Assembly: GCA_949152475.1 (NCBI GenBank)
Contig: OX424564.1
Coordinates: forward strand, 40,174,165-40,238,164
Direction: 5' to 3'
Length of the DNA stretch: 64,000 nt
Source: Terebella lapidaria
Taxonomy: Eukaryota; Annelida; Polychaeta; Terebellida; Terebellidae
Shown here: piece after piece, positions 1 through 64,000 of the stretch
Layout: each line of letters starts with the position of its first letter
How positions within the stretch are numbered: the stretch's first letter is position 1
Position numbers and translations under genes: made by a program
Notes under the pieces: generated by a model
Told to the model about the DNA's origin: nothing
The model's database searches: none
Seen by the model: only the letters and a program-made list of their open reading frames with translations

Positions 1-1180
1 TACTATCACAGTCATTGCTCTGACAACTTTTGTTCTGTTACAGTCATTGCTCTGACGGCTATTGTTCTGTTACAGTCATTGCTCTGATAGCTTTTGTTCT
101 GTTACAGTCATTGCTCTGACAACTTTTGTTCTGTTAAAGTCATTGCTCTGGCAGCTTTTGTTCTGTTACAGTCATTGCTCCGACAGGTTTTGTTCTGTTA
201 CAGACATTGCTCTGACAGCTTTTGTTCTGTTACAGTCATTGCTCTGACAGCTAGTGTTCTGTTACAGTCATTGCTCTGACAACATTTGTTCTGTTACAGA
301 CATTGCTCTGACAGCTTTTGTTCTGTTACAGTCATTGCTCTGACAGCTAGTGTTCTGTTACAGTCATTGCTCTGACAACATTTGTTCTGTTACAGTCATT
401 GCTCTGACAGCTTTTGTTCTGTTACAGTCATTGCTCTGACAGCTATTGTTCTGTTACAGTCATTGCTCTGACAGCTTTTGTTCTATTACAGTCATTGCTC
501 TGACAGCTTTTGTACTATCACAGTCATTGCTCTGACAACTTTTGTTCTGTTACAGTCATTGCTCTGACAGCTATTGTTCTGTTACAGTCATTGCTCTGAC
601 AGCTATTGTTCTGTTACAGTCATTGCTCTGACAGCTTTTGTACTATCACAGTCATTGCTCTGACAACTTTTGTTCTGTTACAGTCATTGCTCTGACAGCT
701 ATTGTTCTGTTACAGTCATTGCTCTGACAGCTTTTGTTCTATTACAGTCATTGCTCTGACAGCTATTGTTCTGTTACAGTCATTGCTCTGACAGCTTTTG
801 TTCTGTTACAGTCATTGCTCTGACAACTATTGTTCTGTTACAGTCATTGCTCTGACAGCTTTTGTACTATCACAGTCATTGCTCTGACAACTTTTGTTCT
901 GTTAAAGTCATTGCTCTGGCAGCTTTTGTTCTATTACAGTCATTGCTCTGACAACTTTTGTTCTGTTACAGTCATTGCTCTGACAGCTATTGTTCTGTTA
1001 CAGTCATTGCTCTGACAGCTTTTGTACTATCACAGTCATTGCTCTGACAACTTTTGTTCTGTTAAAGTCATTGCTCTGGCAGCTTTTGTTCTGTTACAGT
1101 CATTGCTCCGACAGGTTTTGTTCTGTTACAGACATTGCTCTGACAGCTTTTGTTCTGTTACAGTCATTGCTCTGGCAGCT
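1..1180. repeat. 32-bp minisatellite array
   Basis: About 37 tandem copies of a 32-bp unit (core GTCATTGCTCTGACAGC), cut by the window start. Variant units (TACTATCAC, a GGCAGC form, a CGACAGG form) recur in the same order near 100-230 and 1024-1165, which implies higher-order duplication of blocks of units. Short reading frames through it are by-products of the period. No spacers, so not a CRISPR array. Confidence 0.95.
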
Positions 1181-1940
1181 AATAATCAGAATATATTCCA
1201 GAGAGACCCATGGGGGCAATCTGGTCATCACTGACCGTCTCCGGCGCCGGGAGTGTAGCCTGTATCCTCCAGAGCCGGGTCGCCACGGTCCCGCCGGAAC
1301 AGGGAAGGTTTGCAACCCGGTGCCGCGTGGGTTCCAGGCTCGTTCTGTCGCTGGATCCCGCTAGACTCGACAGTCGAACTCCCACTCCCCATGGCTGTGT
1401 CACGGTAACCGAATGTTTATCACAGAGGTGTCACTGAGAACTCCAATTATTAAAGTTAGAATGCGATCAGTTCAGTGTTTTCCTCTATTTGATCAGATCT
1501 TCCGTTATATTATTAACACAAACTCATGTAAGTATATTGTCACTCAAAGCAGCATATTTCTGTTGAGATGAAAATTGTGAAGGCACACTCCAACGCAATC
1601 AAAACATTACATAAATCGCGGCTGTGTTTGAGATTGATGAGCCTCACGAGACGGCAGGTTTGTTTGCCTGGCTCCCTGGTTACACGGAATGCGTGTTATC
1701 AACCGTGGAGAGAACGAGATCGATTTCTGTCGTGTCCTGGACCGAGTCAGTATCTGCTGTCTATAGACGCGACGGCCGAGCATCAAACATCAACAGCTCC
1801 GGTCAATAAACAACGCCTTGCGGATCGTCTAGGTCTCCAGTCATGCAGCGACACATATTTATATTTAGATCTATTTAATCCGACTAAATAAGATTCTGAA
1901 TACACCCTAATATTGTCCTCTAGCATGCATACGTAGTCAT
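1181..1940. other. Intergenic, no gene recognised
   Basis: A GC-rich block (about 1200-1420) followed by ordinary AT-richer DNA. Reading frames of 75 aa (from 1210) and 107 aa (from 1568) match no family I recognise and have no supporting context. The GC-rich block could be a CpG island or a fragment of an unidentified repeat. Confidence 0.5.
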
Positions 1941-2152
1941 GTGACTGTGTGATATTGCGGCCAGACAGGTGACCCCACGTACGTCCAATGATGTCATGTG
2001 TGTGATATTGCGGCCACACAGGTGACCCCACGTACGTCCAATGATGTCATGTGTGTGATATTGCGGCCAGACAGGTGACCCCACGTACGTCCAATGATGT
2101 CATGTGTGTGATATTGCGGCCAGACAGGTGACCCCACGTACGTCCAATGATG
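1941..2152. repeat. 53-bp tandem repeat, about 4 copies
   Basis: Unit GATATTGCGGCCAGACAGG...GTACGTCCAATGATGTCATG, starting near 1951, 2004, 2057 and 2110, exactly 53 bp apart and nearly identical. The stretch 2153-2613 that follows holds nothing I recognise. Confidence 0.95.
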
Positions 2153-2613
2153 TAGCGAAGTGCCGATACACTGACAACAGATTGGTATTTTAGCGTCTAA
2201 AGATGTGAAAATGGGAAACTGAACAAATGTTTTTATTTTGCCCCAATCATTGATCTTCAATAAGAGAGCAATCCACCCACATTTTAGAACTATCAAAATT
2301 TTCACACGAAACAGTTTGTGAGCGTTAGGCGGGCGCAAAGCATTGATCAACGATTTACACTTGAACAAAAACACTTACCGTTCAGCAGATCAAGTGATAT
2401 GGGCACTGATATATAAGTAATTAATGTACAGTAGGTATGTTATAATACTGTGCATATTAGCTTCTTATTAATATTTCGTTCTGTTTGTTTTCCAAATGGT
2501 GTTTCTGTACACGACAACACTGAATTATTTGTTGAGTTTCGTGCCCTCTAGGCGTATGTCAGTAGGTTTTAGAGCTGAGATTCTTTGTCTTATGTATGTG
2601 GCTGCTGATTTTC

Positions 2614-3340
2614 AGGTTTAAAAACCGGACCTATGGTCCGATAATCCATTGCCGTGGCGTTGCGTCTGGCGTCCGCCCGTCCGTCGTCGTCGTCGTCCGT
2701 CCACATTTTTATCTTTAAAGTTTATGGACCAATCTTTCTGAAAATTTGGGAAAAGACACTTTAGAATAATTTTATAAAGAGGTATTTTTTTTAAAGTTTT
2801 TTTTAGTTTTAAATTTTTTTCTCGAAATGGTTGCCGTTTTTGTCAAAAAACGGTAAATTTTGGACTTTGGCGACCATTTTCTCAAAAACTTTTTGTTTAA
2901 ACAGATTCCCCTCAAATACCTCTGTGACGTGTATGAGTTTCGTTGCCCTTGAATCACCGGTCTGCGTGTGGCGGCCATTTTGAAATTTTGACGGGTCGAC
3001 GAAAACAAAAATTCGGCCCAAATCGCGTTACTATCCATTTTGGGCCATTTCTTTTTCACCCTTTGAAAAAAAGCTTGGACTTAAATAATTTTCGCCACTT
3101 TTTCCTTTATAATGGGAGCTGCCAGAACTGTACTCATAGAATGCATGGAGATAGAGCCTAGATATTGGTGTTTTCAAAAGGGAAGTGACCTTGAATTTGA
3201 ACTTTGATGACCTTGTAAGGTCAAATCAGTCATTTTTGGATAAAAGATCGCAAAATCGCATCCAAGCAATTCATTTAATTTCAGCGATGACAGTGTAACA
3301 CATTTGGTCTTTTTGTTCATGAGGTATGCTGCCCAAGTGT
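2614..3340 (+). mobile_element. Helentron-like family A, 5' relic
   Basis: Starts with a degraded form of the family-A 5' hairpin (ACCGGACC / GGTCCGAT arms), then a CGTCCGTCGTCG tract and the A core with its 'GGCGGCCATTTTG' segments, as in the better copies at 25526 and 31181. No family 3' end (GTCCGGTAACCTA plus hairpin) is seen before the 45-bp satellite begins, so the copy is truncated or too diverged. The core's minus-strand frames recur in every family copy and are not genes. Confidence 0.75.
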
Positions 3341-3400
3341 ACTGCTTAATATTTACGAATATTACCAGCGAAACAGCGAGAAGGCCAGATTAAGGAATAA

Positions 3401-6400
3401 CACCCTCCAGTACAACACTCAAGGTTGTGGGGACCTGGTCACCATCACTCTCCAGTACAACATTCAAGGTTGTGGGGACCTGGTCACCATCACTCTCCAG
3501 TACAACACTCAAGGTTGTGGGGACCTGGTCACCATCACCCTCCAGTACAACACTCAAGGTTGTGGGGACCTGGTCACCATCACTCTCCAGTACAACATTC
3601 AAGGTTGTGGGGACCTGGTCACCATCACTCTCCAGTACAACATTCAAGGTTGTGGGGACCTGGTCACCATCACTCTCCAGTACAACATTCAAGGTTGTGG
3701 GGACCTGGTCACCATCACTCTCCAGTACAACATTCAAGGTTGTGGGGACCTGGTCACCATCACTCTCCAGTACAACACTCAAGGTTGTGGGGACCTGGTC
3801 ACCACCACTCTCCAGTACAACATTCAAGGTTGTGGGGACCTGGTCACCCTCACCCTCCAGTACAACATTCAAGGTTGTGAGGACCTGGTCACCATCACTC
3901 TCCAGTACAACACTCAAGGTTGTGGGGACCTGGTCACCATCACTCTCCAGTACAACATTCAAGGTTGTGGGGACCTGGTCACCATCACCCTCCAGTACAA
4001 CACTCAAGGTTGTGGGGACCTGGTCACCATCACTCTCCAGTACAACACTCAAGGTTGTGGGGACCTGGTCACCATCACTCTCCAGTACAACATTCAAGGT
4101 TGTGGGGACCTGGTCACCATCACTCTCCAGTACAACACTCAAGGTTGTGGGGACCTGGTCACCATCACTCTCCAGTACAACATTCAAGGTTGTGGGGACC
4201 TGGTCACCCTCACCCTCCAGTACAACACTCAAGGTTGTGGGGACCTGGTCACCATCACCCTCCAGTACAACACTCAAGGTTGTGGGGACCTGGTCACCAT
4301 CACTCTCCAGTACAACATTCAAGGTTGAGGGGACCTGGTCACCATCACTCTCCAGTACAACATTCAAGGTTGTGGGGACCTGGTCACCATCACTCTCCAG
4401 TACAACATTCAAGGTTGTGGGGACCTGGTCACCATCACTCTCCAGTACAACATTCAAGGTTGTGGGGACCTGGTCACCATCACCCTCCAGTACAACACTC
4501 AAGGTTGTGGGGACCAGGCCACCATCACCCTCCAGTACAACACTCAAGGTTGTGGGGACCTGGTCACCATCACTCTCCAGTACAACACTCAAGGTTGTGG
4601 GGACCTGGTCACCATCACTCTCCAGTACAACATTCAAGGTTGTGGGGACCTGGTCACCATCACCATCCAGTACAACATTCAAGGTTGTGGGGACCTGGTC
4701 ACCACCACTCTCCAGTACAAGATTCAAGGTTGTGGGGACCTGGTCACCATCACCATCCAGTACAATACTCAAGGTTGTGGATACCCGGTCATCATCACCC
4801 TCCAGTACAACACTCAAGGTTGTGGGGACCTGGCCACCATCACCCTCCAGTACAACACTCAAGGTTGTGTGGACCTGGTCACCATCACTCTCCAGTACAA
4901 CATTCAAGATTGTGGGGACCTGGTCACCATCACTCTCCAGTACAACATTCAAGGTTGTGGGGACCTGGTCACCATCACCCTCCAGTACAACACTCAAGGT
5001 TGTGGGGACCTGGTCACCACCACTCTCCAGTACAACATTCAAGGTTGTGGGGACCTGGTCACCATCCCTCTCCAGTACAACACTCAAGGTTGTGGGGACC
5101 TGGTCACCATCACCCTCCAGTACAACATTCAAGGTTGTGAGGACCTGGTCACCATCACTCTCCAGTACAACATTCAAGGTTGTGGGGACCTGGTCACCAT
5201 CACCCTCCAGTACAACACTCAAGGTTGTTGGGGACCTGGTCACCATCACTCTCCAGTACAACATTCAAGGTTGTGGGGACCTGGTCACCATCACTCTCCA
5301 GTACAACATTCAAGGTTGTGGGGACCTGGTCACCATCACTCTCCAGTACAACACTCAAGGTTGTGGGGACCTGGTCACCATCACTCTCCAGTACAACATT
5401 CAAGGTTGTGGGGACCTGGTCACCATCACTCTCCAGTACAACATTCAAGGTTGTGGGGACCTGGTCACCATCACCCTCCAGTACAACACTCAAGGTTGTG
5501 GGGACCTGGTCACCATCACCCTCCAGTACAACACTCAAGGTTGTGGGGACCTGGTCACCATCACTCTCCAGTACAACACTCAAGGTTGTGGGGACCTGGT
5601 CACCATCACTCTCCAGTACAACACTCAAGGTTGTGGGGACCTGGTCACCATCACCCTCCAGTACAACACTCAAGGTTGTGGGGACCTGGTCACCATCACC
5701 CTCCAGTACAACACTCAAGGTTGTGGGGACCTGGTCACCATCACCCTCCAGTACAACACTCAAGGTTGTGGGGACCTGGTCACCATCACTCTCCAGTACA
5801 ACACTCAAGGTTGTGGGGACCTGGTCACCATCACTCTCCAGTACAACACTCAAGGTTGTGGGGACCTGGTCACCATCACCCTCCAGTACAACACTCAAGG
5901 TTGTGGGGACCTGGTCACCATCACCCTCCAGTACAACACTCAAGGTTGTGGGGACCTGGTCACCATCACCCTCCAGTACAACACTCAAGGTTGTGGGGAC
6001 CTGGTCACCATCACTCTCCAGTACAACACTCAAGGTTGTGGGGACCTGGTCACCATCACTCTCCAGTACAACACTCAAGGTTGTGGGGACCTGGTCACCA
6101 TCACCCTCCAGTACAACACTCAAGGTTGTGGGGACCTGGTCACCATCACCCTCCAGTACAACACTCAAGGTTGTGGGGACCTGGTCACCATCACCCTCCA
6201 GTACAACACTCAAGGTTGTGGGGACCTGGTCACCATCACCCTCCAGTACAACACTCAAGGTTGTGGGGACCTGGTCACCATCACCCTCCAGTACAACACT
6301 CAAGGTTGTGGGGACCTGGTCACCATCACTCTCCAGTACAACACTCAAGGTTGTGGGGACCTGGTCACCATCACCCTCCAGTACAACACTCAAGGTTGTG

Positions 6401-6832
6401 GGGACCTGGTCACCATCACCCTCCAGTACAACACTCAAGGTTGAGGGGACCTGGTCACCATCACTCTCCAGTACAACACTCAAGGTTGTGGGGACCTGGT
6501 CACCATCACTCTCCAGTACAACACTCAAGGTTGTGGGGACCTGGTCACCATCACTCTCCAGTACAACACTCAAGGTTGTGGGGACCTGGTCACCATCACT
6601 CTCCAGTACAACACTCAAGGTTGTGGGGACCTGGTCACCATCACCCTCCAGTACAACACTCAAGGTTGTGGGGACCTGGTCACCATCACCCTCCAGTACA
6701 ACACTCAAGGTTGTGGGGACCTGGTCACCATCACCCTCCAGTACAACACTCAAGGTTGTGGGGCCTGGTCACCATCACCCTCCTGTACAACACTCAAGGT
6801 TGTGGGGACCTGGTCACCATCACCCACCCTCC
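3401..6832. repeat. 45-bp minisatellite, about 76 copies
   Basis: Unit AAGGTTGTGGGGACCTGG plus TCACCATCAC(T/C)CTCCAGTACAACA(C/T)TC. The 45-bp period is a multiple of three, so several frames on both strands stay open for hundreds of codons (up to about 1005 on + and 624 on -). Units differ mainly at two C/T sites. The left part mixes CATTC and CACTC; the right part (from about 5470) is almost all CACTC and shows a five-unit (225-bp) higher-order pattern. A one-base register slip near 5229 and another near 6762 break the frames. No promoter, signal peptide or synonymous bias supports coding. Confidence 0.95.
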
Positions 6833-6835
6833 ATT

Positions 6836-7312
6836 CAAGATCAAGGTCAAAGTTCATCCCTAATACCCAACAGACATATTTGTCTAGGGCGAAGAATCCG
6901 AAGATAACGTCCGTTTCATTCTACGATGCACCGTTTCCGAGACGTCGCCATGAAAAATGCCGATTCGGCAAAAAAATTTCAGGTCAAGATCAAAGTTCAT
7001 CCATAATACCCCTTAGACATATTTGTCTAGGGCGATGAGCCGAAAATAACGACCGTTTCGCTGTACAACGCACCGTTTCCGAGATATCGACGAAAACGAA
7101 AAATGCCGACTCGGCAGAAAAATTCAAGGTCCAGGTCAAAGTTTATCCATAATAGCCCTATGTGTAAAGGGGTAATGTGGCGATTTCGCCCATAGATTTA
7201 AACAGGACAGATGTTTTGACCACAACACGATCCCATACCTTGGCCGCTTTAGGTACGAAACAGATTTCACTGTTTCAAGTATAGCCAGTGACTGGATATT
7301 TGGTCTTCCTGC
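6836..7312 (-). repeat. Family-C monomer array fragment plus tail block
   Basis: About two diverged 147-bp-type monomers in reverse orientation (TCAAGGTCAAAGTTCATCC, GACATATTTGTCTAGGGCG, CCGAGATATCG), then a block at 7166-7312 (GGGGTAATGTGGCGATTTCG to CTGGATATTTGGTCTTCCTG) that recurs at 9359-9513. It abuts the 45-bp satellite and is probably a displaced piece of the element at 7882-9513. Confidence 0.75.
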
Positions 7313-7881
7313 CACTCGAGTGTGGGTTTAGTAATTGCTAGGCCTATATACTGCAGATATATACTGTTAATTAACCATACACAAAAATGGCATGTGTCTA
7401 CAGGAGAGGGTAGTGTGAGCGAGCGAAGCGAGCGTAGGCTATCGATCTGGGGGTTGGGGGAACGCCGTAAGCCTCCCGAGAAAGTTTTGGGTTCTGATGC
7501 TCTCAGAACACATATATATCTAGTGTATCAGAGGCGCAATGTTGACTTTATGCACTCTGTGTGCAGAACATCGCCCATGGATGAAAAAATCTTAGGGTTG
7601 TTACCATCATTTTAACGCAAGCAAGTAGACTTGCAGACTTGACTAACAGTTATTAGTCATATAGAAGTAGACGTTACTTGTGAAGCTCTCAGTATTGCTG
7701 GTCCCAGCTATGGGGGCCACTGGCAGTTTGAGATACGAGTTCGTCTTTCTTGAAAAACATTAATTGCCGGTCCGACATTCTTATATAAAGAACACTTCTC
7801 GCTCATCTGATATCAGGACAGCTAGTCAAATGGATTTATTGTTAAAGTTTTATACTAGTAAAGTGCAAATATGATGAATAA
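7313..7881. other. No gene recognised
   Basis: Contains the repeat-like string GAGCGAGCGAAGCGAGCG near 7418 and an unassigned 97-aa frame (7322-7615). Nothing functional could be recognised. Confidence 0.4.
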
Positions 7882-9513
7882 CTAGACGTCAAGGGCTAAA
7901 GATGCCTTGGAGGCATTTCGGTGTTAAGATTGATTGATAATGTTTATAACATGTTTACCATGGGATATCGATGAAAATGAAAAATGTCGACTTAGACATG
8001 TTTGTCTAGCGGGACCAATCTGAAAATAATGTCCGTTTCGTTCTAAGAAGCACTGTTTCGGAGATATCGCCGGAAACGAAAAATGCCGACTCGGCAAAAA
8101 AGTTTCAGGTCAAGGTCAAAGTTCATCCCTAATACCCCATAGACAGATTTGTCTGGGGCGACCAGTCCGAAAATAACGTCCGTTTCGTTCTACGATGACA
8201 AATGCCGACTCTGCAAAAATATTTCAGGTAAAGGTCAAAGTTCATTCCTAATACCCTTAAAACATGTTTGTCTTGGACGAAGAGAAAACGAAAAATGACG
8301 ACTCAGCAGAAAAATTCAAAGTCAAGGTGAAAGGTCATCCCTAATACCCCTTAGACATGTTTGGCTACGGCGACGAGTCCGAAAATAACGTCTGTTTCGC
8401 TCTACGACGCAACGTTTCAAAGATATTGAAGAAAACGAAGAATGCCAACTCGACAGAAAAATTCAAGGTCAAGGTCAAAGTTCATCCCTAATACCCTTAA
8501 AACATGTTCGTCTTGGGCGACGAGAGTGAGTACAGTGCACCGTTTCCGAGATATTGACGAAAACGAAAAATGCCGACTCGTCAGAAAAATTCAGGTCAAG
8601 TTCAAATTTCATCCAAAACACTAATTAGACATGTTTGTCTAGGGTGACGACTCCGAAAATAACGTCCGTTTCGCTCTACGACGCACTGTTTCATAGATAT
8701 CGACGAAAACGAAAAATGACGACTCAGCAGAAAAATTCAAGGTAAAAGGTCATCCCTAATACCCCTTAGCCATGTTTGTCTAAGGCGACGACTCCGAAAA
8801 TAACGTCCATTTCGCTCTGTGACGCACTGTTTCCGAGATATCAATGATCAGAAAAATGCCGACTCAGCAAAAAAATTCCAGCTCAAGGTCAAAAGTCATC
8901 CCTAATACCCCTTAGACATGTTTGTCTACGGCGACAAGTCCGAAAACAACGTTCGTTTCGCTCTACGTCGCACCATTACCGAGATATCAACGAAAACAAA
9001 AAAATGCCGACTCAGCAGTAAAATTCAAGGTCAAGGTCAAAGATCATCCATAGTACGGCTTATACATGTTTGTCTCGCACGCCTAGGGCGACGAGTCCGA
9101 AAATAACGTCCGTTTCACGCTACGATGCACCTTTCCGAGATATCGACGAAAACGAAAAATGCCGACCCAGCAGAAAAATTCAAGGTCAAGGTCAAAGATC
9201 ATCCCTAATACTGCTTAGACATGTTTGTCTAAGGGGACGAGTCCGAAAATAACGTCCGTTTCGCTCTACGATGCAGCGTTTCAAAGATATCGACGAAAAC
9301 GAAGAATGCCGACTCGGCAGAAAAATTCAAGGTCAAGGTCAAAGTTCATCCATAATACCCCTATGTGTATAGGGGTAATGTGGCGATTTCGCCAATAGAT
9401 TAAAACAGGACAGGTGTTTTGACCACAACACCATCCCATACCTTGGCTGCTTCAGGTTCGAAACAGGTTTCACTGTTTCAAGTATAGCCAGTGACTGGAT
9501 ATCTGGTCTTCCT
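7882..9513 (-). mobile_element. Helentron-like family C, copy C3 (reverse)
   Basis: Read on the minus strand, the 3' end is intact at 7882: CTAG, the small hairpin, and the inverted-arm copy CCGAAATGCCT, here seen as AGGCATTTCGG near 7913. AA (TT on the other strand) precedes it. The core is about nine diverged 147-bp monomers in which TCAAGGTCAAAG and CCGACTCGGCA motifs stay recognisable. The 5' hairpin and poly-T tract are absent; the right end is the same tail block as at 7166-7312. Older than C1 and C2, judged by monomer divergence. Confidence 0.8.
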
Positions 9514-10756
9514 GATATGATTGCCAGAGAGCATGGTGGTGAGCGCTACTTGCAGCTCCCATTCAAGCTAGGGAGGAACATACTCCTAGGGACAACCAAA
9601 TCGTAGGCAGCCACGGGGGAAAGGCCTTTTTGAACCATGCGTGCATGTTGAGCTGAAGACCCTACCCTGAGGTGGTACGTACAGGCTCTGGCATAGACAA
9701 AGTACGTTTTTCGGGGATACCTGCTTCGGGGATACCTGCTCTAGCTCTGGCAGTTCTCTTGTGCCCCCCCCCCCCCCCCTCCCTCTCCGGGGACGAGGTC
9801 TCTCCGAAAGGGGAAAGCACTGTAGCGTTATGACGTGGTGTGCGCGAGTAGTGACACCACGGTTATGATGCTGCAGTGTGGGCGGATTTATAAGACATTC
9901 GGTGACATTCCAGTAATGGGGTATACCTCTTTATCGTGGGGTCGCCGAACTTTACATATATTAACGAACTATCGTGCATAGGGGTCTCGAATTGATACGG
10001 GTCTGAAAAAGGTCTGGAAATTGTTCCATTTTGAGTCTGGAAGGTCCCTGACCTTGTTATTAACAGAATAGTGGAAACTCTTTAACTAAAATTGCAGTAT
10101 GTCATAACTGAAGGAATGCAGACTCGAACAAACTTCCCATTCCCCATATTGGAATCGAACTATGCACTGCTAAGAGGCGACACATGTATTTTACTTCATT
10201 TCCTGACGCTTACATGTTATGTAACTACGATATAGATATTCCAGTAGGCTTTTGCACTCAAGATCGCTCAAAGTATATCGTACGCAAGAATGATACAAAT
10301 GCGCAGAAAATCGCACGAAATTGCGTATTTGCGTAATGGGAGTTACGCCCTTGTGCTGATATATATATATTATGGTCATCGTGATCTGAATTAGGGCCAA
10401 AACGTTTGCGTCATGACTTCTTCATAGCGTTTGCATGATGACGTTTCGACTTTCGAGTGCCCCACAGCCAGCTAGGTTAAGACATAGGCCTATGTGAGTT
10501 TTAACATAAAATCAATTATGATATTTCTCTGCATCTATGTTGCAAATTGGACGGATTTATAGATCTAGGCCAATATTATAAGGCACACATTCATTATGTT
10601 TCAATTTATTTTTTTATGAAAATTGAAAGTCATGGCAAAATAATAAACGTCAATAGGCATATGTGTTTGACCAATTTTATATCTTTACTGTGTAGGCAAA
10701 CATAGCCATTGTAAAATCTATAGATTTGGGACTATCTTTGACATTTTAAAACAATA
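9514..10756. other. No gene recognised; poly-C tract
   Basis: Contains a 16-base C run at 9764-9779 and a short direct repeat CGGGGATACCTGCT near 9717-9740. No open frame or repeat family was recognised. Confidence 0.5.
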
Positions 10757-11095
10757 TATGATGATAATGATAATGATTTATTTCAGGTATAAACACCCAT
10801 ATAAAAAGAGGACAATACATCATAAAAACGCATAACATAAATAGTATGGAGATGGCATCTATGTCAAATACAGAAGAGAGTGCCAATGATTAAACAAGTA
10901 ATTGTTGTTGCACAAATTATTGTTATTGAGTGTTTGAATCAGTGTGTTCGAACTAATTTGAAGTTTCCTAATAAAGGAAAAGCACGACTTCCTATGTCTG
11001 GCATACATCGATCCGATTAGACAGAAACATATTCGAAGCACTATCCCACCTATTATAGCCAAGAATCTTGCGATATACATTGTAGTAAGCAAGGG
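10757..11095 (-). mobile_element. LINE 3' fragment (CR1/L2-like)
   Basis: On the minus strand the start reads AYYNVYRKILGYNRW followed by DSASNMF, matching the usual C-terminal end of non-LTR retrotransposon reverse transcriptases. The frame then shifts and continues as RHRKSCFSFIRKLQ. A short 3' UTR follows and ends in an ATT/ATC-rich simple repeat (10757-10785), typical of CR1/L2-type tails. Heavily 5'-truncated and dead. The clade is tentative. Confidence 0.65.
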
Positions 11096-11894
11096 TTAGG
11101 GTTAGACAGATAAGGGTTAGACAGATAAGTAGGGTGTTGCTTCCAATAGTGTGAAATTGTCTCTGTTAATGATGGAAGAGCCTCTCTACATTGCAAGCAC
11201 TTGTTCTGCGTCGCCATGTCTGCGATAGATAACTAGAGATGGAATTAATACCCACCCGGTGCCTGAAGATTTCAATCCCCAAATATCCCGGAGTATATCC
11301 AATCACCCGGATAATACAAAAAGTAAATTTTCTTCTTTAAACTGCTACCTGTAGGGCTTCTAAAACACGTATGCATAACTGCACAAGTTTTACAATGCTA
11401 GCTGGAGTATATCACGTTGAATAAATTATGCACATAGGGCCTTAATAGGTATTAGAAATACCGCAAAAATGACATGCTTTTTGACTATTCATCAGCAATA
11501 TGCCCATAATGTTTTATTTATTACTATTGTTCCCATTATAACGAATACAAGGTATTATACTGCATATTCAACACTTTGTGACCTAAGTTACTGAGAAGCA
11601 AATATCTAGACAAACAGTGATATACCTGCTCCGTGAATGCCACCGGTGTTTTCAGTAGGCCTATACCCGATTTCTATGCAATAACCCGTAGTCTACAAAA
11701 ATTATCCAATCACCATTTTTTCACGGTGCCGATTCCCTACGGTGACTATGAAATCCGTTAGTTCAATAAAATTTAGATTGAACACAGGTGCGAAATACAC
11801 GTGTGGGCTTCACCGATCAATAATTTCATTGATAAAATTTAGTTCCCACAAAAATACTTTGCATCCCATTTATGGTGTGGAGATGAATGAACCT
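11096..11894. other. Upstream of SNRK, nothing recognised
   Basis: AT-rich sequence with two GGTTAG units at 11093-11105. No gene seen. Confidence 0.4.
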
Positions 11895-12123
11895 ATTTTA
11901 CCCAATCATAATTCGCGAAATTGTCACATGACCATTGAGGTAGAAATGCGCAGTGAGATGCGCAGTGGGACGGAAATTGTGTCTGTTTTCAAAATGACGA
12001 GAAAACATTTGTGATTTGCGTTGTTTTTTGTAAATATCCATATGATTTACTACAAATTGTGACAGGACGATATCAACAAAGCGTAATGGAGCGGTCTGCG
12101 AGGGAAGGAGTTCGATAAAGAAC
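11895..12123 (+). promoter_or_regulatory. Putative SNRK promoter and 5' UTR
   Basis: Motifs fit a TATA-less, broadly active promoter: CCAAT at 11902-11906; GTCACATGAC (E-box/M-box, USF or MiT/TFE type) at 11923-11932; two TGCGCA NRF-1-type half-sites at 11947-11952 and 11959-11964; and an ETS-like ACGGAAAT near 11970. The SNRK ATG follows at 12124 with A at -3. The transcription start is not determinable by eye, and a further non-coding exon upstream is possible. Confidence 0.45.
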
Positions 12124-12706
12124 ATGAATTTCAAGCGGTATGAAGGAAAGATCGCAGGGTCCTATGACCTGGAAGAAACGATCGGAAAGGGCCACTTTGC
12201 AGTTGTCAAACTCGCCAGGCATGTTTACTCTGGCGAAAAAGTGGCAGTCAAGGTCATTGACAAGACCAAGTTAGACGATGTGTCCAAGTCACATCTATTC
12301 CAAGAAGTGGGATGTATGAAGCTAGTCCAACACCCGAATGTGGTTCGCTTGTACGAAGTGATAGACACTCCACACAAGCTGTACTTGATCATGGAGTTGG
12401 GGGATGGCGGCGATATGTATGATTTTATATCAAAACATCCTCATGGACTCGATGAAGAAACAGCCAGGCGATACTTTCGTCAAGTCGTCCATGCCATCAA
12501 CTATTGTCATCAACTACATGTGGTGCATAGAGATTTGAAACTTGAAAATATTGTGATATTTAAAAAATTGGGCATCGTTAAGTTGACTGACTTTGGTTTC
12601 AGCAATAGGTTTATACCAGGCAGAAATTTAGAAACATCTTGTGGATCATTAGCATATTCTGCTCCGGAAATCTTGTTGGGAGACTCATACGATGCACCTG
12701 CAGTTG
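12124..12706 (+). CDS. SNRK: SNRK exon 1 (kinase N-lobe to APE motif)
   Basis: First coding exon of SNF-related Ser/Thr kinase, an AMPK-family (CAMK group) kinase activated by LKB1 in vertebrates. The start reads [16 protein letters not shown], collinear with vertebrate SNRK as I recall it. Visible motifs: Gly-loop GKGHFAVV (21-28), VAVK Lys43, alpha-C Glu61, HRD 135-137, DFG 156-158, and activation loop [14 protein letters not shown] with Thr171 as the presumed LKB1 site. The catalytic loop reads HRDLKLEN where vertebrates have HRDLKPEN. The exon ends with phase 1 at the donor G|GTAAGT (12706/12707); joining to exon 2 gives APAVD-VWSLGV, exactly the family sequence. The open frame that runs on past the donor is intronic. 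The ATG is chosen by homology. Confidence 0.96.
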
Positions 12707-12837
12707 GTAAGTTGTGAATGTGTCAAATTACATGTGTTTATAATATAACTTGGAATCAAATTATAATAATCAATTGATATGCATGAAATTGGTTTTGATG
12801 ATGTTTTATTCTCATGCACCCTCTGTCAAAATACGTC

Positions 12838-13207
12838 ATGTATATGGGATATAGTGAAAATTTGTCTGGTGTGAACCGACCTGGGAAACTCTATCCCAGG
12901 TCTGTGTCACGTGGTATTACGTAACAATACAAATGACGCGCTCGGTTGGTTATAACAATGGATAGTCATGGATGATCGAGCACCGAATTTCTTCCACAAA
13001 AAGTGGCAAAACATGTGAAAACTACAGAAATGATATGAAAAACTGTCAATACGGGACTGGACGGGCAAGAAAAAGAATCCCTTGTCATTTTTGTGTGGGA
13101 TAGAGATTTCCCGACTCGTCCTCAGTGCATCCCAGGCTCGCCTTGGATTCGCACTGACGACTTGTCGGGAAATCTCTATCCCACACAAAAATGACATGGG
13201 ATTCTCT
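12838..13207. repeat. Hairpin repeat, copy 1
   Basis: About 370 bp, repeated at 15606-15966. Its right third is a long imperfect inverted repeat: GTCATTTTTGTGTGGGATAG...AGATTTCCCGAC pairs with GTCGGGAAATCTCTATCCCA...AAAAATGACA across a short centre, roughly 13083-13199. An unclassified foldback or MITE-type element. Confidence 0.8.
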
Positions 13208-13649
13208 TAATCATTCTGGTAAATTCTACTTCTCTATGTTTACTTTTTATAGTCAATCATATATTTTATTACCATTACTAGTTACCAGTTTGATTTTGAA
13301 TTTTTCTTCAAACCATTTTATTGCGCAAGTTTCTATCAATACATGACATATACAAAATGTATTACATGTAGAGCTTTAGTGAATCACTCTGTTTTATCTT
13401 GTACAGATGATCCTTCATACTTTCCTGACATTTCTGGTATACTATCAAACCCACTCCCACTAAAATACAGGGCTGAGCACTTCTTACTTGAGGAAGTGAG
13501 TAAGGTTGACTTGAATGCTAGGAGGCCCCCTCACCGTCGAAGTTAGATGTTTGTGCTTGTCACATATAGGAAAATAGAATGGTGCCTCTTGATATATATT
13601 ACTAAATATTGTGCCTACACTGCCTAGTTGTGATCAGGACAGTGTTTTT

Positions 13650-14235
13650 CATGTACTGTTAAACACTAAATTATTGGCAGGTATTAATTTAGCTAATTTG
13701 GCGGATGCAAATTTTTTCAGGGATGGGGTCAAATACGTATTTGTACTTGTATTTGAAATACACTAAATCTCGTATTTGTATTTGTATTTGACAATTTCAA
13801 TACTGGAGTATTTGTATTTGAATTTGTATTTGAGGTCTGTATTTGATGTATTTGGAATCAAATACAGTCAAATACACAGAAGGGATTTATTTGTCTCATA
13901 ACTTATATTTTCTTGTGTACATGTATATTAGATAATCAATGATAGTGAAATGAAGGGGAAATTTAGGACAGCGACGAAAACTTCCACTGAATGCGTCAAA
14001 AATATGACTAAAAAACGACGAATGACTAAGAAATAAATATTTGCATTTGTATTTGTATTTGAAGAAATGTATTTGTATTTGTATTCGTATTTGGTCGGCT
14101 CTGGGAGTGTGTATTTGTATTTGTATTTGAATTTGGCTTTGAGTATTTGTATTTGTATTTGACAATCTGTATTTGACCCCATCCCTGAATTTTTTGCTAA
14201 AATAAATACTAGTACACGCCAAATATTTTTTGTGA
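13650..14235. mobile_element. MITE-3 relic interrupted by a hAT MITE
   Basis: Left part TACTGTTAAACACTAAATT...TTTGGCGGATGC and right part GCTAAAATAAATACTAG...CGCCAAATATTTTT flank the hAT element at 13718-14187. Related short pieces lie at 15525-15605 (reverse) and, more intact, at 16998-17191. Mariner-like ends inferred from that copy; boundaries approximate. Confidence 0.5.
13718..14187. mobile_element. hAT-type MITE rich in GTATTT
   Basis: Perfect 19-bp terminal inverted repeats CAGGGATGGGGTCAAATAC / GTATTTGACCCCATCCCTG, flanked by a perfect 8-bp target duplication AATTTTTT (13710-13717 and 14188-14195). The interior is mostly degenerate GTATTT/ATTTGT repeats on one strand, so spurious frames arise. 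Length 470 bp, no transposase. Confidence 0.93.
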
Positions 14236-14359
14236 CGCACGCAGTTAGGTACACGATCAGTCAGTTGATGTGAGTTCATCTTATGTTACCGCACATACTG
14301 TACATAACCCAAACTGAGTAGCATGTACATACACTTTATCTTGAACAATTATACATGTA

Positions 14360-14653
14360 CCGTATTGGTCCTAATAGTGGCACACGCCCTAATAGTAGAG
14401 CGCCCCCTTCTTTTGCCCAAAAATGTTCGATTTTTGTAACCTTATAATTCACTTCATATCTTGCTAATAAGATCTTGGAGTGTTCCAATCCACACATTCA
14501 TGTTATTTGAATCATAATAAAGGGGATTAAAGGCTATAGGTATATTACTCAGTGATTTTCTTAAATTTGACTTCAAGTTTGACCTTATTTTTGCGCGCGC
14601 TGCTGCAGGGGGTCTTGCTCTGGCTCGCCGTGCTACTATTAGGACCAATACGG
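14360..14653 (+). mobile_element. MITE-1 copy a (mariner-like)
   Basis: About 19-bp perfect terminal inverted repeats CCGTATTGGTCCTAATAGT / ACTATTAGGACCAATACGG flanked by TA on both sides (14358-14359, 14654-14655). No coding capacity. Further copies at 16800, 24888 and 59289. Confidence 0.92.
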
Positions 14654-14867
14654 TATTTGTCTTGTTGTGTTTCCATGGATGGAAACATAAGGATTGACTT
14701 TCATTGGCACTTGTCAAAACTGAGGAAATTCAAAATGGTCATTCCAAAATTCACCCTGGAGTTAGCTGTTCACAGCATTTGGTTTTGTACATTTCCCCCA
14801 GACTTTTGATTTTATAAGACTCTTTGATTTTATCGAGTTGGAGTATGCTCTGATGCACTGGGGCCTA

Positions 14868-15515
14868 CCGTATTTATTCAATTAGTTCGAACACTCTAAT
14901 AATTCGAACACCAAAAATTATTCAAGAAAATAATTTTCAAATTGACTCGTTTAGTTCGAACAGTCAAATTTACGATCGAAATTTCGATTGAAACAACGAA
15001 CGAAATCAACGTGTCAGCTGCCAAAACATACAACTCGCCAGGTGGCAGCACTACGAAATGAGTAATCAGCGATATATTCGCCAGGTGGCAGTGATCGCGA
15101 TTAGGCCTTCCAATGCTAGGGTATATGACAAAAAGCGCGGACCTCATAGTGCCAGGCGGTTTGCGGGCCATTGAAGATTTTCCGAGTCAAGTGACTCGAT
15201 TGAACTTGCAATACGACTAGAATCTAGCATCAATGCGAGATTATAAATTACAGTTACCCGGCGATTTAGCAGCCAGTTATTCAAGTTTTTTTTTAAAATG
15301 CTAGTTGTCTGCAGTTAACCTGTCAATCGTACAGGCCCTAACCAGCCAGCATGAGCGGCATCTGTCAACTCGCGTAGGCCTATCTGCCATGGCATGATCG
15401 ATCTGGGTTTGGGATTTTTTTTCGTTTTGACGGACGATTTTATCGTGAATCTAATAATTCGAACATTTCAAAATTTAATTATTTTTAGCTGTTCGAACTA
15501 ATTGAATAAATACGG
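14868..15515. mobile_element. MITE-2 copy a (mariner-like, GTTCGAAC ends)
   Basis: Terminal inverted repeats starting CCGTATTTATTCAATTAGTT and continuing CGAACA, mirrored at the right end, with TA duplications (14866-14867, 15516-15517). About 648 bp and without a transposase. A second copy, split by nested insertions, runs from 29116 to 38991. Confidence 0.92.
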
Positions 15516-15524
15516 TACATACTA

Positions 15525-15605
15525 TACCAATGCAGGCGCCAAAATTAGTATCCGCCAAATAGGAAACTTGTTCAAAACGCCAAATATACTACTCACCAAA
15601 ATTTA
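15525..15605 (-). mobile_element. MITE-3 fragment
   Basis: Reverse-oriented piece resembling the relic at 13650 (GCCAAAATTAGTATCCGCC, CCAAAATTTAGTGTTTCACAG). It lies directly against the hairpin repeat that follows. Confidence 0.45.
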
Positions 15606-15966
15606 GTGTTTCACAGTATATGGGATAGTGAAAATCTGTCCCAGGTCGTTGTGTCACATTGTAACAATACAAATATGATGCGCTCTGCTGGTTACAACAA
15701 TGGATATAGTCATGGATGATCAAGCACCAATTCCGCTCCACATAACATGACAAAACATGGGTAAAACTTTAGGAAATGATATCAAAAACTGTCAATATGG
15801 GACTGGACGGGTGAGAAAAATAATCCATGTGTCATTTTTGTGTGGGATAGAGATTTCCCGACTCGTCCTCAACATGCTCAATGCATCCTAGGCTCGCCTT
15901 GGATTTGCACTGACAACTCGTCGGAAATCTCTATCCCACACAAAAACAACATGGGATTCTCCTAGT
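15606..15966. repeat. Hairpin repeat, copy 2
   Basis: Second copy of the repeat at 12838-13207, same orientation, with the same TGTGGGATAGAGATTTCCCG inverted-repeat core. The arms are slightly more diverged. From 15967 to 16797 I recognise nothing. Confidence 0.8.
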
Positions 15967-16799
15967 TACACGTTTGGGCTGAAGTGAGAACATTCTTTTA
16001 AGGTTTTTAAAAGTGATTCATTCTTTCAAGAATTGTAGTGGCTTGTAGTGTAGCACAGCAGCTACATGTAGGGTTCTGGCAGTTTGAGTGAGGTGAGAGT
16101 ACAGATGACCAGCTCCATGAACTCCTGCGTCAACATGTTCAATGAGTAATAATCTGGCTGAATGAGACAATGTTTGATCTACCATATACTCATGATTGCA
16201 TTTATTTTTTATGACAAAATTTTAGCACTTGACATTAACTGCTTTGCTCAGTACTTTCAATATTTTGTAGGATCAGTACAGGAGCAGGGTGCTGGTGTTT
16301 GTACATTTAATAATTTTAAAGGTTTAACCTGAATCATGACTGTGAATAAATTGTACATGTAAATTTACATGAACATCAGCTGATTTGTTCCCAATGATTT
16401 TCTTGTGTTGAATAAAATGAGTAATGAATATCGACATCACTGAAACAATGCTAACTAGTAGTCGTGAACCGATGTGAACTTGCATCAATATCAACAGATG
16501 GTTCGATGCGTCTGACACACAATATATATATTTTTGAAATTGATATTTTCTGCCGACTGTGATACTCCCTTGCATATGTATACTATATCCAGGAGGTTTG
16601 TGTGTTGGGGACATGTGTGCATGTCTCTGTGAGCCTGGAGTATTTGCTTGGAGGTGTTGCTTTATCGAGTGAAACAGCTTGCCTCACCATGATCACCACC
16701 AACGTGACTGTACTGTGGACTGCTAGTCTGCTACATGCATCTGTCTGGGAGTTCTCCATGATTACGTGGGATTCAGTGGGGCTTGTCGAGTTTAGTATA

Positions 16800-17290
16800 C
16801 CGTATCAGGGTAGTCCTAATGGTGGCATGTGCCCTAATAGTCATGATAGTAGGCACCTCCTCTTTCCCCCAAAAATGTTCGATTTTTGTAACCTTCCAAT
16901 TCGCGTAATATCTCTCTAATAAGATCTTGGAGTGGTCCAGTTCACATAAATGTTATTTGAATCGTAATAAAGGGGATTAAAGGCTATAGCTATATTACTT
17001 TAAACCCAGAAATATTAGCATCCATTAAGTTTAGCATTTTTTCATGGACGTATTAGCGGCCATTCAATTTAGCGGGGTGAATGACAGGCACAGAAAAGCA
17101 AACCCGTATTTCATAACTTAGCGACCATTAATATTAGAGATTTTTTTCAAAACGCTACATAAATGGACGCTAATACTTTTTGGGTTTACAGTATTTAGTG
17201 ATTTTCCTAAATTTGACGTCATTTTTGCGCGCTGGTGCTGGAGGTGTTGATTGGGCTTGCCAAGCTACTATCATTGACTATTAGGACCAA
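16800..17290 (+). mobile_element. MITE-1 copy b, interrupted
   Basis: Degenerate MITE-1 ends (CCGTATCAGGGTAGTCCTAAT at the left, CTATTAGGACCAA at the right) with the family interior AAAAATGTTCGATTTTTGTA. Split by a nested 194-bp MITE at 16998-17191. Older than copy a. Confidence 0.8.
16998..17191. mobile_element. MITE-3 type element nested in MITE-1b
   Basis: Imperfect terminal inverted repeats (CTTTAAACCCAGAAATATTA against TAATACTTTTTGGGTTTACAG), flanked by TA (16996-16997, 17192-17193). The uninterrupted MITE-1 copy a gives the empty site, with a single TA at that point. Confidence 0.85.
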
Positions 17291-17420
17291 CCCCCAGCAA
17301 ACAGGTGCATGCATAAATCTGTGCCCGGGCTCAGTCTCAGTTGGCTACACCTGACTTGTGCACATGCAATGTAACAAGCATACACTGTGTTTTTATATGA
17401 ATACTATAAGTTATCATGGG

Positions 17421-17508
17421 CTTCAGACCCCAATACGGCGTGATATCTGCCTGAAGTCACAAGATATGCTGACTGAAGGCAGATATCATGCCGTATTGGG
17501 GTCTGAAG
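17421..17508. repeat. Palindromic foldback
   Basis: Arms CTTCAGACCCCAATACGGCG + TGATATCTGCCT and their inverse (AGGCAGATATCATGCCGTAT + TGGGGTCTGAAG) around a short loop; nearly perfect over about 32 bp. The string AATACGGCGTG also occurs at 18327, just right of the hAT-like element, so the palindrome may belong to a larger element that the hAT-like copy split. Confidence 0.75.
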
Positions 17509-17620
17509 TCCATGGTAACGATTTTATCATTGGAACTCTCCAAAACGTCATTCCGTATTACCAGCCTGAAGCCCACGATACAGAAAATATAGTGGGGTTG
17601 TGTCACAGCTCTACAAATAC

Positions 17621-18323
17621 TAGTGTTGCAACGTTTACAGAACTTGTTAAACGTTTAAACGTCCATAGTTAAACGAAACTATACCGTTTAAACGTGTAAA
17701 CGTTTAAATAAACGTTTAATAAAACGTTTAATCGGAAATATACTCCGTACTATTTGTTTGTATGTTAAAATCAAATTTGAACGTTCGATGTCGGCAATAT
17801 ACGAACTAGATTTACTTGGGACAATGTATTTTCCTCGAGTGCATGATATTGGTGTACAAATCACAATTATATTTTCATCAGAAAAAACTTATATAAACCA
17901 ATATTTCACACTGTTTCACGGGTCTTGTTCCTCTTGGACTTGGTGTGGGGGCTGCCATCTTTTTCTTTAGTGGATTGCAAGACACATTCTAATTGGCTAT
18001 TCTCATAATTATCAGCCAATGAGCAGTGAGTTTTCATGAACTGTCATTGTGTTCAATTGGGGTATTCCCAATTGGGTTTTAGTGACACCCCTCTAGGGCC
18101 CAATTGCCCTTTGCTAATTAATCGTTAGTTGCTTCACCAGGGGGCAGCACTTGAGATCTCACAGAAGACAGAGCTCTGAACGAATTACGATGACTAAAAC
18201 CGTAGAAATGTCACATGAACTATTACTATTTTATGACGTTTATTCAAGCACCTAAACGTAAACGACGTTTAGTGGTGGTAAACGTAAACGGTAACGTTTA
18301 AACGTTTAAACGTTGCATCACTA
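17621..18323. mobile_element. hAT-type element, 703 bp, AAACG-rich
   Basis: Ends TAGTGTTGCAACGTTTA / AAACGTTGCATCACTA flanked by a perfect 8-bp duplication ACAAATAC (17613-17620 and 18324-18331). Subterminal regions are packed with TTTAAACG/CGTTTAAA motifs on both strands, possible transposase-binding sites. No transposase frame. From 18332 to 18996 nothing is recognised. Confidence 0.9.
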
Positions 18324-19496
18324 ACAAATACGGCGTGGTATTGTCGGGGAATTGACCAATCAGGACCGCGCATTGTCAGCAATCCGATGATAAAACAATA
18401 TGTAGCTAACTGTTTGGGAAGTAAGCCAATTTTGTCCAATTGCCATGGAATGATGGGTGGAGGAAAGGGTGTTTGTGCAGTTAGCCTGGTTACTGTGGCA
18501 TGGTTACAACCCCCTTATCCGTGTTATCAGAAACCCATAAGAGAGATTTCTGGTGTTATCTTATTCAGAAAAGATCATTTGTATTCAAAGCAGGTCCTGG
18601 TTCCTCATCAAAGTCTTTATTGGAGATACTTACCTGATTAATGTTTGTGAGTGTTATGGCCGTTTGGTTTTACATGGCACTCTGCTGAACAGACCAGAGT
18701 TTAATGGGACCCATCAGCATGATCAAGGGTTCCCTTAAAGACACACTTGGTCTTTGAAACTTTGACGTGGTGCTAATAAAGGAAGAACAGAAGGCGTCAC
18801 ATCACTTCCCGCTCACGGCTGTGAGCTGTGAGAACTTTTTTTCAACTTTTGTCTGGTGTGTGCAACTGTGTGTGGGATCTTGGAAAGATTAAATCTCCCT
18901 TCAAATGCAGTGTCTCACTGTGACACCATGAGGCTGGTGGCATTCAATCATACAGTGACATCACACAGTTTGGGATTTCTCTTTACTTTTCAATACTGCA
19001 TACAGGGCTCTCGGTAGGAATTTTTTCGAAGTGGTACCGTACCCCATGGGTCAAATTACAAGGGGTAAATATTGAAATGAAGGGCCAATTTTCAAAAATG
19101 GATGTACAGTGATTTTATTCTTTCAGTCAAAGTGACAGCTTCCATTATGTTTACAAATCTCGCATATCCTCCAGATTTTCTCGAATTTTCAGCACATGAT
19201 CTTAACAGTCACGTAAACCCTTGCTTAGCTTTCTGAAGGTCTTCTATTGCAGAAAGCGCACTTGTTTTGCTCTTGATTGTTCGTCGATCGAGTCATGCTG
19301 AAGAATCCAAACTGGGGAAATCCTGAAATTATATTCACAAGGAGGCGCACACATAGGCTTTTGATGTCGCAGCCATTCGCACGGGGGCGCTGCAGTTTAT
19401 TGTGCTCGAATTTTGATGACATGTCCCACAACTTATTCGCCAGTGAGTGCATTGCGCATGCGTCTATTTGGCGGAAATTTACATTGTTTGATTATT

Positions 19497-19534
19497 AAGG
19501 CATTTCGGCAGAAATGCCTTTATGGTTTTAGCAG

Positions 19535-19567
<33 letters not shown>

Positions 19568-22500
19568 CTTCTTCCGCCACTTTTGGTTTCCGGACGATAA
19601 CTTTAGATTGCCTTGACGGATCCTTGTCAAATTTTCACCGCAAGTCAGAAATGATATGAGGAAGAACCCTATTCTTTTTGAGCCGGATCGGAGGTCCGTG
19701 AGGTCCGTGAGGATGAAATCAAGGCTAATTTTAAGACTTGGTTTCCGGACGATAACTGGAAAAATATTTATGCAATAGTTGCAGAACTCTGCATGGAGGT
19801 TCATATGCCACCAGGGAAGAACCCTATTGATTTTGGGATCGATCCGTCAAACGACCTTTGACCTAGAGGTCAAAATAATTTTTTGCTGATTCATCCTTGA
19901 GGCTTCCTGCATATCTCGGAAACCGTGCGCCGTAGAGCGAAACGGACGTTATTTTCGGACTCGTCGCCCTAGACAAACATCTCTAGGGTGTACTTTTTTT
20001 TTTGATCCGGCTCCGAGGTCCGTGAGGATGAAATCGAGGAACTTGGTTTCCGGACGATAACTCAAAAAATATTCAGGCAATAGTTGCAGAATTTTGCACG
20101 GAGGTTTATATATCACCAGGGAAGAACCCTATTGATTTTGGGATCGATACCTCAAACGACCTTTGACCTAGAGGTCGAAATAATTTTTTGCTGAGTCATC
20201 CTTGATTCATCCTGCATATCTCGGAAACGGTGCGTCGTAGAGCGAAACGAACGTTATTTTCGGACTCGTCGCACTAGACAAACATGTCTAAGGGGTATTA
20301 TGGATGAACTTTGACCTTGACCCGAAATTTTTTTGCCTAGTCGGCATTTTTCGTTTTCGTCGATATCTCGGAAACGGTGCATCGTAGAGCGAAACGAACG
20401 TTATTTTCGGACTCGTCGCACTAGACAAACATGTCTAAGGGGTATTATGGATGAACTTTGACCTTGACCCGAAATTTTTTTGCCTAGTCGGCATTTTTCG
20501 TTTTCGTCGATATCTCGGAAACGGTGCGTCGTAGAGCGAAACGGACGTTATTTTCGGACTCGTCGCACTAGACAAACATGTCTAAGGGGTATTATGGATG
20601 AACTTTGACCTTGACCCGAAATTTTTTTGCCGAGTCGGCATTTTTCGTTTTCGTCGATATCTCGGAAACGGTGCGTCGTAGATCGAAACGGACGTTATTT
20701 TCGGACTCGTCGCACTAGACAAACATGTCTACGGGGAATTATTGATGAACTTTGACCTTGACCCGAAATTTTTTTGCCGAGTCGGCATTTTTCGTTTTCG
20801 TCGATATCTCGGAAACGGTGCGTCGTAGATCGAAACGGACGTTATTTTCGGACTCGTCGCACTAGACAAACATGTCTACGTGGAATTATTGATGAACTTT
20901 GACCTTGACCCGAAATTTTTTTGCCGAGTCGGCATTTTTCGTTTTCGTCGATATCTCGGAAACGGTGCGTCGTAGAGCGAAACGGACGTTATTTTCGGAC
21001 TCGTCGCACTAGACAAACATGTCTGAGGGGTATTATTGATGAACTTTGACCTTGACCCGAAATTTTTTTGCCGAGTCGGCATTTTTTCGTTTTCGTCGTT
21101 ATCTCGGAAACGATGCGTCGTAGAGCGAAACGGACGTTATTTTCGGACTCGTCGCACTAGACAAACATGTCTAAGGGGTATTATGGATGAACTTTGACCT
21201 TGACCCCAAATTTTTTTGCCGAGTCGGCATTTTTCGTTTTCGTCGATATCTCGGAAACGGTGCGTCGTAGAGCGAAACGGACGTTATTTTCGGACTCGTC
21301 GCACTAGACAAACATGTCTAAGGGGTATTATGGATGAACTTTGACCTTGACCCGAAATTTTTTTGCCGAGTCGGCATTTTTCGTTTTCGTCGATATCTCG
21401 GAAACGGTGCGTCGTAGATCGAAACGGACGTTATTTTCGGACTCGTCGCACTAGACAAACATGTCTACGGGGAATTATTGATGAACTTTGACCTTGACCC
21501 GAAATTTTTTTGCCGAGTCGGCATTTTTCGTTTTCGTCGATATCTCGGAAACGGTGCGTCGTAGAGCGAAACGGACGTTATTTTCGGACTCGTCACACTA
21601 GACAAACATGTCTAAGGGGAATTATGGATGAAGGGGAATTATGGATGAACTTTGACCTTGACCCGAAATTTTTTTGCCGAGTCGGCATTTTTCGTTTTCG
21701 TCGATATCTCGGAAACGGTGCGTCGTAGAGCGAAACGGACGTTATTTTCGGACTCGTCGCACTAGACAAACATGTCTAAGGGGTATTATTGATGAACTTT
21801 GACCTTGACCCGAAATTTTTTTGCCGAGTCGGCATTTTTTCGTTTTCGTCGTTATCTCGGAAACGGTGCGTCGTAGAGCGAAACGGACGTTATTTTCGGA
21901 CTCGTCGCACTAGACGAACATGTCTAAGGGGTATTATGGATGAACTTTGACCTTGACCCGAAATTTTTTTGCCGAGTCGGCATTTTTCGTTTTCGTCGAT
22001 ATCTCGGAAACGGTGCGTCGTAGAGCGAAACGGACGTTATTTTCGAACTCGTCGCACTAGACGAATTTGTCTAAGGGGTATTATTGATGAACTTTGACCT
22101 TGACCCGAAATTTTTTTGCCGAGTCGGCATTTTTCGTTTTCGTCGTTATCTCGGAAACGGTGCGTCGTAGAGCGAAACGGACGTTATTTTCGGACTCGTC
22201 GCACTAGACAATCATGTCTAAGGGGTATTATGGATGAACTTTGACCTTGACCCGAAATTTTTTTGCCGAGTCGGCATTTTTCGTTTTCGTCGATATCTCG
22301 GAAACGGTGCGTCGTAGAGCGAAACGGACGTTATTTTCGGACTCGTCGCACTAGACAAACATGTCTAAGGGGAATTATTGATGAACTTTGACCTTGACCC
22401 GAAATTTTTTTGCCGAGTCGGCATTTTTCGTTTTCGTCGATATCTCGGAAACGGTGCGTCGTAGAGCGAAACGGACGTTATTTTCGGACTCGTCGCACTA

Positions 22501-22934
22501 GACAAACATGTCTAAGGGGAATTATTGATGAACTTTGACCTTGACCCGAAATTTTTTTGCCGAGTCGGCATTTTTCGTCGATATCTCGGAAACGGTGCGT
22601 CGTAGAGCGAAACGGACGTTACTTTCGGACTCGTCGCCCTAGACAAACATGTCTAAGGGGTATTATGGATTAACTTTGACCTTGACCCGAAATTTTTTTG
22701 CCGAGTCGGCAGTTTTTGTTTTCGTCGATATCTCGGAAACGGTGCGTCGTAGAGCGAAACGGATGGTATTTTCGGACTCGTCGCCCTAGACAAACATGTC
22801 TAGCGGGTATTATGGATGAACTTTGACCTTGACCCGAAATTTGTCGACATTTTTCATTTTCATCGATATCTAGTATTATAAATTATTCATCACACCGAAA
22901 TGCCTCCAAGGCATCTTTAGGCCTTGACGTCTAG
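19497..22934 (+). mobile_element. Helentron-like family C, copy C1
   Basis: Complete structure: 5' hairpin AAGGCATTTCGGCAGAAATG + CCTT; a T-run of about 30 bases; a subterminal region starting CTTCCGCCACTTTTGG; a core of about 20 head-to-tail 147-bp monomers; the inverted copy of the outer arm (CCGAAATGCCT) near 22900; a small hairpin; and the end CTAG at 22931-22934. TT lies on both sides. The uninterrupted host element at 39336-40006 serves as the empty-site comparison. No protein is encoded; presumably mobilised by a Helentron Rep/helicase elsewhere. Confidence 0.88.
19905..22880. repeat. 147-bp tandem array in C1
   Basis: Monomers begin, for example, at 20401, 20548 and 20695 (TTATTTTCGG), exactly 147 bp apart. 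Each holds TAGACAAACATGTCTA (a small inverted repeat), TGAACTTTGACCTTGACC, the 13-bp palindrome TGCCGAGTCGGCA, and GATATCTCGGAAACGGTGCG. Monomers in the middle are nearly identical; those at the edges are more diverged, as expected from unequal exchange. Confidence 0.95.
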
Positions 22935-23308
22935 TTTACTGGAACTTCATGTTTTGTGAGCTAATAAATGAAATCGATGTATTTGTTTAATTAATTTCCA
23001 CAAATCTTTCGAGTGCGTAATCATACGCAGTTACGCACTGGCCGTGATAGCACTACATAAATTTTGAAAAATCATGTGTAATTACGCATTATTTTACGCT
23101 ATCGGGAGCCCTGTGCATAGACCTCGGTGCAAATGTTTTCATGGGTGTTGTGACATGAGCAGAACATTGTAGATTTCTTGGTTTGTGTTATTCTTCACGT
23201 ATACAAGTCATCCCACCTCGTTCTGCCACCATTATGTATCGTTGAGGACATCATTATACACTCTTCAGTTCACCATGTGCCTTGTGCTCAAGACCACAGA
23301 ACCTCGCT

Positions 23309-23780
23309 GTTTGTCGGATGTCTGAGCGGACCGCTGTGCTGTTGTCGGATGTCTGAATGGACCGCTGTGCTGTTTGTCAGATGTCTGAGCGGACCGCTGC
23401 GGTGTTTGTCGGATGTCTGAGCGGACCGCTGCGATGTTTGTCGGATGTCTGAGCGGACCGCTGCGGTGTTTGTCGGATGTCTGAGCGGACCGCTGTGGTG
23501 TTTGTTGGATGTCTGAGCGGACCGCTGCGGTGTTTGTCGGATGTCTGAGCGGACCGCTGCGCTGTTTGTCGGATGTCTGAGCGGACCGCTGTGCTGTTTG
23601 TCTGTTGTCTGAGCGGACCGCTGCGCTGTTTGTCGGATGTCTGAGCGGACCGCTTTGCTGTTTGTCTGTTGTCTGAGCGGACCGCTGCGGTGTTTGTCGG
23701 ATGTCTGAGCGGACCGCTGTGCTGTTTGCCTGTTGTCTGAGCGGACCGCTGCGGTGTTTGTTGGATGTCTGAGCAGACCT
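23309..23780. repeat. 32-bp minisatellite, about 15 copies
   Basis: Unit GATGTCTGAGCGGACCGCTG + CGGTGTTTGTCG (32 bp), unrelated to the 32-bp satellite at the window start. Minus-strand frames of 172-198 aa (QTSDKQRSGPLRHP type) are satellite by-products. Confidence 0.93.
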
Positions 23781-23786
23781 GTGCAG

Positions 23787-24880
23787 TGTGCAGTGCAGCT
23801 GGTCAATCTGATCGAGCCTTGATATTGAACGCTTCAAGAATCTGATTGGAAAACCGACCACAACCGAGCGATGATAATAGATTCAGATAATATTGTTGAG
23901 CAGTGACCTTGACGTAGTAACCCAGTATCATGCTACATTTATCAACCCCCCCCCCCCCCCCCATGGGCCCCCATCCTAGCTGTGACTATGATTTCCCATA
24001 TATCATGGTAACCATGGCAACTAACACATGACAACCTTACCTAGTATGATACACAAACCAATCAAAATCTTTTTGTTTGCTCTGTCGACGGTGTAACTAC
24101 AAATATGTAATTTTATCCATATGTGCGTATATGACTACGTCTATACTCCACACATATTTATTATGCGAATGGCACCAACAAAAGTAAAACATTAGTGCAC
24201 ACAAGACACTGCACACCCTGTACATGTATCTAGGATGCATTGCTTCATATGCTCCTCAAGACTATCGAATACAATGTCCAATTGCACATGTACATCAGTA
24301 GCAATAGTAGAATGTACTTGATGGCTTTATTGATAAGTACAGCACATTCTCGGAAGGATGTACAATGTACTGATTGGGTTCAAGATATTAGCCATGCTCA
24401 ATAAAAGCTCAAATCAGATCATTGTTTTCCCACAAGAGCTAATTTCAGAACTGCAGGTTTCCAAAGTTTCACAGTTTAAATTTGTGAAAACTGTAGTGTT
24501 TTGTTTACTCTTGCAGTCTTTTCCAGGGAAAGCAGCAGTGCTGTATGACCCCAAGTTTACTAAGCGATGAGCAGTGAACAGACAGATTCCGGCCAGGCTT
24601 GCGAGGCTGAGTCTTGTATCAGTCTGGCTGAACACATAACGACACCCACACCCACCATGCCCATGTGCATCTTAACCTCACATACAAACCTTATCCTGTT
24701 GGCATTTTGTCCTTGCATTTTTGTGCGTAACAATGTTGTGTTGGTTCTGCAAGAATTGTGCGTGTGGGTGCTATTACTGTTCTCCAGCATCATGTATGTA
24801 CGCTAGCAGTGTACTCGGACAGACCCAGTCGTACAGTGTACCAGCTGCAGGAACTGGGCCGATTCTCAGGTGCACAGCAC
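23787..24880. other. No gene recognised; poly-C tract
   Basis: Holds a 17-base C run at 23946-23962. Short open frames (for example 24358-24570) have no recognisable homology. Confidence 0.45.
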
Positions 24881-24887
24881 CTCACTA

Positions 24888-25183
24888 CTGTATTGGTCTT
24901 AATAGTAGCACGACGAGCCAAAGCGAGATCTCCTGCAGCAGCGTGCGCAAAAATGAGGTCAAGCTTTAGGTAAATTTTGGGATATCACTGAATAACATAC
25001 CTATAGCCTTCAATCCCCTTTATTATGATTCAAATAACATAAATGTGTGGATTGGAACACTCCAAGATCTTATTAGAAAGATCTATATGAAGTGAATTAT
25101 AAGGTCATAAAACTAAAATTCTTTCTGGAAAAGAGGGGGGTACTCTACTATTAGGACACATGCCACTATTAGGACCAATACGG
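24888..25183 (-). mobile_element. MITE-1 copy c
   Basis: Reverse-oriented copy: CTGTATTGGTCTTAATAG at the left, CTATTAGGACCAATACGG at the right, TA on both sides; interior matches copy a in reverse (TTATTATGATTCAAATAACA). Confidence 0.88.
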
Positions 25184-25525
25184 TATATAGATCTGGATTT
25201 CTGATCATACCACAGACAGTTGTGACTGGCCGGGTGTTTATTCTCAGTGATCTGGCCTTCAAACTCTTGCCTTGACTAGCCTAGCATTTCAACTCCCACC
25301 ATCCCTACTTTTAAACCTCAGGATCTCTATAAGCTGCAATTTACAAGTACATTATGTGCATTACAATGTACATGTACACATAATAACATTTGTGCAGTCC
25401 TAATGCTCACTGCATAGTCATGCTACAAATCTTCTGTGAATTACCACATTATGCAAGAATCCAGGTACCACCACATGGGTACTATACACCCAGGAATGTC
25501 TCTGGATAGATTCACAGGGATTTTT

Positions 25526-27062
25526 AGGTTACCGGACCTTTGGTCCGATAACCTATTGGCATGGCGTTGCGTCCGTCGTCCGTCCGTCCGTCCGTCCGTC
25601 CGTCCGTCCGTCCGTCCGTCCGGCGTTAACATTTTTATCTTTAAAGTTAACGATCGAATCTTTCTGAAATTTTGCACAAAAATGCCTAAAAATATTTTGA
25701 GAAGGAGGTATTTTTTTGTTTTTTGATTTTCGCATTTTTTTCAAAATGGCGGCCGTTTTTGTCGAAAAACGATCAATTTTGGACTTTGACGGCCATTTTC
25801 TCAAAAACTGTCTGATCAGTTTTGAGTTTTTGGTTTCAAAAGATTCCCCTCATATACCTCTGTGATATGTATAAGTTTGGTTGCCCTAAATCTGCCGGTT
25901 TTCGTGTGGCGGCCATTTTGAATTTTTGGCGGGTCGGCGAAAAAAAATTTTTCCGCCCCAGATCGCATTACTATCCATTTTGGGCCATTTCTAGAGCAAA
26001 AAAAATTTTCACCCTTTGAAAAAAATTTTGGACTTAGAAAATTTTCGGCACTTTTTCCCTTCATAATGGGAGCTGTCCGGACTGTACTCATAGAACGCTT
26101 GAAGATAGAGCTTAGAAATTGGCACTTTCAAATGGGAAGTCATATATGGCGACTTGTGTGGTGACCTTGAAATTGACCTTGGATGACCTTGAAAGGTCAA
26201 AACAGCCATTTTTGGGTCGAAAAACGCTCAAATTTGCACCTGGTCTGTATTTTCTCAAAAGCTCTCTGATCAGTTTTGAGATTTTTGCTTAAAAAGATTC
26301 CTCTTATATACCTCTGCGACATGTATAAGTTTTGTTGCCCTTGAATCGCCGATCTCAGTGTGGTGGCCATTTTGAATTTTTGACGAGTCGGCGAAAAAAT
26401 TTTTTTTCGCCCCAAATAACATTACTATCCATTTTGGGCCATTTCTAGGCAAAAAAAATTTTTCACCCTTTGAAAAAAATTTTGGACTTGGAAAATTTTC
26501 GGCACTTATTTCCTTCATAATGGGAGCTGTCAGGACTGTACTCATAGAACGCTTGAAGATAGAGCTTAGAAATTGGCACTTTCAAATCGGAAGTCATATA
26601 TGGCGACTTGTGTGGTGACCTTGAATTTGACCTTGGATGACCTTGAAAGGTCAAAACAGCCATTTTGGGGTCAAAAAATGCCCAGATTTGCCTTTGTAGA
26701 TGAAATGCTTGCAGATAGAGCTCCTGTTTGCATTATGAACATATAGGAAGACATATATGGCACAACTAATGATGACCTTGAACTTGACGTCAGATGACTT
26801 TGAGTGCCAAATGTCTGACTTGGAATGTGTAAATTGACCTGAGCGGCCTAAACGATTCCACCCAACATATAGAATATCAAATGCCGCACACATACATGTA
26901 ATGGTTACATCGAAGTTCATACGGATGACCTTGATTGGTAAATCCCAAGGTCATATGTTTACACTGCGAACCTTGATTGGTAAATCTCAAGGTCTGTTAC
27001 CTGCCAATGCTGCCATGGCCAAACCAAAATTGTCCGGTAACCTATCTTAGCCTTTGGGCTAA
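25526..27062 (+). mobile_element. Helentron-like family A, copy A1
   Basis: 5' hairpin AGGTTACCGGACC-TTT-GGTCCGATAACC, then a (GTCC)n tract (25570-25621), a core with repeated 'GGCGGCCATTTTGAATTTTT' blocks and TGACCTTG motifs, the inverted arm copy GTCCGGTAACCTA near 27032, a small TTAGCC/GGGCTAA hairpin, and a CTAA end followed by a T-run. Nearly identical to A4 at 31181, so recent. Frames of 60-90 aa within it recur in all copies and are not genes. Confidence 0.88.
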
Positions 27063-27222
27063 TTTTCCCATTTCACTGATACAAGTCATCGCCATACATT
27101 CAGGCCATGGTGTGTGCAGTGTGGGAACCAAAATATCCAGGCCAATAACAACGGCAGAGCTCTCTACAGCGGACCATGCGTATTTAGCTATACTACATTG
27201 TATCTGATAGACCAGACATATT

Positions 27223-28307
27223 AGGTTACCGGACCTATGGTCCGATAACCTATTGGCATGGCGTTTTCGGCGACATCGGCATCGTCTGTTCACATTTTTA
27301 GCTTACCGGCCCATAAGGGCCGATAAGCTATTGTCGTGGTTTTTCGTCCGTCGTCGTTGTCGTCGTCCGACACATAATCTGTTAACATTTTTTATCTTTT
27401 TTTCGGGCTGATGAATTTGTCCATAAATTTGTGTGAATATGTATTGGGTCAATACCCCCAGACGTTTTTTCATTTTTTTAATTGAATCGATTATGCAGTT
27501 TTGGCGGCCATTTTTACGCCGAAAATGGCTGTTTTTGCATGTTTTCAAATTTAAAAATTATTTTCTCAAAAACTGTCTGATCAGTTTTGAGATTTTAGTT
27601 TCAAAATGTTCCCCTCATGTATCTTTATAATGTGTATAAGTTTCGATGCTCTTGAATCGCCGGTCTGCGTGTGGCGGCCATTTTGATATTGTTGACGTGG
27701 CCCAAATAATACTTTCCCATGTTAAATTCTCCTATGCTTTATAATGGGCCACAATGTTCTTGATATCTCACTTAATATTGAGATTAGAGACTCGGAATCA
27801 GTTGTGGACATATAGGAAATGATATATATGCTGAATATTCTCGTGACCTTGAATTTGACCTTTAACCTCATTTTCAAGGTCAGAGCACAAAATGGCCAAT
27901 ATCTCGCTTATTATTGACTTTACAGCTTAGGAATCAATTGTGGACATATAGGAAGTGATATATGCTGAATATTTTCGTGACCTTGAATTTGACTTTTGAC
28001 CTCATTTTCAAGGTCTCACAGGACAAAATGGCTAATATCTTGTTTATCATCAACTTTGCAACTTAGGATTCAATTTTGGACATACAGCAAATGATAGATG
28101 CTGAATATTCTGATGACCTTTAATTTGACTTCTGATTTCATTTTCAAGGTCACAGGACTAATATCTCTCTTATTATTGAATTTGCAGCTTAGTAATCAAT
28201 TGTGAGCTTATAGGAAATTGAATTTGACCAGTGACCTCATTTTCAAGGCCATGGAACAAAATAGCTATTATATATTGTCCGGTAACCTATCTTAGCCCTT
28301 GGACTAA
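27223..28307 (+). mobile_element. Helentron-like family A, copies A2/A3
   Basis: A2 starts with the family hairpin (27223) and 77 bp later meets a second, different 5' hairpin, AGCTTACCGGCCC-ATAA-GGGCCGATAAGCT (27300), with its own GTCGTCGTCC tract (A3). Only one 3' end follows, GTCCGGTAACCTATCTTAGC near 28278, which matches A2's arm and not A3's. The core has about three 134-bp tandem units (TATAGGAAATGATATATGCT ... TGACCTTGAATTTGACC). A3 therefore lacks its own 3' end or has been joined to A2 sequence. Confidence 0.8.
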
Positions 28308-28317
28308 TTTTTTAAAA

Positions 28318-28846
28318 GCACTTTATTCCGAAACGTACATGTAACTAAGATATCATCACAGATGGCCGCCAAAAAAAAACATAATTTTTTTTCAGGAAGA
28401 AAACGTCACGCACTTCATTCCAAAACGTACCAAGATATCATCATGAAACTTTTTGTACACATACATCAGGCCCTGTGGTAGGTTGCTATTGAATTTCAGC
28501 CAAATCGGAAAAACAAGATGGCCGCCACAAAGATATACATTACTTTTTTCGGGAAAATGACGTCATGCACTTTATTCCGAAACGTGTCAAAATATCATCA
28601 CGAAACTTTTTGTACACATACATCAGGCCTTGAGGTAGGTCGCTATTGAATTTCAGCCGGATCGGAAGAACAAGATGGCGGCCATGAAAAATTACTTTTT
28701 TTTAGGAAAACGAGGTCACATACTTTATTCCGAAACGTACCAAGATATCATCCCGAAAATTTTTGTACACATACATCGGGACCTGTGGTAGGTTGCTTTT
28801 GAATTTCAACAGAATCAGCAAGATGGCCGCCACAAGAAAAAACATC
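28318..28846. repeat. Tandem repeat of about 155 bp, 3-4 copies
   Basis: Units carry CTTTATTCCGAAACGTACC, ATATCATCACGAAACTTTTT, GTACACATACATCAGG and AAGATGGCCGCCA. They begin near 28320, 28405, 28562 and 28715, with indels. It lies between the A2 end and the DIRS relic; probably the core of another Helentron-like copy whose ends are not recognisable. Confidence 0.75.
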
Positions 28847-29241
28847 ATTTTATACATCACCAATCTAAACTACTACATGCTCCTTTTCAATCCTTTGGAT
28901 CGTTCTGGATAGAAATTCCAAACTGAAAGCTAGGCATGATCGTCTGCCTGCATGACTCGAGCACTCCTTTTGCCACCGAAAACTGCCGCACATATGCGCG
29001 CGCAGCTGTGCAGAAGCTTCACTTTTCCGTCCCACCGCCATTTTTGTTGGCAGCTTTGGATATTTGGTCCCGGTGAATTCGTAAAACTTAGTCTGCAAAC
29101 TAGTTATTTACGATACCGTAGTTATTCAATTAGTTCGAACAGCTAAAAATAATTGTATCCCCCCGAACAAAGTTCGGCGGATACTATGGATTTGGCTTCG
29201 TCGTCCGCGTCCGTGTCCGCGTCCGCGTCCGCAGAGATTTT

Positions 29242-29760
29242 CTTGTGAACGCGCTACAGGCCGCAATTCTCACCCGATCACCATTATTTTTTGCAGGCAC
29301 ATATATAATGGTAAGATCCCGACACCAATCGATTTTGGTTGCCGTGGCAACTGAATTGGTCGTTTGGGGACACATTTTGCATTGAAAACAGCCTGTTTGA
29401 GACACATGGCTTGTGAACGCGCTACAGGCCGCAATTCTCACCCGATCACCATTATTTTTTGCAGGCACATATATTATGGTAAGATCCCGTCACCAATCGA
29501 TTTTGGTTGCCGTGGCAACTGAATTGGTCGTTTGGGGACACATTTTGCATTGAAAACAGCCTGTTTGAGACACATGGCTTGTGAACGCGCTACAGGCCGA
29601 GATTCTCACCCGATCACCATTATTTTTTGCAGGCACATATATTATGGTAAGATCCCGTCACCAATCGATTTTGGTTGCCGTGGCAACTGAATTGGTCGTT
29701 TGGGGACACATTTTGCATTGAAAACAGCCTGTTTGAGACACTTGGCTTGTGAACGCTCTA
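29242..29760. repeat. 168-bp tandem repeat in B1
   Basis: Three near-identical units starting CTTGTGAACGCGCTACAGG at 29242, 29410 and 29578, then a partial fourth. B2 has the same unit at 55037 and 55205. Confidence 0.92.
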
Positions 29761-30309
29761 CAGATGGCAATTTTTTACGAATCTCGATAATATTTGGAAG
29801 TGTTGTTGGGAAGGGCTGTCACACGAAACCAATCGTTTTTTAGAATGATCATATAAATATTAATATGTTAACAGCCTAACTTATTACAGAATTCTGAAAT
29901 ATCCATTTTGACATGTACGATCATTCCAATAGCCTGTACAGTGGAAGGTAATGACACTGGTTTCTTGTTCAGAATGGAGAACTGAAGTTTTCAGTGAAAA
30001 CAGGACAATATTACTGAATAAGTTAACATTAGTTTTATTAGTTAAGTCTATTATTTTCCACAATAAAAATAGTTAAGACGAGAAACGTTTATTATTAAGC
30101 TCAACAAGGTAAAGGTTTTGTCCAGTACAAATTTCATGGGTGTAACTGAATAAGTTAACATTATTTTTAATAGTTAAGTCTATTATTGACCACAATGAAA
30201 ATAGTTAAGACAAGAAATATTTATTATTAACCTCAACAAGGTAAATGTTTTGTCCAGTACAAATTTCATTGGTGTAACTGAATAAGTTAACATTATTTTC
30301 ACTAGTTAA

Positions 30310-31024
30310 AGACCTAGTAGCATGCCGATGAAAGTGCTTTTCATTTAGTCCATTATGAATAGTTATCTGTAAATTCGAAAGAATTTTACAAATACAATCA
30401 ATGGGTTTCGATATATTGAATCAAATAGGCACTCCTTCCGTAAATTGCCGAAGATTTCGATCACGATTTTAGTATGGGTCACGTGGTTTGTGACGTCATT
30501 TGAGGCAGTACTGAAAGTACATGTAGCCAACAAGGTAAACTGCATGTCGCATATTCATTCTCGTTGTGTATGTTTGACAATTCAAGTGAACGGGTGAGAT
30601 GGTTGGGATACGGCATTTTTTGTCTTGATATTTAGAATCAGTACTATTCATTCTGCCAGAAGGGAGGTTTGTTGAATTGCAAGATGTCCAGTATCTGTTG
30701 GTTTTCACGTGTTTTCTTTTGAATCTCATGCATTTTGGAGTGGTTTTCTATCTTTGAGCTGACCTCCCAAATTACGTGTTTTACGTTTTTGGCCAGCCAT
30801 CAGAGCACGTTTTGCCTCAACTGACGTCACGATTACGGAAACTGCCGAAGCTAGTTTTTTCATCGGCATGAGAAGGCGATTGCAATACCGGCTCAATATA
30901 CTCGATTATATGTCGATGTTATTAATTACCAATTAACGCGAACATCTTTTTTATCACCAAATATCCACAATGCCTTTATCCGAACAGGAATAAACCCATA
31001 TAATGGTACCTTGCTACTATGACT
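30310..31024. mobile_element. TTAA-flanked element (piggyBac- or Kolobok-like MITE)
   Basis: Inserted in B1's repeated block: TTAA at 30306-30309 and 31025-31028, terminal inverted repeats AGACCTAGTAGCATG / CTTGCTACTATGACT (imperfect), and inner inverted repeats CATGCCGATGAAA / TTTCATCGGCATG (near 30320 and 30858). The same B block elsewhere (near 55935) has a single TTAA, the empty site. 715 bp, no transposase. Confidence 0.85.
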
Positions 31025-31295
31025 TTAAGTCTATTATTGACCACAATAAAAATAGTTAAGTCTATTATTGACCACAATAAAAATAGTTAAGATGAGAAAT
31101 ATTTATTTTTAAGCTCAACAAGGTGAAAGTATGTCCAGTACAGATTTCATGGGTGTACTGAATAAGTTAACATTATTTTTAGGTTACCGGACCTTTGGTC
31201 CGATAACCTATTGGCATGGCGTTGCGTCCGTCGTCCGTCCGTCCGTCCGTCCGTCCGTCCGTCCGTCCGTCCGTCCGTCCGGCGTTAACATTTTT

Positions 31296-32872
31296 AGGTT
31301 ACCGGACCTATGGTCCGATAACCTATTGGCATGGCGTTGCGTCCGTCGTCCGTCGTCCGACGTCCGTCGTCGTCCGTCGTCGTCCGTCGTCGTCGTCGTC
31401 CACATTTTTATCTTTTTTGTTTACGAGCGAATTCTTCTGAAATTTTGCACAAAAATACTTAAAAATAATTCAAGAAGGAGGTATTTTTTAGTTTTTTGAT
31501 TTTCGCATTTTTTTCAAAATGGCGGCCGTTTTCGACGAAAAATGCCTGATTTTGGACTTTGGTGGCCATTTTCTCAAAATCTGTTCAGTAACTTTTTTTC
31601 TTTTTGATACATAACACTCCTGATATGTACTCCTATGATGTCTATAAATTTCGTTGCGCTTGAATCGCTCGAAGTGGACCATTTTGGCCCAAACTCGGCC
31701 CAAATGGGACTTTCCCATGTTAAATTCTCCTATGCTTTATAATGGGACACATTATGCCTAATTTCTCACTTAATATTGAGATTAGAGACTAGGAATCAAT
31801 TGTGGACATATAGGAAATGATATATGCTGAATATTCTCGTGACCTTGAATTTGACCTCTGACCTCAATTTCAAGGTCAGAGCACAAAATGTCTGATATCT
31901 CGCTTATTATCGACTCTACAGCTTAGGAATCAATTGTGGACATATAGGAAACGATATATGCTGAATATTCTGATGACCTTGAATTTGACCTTTGACGGCA
32001 TTTTCAAGGTCATAGGACAAAATGGCTAATATCTCGCTTGTTATCGACTTTACAGCTTAGGATTCAGTTATGAACATATAGGAAATGATATATGCAGATT
32101 ATTGTCATGACCTTGAATTTGACCTTTGACCTCATTTTCAAGGTCACAGGACAAAATGGCTGATATCTCACTTATTATCGACTCTACAGCTTAGGAATCA
32201 ATTGTGGACATATAGGAAATGATATATGCTGAATATTCTGATGACCTTGAATTTGACCTTTGACGGCATTTTCAAGGTCATAGGACAAAATGGTTAATAT
32301 CTCGCTTGTTATCGACTTTACAGCTGAGGAATCAGTTATGAACATATAGGAAATGATATATGCAGATTATTGTCATGACCTTGAATTTGACCTTTGACCT
32401 CATTTTCAAGGTCACAGGACAAAATGGCTAATATCTCACTTATTATCGATTTTACAGCTTAGGAATCAATAGTGGACATATAGGAAATGATATATGCTGA
32501 ATATTCTCGGACCTTGAATTTGAGCTCTGACCTCATTTTCAAGGTTCAAGGACAAACTGGCTCATATCTTGCTCCTCTATTGACTGTATGGCTTGGGAAT
32601 CAATTGTGGACATGATATAGAAAATGATATACACTGAATATTTTGATGACCTTGAATTTGACCTTTGCCCCTTCATTTTCAAGGTCACAGCACAAAATTG
32701 CTAATATCTCGCTGATTATTGAATTTACAGCTTAGCAATCAACTGTGGACATGATATATGCTTAATGTTATATATGCTGAATATTTTCTTGACCTTGAAT
32801 TCAACCAGTGACCTGGCTAACATCTAAAATATTAAACATTGTCCGGTAACCTATCTTTGGCCCTTGGCCTAA
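31296..32872 (+). mobile_element. Helentron-like family A, copy A5 (nested)
   Basis: Its hairpin starts in the T-run at the A4 site CGTTAACATTTTTATC; A1 shows the uninterrupted site. The core is mostly 134-bp tandem units (about 31790-32800) with TGACCTTGAATTTGACC and CATTTTCAAGGTCA. It ends GTCCGGTAACCTATC... CTAA. Subfamily as in A2, different from A1/A4 in the core. Confidence 0.87.
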
Positions 32873-33037
32873 TTTTATCTTTAAAGTTAACGATCGAATC
32901 TTTCTGAAATTTTGCACAAAAATGCCTAAAAATATTTTGAGAAGGAGGTATTTTTTTGTTTTTTGATTTTCGCATTTTTTTCAAAATGGCGGCCGTTTTT
33001 GTCGAAAAACGCTGAATTTTGGACTTTGACGGCCATT

Positions 33038-34421
33038 TGCTCAAAAACTGTCTGATCAGTTTTGAGTTTTTGGTTTCAAAAGATTCCCCTCATATACCTC
33101 TGTGATATGTATAAGTTTGGTTGCCCTAAATCTGCCGGTTTTCGTGTGGCGGCCATTTTGAATTTTTGGCGAGTCGGCGAAAAAAATTTTTTTCGCCCCA
33201 GATCGCATTACTATCCATTTTGGGCCATTTCTAGAGCAAAAAAAAATTTTCACCCTTTGAAAAAAATTTTGGACTTAGAAAATTTTCGGCACTTTTTCCC
33301 TTCATAATGGGAGCTGTCCGGACTGTACTCATAGAACGCTTGAAGATAGAGCTTAGAAATTGGCACTTTCAAATGGGAAGTCATATATGGCGACTTGTGT
33401 GGTGACCTTGAATTTGACCTTGGATGACCTTGAAAGGTCAAAACAGCCATTTTTGGGTCGAAAAACGCTCAAATTTGCACCTGGTCTGTATTTTCTCAAA
33501 AACTCTCTGATCAGTTTTGAGATTTTTGCTTAAAAAGATTCCTCTTATATACCTCTGCGACGTGTATAAGTTTTGCTGCCCTTGAATCGCCGATCTCAGT
33601 GTGGCGGCCATTTTGAATTTTTGACGAGTCGGCGAAAAAAAAATTTTTCGCCCCAAATAACATTACTATCCATTTTGGGCCATTTCTAGGCAAAAAAAAA
33701 TTTTCACCCTTTGAAAAAATTTTGGACTTTTCTCAAAAACTGTCTGATCAGTTTTGAGTTTTTGGTTTCAAAAGATTCCCCTCATATACCTCTGTGATAT
33801 GTATAAGTTTGGTTGCCCTAAATCTGCCGGTTTTCGTGTGGCGGCCATTTTGAATTTTTGGCGAGTCGGCGAAAAAAATTTTTTTCGCCCCAGATCGCAT
33901 TACTATCCATTTTGGGCCATTTCTAGAGCAAAAAAAAATTTTCACCCTTTGAAAAAAATTTTGGACTTAGAAAATTTTCGGCACTTTTTCCCTTCATAAT
34001 GGGAGCTGTCCGGACTGTACTCATAGAACGCTTGAAGATAGAGCTTAGAAATTGGCACTTTCAAATGGGAAGTCATATATGGCGACTTGTGTGGTGACCT
34101 TGAATTTGACCTTGGATGACCTTGAAAGGTCAAAACAGCCATTTTTGGGTCGAAAAACGCTCAAATTTGCACCTGGTCTGTATTTTCTCAAAAACTCTCT
34201 GATCAGTTTTGAGATTTTTGCTTAAAAAGATTCCTCTTATATACCTCTGCGACGTGTATAAGTTTTGCTGCCCTTGAATCGCCGATCTCAGTGTGGCGGC
34301 CATTTTGAATTTTTGACGAGTCGGCGAAAAAAATTTTTTTCGCCCCAAATAACATTACTATCCATTTTGGGCCATTTCTAGGCAAAAAAAAATTTTCACC
34401 CTTTGAAAAAATTTTGGACTT
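33038..34421. repeat. 692-bp tandem duplication inside A4
   Basis: Segment 33038-33729 is repeated at 33730-34421 with very few differences; A1 has it once. The junction carries the microhomology GGACTT. Recent, by its near identity. Confidence 0.9.
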
Positions 34422-35439
34422 AGAAAATTTTCGGCACTTTTTTCCTTCATAATGGGAGCTGTCAGGACTGTACTCATAGAACGCTTGAAGATAGAGCTTA
34501 GAAATTGGCACTTTCAAATGGGAAGTCATATATGGCGACTTGTGTGGTGACCTTGAATTTGACCTTGGATGACCTTGAAAGGTCAAAACAGCCATTTTGG
34601 GGTCAAAAAATGCCCAGATTTGCCTTTGTAGATGAAATGCTTGCAGATAGAGCTCCTGTTTGCATTATGAACATATAGGAAGACATATATGGCACAACTA
34701 ATGATGACCTTGAACTTGACGTCAGATGACCTTGAGTGCCAAATGTCTGACTTGGAATGTGTAAATTGACCTGAGCGGCCTAAACGATTCCACCCAACAT
34801 ATAGAATATCAAATGCCGCACACATACATGTAATGGTTACATCGAAGTTCATACGGATGACCTTGATTGGTAAATCCCAAGGTCATATGTTTACACTGCG
34901 AACCTTGATTGGTAAATCTCAAGGTCTGTTACCTGCCAATGCTGCCATGGCCAAACCAAAATTGTCCGGTAACCTATCTTAGCCTTTGGGCTAATTTTTA
35001 CTAGTTTAGTCTATTATTGACCACAATAAAAATAGTTAAGACAAGAAATATTTATTATTGGGCTCAACAAGGTAAAGATTCTGTCCAGTAGACATTTTAT
35101 GTCTGTAACCAAATAAGTTAACATTTTTTTTGCTAGTTAAGTCTATTATTGACCTCAATAAAAATAGTTAAGATGAGAAACAATTATTATTGAGCTCAAC
35201 AAGGTTAAGGTTTTGTCCGGTAGAAAATTCTGGGTGTAACCGAATAAGTTAACTTTATTTTTACATGTTAAGTCTATTATTGACCACAATGAAAATAGGT
35301 AAGACAAGAAATATTTATTATTGGGCTCAACAAGGTGAAGGCTTTGTCCAGTAGAGATTTTATGTTTGTGACCAAATAAGTTAACATTATTTTTTTGCTA
35401 GTCAAGTCTATTATTGATCACAATAGCTTTTTATGAAAA

Positions 35440-36120
35440 CATTGATCAACTTTTACTTTGAATTTCAACTTGAGACCATGTTTGGCACAAATTATGAGTT
35501 AAAATATAACTTATGGTGAAAAATTCGATCTGGCTCCAATTTCGTCATCTTGAAATGCAGTTTTGGTCAACTTTTACTTTGAATTTCAACTTGAAAGCAT
35601 GTTTGGCACATATTATAAGTCGAAATATAACTTATGACGAAAAGTTCTATCTGGCTCCAATTTCGTCATCTTGAAATTCAGTTTTGGTCAACTTTTACAT
35701 TGAATTTCAACTTAATACCAAGTTTGGCACATATTATGAGTTGAAATATAACTCATGGCGAAAAGTTTGATCTGGGTCCAATTTCGTCATCTTGAAATGC
35801 AGTTTTGGTCAACTTTTAGTTTGAATTTCAACTTGAAATCAAGTTGGGCAGGTATTATGAGTTAAAATATAACTCATGACGAAAAGTTTGATCTGGCTCC
35901 AATTTTGTCATCTTGGAATGCAGTTTCGATTAACTTTTACTTTGAATTTCAACTTGAAACCATGTTTGGCACATACATGTATTATGAATCGAAATATAAC
36001 TTATGGTGAGAAGTTCAATCTAGCTCCAATTTCGTCATCTTGAAATGCATTTTTGGTCAAATTTCACTTTGAATTTCAACTTGGAACCAAGTTTGTAAAA
36101 TATTCTGAGTTGAAATATAA
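35440..36120. repeat. 121-bp tandem repeat in B1
   Basis: Units carry CAACTTTTACTTTGAATTTC, AACTTGAAACCA, GAGTTGAAATATAACTTATG and TCTGGCTCCAATTTCGTCAT, with starts near 35447, 35568 and 35690. The same array in B2 runs about 56130-57040. Confidence 0.9.
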
Positions 36121-37144
36121 ATAGGTGAAAAGATTGATCTATCTGTATTTCCTTATTTTATCAAACATGTCGAATGGAAATTCATATAAAGAAATTTCAG
36201 TGGTGATTTTGAATTCGACCTTCAATAACCTCGGAAAATCAGTGCGGCAGTTTTGGTGGGGAAAAGAAAACAGTTGTGACTTGGGATTTACACATTTCTC
36301 TGGTAATCTTTTTTAGCCCTTGCTCTAGTTTTTCACACTTGACAGTGATATATTTGGGGCAACAGAGATGATAGGGCTACGGGGGATACACCCAAGCGGT
36401 CGTAGGCGACCGGAAGCGTCTAGTTAAATTTTGAAGTGTTTGAATTATTAGATTCACGATACAATCACCTCATAAAATTTAGTCTACAAACTAGTTATTT
36501 GCGATACTGTAATTTTTCAATTTGTTCGAACAGCTATAAATAATTAAATTTTGAAATGTTCGAATTATTAGATTCATGATACAATCGCCTCTCAAAACAG
36601 AAAAACCAATAATCCAGAAACGGCAAAACCAGATCGAAAGTTGACAGATGCCACTATGACCCATGGTGGTTTGATCAGGGCCCTGCACGATTCATAGGAT
36701 AAGCGCATACGGTCATCATGTTTGAAATAACTTAATAGGGAATAATAGGGTGCTAAATCGCTGGCTTATTGTCATTTATAATGTAACATTGATACTAGAT
36801 CTTAGTGATTTAACACGCAAACTCTAATCACTTTCACCAGAAAACCCGAGCCGCGTGCCACTTAAAAGTCTGCGCTTTAAATACTTCTGGTGTTCTGCAC
36901 ATAATCCCATGACGTCATTGACTATTTTTCACATAATTGACATAATCGCAAACACTGCCACCTGGCGAGTGATATCACTGATATTCATTCTGTAGTGCTG
37001 CCACCTTGTGAGTTGAAGTTGTGACAGTTTAAAAGATGATTTCGTTCGATGTTTCGATTGAAAATTCCATCGAAAATTTACCTGTTTGTACTAAATGAGT
37101 CAAATTGAAAATTATTGTCTTGAATAATTTTTGGTGTTCGAATT

Positions 37145-38962
37145 AAGGCATTTCGGCAGAAATGCCTTTATGGTTTTAGCAGAATTTTTTTTTTTTTTTT
37201 TTTTTTTTTTTCTTCTTCCGCCACTTTTGGTTTCCGGACGATAACTTTAGATTGCCTTGACGGATCCTTGTCAAATTTTCACCGCAAGTCAGAAATGATA
37301 TGAGGAAGAACCCTATTCTTTTTGAGCCGGATCGGAGGTCCGTGAGGTCCGTGAGGATGAAATCAAGGCTAATTTTAAGACTTGGTTTCCGGACGATAAC
37401 TGGAAAAATATTTATGCAATAGTTGCAGAACTCTGCATGGAGATTCATATGCCACCAGGGAAGAACCCTATTGATTTTGGGATTGATCCGTCAAACGACC
37501 TTTGACCTAGAGGTCAAAATAATTTTTTGCTGATTCATCCTTGAGGCTTCCTGCATATCTCGGAAACCGTGCGTCGTAGAGCGAAACGGACGTTATTTTC
37601 GGACTCGTCGCCCTAGACAAACATCTCTAGGGTGTACTTTTTTTTTTGATCCGGCTCCGAGGTCCGTGAGGTCCGTGAGGATGAAATCGAGGAACTTGGT
37701 TTCCGGACGATAACTCAAAAAATATTCAGGCAATAGTTGCAGAATTTTGCACGGAGGTTTATATATCACCAGGGAAGAACCCTATTGATTTTGGGATCGA
37801 TACCTCAAACGACCTTTGACCTAGAGGTCGAAATAATTTTTTGCTGAGTCATCCTTGATTCATCCTGCATATCTCGGAAACGGTGCGTCGTAGAGCGAAA
37901 CGGACGTTATTTTCGGACTCGTCGCACTAGACAAACATGTCTAAGGGGTATTATGGATGAACTTTGACCTTGACCCGAAATTTTTTTGCCGAGTCGGCAT
38001 TTTTCGTTTTCGTTTTCGTCGTTATCTCGGAAACGGTGCGTCGTAGAGCGAAACGGACGTTATTTTCGGACTCGTCGCACTAGACAAACATGTCTAAGGG
38101 GTATTATGGATGAACTTTGACCTTGACCCGAAATTTTTTTGCCGAGTCGGCATTTTTCGTTTTCGTCGATATCTCGGAAACGGTGCGTCGTAGAGCGAAA
38201 CGGACGTTATTTTCGGACTCGTCGCACTAGACAAACATGTCTAAGGGGTATTATGGATGAACTTTGACCTTGACCCGAAATTTTTTTGCCGAGTCGGCAT
38301 TTTTCGTTTTCGTCGATATCTCGGAAACGGTGCGTCGTAGAGCGAAACGGACGTTATTTTCGGACTCGTCGCACTAGACAAACATGTCTAAGGGGTATTA
38401 TTGATGAACTTTGACCTTGACCCGAAATTTTTTTGCCGAGTCAGCATTTTTCGTTTTCGTCGTTATCTCGGAAACGGTGCGTCGTAGAGCGAAACGGACG
38501 TTATTTTCGGACTCGTCGCACTAGACAAACATGTCTAAGGGGTATTATGGATGAACTTTGACCTTGACTCGAAATTTTTTTGCCGAGTCGGCATTTTTCG
38601 TTTTCGTCGATATTTCGGAAACGGTGCGTCGTAGAGCGAAACGGACGTTATTTTCGGACTCGTCGCACTAGACAAACATGTCTAAGGGTATTATGGATGA
38701 ACTTTGACCTTGACCCGAAATTTTTTTGCCGAGTCGGCATTTTTCGTTTTCATCGATATCTCGGAAACGGTGCGTCGTAGAGCGAAACGGACGTTACTTT
38801 CGGACTCGTCGCCCTAGACAAACATGTCTAAGGGGTATTATGGATTAACTTTGACCTTGACCCAAAATTTGTCGACATTTTTCATTTTCGTCGATATCTA
38901 GTATTATAAATTATTCATCACACCGAAATGCCTCCAAGGCATCTTTAGGCCTTGACGTCTAG
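37145..38962 (+). mobile_element. Helentron-like family C, copy C2
   Basis: Same termini as C1: hairpin AAGGCATTTCGG..., T-run, CTTCCGCC subterminal, arm copy CCGAAATGCCT, CTAG end. It has only about seven 147-bp monomers, against about 20 in C1. Non-array parts are nearly identical to C1. TT lies on both sides, inserted in MITE-2b, with MITE-2a as empty site. Confidence 0.9.
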
Positions 38963-39177
38963 TTATTCGAGTGTTTGAACTAATTGAATAATATTACAGA
39001 ATTTCACCTGCCACGTTCATAGACATTGATTTATGTCAATTTTGATAAGTACTGTATTCACGCTTATACAGTCGCATGTGTGTTTATCCGAAATTTGCTA
39101 GTTTTAGGTCCCTTATGATTTGGGACACCTGTGCGGTCGTGGCACCGACTGTCTCTCCCCCACCGCCCTCTAGACTA

Positions 39178-39263
39178 GTGTATACGACTTGTGTATCTCG
39201 TATATACGACTTGTGTGTATCTCGAATATACGACATATTATCTCGTATATGCAACTTGTATAT
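39178..39263 (+). repeat. 22-bp repeat arm (left)
   Basis: Repeats of ACTTGTGTATCTCGTATATA + CG type. The inverse orientation occurs at 40010-40170, giving a foldback whose loop holds the CAGGGCTCCCG element copy 2. Confidence 0.8.
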
Positions 39264-39335
39264 GAATCTACATCGCTGGCATCTATTGAAGACCACTGAC
39301 GAAATGCAAAATGCCAATTCGTTGATAATTATGTC

Positions 39336-40006
39336 CAGGGCTCCCGGTAGGATTTTTTCGAAGGAGTACCGTACCCCATGGGTCAAATTACAAGGGGTAA
39401 ATTTTGAAATGAAGGGGTAATTTTCAAAAAAGGATGTACAGTGATTTTTTTTTCCAGTCAAAGTGACAGCTTCCATTATGTTTACTAATCTCGCATATCC
39501 TCCAGGTTTTTCTCAAAAGTTCAGCACAATCCTAATAGTCAACGATAGCCCTTGCCCACAGTAGCTTTCTGAAGGTCGTCTATTGCAGAAAACGCACTTG
39601 GTTTACTCTCGAATAGTTCGTCGATTCATTGTCGAGTCATGTTGAAGAAACGAAAGTGGGGAAATCCTTAAATTTATATTCGCAAGGGGGCGCACACATA
39701 GGCTTTTGATGTTGCAGCCATTCGCACGGGGGCGCTGTAGTTTATTGTGCTCGAATTTTGATGACGTGTCACACAACTTATTCGCCAGCGAGTGCATTGC
39801 GCATGCGTCACTTTGGCGGAAATTGACATTTTTTTATTATTTTCTAGAACTTCGTTTTTTGAGCTAATAAATCGATGTCATTGTTTTTAAATTAGATTCC
39901 ACAAATCTTTCGAGTGCGTAATCATACGCACTGGCCGTGATAGCACTGCGTAAATTTCAAAAAGTCATGCGTAATTACGCATTATTTTACGCTATCGGGA
40001 GCCCTG
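39336..40006. mobile_element. CAGGGCTCCCG element, copy 2
   Basis: Intact 671-bp copy: CAGGGCTCCCGGTAGG at the left, CTATCGGGAGCCCTG at the right, 6-bp direct duplication TATGTC (39330-39335 and 40007-40012). No transposase. It shows the uninterrupted form of copy 1. Confidence 0.9.
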
Positions 40007-40009
40007 TAT

Positions 40010-40170
40010 GTCGTATATATGAGATACACAAGTCGTATATACGAGATACACAAGTCGTATATACGAGATACACAAGTCGTATATACGAGCTACACAAAAG
40101 TCGTAATTATGTACTCGATAATATGTTGGTTTATATGAGTACACAAGTCATATAAATGAGATATTATCTT
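40010..40170 (-). repeat. 22-bp repeat arm (right, inverted)
   Basis: CGTATATACGAGATACACAA + GT repeated about four times, then degenerate units to about 40170. Inverse complement of the arm at 39178-39263. Confidence 0.85.
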
Positions 40171-40737
40171 TTTCACCATGTCCTTTCAGAGCTTCTGTAG
40201 AATTAAGGCATATCATCATGTGTGTATATATAAGTGTTGGGAACTTGGGAATTGAGATCTTTGACCATGTTTGATGATTGAAATTTTTTTTCAATCGATC
40301 ATCAATTATCGTTTGAAAACTAATTGTATGTACAGTCACATTATTGTATCCCCGAACAAAGTTCGGCGGATACTATGGATTTGCGATGCTCGCGCCTCGT
40401 TCGCGTCTGCGTCCGCAGACACTCTCTTGTAAACGCGCTACAGCTTGCAGATCTGAACCGATTTTGATAATATTTTATAGGGACATGTTTCATGGTGAGA
40501 TCCCGACACCAATCGATTTTGGTTGCCATAGCAACCAAAGTGGTCGATTGGCGATACATTTTGTGCTCAAATTAGCCTGTTTGAGCACAAAATGGCTTGT
40601 GGTCGCTCTATGAGTGGGAGTTTTCGATGGATGATGATGAAATCGCACAGACTCGATTAGAAAGACCGTCACACAAAACCTATCGTTTTTCAGAATGATA
40701 AAAAAAATATTAATTGATTAACAGGCTAACTTATTCT

Positions 40738-40977
40738 GGGGCCCGTTTCACTAAGATCATAAAGAGCTTGTTAGCAGCAAAATTCTCGTTGAATTAAAAA
40801 ATCCTAATTAATAACGAGGGGTTTATCAATCATTAAGATTTCCATTGTTAAAAATGCTCGTTGTATCCATCGTTAACAATATGTTGTCATAGTTATTTTT
40901 GTGTTTTTATTTCCATTGTCAAAAACTTCAAGGAGAACTTTATATAACGAGCTCGCTATCTTAGTAAAACAGGCCCC
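40738..40977. mobile_element. MITE-4 with GGGGCCCGTTTC ends
   Basis: Terminal inverted repeats GGGGCCCGTTTCACTAAGAT / ATCTTAGTAAAACAGGCCCC. About 240 bp, inserted in B3. Superfamily not certain; the target duplication is unclear. Confidence 0.75.
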
Positions 40978-41355
40978 TGATCATGATCATTGAAATCCCC
41001 ACTTTGACATCTGTGATTACTCCAATACCAAGCTCGCTATCTTAGTAAAACAGGCCCCTGATCATGATCATTGAAATCCCCACTTTGACATCTGTGATTA
41101 CTCCAATACCAAGCTCGTTATCTTAGTAAAACAGGCCCCTGATCATGATCATTGAAATCCCCACTTTGACATCTGTGATTACTCCAATACCAAGCTCGCT
41201 ATCTTAGTAAAACAGGCCCCTGATCATGATCATTGAAATCCCCACTTTGACATCTGTGATTACTCCAATACCAAGCTCGCTATCTTAGTAAAACAGGCCC
41301 CTGATCATGATCATTGAAATCCCCACTTTGACATCTGTGATTACTCCAATACCCT
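40951..41355. repeat. 81-bp tandem repeat, 5 copies
   Basis: Unit GCTCGCTATCTTAGTAAAAC + AGGCCCCTGATCATG... from 40951, 41032, 41113 and on, near-identical. Each unit is the right end of MITE-4 plus about 50 bp of flanking B3 sequence, so the array arose by tandem duplication of the insertion junction. Confidence 0.95.
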
Positions 41356-42175
41356 GTACTATGAAGGCAGATGGCACTGGATTCTTGTTCAAAATAGATT
41401 ACTGATGCAATATTACTGAATAAGTTAACATTAGTAAAAATAACACAAGAAACATTTATCATTGAGCTCAACAAGGTGAAGGTCTTCGAAGATTTCGTAA
41501 TCCATCCCTGTGACCAGCTTCTAGAAAGTATTTGGCAAGAAAAAATAAGTTATTGAATATGTGAGTTGTTAGTGTTACCATGGTTACTGCATGGAATAGA
41601 AATAGTTAAGGTCCGGAATACTGTTTAGATCCGCAATACTGATATCGATGAAGCACACTGCTCTGGCAGTATGATAGTTTATTTTATACATCACCAATCT
41701 AAACTACTACATGCTCCTTTTCGATCCTTTGGATCGTTCTGGATAGAAATTCGCGTACTGAAAGCAAGGCACGATCGTCTGCCTGCACGACTCGAGCGCT
41801 CCTTTTGCAGCCAAAACCGCCGCGCATATGCGCGCGCAGCTGCGCAGAAGCTGCACTTTTCTGTCCACCGCCATTTTTGCTTGGCAGCTTTGGATTTTGG
41901 TTCCCGGTGAATTCGTAGAATTTAGTCTGCAAACTAGACTTTTGCGATATATTCTTACGGAATTTCACCTGCCACGTTCATAGACATCGTTTTGTGTCTA
42001 TTTGGATAAGTATTGGTCGATAGTTTGTTACTTGCTAGATCGTCAGCGATTTGTATAGCCAGTTCACCCTATTATCGTCCATCCGTCATACTTGATAGTG
42101 TACTTGTTGTTTACATCTATCAATAGTTAGGCATCCCGATTGAAAATCGGGAGGCCTTATGTTTTTGTCTGTTTT

Positions 42176-42207
<32 letters not shown>

Positions 42208-43672
42208 TTTTTTTCTTCCGCCGTTCGGTTTCCGGATCATAACTCTTGAACGCCTTGATCTATCTTTCCGAAATTTTCACAGCTCATCCGAAATACTTTG
42301 CTCCTAACCCCTATTGTTTTTCGTCGAGATCCGAAATCCAAGATGGCCGCCAGCGGCCATTTTGGAAAAAAAAATCGGGCGATTCCTGTCAATGTCATAA
42401 TTTGATTCAGGCAATTTCCAGGAGAAAAAAATTTTTTGGGTGTATTTTTTTTTGGACTTGGAATTTTTCCCTCACCTGCCCCCATGCAGATGTAATACTG
42501 TGACTGAGCCATGCTACTGTATTCACTGACTGCAGCCTGCATGTCCAGCATGAGGCTAGGCTCTGCCCTCTCAGCCAGTGCAGTATATGAGAGCCCTGCT
42601 CAGCAATGCCTGTGATAAGGCAATACCCCCCCCCCCCCCCTCTCCCTCCCCCACCTCCACTGTCAGCCAGTCTAATCTGCATATGAATGTAGCAATGTAT
42701 CAGTGACTTGTATGCACTGCCCCTCTTCCCCCCCCCCCCCCCCTCTCCTGTCCCCTCACCCCAGTTTACTATACTAACACCAACAAGTTGGAACAATGCC
42801 CTCCTTCCCTTTCTAAAGAAAACAATAGGTGGTTATATAATGATGACCCAAACTGAAGATAACAGCTTTGAAGGTCTGCCTGGGCCTTGGTTGCCGGTCA
42901 ATTGTTCATTGTATTCAGTTAAAACAGCACTGTGTTTATCTGGATGAAACTACATGCATTGTTTTGTTTTCTAGCTGTATTTCACATGCAGTGACCAAAT
43001 TATCATTGTTTTACTTAGTCAGAACCCAGAATAATTTCCTTTTTGCTTGTATTATGAATGTCTGTCATGTCTGTACGTTTATTTTATACATCACCAATCT
43101 AAACTACTACATGCTCCTTTTCGATCCTTTGGATCGTTCTGGATAGAAATTCGCGTACTGAAAGCAAGGCACGATCGTCTGCCTGCATGACTCGAGCGCT
43201 CCTTTTGCCGCCAAAACCGCCGCGCATATGCGCGCGCAGCTGCGCAGAAGCTTCACTTTTCTGTCCACCGCCATTTTTGCTTGGCAGCTTTGGATTTTGG
43301 TTCCCGGTGAATTCGTAGAATTTAGTCTGCAAACTAGACTTTTGCGATATATTCTTACGGAATTTCACCTGCCACGTTCATAGACATCGTTTTGTGTCTA
43401 TTTGGATAAGTATCGGTCGATAGTTTGTTACTTGCTAGATCGTCAGCGATTTGTTTAGCCAGTTCACCCTATTATCGTCCATCCGTCGTACTTGATAGTG
43501 TACTTGTTGTTTACATCTATCAATAGTTCTACGTTAATTTTCTACTGTATATATTGTGTATACGTATACTGTAGTTTATATATTCGTAGTCCTCTTAGGG
43601 TTCTTTTTTCAGCGCGGTCTCAGGTTTGCATATTTTGCCCGCCCTGTTACTGTGTGTGGTTAGTTCCCTTGT

Positions 43673-45778
43673 GTGATCATGACTTCACAATCCTCCCTTG
43701 GTACCGGTGCCATGGACGAACGTCCATGCCCGAAGTGTCTGGTCAATACCCTCCGAGGAGGGGAGAAACACAGTGTGTGTTTCGACTGTTTAGACCATGG
43801 CCCGGTATCTATGGAGGATTTGAGGTGTGATCTGTGTCGTTTCTGGCGTCCCTCTTCCTTCGTGCAGGCGACTGCAAAGTATTCCGAAGCCTCGTTGGCT
43901 CGTCGGGATGCTTTGAGGCTTGCGGAAGCTTCGGCTCCGCAAGTCCGTCAGTCGCCCATGGAGGTGGAGACTCCGCCTGTGACGGCACAGATTGCGTCCG
44001 GTGTTAGCCAGCCCCTGGGGCTAACACAGGACATGGTCAACGCGGCTGTGCAATCTTTCTTTGCACAGTCGTTATCGTCCCTTCAGGGTCCCCTCCTGCC
44101 GGGTCTCTCTTCCCTGCTTGGACAGGGAGTCCCGGCCGGTTCTTCGGCTGCCCCTTCGTCGCAGGGAGAGCTTGCTCCCCCTGCTGGCAAGAAGTCGAAA
44201 TCTTCTAAGAAGAAGGTTTCAGTTCTTGCCAAGGCGAAAGCAGCCAAGGAACCGCACTCCACCTTCGTCGTCCCTCAGTCGGGGCCGATCGAGGTGGAGG
44301 GGTCCGTAGTCTCTTCCCCGGGGCCTTCCAAGAAGAGGAAGCGTGCTTCCTCTAAGCGCCGTGGTGCTGAGACCACATCGATTTTCGATGTGGCTCAGGC
44401 TTCGTCCGACCTCTCGGTGGGCGACGATCAGGCTTCGGGCTTCGATCGGCGGGGCAGCTTGGATGGCTCATTCGGGTCCTCGGTCTCGAGGTTCGAGGGG
44501 GGAGAGTTCCCTTTGTTTGGGGGTGAGGCTCTCGATCGTTCGTGCGATCGGGAGTCTTCACTTGGCGGTCGTGCTCCTGGTCCTCGATCAGGGCACGATC
44601 GGGCGGGTGGTGCTGGGGTCGTTCCTCAGGGCCACTCAAGTCCTGTGTACGCGGATGTAAGTCGCCGGACGGGCGCGATCGCTGAGCAGGCATTCCCTCG
44701 CCCGTCCTTTGATGTACCCTTGGGGTCATCGAGGTCTTCGATCGGACCTGTGAGGTCCAACGATCGGGGGGGTCGAGTGGAAGCTGATCAGGAGTCGTCC
44801 TCCTCGGAGGATGAGACTTCCGATCAGGCCGGGGGTTCTAACTTCCGGTGGGCTTTGGAGTCGGTCGCAAGGCGAATGGACTTGCCGATCGATGCGCCAG
44901 GGCCCTCACGGGGAACCGGTAGGTTCGCGTCGGCGCCAGTTCGTCGGCCGATCCGGCTCCCTGTGGCTCCCGCGTTGGTCAAGTCTTTCGACAAGATCAA
45001 CAAGGGAGTTACGGCTAAGAAGGATGTGGCTCGTACGGAGTCGACATTCCCGACTAGCCGTGTTCGACCTGAGTCGATCGACACCTATCGGACTGTAGAG
45101 TCCGAGGGTGGACATCAGACTTCCGTCCCGGTCGAAGACCCTAACCTTCACCTGCTTTCCCGGAAGCAGGGTACGGTCTGGTCAGCTTATGTGAAAAAGG
45201 CTCGCCTTTCTCACTGGCAGACGCTGTCTCATCAATTGATGGGGCAGCTCTCGTTGACAGATCACCTGACCACCTTGGTTCAGGAGTTTGTGGACGAGGC
45301 GGATCTGGAGGAGGGGAGTCGCGCCAACATACATGCAGCACTCGGCGTCTTGGCCGGAGTGGTCCATGCTGCTGAGCGTGACAGTGCGCACCTGGGCGCA
45401 CAATTGGATCTCACCATGCGTGATGCTGATCTCCGTCTGCTTGACGTGTCCGCTACGGACGTCGCTGAGCTACGTGGGAGGCCGCTTTTTTCAGGCTATA
45501 CCTACGCCAACCTCTCTCGATCGGATATTTCCGTCATGCGGGAACATCTCCGGGATGAGGCTATGGCCAAGGCTTTGCTTGGGAAGTCGGCGGGGTCTGG
45601 GACAGGCAAGAAGACCAAGGGTCAGAAGCCTGCCCAACCTCAGGCACCACATGCACCCGCTTCTACGCAGCCGCCCTTTCGTGGGGCGCAGCCTCCCCCT
45701 CCCCAGGGGGATGGCAAGCGCGGAGGCAAAGGGGGTGGACGCTTCAAGGGCAAAGGGAAAGCTTCTGGTAAGAAGTGA
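43673..45778 (+). CDS. DIRS inner copy ORF1 (gag-like)
   Basis: 701-aa frame preceding the RT frame, in the usual DIRS gag-like position. The N terminus has paired CxxC motifs (CPKC, CFDC, CDLC) suggestive of a zinc-binding fold; the middle is Ser/Pro/Arg-rich and probably disordered; the C terminus is a basic Gly/Lys-rich tail that could bind nucleic acid. Assignment rests on position and composition; DIRS gag proteins are poorly conserved. Confidence 0.8.
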   Translation: MIMTSQSSLGTGAMDERPCPKCLVNTLRGGEKHSVCFDCLDHGPVSMEDLRCDLCRFWRPSSFVQATAKYSEASLARRDALRLAEASAPQVRQSPMEVETPPVTAQIASGVSQPLGLTQDMVNAAVQSFFAQSLSSLQGPLLPGLSSLLGQGVPAGSSAAPSSQGELAPPAGKKSKSSKKKVSVLAKAKAAKEPHSTFVVPQSGPIEVEGSVVSSPGPSKKRKRASSKRRGAETTSIFDVAQASSDLSVGDDQASGFDRRGSLDGSFGSSVSRFEGGEFPLFGGEALDRSCDRESSLGGRAPGPRSGHDRAGGAGVVPQGHSSPVYADVSRRTGAIAEQAFPRPSFDVPLGSSRSSIGPVRSNDRGGRVEADQESSSSEDETSDQAGGSNFRWALESVARRMDLPIDAPGPSRGTGRFASAPVRRPIRLPVAPALVKSFDKINKGVTAKKDVARTESTFPTSRVRPESIDTYRTVESEGGHQTSVPVEDPNLHLLSRKQGTVWSAYVKKARLSHWQTLSHQLMGQLSLTDHLTTLVQEFVDEADLEEGSRANIHAALGVLAGVVHAAERDSAHLGAQLDLTMRDADLRLLDVSATDVAELRGRPLFSGYTYANLSRSDISVMREHLRDEAMAKALLGKSAGSGTGKKTKGQKPAQPQAPHAPASTQPPFRGAQPPPPQGDGKRGGKGGGRFKGKGKASGKK

Positions 45779-47885
45779 CTCGTTGCGGGAAAGCGTAGGC
45801 TCTGTGGAAGGTTCAGTTCTTTCGGAATTCGATCTTCCACAACCTGGTCCAGTCGGGGGACGCCTGGCTCAGTTCGTCCAGAACTGGAGCGATCTGGCGT
45901 CGTCAGACAATTCAGTCGTGGCATGGGTGAAGTTCGGTCTCACCTTCAGATGGGAGGCTGGAAAACCACCGATCAGACCCAAAGCGTGGTTCTTCCCTGT
46001 GCCCGGCGATCGGGAAAAGTTTCAGCTTCTGCAGCACGAGGTGCAGCAGTTGCTAGAGAAACGTGCGATCGAGGTGGTCAAGGACGAGAGAGGATTCTAT
46101 TCTCTCATCTTCCTAGTGCCGAAAAAGACAGGCGGGTGGCGTCCCGTTTTCGATCTGTCAAACCTCAACAAATTCCTGATCATACCCAGGTTCAAGATGG
46201 AGTCGGCGCTTTCCGTCCAGAAAGCTCTGTCCAAGGGGAAGTGGGCAGTCAGTATCGACGTCAAAGACGCGTACTTACATGTGCCAATACACCCAGCCGA
46301 TCGGCGATACCTCAAGTTCGCCTTCGAAGGTTCGGTGTATCAGTTCAGGGTACTTCCTTTTGGATTAGCCACCGCCCCTTACGTGTTCACCCGTATCGTA
46401 AGGACGATGGCAGCCAGGTTTCGATCGGTTGGAATTCAATTCCACCATTATATCGACGATTGGTTAATCATAGCCGACTCCCCGTCTCAGGCTATAGAGC
46501 AATCCGGGTTCGTCCTCAGGTTGGCGACCAGCCTCGGCTGGATCCCCAATTGGGCGAAGTCTCATCTGTCCCCGACACAGAGGTTCGAGTATGTCGGGGT
46601 AGATTACGATCTAGAGCGAGGAGTAGCTCTTCCTCCGCGGAAGAGAGTTCTCAAGGCGATTGCGGCGATGGAGGTCGCGCTGACGCAGTCGTCGATCACA
46701 GCTCGACAGTTTCTGTCCATCATCGGTCTGTTGGCGTCGATGGAGAAACAGGTGCCGTTCGGCAGGTGCTTCCTCAGACCCATTCAATGGTGTCTAGCGT
46801 TGCAATGGCGGATACTCACCGATCGACTAGACCAAGTCGTATCGGTGGACGATCGTGCTCGGGAAGCAATGCATTGGTGGCGGGACCATCGGAATCTTTT
46901 CCGAGGGATGCCACTCGCGGAGTATCTGCCCGATCGGACCTTCTTCACCGATGCGTCAGAATTGGCTTGGGGAGCTCATATGGACGAGCACGAACTCTCT
47001 GCTGTGTGGAACACGAGCGAGAGGGCGTTGCACATCAATGTCCTAGAGCTGCGAGCGGTGAGACGTGCGTTCGAGATCTGGGGGCCTCAGAGTCCCCCAG
47101 GGACGAAGTGGTTGGTCTTCACAGACAACAGCACAGTAGTGGCGCACATAAACAAACAAGGTGGAACTCGGTCGAGTCAGCTTTGTTTGGAGGCCGAGTG
47201 TCTGATCAGGTTTGCCTTCAAGTACCGTCTGTTTATCAGGGCGAGGCACCTGCCGGGTCACAGGAATGTCCTAGCGGACGCTCTGTCGAGACCGGACAAG
47301 ATCATAGGCACGGAGTGGAGTCTGCATCCGGGGGTGTTTCGGCGCGTTTGTCAGGCGTTCGGGACACCGAACATAGACCTGTTCGCAACCTCTCGGAATC
47401 ACAAGCTCCCGGTCTACTTCTCACCTCTGCCAGAGAGCGAGGCACTGGCTGTGGACGCGATGTCTCAGTCGTGGGACGGGATGTTCGGGTATGCGTACCC
47501 GCCAACTCGATTCCTAACAGAAGTGCTGCACAAAGTAGCCAGGTCTCAGTGCGAGATTCTGTTGGTGGCGCCATGCTGGCCGATGCAGGCGTGGTTCCCC
47601 CTGCTACTGTCCCTCCTGATCGATGTACCACGGGTTCTCCCGATCGAGGACAGTTTGCTGAAGCAACCGGGGCGGGATATATTTCACGATTCCGTCCACG
47701 TGCTCAAATTACACGTCTGGAGGCTATCGAGCGATCCTTCCAGGAGGCAGGATTTTCTCAGCAGGTGTCCGTACATCTCGCGAGAAAGAATAGGAGATCC
47801 TCCTCTAAAACGTATGAGGCTAAATGGAGAGTATTCGTACGTTGGTGTAACGGAAGGCGCATTGATCCGCTCTCTGCCCCTCTGA
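45288..47885 (+). CDS. DIRS inner copy RT / RNase H frame
   Basis: Open frame overlapping the end of ORF1 in another phase; recognisable homology begins at about 45900. Reverse transcriptase has the YIDDW active-site motif; RNase H has TDAS, ELRAV and TDNS. After it comes the DIRS-type domain with NIDLFATSRNHKLP and APCWPMQAW, often annotated as a DAM-methyltransferase-like region. It copies element RNA into DNA. The true start is not evident; the part overlapping ORF1 may be untranslated. Confidence 0.88.
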   Translation: MWTRRIWRRGVAPTYMQHSASWPEWSMLLSVTVRTWAHNWISPCVMLISVCLTCPLRTSLSYVGGRFFQAIPTPTSLDRIFPSCGNISGMRLWPRLCLGSRRGLGQARRPRVRSLPNLRHHMHPLLRSRPFVGRSLPLPRGMASAEAKGVDASRAKGKLLVRSDSLRESVGSVEGSVLSEFDLPQPGPVGGRLAQFVQNWSDLASSDNSVVAWVKFGLTFRWEAGKPPIRPKAWFFPVPGDREKFQLLQHEVQQLLEKRAIEVVKDERGFYSLIFLVPKKTGGWRPVFDLSNLNKFLIIPRFKMESALSVQKALSKGKWAVSIDVKDAYLHVPIHPADRRYLKFAFEGSVYQFRVLPFGLATAPYVFTRIVRTMAARFRSVGIQFHHYIDDWLIIADSPSQAIEQSGFVLRLATSLGWIPNWAKSHLSPTQRFEYVGVDYDLERGVALPPRKRVLKAIAAMEVALTQSSITARQFLSIIGLLASMEKQVPFGRCFLRPIQWCLALQWRILTDRLDQVVSVDDRAREAMHWWRDHRNLFRGMPLAEYLPDRTFFTDASELAWGAHMDEHELSAVWNTSERALHINVLELRAVRRAFEIWGPQSPPGTKWLVFTDNSTVVAHINKQGGTRSSQLCLEAECLIRFAFKYRLFIRARHLPGHRNVLADALSRPDKIIGTEWSLHPGVFRRVCQAFGTPNIDLFATSRNHKLPVYFSPLPESEALAVDAMSQSWDGMFGYAYPPTRFLTEVLHKVARSQCEILLVAPCWPMQAWFPLLLSLLIDVPRVLPIEDSLLKQPGRDIFHDSVHVLKLHVWRLSSDPSRRQDFLSRCPYISRERIGDPPLKRMRLNGEYSYVGVTEGALIRSLPL

Positions 47886-48784
47886 ATGCAGTGCTAGACT
47901 TTCTCTGCTATCTCTTTGATAGGCTTAATTTGAAGCCTACTACGATCGAGGGATACAGGTCCATGCTGGGCCCTGTATTCCGTGCTAGGGGGATCGATTT
48001 AACTAATAATCGTATCCTTGCTGATCTCTTGGCGTCCTTTAGGACGCAAAGGCCACGTGGAGTTCCTACTCTACCGGATTGGGACATGGCTTTTGTGCTA
48101 TATTGTCTTACTAAAGCACCTTGGGAGCCTCTCAAGGAAGTTTCCTTGCAGAGGTTAACTCTTAAGACTTTCCTGCTAGTTATGCTAGCAAGTGGTCGAA
48201 GACGCTCAGATGTCGCGGCGATCGACGTATCGCGAGTCGCATTTGGCGCGGATGGGTCCGTTTCCTTATACCCAGTACGTGATTTTATGCCTAAAACACG
48301 TGCTGCAGTTGAGGGCGGGAAAGCGTTCTCCCCTATCGTAATTCCGTCACTGGGCGGTTACGTAGGACGGAATGAGCCGGACGCTCTATTGTGTCCGGTA
48401 AGAGCGCTGAAAATCTACATCGATCGTACCAGATCGATCAGGAAAGATCGCAAGCGATTATTTATTTCCTATCAGCCTAACAGGGCTACGGATATCTCCA
48501 CAGCTACACTATCCCGATGGGTGAAGGTTGTAGTGAGGACTGTCTATGCGGAATCAGGTGCTGACGATCGAGTCACTTACAAAATATCGTCCCACCAAAT
48601 CCGACACATCTCGATGTCTTTGGCGGCCAGGTCGAATATTCCGTTGGAATATATCGTGAGGGCTGGAATGTGGACTAATTCTACGACATTCATCGGGTTC
48701 TATCTGTCCAATGCTGCCGAACTTCAGGACCAGTCGTCCAGATTTAGACTGGGTCCGCTGGTCGTAGCGCAAGCTGTTGTTTGA
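45923..48784 (+). CDS. DIRS inner copy tyrosine recombinase frame
   Basis: The open frame overlaps the RT frame over most of its length, as known for DIRS elements. The recognisable tyrosine-recombinase domain is confined to about 47690-48784: N-terminal SAM-like segment (SSKTYEAKWRVFVRWCNG), catalytic Arg in the GRRRSD segment, HQIRH box and a C-terminal Tyr in GFYL. It would integrate the circular DNA. The upstream half of the frame is probably only the shadow of RT. Confidence 0.85.
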   Translation: MGEVRSHLQMGGWKTTDQTQSVVLPCARRSGKVSASAARGAAVARETCDRGGQGRERILFSHLPSAEKDRRVASRFRSVKPQQIPDHTQVQDGVGAFRPESSVQGEVGSQYRRQRRVLTCANTPSRSAIPQVRLRRFGVSVQGTSFWISHRPLRVHPYRKDDGSQVSIGWNSIPPLYRRLVNHSRLPVSGYRAIRVRPQVGDQPRLDPQLGEVSSVPDTEVRVCRGRLRSRARSSSSSAEESSQGDCGDGGRADAVVDHSSTVSVHHRSVGVDGETGAVRQVLPQTHSMVSSVAMADTHRSTRPSRIGGRSCSGSNALVAGPSESFPRDATRGVSARSDLLHRCVRIGLGSSYGRARTLCCVEHEREGVAHQCPRAASGETCVRDLGASESPRDEVVGLHRQQHSSGAHKQTRWNSVESALFGGRVSDQVCLQVPSVYQGEAPAGSQECPSGRSVETGQDHRHGVESASGGVSARLSGVRDTEHRPVRNLSESQAPGLLLTSARERGTGCGRDVSVVGRDVRVCVPANSIPNRSAAQSSQVSVRDSVGGAMLADAGVVPPATVPPDRCTTGSPDRGQFAEATGAGYISRFRPRAQITRLEAIERSFQEAGFSQQVSVHLARKNRRSSSKTYEAKWRVFVRWCNGRRIDPLSAPLNAVLDFLCYLFDRLNLKPTTIEGYRSMLGPVFRARGIDLTNNRILADLLASFRTQRPRGVPTLPDWDMAFVLYCLTKAPWEPLKEVSLQRLTLKTFLLVMLASGRRRSDVAAIDVSRVAFGADGSVSLYPVRDFMPKTRAAVEGGKAFSPIVIPSLGGYVGRNEPDALLCPVRALKIYIDRTRSIRKDRKRLFISYQPNRATDISTATLSRWVKVVVRTVYAESGADDRVTYKISSHQIRHISMSLAARSNIPLEYIVRAGMWTNSTTFIGFYLSNAAELQDQSSRFRLGPLVVAQAVV

Positions 48785-49080
48785 ACCAGCTGGACAGAAA
48801 AGTCTTGGTTTTAACGTGCACGTGTATATAAGCAACGCTTTGTGTTTGTGTTTGAATTCTTTATGTTACGGTCTCAAGTAGAGTTCCGTTTTCCACCGAT
48901 GGGTGAAGAAGAAATTCGTGCATGTCGGAGGCAAGCGATCGCACCGCTAGGTGAGTATCTTTATTATTACTAAAGATATATTGAAAATGTAGCATTTTAG
49001 CGATTCGCTTGAAATCAAGACTATCGTCTGTTTTCATGACTCTCTAGCACTACTGCTCCACCGCCTATCCTTTGATTCTA

Positions 49081-49182
49081 AGGAGCATGTAGTAGTTTAG
49101 ATTGGTGATGTATAAAATAAACTTCCCAAATTTTAATTGTAAATTTGCCGTTTATTGTTATTACTCACCTCTAAACTACTAC
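49081..49182 (+). repeat. DIRS internal complementary region (inner copy)
   Basis: 49081-49122 is the inverse complement of the element's left terminus and 49123-49182 that of its right terminus, joined directly (AAATAAAC|TTCCCAAAT). This is the junction expected of a circularised element and the template used in DIRS replication models. The outer copy has the matching region near 57578-57680. Confidence 0.92.
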
Positions 49183-52100
49183 AGTAAAGGCCCTCCCATC
49201 CATCCCCGCCAGTTATGTGCTAGGGGCTTCCTTTTGTCGTTTGTTGGACAGAAAAGTGAAGCTTCTGCGCAGCTGCGCGCGCATATGCGCGGCGGTTTTG
49301 GCGGCAAAAGGAGCGCTCGAGTCATGCAGGCAGACGATCGTGCCTTGCTTTCAGTACGCGAATTTCTATCCAGAACGATCCAAAGGATCGAAAAGGAGCA
49401 TGTAGTAGTTTAGAGGTGAGTAATAACAATAAACGGCAAATTTACAATTAAAATTTGGGAAATTTAATACCTATTGAGATTAAAACAAATATCTGATGGA
49501 CATTTGTCTAGTGAGCAACTGCTATAATTTGAACTCTCACTCCCACCTGTGTTCAATAATCCTGGTATATGTATTATAATAACAGTCAAGTTTCACCATT
49601 AGAAAAGAAAAGAAAAATTGGGGGATGCCACAAAGCCTATAGGCTTTTATGTCTAGTTCTACGTTAATTTTCTACTGTATATATTTTGTCGTATACTGTA
49701 GTTTATATATTCGTAGTCCTCTTAGGGTTCTTTTTCAGCGCAGTCTCAGGTTTGCTTATTTTGCCCGCCCTGTTACTGTGTGTGGTTAGTTCCCTTTCGT
49801 GATCATGACTTCACAATCCTCCCTTGGTACCGGTGCCAATGGTGCCATGGACGAACGTCCATGCCCGAAGTGTCTGGTCAATACCCTCCGAGGAGGGGAG
49901 AAACACAGTTTGTGTTTCGACTGTTTGGACCATGGCCCGGTATCTATGGAGGATTTGAGGTGTGATCTGTGCCGTTTCTGGCGTCCCTCTTCCTTCGTGC
50001 AGGCGACTGCAAAGTATTCTGAAGCCTCGTTGGCTCGTCAGGATGCTTTGAGGCTTGCGGAAGCTTCGGCTTCGCAAGTCCGCCAGTCGCCCATGGAGGT
50101 GGAGACTCCGCCTGTGACGGCGCAGATTGCGTCCGGTGTTAGCCAGCCCCTGGGGCTAACACAGGACATGGTCAACGCGGCTGTGCAATCCTTCTTTGCA
50201 CAGTCGCTGTCGTCCCTTCAGGGTCCCCTCCTGCCGGGTCTCTCTTCCCAGCTTGGACAGGGAGTCCCGGACGGTTCTTCGGCTGCCCCTTCGTCGCAGG
50301 GAGAGCTTGCTCCCCCTGCTGGCAAGAAGTCGAAATCTTCTAAGAAGAAGGTTTCAGTTCTTGCCAAGGCGAAAGCAGCCAAGGAACGCACTCCACCTTC
50401 GTCGTCCCTCAGTCGGGGCCGATCGAGGTGGAGGGGTCCGTCGTCTCTTCCCCTGGGCCTTCCAAGAAGAGGAAGCGTGCTTCCTCTAAGCGCCGTGGTG
50501 CTGAGACCACATCGATTTTCGATGTGGCTCAGGCTTCGTCCGACCTCTCGGTGGGCGACGATCAGGCTTCGGGCTTCGATCGGCGGAGCATCTTGGATGG
50601 CTCATTCGGGTCCTCGGTCTCGAGGTTCGAGGGGGAAGAGTTCCCTTTGTTTGGGGGTGAGGCTCTCGATCGTTCGTGCGATCGGGAGTCTTCACTTGGC
50701 GGTCGTGCTCCTGGTCCTCGATCAGGGCACGATCGGGCGGGTGGTGCTGGGGTCGTTCCTCAGGACCACTCAAGTCCTGTGTACGCGGATGTAAGTCGCC
50801 GGACGGGCGCGATCGCTGAGCAGGCATTCCCTCGCCCGTCCTTTGATGTACCCTTGGGGTCATCGAGGTCTTTGATCGGACCTGTGAGGTCCAACGATCG
50901 GGGGGGTCGAGTGGAAGCTGATCAGGACTCGTCCTCCTCGGAGGATGAGACTTCCGATCAGGCCGGGGGTTCTAACTTCCGGTGGGCTTTGGAGTCGGTC
51001 GCAAGGCGTATGGACTTGCCGATCGATGCTCCAGGGCCCTCACGGGGAACCGGTAGGTTCGCATCGGCGCCAGTTCGTCGGCCGATCCGGCTCCCTGTGG
51101 CTCCCGCGTTGGTCAAGTCCTTCGACAAGATCAACAAGGGAGTTACGGCTAAGAAGGATGTGGCTCGTACGGAGTCGACATTCCCGACTAGCCGTGTTCG
51201 ACCTGAGTCGATCGACACCTATCGGACTGTAGAGTCCGAGGGTGGACATCAGACTTCCGTCCCGGTCGAAGACCCTAACCTTCACCTGCTTTCCCGGAAG
51301 CAGGGTACGGTCTGGTCAGCTCATGTGAAAAAGGCTCGCCTTTCTCACTGGCAGACGCTGTCTCATCAATTGATGGGGCAGCTCTCGTTGACGGATCACC
51401 TGACCACTTTGGTTCAGGAGTTTGTGGACGAGGCGGATCTGGAGGAGGGGAGTCGCGCCAACATTCATGCAGCACTCGGCGTCTTGGCCGGAGTGGTCCA
51501 TGCTGCTGAGCGTGACAGTGCGCACCTGGGCGCACAATTGGATCTCACCATGCGTGATGCCGATCTCCGTCTGCTTGACGTGTCCGCTACGGACGTCGCT
51601 GAGCTACGTGGGAGGCCGCTTTTCTCAGGCTATACCTACGCCAACCTCTCTCGATCGGATATTTCCGTCATGCGGGAACATCTCCGGGATGAGGCTATGG
51701 CCAAGGCTTTGCTTGGGAAGTCGGCGGGGTCTGGGACAGGCAAGAAGACCAAGGGTCAGAAGCCTGCCCAACCTCAGGCACCACATGCACCCGCTTCTGC
51801 GCAGCCGCCCTTTCGGGGGGCGCAGCCTCCCCCTCCTCAGGGGGATGGCAAGCGTGGAGGCAAAGGGGGTGGACGCTTCAAGGGCAAAGGGAAATCTTCT
51901 GCTAAGAAGTGACTCGTTGCGGGAAAGCGTAGGCTCTGTGGAAGGTTCAGTTCTGTCGGAATTCGATCTTCCACAACCTGGAGCGATCTGGCGTCGTCAG
52001 ACAATTCAGTCGTGGCATGGGTGAAGTTCGGTCTCACCTTCAGATGGGAGGCTGGAAAACCACCGATCAGACCCAAAGCGTGGTTCTTCCCTGTGCCCGG

Positions 52101-54949
52101 CGATCGGGAAAAGTTTCAGCTTCTGCAGCACGAGGTGCAGCAGTTGCTAGAGAAACGTGCGATCGAGGTGGTCAAGGACGAGAGAGGATTCTATTCTCTC
52201 ATCTTCCTAGTGCCGAAAAAGACAGGCGGGTGGCGTCCCGTTTTCGATCTGTCAAACCTCAACAAATTACTGATCATACCCAGGTTCAAGATGGAGTCGG
52301 CGCTTTCCGTTCAGAAAGCTCTGTCCAAGGGGAAGTGGGCAGTCAGTATCGATGTCAAGGACGCGTACTTACATGTGCCCATACACCCAGCCGATCGGCG
52401 ATACCTCAAGTTCGCCTTCGAGGGTTCGGTGTATCAGTTCAGGGTACTTCCGTTTGGAGTAGCCACCGCCCCTTACGTGTTCACCCGTATCGTAAGGACG
52501 ATGGCAGCCAGGTTTCGATCGGTTGGAATTCAATTCCACCATTATATCGACGATTGGTTAATCATAGCCGACTCCCCGTCTCAGGCTATAGAGCAATCCG
52601 GATTCGTCCTCAGGTTGGCGACCAGCCTTGGCTGGATCCCCAATTGGGCGAAGTCTCATCTGTCCCCGACACAGAGGTTCGAGTATGTCGGGGTAGATTA
52701 CGATCTAGATCGAGGAGTAGCTCTTCCTCCGCGGAAGAGAGTTCTCAAGGCGATTGCGGCGATGGATGTCGCGCTGACGCAGTCGTCGATCACAGCTCGA
52801 CAGTTTCTGTCCATCATCGGTCTGTTGGCGTCGATGGAGAAACAGGTGCCGTTCGGCAGGTGCTTCCTCAGACCCATTCAATGGTGTCTAGCATTGCAAT
52901 GGCGGATCCTCACCGATCGACTAGACCAAGTCGTATCGGTGGACGGTCGTGCTCGGGAAGCAATGCATTGGTGGCGGGACCATCGGAATCTTTTCCGAGG
53001 GATGCCACTGGCAGAGTATCTGCCCGATCGGACCTTCTTCACCGATGCGTCAGAATTGGCTTGGGGAGCTCATATGGACGAGCACGAACTCTCTGCTGTG
53101 TGGAACACGAGCGAGAGGGCGTTGCACATCAATGTCCTAGAGCTGCGAGCGGTGAGACGTGCGTTCGAGATCTGGGGGCCTCAGAGTCCCCCAGGGACGA
53201 AATGGCTGGTCTTCACAGACAACAGCACAGTAGTGGCGCACATAAACAAACAAGGTGGAACTCGGTCGAGTCAGCTTTGTTTGGAGGCCGAGTGTCTGAT
53301 CAGGTTTGCCTTCAAGTCCCGTCTGTTTATCAGGGCGAGGCACCTACCGGGTCACAGGAATGTCCTAGCGGACGCTCTGTCGAGACCGGACAAGATCATA
53401 GGCACGGAGTGGAGTTTGCATCCGGGGGTGTTTCGGCGCGTTTGTCAGGCGTTCGGGACACCGAACATAGACCTGTTCGCAACCTCTCGGAATCACAAGC
53501 TCCCGGTCTACTTCTCACCTCTGCCAGAGAGCGAGGCACTGGCTGTGGACGCGATGTCTCAGTCGTGGGACGGGATGTTCGGGTATGCGTACCCGCCAAC
53601 CCGGTTCCTAACAGAAGTGCTGCACAAAGTAGCCAGGTCTCAGTGCGAGATTCTGTTGGTGGCGCCATGCTGGCCGATGCAGGCGTGGTTCCCGCTGCTA
53701 CTGTCCCTCCTGATCGATGTACCACGGGTTCTCCCGATCGAGGACAGGTTGCTGAAGCAACCGGGGCGGGATATATTTCACGATTCCGTCCACGTGCTCA
53801 AATTACACGTGTGGAGGCTATCGAGCGATCCTTCCAGGAGGCAGGATTTTCTCAGCAGGTGTCCGTACATCTCGCGAGAAAGAATAGGAGATCCTCCTCT
53901 AAAACGTATGAGGCTAAATGGAGAGTATTCGTACGTTGGTGTAACGGAAGGCGCATTGATCCGCTCTCTGCCCCTCTGAATGCAGTGCTAGACTTTCTCT
54001 GCTATCTCTTTGATAGGCTTAATTTGAAGCCTACTACGGTCGAGGGATACAGGTCCATGCTGGGCCCTGTGTTCCGTGCTAGGGGGATCGATTTAACTAA
54101 TAATCGTATCCTTGCTGATCTCTTGGCGTCCTTTAGGACGCAAAGGCCACGGGGAGTTCCTACTCTACCGGATTGGGACATGGCTTTTGTGCTATATTGT
54201 CTTACTAAAGCACCTTGGGAGCCTCTCAAGGAAGTTTCCTTGCAGAGGTTAACTCTTAAGACTTTCTTGCTAGTTATGCTAGCAAGTGGTCGAAGACGCT
54301 CAGATGTCGCTGCGATCGACGTATCGCGAGTCGCATTTGGCGCGGATGGGTCCGTTTCCTTATACCCAGTACGTGATTTTATGCCTAAAACACGTGCTGC
54401 GGTTGAGGGCGGGAAAGCGTTCTCCCCTATCGTAATTCCGTCACTGGGCGATTACGTAGGACGGAATGAGCCGGACGCTCTATTGTGCCCGGTAAGAGCG
54501 CTGAAAATCTACATCGATCGTACCAGATCGATCAGGAAAGATCGCAAGCGGTTATTTATTTCCTATCAGCCTAATAGGGCTACGGATATCTCCACAGCTA
54601 CACTATCCCGATGGGTGAAGGTTGTAGTGAGGACTGTCTATGCGGAGTCAGGTGCTGACGATCGAGTCACTTACAAAATATCGTCCCACCAAATCCGACA
54701 CATCTCGATGTCTTTGGCGGCCAGGTCGAATATTCCGTTGGAATATATCGTGAGGGCTGGAATGTGGACTAATTCTACGACATTCATCGGGTTCTATCTG
54801 TCCAATGCTGCCGAACTTCAGGACCAGTCGTCCAGATTTAGACTGGGTCCGCTGGTCGTAGCGCAAGCTGTTGTTTGAACCAGCTGGACAGAAAAGTCTT
54901 GGTTTTAACGTGCACGTGTATATAAGCAACACTTTGTGTTTGTGTTATT

Positions 54950-57354
54950 GTATCCCCCGAACAAAGTTCGGCGGATACTATGGATTTGGCTTCGTCGTCC
55001 GCGTCCGCGTCTGCGTCCGCGTCCGCAGAGATTTTCTTGTGAACGCGCTACAGGCCGCAATTCTCACCCGATCACCATTATTTTTTGCAGGCACATATAT
55101 AATGGTAAGATCCCGACACCAATCGATTTTGGTTGCCGTGGCAACTGAATTGGTCGTTTGGGGACACATTTTGCATTGAAAACAGCCTGTTTGAGACACA
55201 TGGCTTGTGAACGCGCTACAGGCCGCAATTCTCACCCGATCACCATTATTTTTTGCAGGCACATATATTATGGTAAGATCCCGACACCAATCGATTTTGG
55301 TTGCCGTGGCAACTGAATTTGTCGTTTGGGGACACATTTTGCATTGAAAACAGCCTGTTTGAGACACATGGCTTGTGAACGCTCTACAGATGGCAATTTT
55401 TGACAAATCTCGATAATATTTGGAGGTGTTGTTGGGAAGGGCTGTCACACGAAACCAATCGTTTTTTAGAATGATCATATAAATATTAATATGTTAACAG
55501 CCTAACTTATTACAGAATTTTGAAATATCCATTTTGACATGTACGATCATTCCAATAGCCTGTACAATGGAAGGTAATGACACTGGTTTCTTGTTCAGAA
55601 TGGAGAACTGAAGTTTTCAGTGAAAACAGGACCATATTACTGAATAAGTTAACATTAGTTTTACTAGTTAAGTCTATTATTGTCCACAATAAAAATAGTT
55701 ACGACGAGAAACATTTATTATTAAGCTCAACAAGGTAAAGGTTTTGTCCAGTACAGATTTCATGGGTGTAACTGAATAAGTTAACATTATTTTTACTGGT
55801 TAAGTCTATTATTGACCACAATAAAAATAGTTAAGACAAGAAATATTTATTATTAACCTCAACAAGGTAAATGTTTTGTCCAGTACAAATTTCATTGGTG
55901 TAACTGAATAAGTTAACATTATTTTCACTAGTTAAGTCTATTATTGACCACAATAAAAATAGTTAAGTCTATTATTGACCACAATAAAAATAGTTAAGAC
56001 AAGAAATATTTATTATTGGGCTCAACAAGGTGAAAGTATGTCCAGTACAGATTTTATTACTGTGACCAAATAAGTTAACATTATTTTTTTGCTAGTTAAG
56101 TCTATTATTTATCACAATAGCTTTTTATGAAAACATTGATCAACTTTTACTTTGAATTTCAACTTGAGACCATGTTTGGCACAAATTATGAGTTAAAATA
56201 TAACTTATGGTGAAAAATTCGATCTGGCTCCAATTTCGTCATCTTGAAATGCAGTTTTGGTCAACTTTTACTTTGAATTTCAACTTGAAAGGAATATTTG
56301 GCACATATTATAAGTCGAAATATAACTTATGGTGAAAAGTTCGATCTGGCTCCATTTTCGTCATCTTGGAATGCAGTTTTGGTCAATTTTTAGTTTGAAT
56401 TTCAACTTGAAACCAAGTTTGGCACATATTATGAGTTGAAATATAACTTATGATGAAAAGTTCGATCTGGCTCCAATTTCTTCATCTTGGAATGCAGTTT
56501 TGGTAAACTTTTGGCTTGAATTTCCACTTGAAACCAAGCTTGGCACATATTATGAGTTAAAATATAACTTATGACAAAAAGTTCTATCTGGCTCCAATTT
56601 CGTCATCTTGAAATGCAGTTTTGGTCAACTTTCACATTGAATTTCAACTTAATACCAAGTTTGGCACATATCATGGGTTGAAATATAACTCATGGCGAAA
56701 AGTTTGATCTGGCTCCAATTTCGTCATCTTGAAATGCAGTTTTGGTCAACTTTTAGTTTAAATTTCAACTTGAAACCAAGTTGGGCAGGTATTATGAGTT
56801 AAAATATAACTCAAGACGAAAAGTTTGATCTGGCTCCAATTTTGTCATCTTGAAATGCAGTTTTGATTAACTTTTACTTTGAATTTCAACTTGGAACCAT
56901 GTTTGGCACATACATGTATTATGAGTCGAAATATAACTTATGGTGAGAAGTTCAATCTGGCTCCAATTTCGTCATCTTGAAATGCATTTTTGGTCAAATT
57001 TTACTTTGAATTTCAACTTGGAACCAAGTTTGATTCTGAGTTGAAATATAAATAGGTGAAAAGATTGATCTATCTGTATTTTCATTATTTTATCAAACAT
57101 GTCGAATGGAAATTCATATAAAGAGATTTCAGTAGTGATTTTGAATTCGACCTTCAATAACCTCGGAAAATCAGTGCAGCAATTTTGGTGGGGAAAAGAA
57201 AACAGTTGTGACTTGAGATTTAACATTTCTCTGGTAATCTTTTTTAGCCCTTGCTCTAGTTTTTCACACTTGACAGTGATATATTTGGGGAAACAAAGAT
57301 AATAGGGCTACGGGGGATACACCCAAGCGGTCGTAGGTGACCGGAAGCGTCTAG
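54950..57354 (+). mobile_element. Helentron-like family B, copy B2 (undisturbed)
   Basis: The best full-length family-B copy: hairpin GTATCCCCCGAAC-AAA-GTTCGGCGGATAC, CGTCCGCG tract, two 168-bp units, repeated GTTAAGTCTATTATTGACC blocks (about 55660-56110), an array of about eight 121-bp units (56130-57040), arm copy GGGGGATAC, hairpin CGGTCGTAGGTGACCG and CTAG at 57351-57354. It sits in the 3' non-coding part of the outer DIRS. No coding capacity. Confidence 0.92.
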
Positions 57355-58749
57355 TTTATGTTACGGTCTCAAGTAGAGTTCCGTTTTCCACCGATGGGTG
57401 AAGAAGAAATTCGTGCATGTCGGAGGCAAGCGATCGCACCGCTAGGCGAGTATCTTTATTATATTACTAAAGATATATCGAAAATGTAGCATTTTAGCGA
57501 TTCGCTTGAAATCAAGACTATCGTCTGTTTTCATGACCATCTAGCACTACTGCTCCACCGCCTATCCTTTGATTCTAAGGAGCATGTAGTAGTTTAGATT
57601 GGTGATGTATAAAATAAACTTCCCAAATTTTATTTGTAAGTTTGCCGTTCATTGTTATTACTCACCTCTAAACTACTACAGTAAAGGCCCTCCCATCCAT
57701 CCCCGCCAGTTATGTGCTAGGGGCTTCCTTTTGTCGTTTTTTGGACAGAAAAGTGCAGCTTCTGCGCAGCTGCGCGCGCATGCGCGGCGGTTTTGGCGGC
57801 AAAAGGAGCACTCGAGTCATGCAGGCAGACGATCGTGCCTTGCTTTCAGTACGCGAATTTCTATCCAGAACGATCCAAAGGATCGAAAAGGAGCATGTAG
57901 TAGTTTAGAGGTGAGTAATAACAATAAACGGCAAATTTACAAATAAAATTTGGGAATTTTGTTTGAATTAACATATTTTGGGCAACAGGGATGATAGGGC
58001 CACAGGGGGATACACCCACGCGATCATTGGTGACCGAATCGTCTAGTTTTGCTTGTCCTGATGTCAAAAAAAAAATCAACGACAATTTCGTTTTCTCCGT
58101 CCTGTTTGATTTCCGTCATCAAGCCCACCATGCATGTACTTTATTATGAACACCATCGAAAAGAGACGAAAACAGATAGATTTTCCTGGATCTCGAAGTT
58201 ATCAGAGGATGTTATGATAATAAAGTTATAGTCATGAATGTTTTATTTGAATAATTGATTTTTCAAAAACGTAATCATATAACTTAATTGAAGACAGTTT
58301 CGATCATCCATCAAAGACAATTGATGATTGATCCCTTCACTATTATACAGCTGATAACTAGTTACCATGAAAAATATTTTTATTTTAGACCGAACGAAGA
58401 TTTTGGCCAGCACCGTCTTTACCATTGATATTCCCCATTTGTAGGCACCCAAAGCGAGGGAAAGCTTACAGGGGGCGGATTTCACATTGAAACACGAAAT
58501 CTGTATGTTTTTTTGGTGGCAACCAAACTTTGTCACACTTGAATGATGATCGACTGATCACTGCTGATTGACCGATCGAGCTCGTAACTCTTCACTCCGC
58601 TTTGTGGAGATACAAGACTGTAATGTCAGTGAGGTTTTGAAATTTGTTCGCTTATAGGGTTCTGTCAAAATGGTCCAGTGCTTCGAAATACCAACATCAG
58701 AAGTTGAAGTGTCCATCCATATTTGAATTAGAACATTTATGGTGTCGAC

Positions 58750-59150
58750 AGCATTCTTTTTTTTTCCTTCCGCCATTTTCATATTGACATCATATTCTTC
58801 ATATTTTCGCCAAATCCAAGGTGAAATCAATATTACAGTTTTCGTGGGATAACTTCGGGCAATGAATGACCGCAAGACTTTGGATGGAGGCTCATATACC
58901 ACCAGGCAAAAAGCCTATATTGATTTTTGCATCAATCAGACAAACGACCTTTGACCTAGGGCTTGAAATAATTGCTGATGAGTCCTCCTTGACTCTTCTT
59001 CTTTTCTTGGGAGTAGGTGCATTGTAGAACATTCAGCAAATAAGACGTTAATATTATTCGACTCATTGCCATAGATTAGTGGTATTATAAATGAGCTTTG
59101 ACCTAAGTTTTTGTTTTCTTGTTTTCGTGGAGATATTGGAAACTGGTGCC
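58750..59150 (+). mobile_element. Family C relic (old)
   Basis: Diverged match to the 5' part of family C: T-run plus CTTCCGCCATTTTC, then GGAGGCTCATATACCACCAG, CAAACGACCTTTGACCTAGG, GATGAGTCCTCCTTGA and one decayed monomer. No hairpin or CTAG end remains. The segment 58047-58749 before it holds nothing I recognise. Confidence 0.7.
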
Positions 59151-59288
59151 ACCCATTTACATGCTTTAGTTGTTCCAGACCACTTCCGTATGAGTAAAAT
59201 CCTTCCACATTTGAGGATTTTCGCATGTGCTTTGAAAAATCTAAATATTCCTTTGCAAGTTGGGACCATCTTGGCAGTATTGAAACTA

Positions 59289-59550
59289 CCATATTGGTCC
59301 TAAAATAGTAGCACGGCAAGCCAAAGCAAGACCTCGGTCAAATTTAAGAAAAACACTGAATAATATACCTATAGCCTTCAGTTCCCTTTATTCATGTTAT
59401 TATGGTTTAAAAAACATGATCATGTGTGCATTGGAGCACTCCCAAGGTTTTATTAGAGAGATATGAGGTGAATTATAAGGTTACAAATTTCTGGGAAAAG
59501 AGGGGGGCACTCTACTATTAGGACATGTGCCACTATCAGGACCAATAGGG
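59289..59550 (-). mobile_element. MITE-1 copy d, just upstream of exon 2
   Basis: Reverse copy with CCATATTGGTCCTAAAATAG at the left and CTATCAGGACCAATAGGG at the right, TA on both sides. Somewhat diverged. It ends 109 bp before the exon 2 acceptor. Confidence 0.85.
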
Positions 59551-59659
59551 TATACGATTGTTCTAGATTTCAGAGTGAAAACAGAGACAGGTTTAGAATG
59601 TAACCAAGCCCTGTTGAAATGTGGAAGTGATGCTATAGTCAGTAAGTTTGTCTCTACAG

Positions 59660-59801
59660 ATGTTTGGAGTCTAGGAGTCATCCTCTACATGCTGGTGGTC
59701 GGGGATCTGCCGTTCCAGGAGGCCAACGATAGCGAAACTCTCACCAAAATCATGGATTGTAACTACAGGTTGCCAGCGCACACATCCCCCGAGTGCCAAC
59801 A
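59660..59801 (+). CDS. SNRK: SNRK exon 2
   Basis: 142 bp encoding (D)[38 protein letters not shown] and on to ECQ, the alpha-F to alpha-G part of the kinase domain. The DVWSLGV and [11 protein letters not shown] blocks are diagnostic for SNRK. Acceptor TCTACAG|AT (AG 59658-59659) completes the Asp codon begun in exon 1. Donor CAACA|GTCAGT at 59801/59802 leaves two bases of a Gln codon. Confidence 0.95.
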
Positions 59802-59951
59802 GTCAGTACAGCTTCAGTTGTCTTAACATGTGTACAATCAATGTGTGAGATATCATGGATACTGACAAGACACTAATAGCTGTATATTCTGCACTAAATC
59901 AAACATTAAATGAAGTTTATTGTGTAGAGACTTGAGTGTGGTGTGTTGTAG

Positions 59952-60158
59952 GTTGGTGAGCGAGATGTTAGTGCGAGAGCCGGGACAGCGGATCTCGCTA
60001 CCCGACATCCTGACTCACGTGTGGGTGACCCGGGGCGAAGCGTCCCCGCTCCCTCTCCTGCCTCTCGTGTCCTGGGAACACCTCACGCGGGATGAACACA
60101 GCCTCATCATCAGCAAAATGGTCGCTCGCAAGATGGCAGCTAAGGACGATATCCTACA
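59952..60158 (+). CDS. SNRK: SNRK exon 3
   Basis: 207 bp. Acceptor TTGTAG|GTTGG (AG 59950-59951); joining gives ECQQ-LVSEMLVREPGQRISL, the end of the kinase domain including the alpha-H/I region. The second half (EHLTRDEHSLIISKMVARKM) begins the UBA-like autoinhibitory/regulatory domain of AMPK-related kinases. Donor CTACA|GTAAGT at 60158/60159. Confidence 0.93.
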
Positions 60159-60352
60159 GTAAGTCAGCAGCCGTTATCTGCTAAGACTGTATACCTAGAA
60201 ATTATGTTCATAACATTATATTCATGACATCTGTGTGTCCAAGTTCATGTAGAGTTTCTGCCGTCAAAGACAATCATGATTAATTGTTAGCTGTGTGGTG
60301 ATGATCGGTCTGTAGTCTACACGGTTTGTCATGAGCATTTTGACTTGTACAG

Positions 60353-60556
60353 AGCCCTGGAGCGCAATGCGTACAACCACATCACTGCCACCTACTACCT
60401 GCTGGCGGAGAGTCGACTGCGCAAACAGCGCGAAAAACACGGGGGCCACGGCAAGAGTGTCAAGTCTGCCCTGACGCCACGAGCCGTCACTGGCCAGCAG
60501 GAGAACACACGGGCCAACCCCAAGTCCAAACTGGCGCCCCTTGCACTGTCCCCTCG
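60353..60556 (+). CDS. SNRK: SNRK exon 4
   Basis: 204 bp. Acceptor TTGTACAG|AGCC (AG 60351-60352). Encodes QALERNAYNHITATYYLLAE, which closes the UBA-like domain and is a strongly conserved SNRK segment, then a basic stretch (SRLRKQREKHGGHGK) and the start of the disordered tail. Donor CCTCG|GTATGT at 60556/60557 leaves phase 2; the frame that reads on to 60614 is intronic. Confidence 0.92.
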
Positions 60557-60951
60557 GTATGTACTGTCTGTGAGCCCGGCATGCTATACCAGCCACAGAC
60601 AGCAGCAATTCTAGCTGTCCCCCGGTGTCCTTGTTTAGAGCATGAAAATATCAATGTCTTCACGTGTTGTAGTACTTTCGTCGTAAATTTCTTCAGAAAG
60701 TTGCATGATTGTGATGTTACACAACAAAACTAAACTTCACTGTATTTTAGTAGTAGAAACTTGCAGTACATCGTTGTGTTCAAGCTGAACTGTGTCAGTA
60801 AAAGGTGCTCCATGACTCTCAGCAAAACAGTGTGATGGTATTACTACTGATGTCACTGACACTTGCTAACAAACAACCAGTGCATGTTTGACAGTTACAA
60901 ATGTATTGACCTGTATTGCATGTGTGTTTCTCTCCCATCTGACACCATTAG

Positions 60952-61050
60952 CAATCTGGTGTCGATTCCATCATTACCCACAATCCCCTCCCTGCCAGCC
61001 TCCCCCGTGTCACCAGGACCCTCCCAATCCGGCATTCCCTGCTGCTGCTG
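60952..61050 (+). CDS. Possible SNRK cassette exon (33 codons)
   Basis: Between exons 4 and 5 a 99-bp segment has an acceptor-like CCATTAG|CAATC and donor-like CTGCTG|GTGCTT, is open in the phase set by exon 4 and returns phase 2 to exon 5, so inclusion keeps the reading frame. It would add a Pro/Ser-rich stretch (VSIPSLPTIPSLPASPVSPG...). A second donor 6 bp on (CTT|GTAACC) would also keep the frame. Compositionally it resembles the disordered SNRK tail, but without RNA evidence it may be chance. Confidence 0.35.
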
Positions 61051-61351
61051 GTGCTTGTAACCATGGATACCAGCACATTCAGTTTCAGGCTCAGTTGCTG
61101 AACTTCCGTAAGTCAGTAAGGCAGAGAACTATATACTGGGATAGGCAACTCGGTCAATTTTGGGTGAAAAACCCTGATAAATGACAAAACCTCATTTGAG
61201 CATGTTAATACGGTGTCAGGCACCCGAAATGTAAATTATCCTAATATCGCTTGGCTTGTAGTGAGATCAATGGGACGGGATGGTAAATACTGATAATAAA
61301 CATTAGACACGTTATACCCCACCTACTGCACTCCCTTATCATTTACCATAT

Positions 61352-61494
61352 CAGTGGTCCCCCTCAGATAAGACCTACCCTTCTGCCACTTAGGGGATGT
61401 CTTATTAGAGGGATTCATTTACATGTTAACGTTATCCTAGTGCCACAGGAAAAGGTCTTTACAGAGGGGGGGTCCTATCTGAGGGGGACCACTG
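61352..61494. mobile_element. Short palindromic MITE in SNRK intron 4
   Basis: Terminal inverted repeats CAGTGGTCCCCCTCAGATAA / CTATCTGAGGGGGACCACTG around a short interior (143 bp in all), TA at the right edge and TAT at the left. Mariner-like by its ends. The rest of the intron (61060-61351, 61495-62217) has nothing recognised. Confidence 0.8.
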
Positions 61495-62217
61495 TACTTC
61501 AATTCGTGGATCACATAATCTGCTCATGGTTATACAGTTTGATGTGCAAAATTTGATTATTGGTATCCGGCACTGTTTTTAAACGCTAAAATTAGATTTA
61601 TGTCATATTACGTATTGATGCCTTTTGGCCAGAGTTGCCTATCAGTATAGAGATCCCTGATTGAAGATCGCTCCCATTTAGTTATGCTGGTTATTGATGG
61701 GTTCCCTTCCATCCCCGGCTTTTCGTTTCAGTTTCGAGTTCCAGTTTGTGGTGAAAGTGATCATGCTGGTCAGAATTGGAATATTGGTACTGGCAACAAT
61801 TTATTTGACGTTTATTTTGGTGTGTTTTTGTTTGACCTGTGCTGCTGTGAATCCTTCTATTGCCATTTGGATGGCTCTATGAGTAAATACTGATACTCGG
61901 AAAATATGGTCAGCCAGAATTTTCTATGTTAGCTATTCAGCTTCAAACGATTCGTTCTGTATATCTTATATGACAAGAATATTGTAAGATATTCATGTCA
62001 TGGTTGATGGTTTTTGGCTGGATGGCGAATGGGATATGCACATATAAACATGTATGTATATTGATTTTCAGCATTACTTTTTTTTCCTTGTCGTGAGTCT
62101 CATTTGGAAAAGTTTCTAGGCAGAAGTAGACATGTAATAAATGTACTAACATCTAACACATCTATACAAACTTTTTGAGGGACATGCTGGTTGACTGTTG
62201 TATGTGTCTGTTGACAG

Positions 62218-63635
62218 GTCACAGACGGTGCCAGACTCCCCTCTGACACCAGACAAGCCGGAGCTGACATCGCCCAGCGTGCCGGTGGCGCCACCTCGCC
62301 GCACACGCAGCCCGGTGGAGCGCGGGTCACTGCTGCGGAAGTGTTCACTGATCCAGGAGGAGGTGCTGGAGGAGGGTGAGGAGGACATGGAGGTGGACGA
62401 CAGCCCCACCAAGGAGAACCTGCGTGCCGACATCAAGCGCCAGAACTACGTGGACGAGAGTCTGAGCGACGACTCTGACACGCGCAGCACGAGCGGTGGC
62501 AAAGAGAAGAGTTCACCAGCGCGCTCCGCCCCCGCCCGCAGACAGATGCCTGTACGCCCGCTCCACTCTGTCAAGAGCTCACCTCAGCCCTCAGCTCCTC
62601 AATCAGATCTTCGAGGAGGGTGAGAGTGAGGATGATGACCTGCTCCCAGCGCTCAAAACCAAGATCTCCATGTCGCCCGCACTACAGCCGTCACCTGAGG
62701 TCTTGCGCAAGTTTGAGTCCCAGCGCAAGCGGCTTAGTAAAGGTCAGCGGGGCACCAGCTGCAGCAGTTCGGACACCAGCGACACGGACGATCCGGACTC
62801 ACGGCGGCGCCGCGACAAGCTTAAGGGTCGAATCCCACGGCGCGACTCCAGTGATCACTCAAGCGACACAGACGGGCCCGGTGGCCCAAGTGGCTTCGGC
62901 ACCGGCGGCGGTGGCCGTCTGTTTGGCGCCAGCGGTGGCAGCAGCTCCACTCGAGGCCGTGGCGACAAGTCAAACAAAGGCGACAAAAAGTCGAACAAGT
63001 CTTCCAGCAACAAAGGTGGCAGTTCACGGCAAAACGGGAATGCTGGTGCCAGTGGGGGACAGGCGACAGGGACGCTACTCGGCAAGCGCGACTCCTCCAG
63101 TGATCGAGATAACTCACAGTCAGAGGTTGGCGGGAAGATCAGCAATTTGAGCATTGCCTCAAACATGTCAAACTTGAGTATAGCGAGTGCAGGCAGTGGA
63201 CGCAGTGCCAAGTACATTGTAGACTCAGACAGCAAAAACAGCACAGACTCCCTGAAACCCTGCAACAAGTCACAACCATCCTGTAAAGACGTGGAAGCCG
63301 CTCTCAATGAGGAAAACAAAGCAAAGTCACGCATCATTCATGTCCGCTCCAAGGACTTCTCAAGTCTCATGGAACGCTTCTCAACGAGCAAAAACATGGA
63401 CATCGCAGAACCAGGGACTGCTTTCTTACCACAGCAGCAGAAAGCACATGATGTGTCTGGCATCAAGTTCCGCAAGCGGCCAAAGGAGAAGGTGAAAACT
63501 GACATCAACCGTAACGGGCTGATTGCGAGGGCCGACTGCTCGCTGACAGAGGATGGAGAGGAAGAAATGGTCAACACTGCAGAGTGTCCAAAACACCCCA
63601 ACGTCGTCAATACCAAGTGCTGCTCTGTCGTCTGA
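62218..63635 (+). CDS. SNRK: SNRK exon 5 (C-terminal tail and stop)
   Basis: Acceptor TGACAG|GTCAC (AG 62216-62217); joining gives SPR-SQTVPDSPLTPDKPEL. Low-complexity Ser/Glu/Arg/Gly-rich tail, with the conserved island LLNQIFEEGESEDDDLLPAL (vertebrate LNQIFEEGES) and SCSSSDTSD(T)DD, ending TKCCSVV and TGA at 63633-63635. An odd point: the 5' part is open in one frame to 62623 while the conserved island and the rest are in the next frame. One extra C in the CCC near 62589-62591 would explain it (KSSPQP then QLLNQIF); a small unrecognised intron is the alternative. With a single-base correction the whole coding sequence is 2553 nt, 850 aa, against about 765 in human. Confidence 0.88.
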
Positions 63636-64000
63636 CCCGCTACATCTACACCACACTTGTTCATGATTTATGACATGTTATGATGTATGTAACTGATAGA
63701 TTTACGTCAATTTAACGTATATTTAGAACAAATTGTGAACCTTAATGAAAAGTAACTAAATCTGGTTGTTTTGTAGAAATCTGAATGAATTATGTTCAAG
63801 GTGTGACATGTTCACAATGTTTTTAGGTTGTCTGTTACCTCAACATGTTTTTTTGTTGTTGTTGAGACAAAGTCCTGTTTATCAAGGAATATCAGTAGCT
63901 GCTGTGGTCAGGCTATTGTGTGTACTGCACTGCACTCTTCATGTACACAGTTAGATTATTATTGGATCCATAGGTTTGTCCTATATCGTTTCTGTTTTGT
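63636..64000 (+). other. SNRK 3' UTR (start)
   Basis: AT-rich sequence after the stop. No canonical AATAAA seen before the window ends, so the polyadenylation site is probably beyond it. Confidence 0.5.

Follow-up and report, generated by a model that had tools for sequence, protein, structure and literature searches.

In HINE/DINE-1 elements, as described by Thomas et al. 2014 (PMC4067079), there is a palindromic 5′ subTIR, an inverted copy of it near the 3′ end and a 3′ palindrome, insertion takes place at TT, some copies contain microsatellites or tandem repeats, and there is no coding capacity. The same traits were found in four element families, A to D, within a window of 64,000 nucleotides of the Terebella lapidaria genome (contig C11, positions 40174165-40238164; the genome searched comprises 761.6 Mb in 438 contigs). 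The sequences are different from those of HINE/DINE-1, and the subTIRs of the mite elements are placed ~38-60 bp from the 3′ end versus 18-33 here. Also, Culex HINEs are described in that source as >95% identical to a known helper, whereas here only the A-type 3′ end could be linked to a Rep-bearing element.

The Cg_HINE elements of Crassostrea gigas (PMC7492417) are similar to the families studied here in their 5′ subTIR with a complementary inverted repeat of 7-12 bp, GTCC/GTCY microsatellite, satellite-like core, 3′ subTIR and palindrome, as well as in the occurrence of related and unrelated families side by side; the difference is that families C and D contain poly-T instead of the GTCC/GTCY microsatellite. 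The oyster study reports 10 autonomous elements, none of which it relates to its HINEs. Bivalve pearl elements, by their description in the same article, contain short arrays of ~160-bp central repeats and were later re-filed as non-autonomous Helentrons. Helitron2 elements (Bao & Jurka 2013, PMC3627910) share with the window elements the asymmetric terminal inverted repeats (ATIRs), with the 3′ copy 20-30 bp from the end, and the hairpins at both ends; the copy-to-end spacing of 18-33 nt is nearer to this than to the 38-60 of the mite HINEs. Compensatory changes were reported in that work, and pairing of the ATIR arms was proposed to destroy the 5′ hairpin and to set the end point of replication. 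The Rep/helicase elements E33 and E17 of T. lapidaria differ from Helitron2 in having OTU and endonuclease domains (Helentron type). Hairpins and asymmetric inverted repeats are also known from FoHeli of Fusarium oxysporum (PMC5148889), whose joined ends have been reported experimentally, but host and termini are others (TCAG..ATTTT and others). Canonical Helitron1 elements start with 5′ TC, lack a 5′ hairpin and insert between A and T, whereas the elements studied here have 5′ hairpins, no TC start and a TT target.

Considering the design of the ends, the insertion sites and the Rep-bearing relatives together, the sequences indicate that families A-D are very probably non-autonomous Helentron-type (Helitron2/HINE) transposons. 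The interpretation given in the initial annotation was supported in part. Its Helentron/HINE affinity was supported by the same design on Rep/helicase-endonuclease elements, by TT or T-run empty sites and by a Rep-bearing segment with an A-type 3′ end. The pattern is real and its kind is already known, namely HINE-type non-autonomous Helentrons. The novelty lies in the sequences of the families, in the nesting order resolved here, in the presence of an A-type terminus on a Rep clade and in a mismatch kept in the hairpins. This bears on end recognition by Helentron-type elements and on the mover of abundant HINEs that carry tandem repeats. The latter question becomes testable because an A-type 3′ terminus is present on a Rep-bearing clade, while the kept mismatch provides a concrete handle on the published end-pairing proposal.

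Terminal design and nesting of the window elements

The initial annotation had attributed one terminal design to four families with unrelated end sequences. The shared design was confirmed, and the quoted 5′ and 3′ sequences are present in the window. After pairing the ends by sequence and nesting, ten elements were recognized (four of family A, three of B, two of C and one of D), which are summarized in Table 1 together with other features. Each of the ten begins with a hairpin whose outer arm recurs in inverted form near the 3′ end, where there is also a small hairpin; the last letters, followed by TT, are CTAA or CTAG. Thus, the HINE combination of a palindromic 5′ subTIR with an inverted copy close to the 3′ end occurs in every one. 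The inverted copy begins 31-43 nt ahead of the 3′ end, with a copy-to-end gap of 18-33 nt, and in D it comprises 8 bp only. The palindrome near the 3′ end, another HINE trait, is TTAGCC..GGCTAA in A, CGGTCG..CGACCG in B, AAGGC..GCCTT in C and AAAGCC..GGCTTT in D.

Table 1. Elements and other features of the window (positions within the 64,000 nucleotides)
Feature	Position	Strand	Description
A-like 5′ part	2624..3186	+	damaged hairpin
C-type 3′ end	7882..7921	-	inverted arm, hairpin, GTCTAG
C1	19497..22934	+	5′ hairpin 19497-19520, poly-T, 147-bp repeats, 3′ inverted arm 22895-22905, CTAG
A0	25526..27062	+	5′ hairpin, (CGTC)n, 454-bp repeats, 3′ inverted arm 27032-27044, 3′ hairpin, CTAA
A3	27223..28307	+	double 5′ end: A hairpin, then variant A′ hairpin ~27300; 136-bp repeats, A 3′ end
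B2	29155..36423	+	5′ hairpin, CGTCCG tract, 168/132/121-bp repeats, 3′ inverted arm 36381-36390, GTCTAG; A1 and A2 nested
A1	31181..34994	+	in T-run of B2 132-bp repeat; host of A2
A2	31296..32872	+	in A1 T-run; A0 is the empty site at the same place
C2	37145..38962	+	5′ hairpin 37145-37168, poly-T, 147-bp repeats, 3′ inverted arm 38923-38933, CTAG
B1	40346..58046 (3′ end inferred)	+	5′ hairpin at 40346, 81-bp repeats, 3′ inverted arm 58005-58014, GTCTAG
DIRS2	41662..57960	+	retroelement split by D and B3; source of filled sites
D	42129..49656	+	5′ hairpin 42129-42157, poly-T, 3′ inverted arm GGGATGCC 49622-49629, 3′ hairpin, GTCTAG
DIRS1	43061..49465	+	second retroelement copy, nested in D; source of empty sites for D and B3
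B3	54950..57354	+	in DIRS2; 5′ hairpin, 3′ inverted arm 57312-57321, GTCTAG

Some other parts of the initial description had to be corrected. The end sequences are not all unrelated, as C and D are alike just inside the 5′ end (81/100 columns, much of it poly-T), and B, C and D have the terminus GTCTAG/TT in common (slashes mark element boundaries), so that A is the outlier. A tandem-repeat core, stated for every family, is absent for D from the TRF list. The arm word quoted for B corresponds to one copy and is one base short, the usual B arm being GTATCCCCCGAAC.

The nesting can be written as B1 > DIRS2 > D > DIRS1, DIRS2 > B3, and B2 > A1 > A2, with D inserted in DIRS2 and the interior of B1 formed by DIRS2 plus all its contents. 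The 3′ end of B1 was placed at 58046 because of the subtype match and the length of the remainder: in fetched copies with a printed end, the B 5′ subtype ..TTTGCG accompanies the 3′ subtype ..CACGCG, and the ~1.4 kb of B1 outside DIRS2 is within the range of other B copies. No 5′ partner was found for the minus-strand C-type 3′ end. The window also contains two large minisatellites (1-1180, 32 bp x 37 copies; 3401-6823, 45 bp x 76 copies) and a protein kinase exon at 12046-12717 (Pfam Pkinase, E 9e-52).

Insertion sites, element boundaries and chance level

The two retroelement copies, which we presume to be DIRS-like, are 97.4-98.6% alike over long matches. Their domains include a reverse transcriptase (PF00078, E 1.7e-23) and a phage-integrase match that lies under its cut-off (E 3.6e-4). 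The empty site of D reads CAATAGTT/CTACG in DIRS1 and the filled site reads CAATAGTT/D/TTCTACG in DIRS2, i.e., TT was converted to TT..TT. Within the window, A0 provided the empty site for the insertion of A2 in the T-run of A1, and A1 is located in a T-run of a B repeat. For B3 in DIRS2 the empty site fits less exactly, a few letters being different in DIRS1. Insertion at TT or T-rich sequence without any other target duplication, as in HINEs, was thus found for D, A1 and A2, and less exactly for B3. The sites gained 2-5 extra T only, which is consistent with the published description of HINEs (PMC4067079). Outside the window, two A 3′ ends adjoin poly-T, one within a C copy and the other within a D copy (contig C1, positions 5259737 and 12268814), so that the target was again a T-run.

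Concerning the copies of family B elsewhere in the genome, 40 5′ matches out of 1683 first-look candidates were scored and 30 were fetched. The 3′ tails were sought, over a readable distance of ~1.6 kb, by homology to the stretch beyond the arm, the arm itself not being used. A tail was within reach in 23/30 copies and the inverted arm was present in all 23 (20 perfect, 3 with one mismatch), while 7/30 had no tail within the readable ~1.6 kb. When counted via TCTAGTT, there were 21 tails, 18 of them with a perfect arm; some internal TCTAGTT words located ~95 bp ahead of the B 3′ end were without arm. Hence, copies elsewhere with 3′ ends devoid of the inverted arm, which would have spoken against the design, were not encountered among the B tails, nor was any linkage of the family ends to an unrelated transposase.

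The chance level was estimated with a design scan that required TT plus a 10-nt arm (<=1 mismatch to the IR of the hairpin, loop 3-10) and an 8-nt inverted arm <=60 nt from CTARTT. On the plus strand it gave 8 distinct 5′ ends, corresponding to 8/10 elements; the two B copies were missed because their arm lengths differ. On the minus strand it gave one match, inside the family C repeats, which is probably spurious. None of 100 dinucleotide shuffles gave a match, and a stricter scan yielded 5 matches on the plus strand and 1 on the minus strand versus 0 in 60 shuffles. One may ask whether a window so rich in repeats would produce such pairs by accident. In this sense, the C and D words (12/13-mers) taken alone with 2 mismatches are at chance level, their counts being reached by 15 and 42 of 100 shuffles, and the minus-strand match also fits such a reading. 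Against it stand the 0/100 shuffles with the design, the arm in every B tail reached, and the empty sites that fix the boundaries. As the shuffles do not preserve the repeats of the window itself, the empty sites and the 23/23 B copies outweigh the shuffle result. An accidental origin is already refuted by the empty sites, and its probability is negligible.

Rep/helicase elements and the candidate helper of family A

The Rep domain PF14214 was matched by 150/150 scored candidates (234 candidates genome-wide), many of them in open frames of 2000-2866 aa. Element E33 (contig C11, ~12113626-12135835) is ~22 kb long, and its copies on contigs C2 and C14 display 100% identity over the 16.1 kb compared; the identity of the three copies indicates recent activity. 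E33 carries DUF6570, and a single open frame, scanned as three pieces, contains OTU (PF02338), Helitron_like_N (PF14214), PIF1 (PF05970) and Exo_endo_phos (PF03372, E 4.9e-9), i.e., the fusion of Rep/helicase with an endonuclease, often accompanied by OTU, that is typical of Helentrons. The 5′ end, read in the C2 and C14 copies, is TT/ACTTGACGAAAT..ATTTCGTCAAGT, followed by ATGTTGG, a GTTT-like tract and 325-bp repeats; the C11 copy lacks ~60 bp there. The 3′ end, read in the C11 copy, consists of ATTTCGTCAAGT, GGCCTATGGCC and GA/TTT, and this boundary was matched within 5 nt by 29/39 other places scored, the other 10 being more distant relatives. E33 thus has asymmetric terminal inverted repeats and hairpins at both ends. 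The 5′ end was read on the strand opposite to Rep, so that gene and element have opposite orientations; a reversed RepHel orientation is known in some Helitron2 elements (PMC3627910). An initial assignment of the right end of E33 as its 3′ end was rejected, as the comparison of copies identified it as a 5′ end in minus-strand orientation. At the 5′ end, E17 follows the same design as E33. The terminal design is therefore present on true Helentrons of the same genome, with sequences unlike those of A-D. Neither E33 nor the variant A′ of family A ends in CTAR. In the flanks of young Helentron copies (L075, L076, L077, L078, L079, L081), more 5′ ends were seen in tandem: on contig C2 the 3′ end of another element is joined head-to-tail with a 5′ end, a T-run lying between them, and an A-type 5′ end comes immediately after an A′ 3′ end in L081.

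The presence of this design on Rep/helicase elements speaks against the view of A-D as MITEs or foldback elements that depend on a cut-and-paste transposase. The short inverted repeats, the lack of a long coding frame of their own, and the fact that pearl was initially called MITE-like (PMC7492417) would agree with that view. However, the symmetric terminal inverted repeats and the fixed target duplication of MITEs were not observed: the repeats are asymmetric, being terminal on the 5′ side but set back by 18-33 nt on the 3′ side, and only the 2-5 extra T mark the sites. A MITE origin is very unlikely.

A second Rep clade is represented by copies at C9:36049350 (frame of 2526 aa) and C14:35161006 (frame of 2514 aa). 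In a stretch read separately downstream of Rep, these copies are 92% alike over 1518 columns and diverge 4 nt past ..CTCCGGTAACCTTTCTAGCCCTTGGGCTAA, an A-type CTAA 3′ terminus oriented as the Rep gene; this boundary is based on two copies. The remaining sequence did not match the A elements of the window. Since the two copies stop being alike at an A-type 3′ terminus, which closes a Rep-bearing segment in both, the sequences point to the second clade as the likely helper of family A. Neither the 5′ end of this clade nor an A-type 5′ hairpin (AGGTTACCGGA..) was found in the upstream parts read, part of which reads N; both copies have repeats of the B type there, and an eroded 3′ end of that type. 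A sampled offset in the C14 copy and in a further copy on contig C2 gave family B and family A sequence, which were taken as separate insertions rather than as part of the clade, the one on C14 lying beyond the shared segment. E33 was rejected as the helper of A, because the A-type 3′ end it contains is internal, the Rep ORF is outside that A unit, and the ends of E33 itself are farther out. No helper of B, C or D was found among the matches listed. A comparison by eye of the listed places of A-D with those of PF14214, which excludes little, gave one B match (C11:41046065) whose distance to a Rep match (C11:41068772) is 22.7 kb; this was judged to be due to chance.

Paired changes, hairpin mismatch and end recognition

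The 3′ pattern of family A occurs at 4351 exact places genome-wide (reversed control, 0), and A-type hairpins in which arm position 2 is not G occur at 1199. Among 100 of these variant hairpins listed, 71 were of the form A′ (arm AGCTTACCGGCCC, with matching IR), and the IR paired with arm position 2 in 87 and with position 10 in 93. An A′ 3′ end was present downstream in 3/6 fetched loci, as GCCGGTAAGCT in L083 (1069 bp) and L085 (881 bp) and as GCGGGTAAGCT in L081 (872 bp), and was not found in ~1.5 kb downstream at the other three. The distant arm matched the changed 5′ arm of the same element in L083 and L085; in L081 it did so except for one change. Arm, IR and distant 3′ copy all differ jointly between A and A′, which by itself is no demonstration of pairing, as an inverted binding site would look identical. 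Among eight loci obtained with a query containing both the A and the A′ 5′ ends, and therefore biased to A+A′ pairs, GTCCGGTAACC was found at L001, L002 and L006; L003 gave no match to the stricter 5′ pattern. Double 5′ ends of family A, 70-170 bp apart, recur (27223-27340 and 31181-31340; L087:6583 and 6753), one of them being the nested insertion of A2 in A1 and the A+A′ pair a repeated composite.

A mismatch is kept in several of the hairpins. In the 100 A-type variants listed, the arm C, fixed by the search pattern, is opposite to an A of the IR in 99 and to a G in 1. In family B, pair 7 of 13 is mismatched in 28/28 copies with the full-length arm (C/C in 23, C/A in 4, T/C in 1), two further copies with other arm lengths standing outside this count. 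In D, an A is opposite to a G. Where the hairpins of A, A′, B and D are mismatched, the 3′ copy would form a pair; the hairpins of C and E33 have no mismatch. This detail was not found in the literature searched, with queries that did not name the mismatch.

The proposal of the initial annotation that the structure, and not the sequence, is recognized holds in so far as paired changes do occur (A versus A′), but B, C and D share GTCTAG/TT and the hairpins of A, B and D keep a mismatch. Covariation does not decide the matter, because an inverted repeat covaries whether it is paired or bound twice. Judging from the sequences compared, structure alone is not the recognition signal. The same observations can be accommodated if the inverted arm serves Rep as a double-stranded binding site that occurs in opposite orientation at the two ends, with no pairing across the element and with the 5′ hairpin as an incidental feature. 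The covariation would be the same, the common terminus of B, C and D points to recognition of sequence, and the A variants, B and D all keep their mismatch. On the other hand, a plain site would need neither a local hairpin of at least 10 pairs, which was read in six of six families (A, A′, B, C, D, E33), nor the paired changes at the two arm positions (87 and 93 of the 100 listed). A mere binding site is thus possible, although not probable.

With A-D taken as non-autonomous Helentron-type elements, a Rep/helicase supplied in trans would nick at the T or TT beside the 5′ hairpin, and one strand would be peeled off by rolling circle up to a stop at the 3′ end, marked by the inverted arm, the small hairpin and CTAR/TT; the strand, or a circle, would then integrate at TT. 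When the ends meet, the 5′ hairpin may give way to pairing of the 5′ arm with the inverted arm of the 3′ end, as in the proposal of Bao & Jurka 2013. In joint folding of the 3′ end and the 5′ end as a single strand with DNA parameters, the ends were predicted to pair in 3/6 families (A, A′, C), and the local hairpin stayed in B, D and E33. The kept mismatch fits the 2013 proposal without proving it. An end-pairing switch as such was dropped as an unpublished idea, having already been proposed in that article (PMC3627910). A more specific form of it, which we consider doubtful, is that the 5′ hairpin would be deliberately imperfect, so that on meeting of the ends, on a circle or at the close of a rolling-circle round, the 3′ copy would displace the IR and a new stem would enclose the 3′ hairpin and the CTAR/TT joint, turning a start signal into a stop or re-cut signal. 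If true, this would be a self-sensing end switch that adds a thermodynamic bias to the pairing proposed in 2013.

Another observation concerns the letters right after the 5′ hairpin, which are TATTG in A and A′, TATGG in B and C, and TATGT in D, E33 and E17; these words are short.
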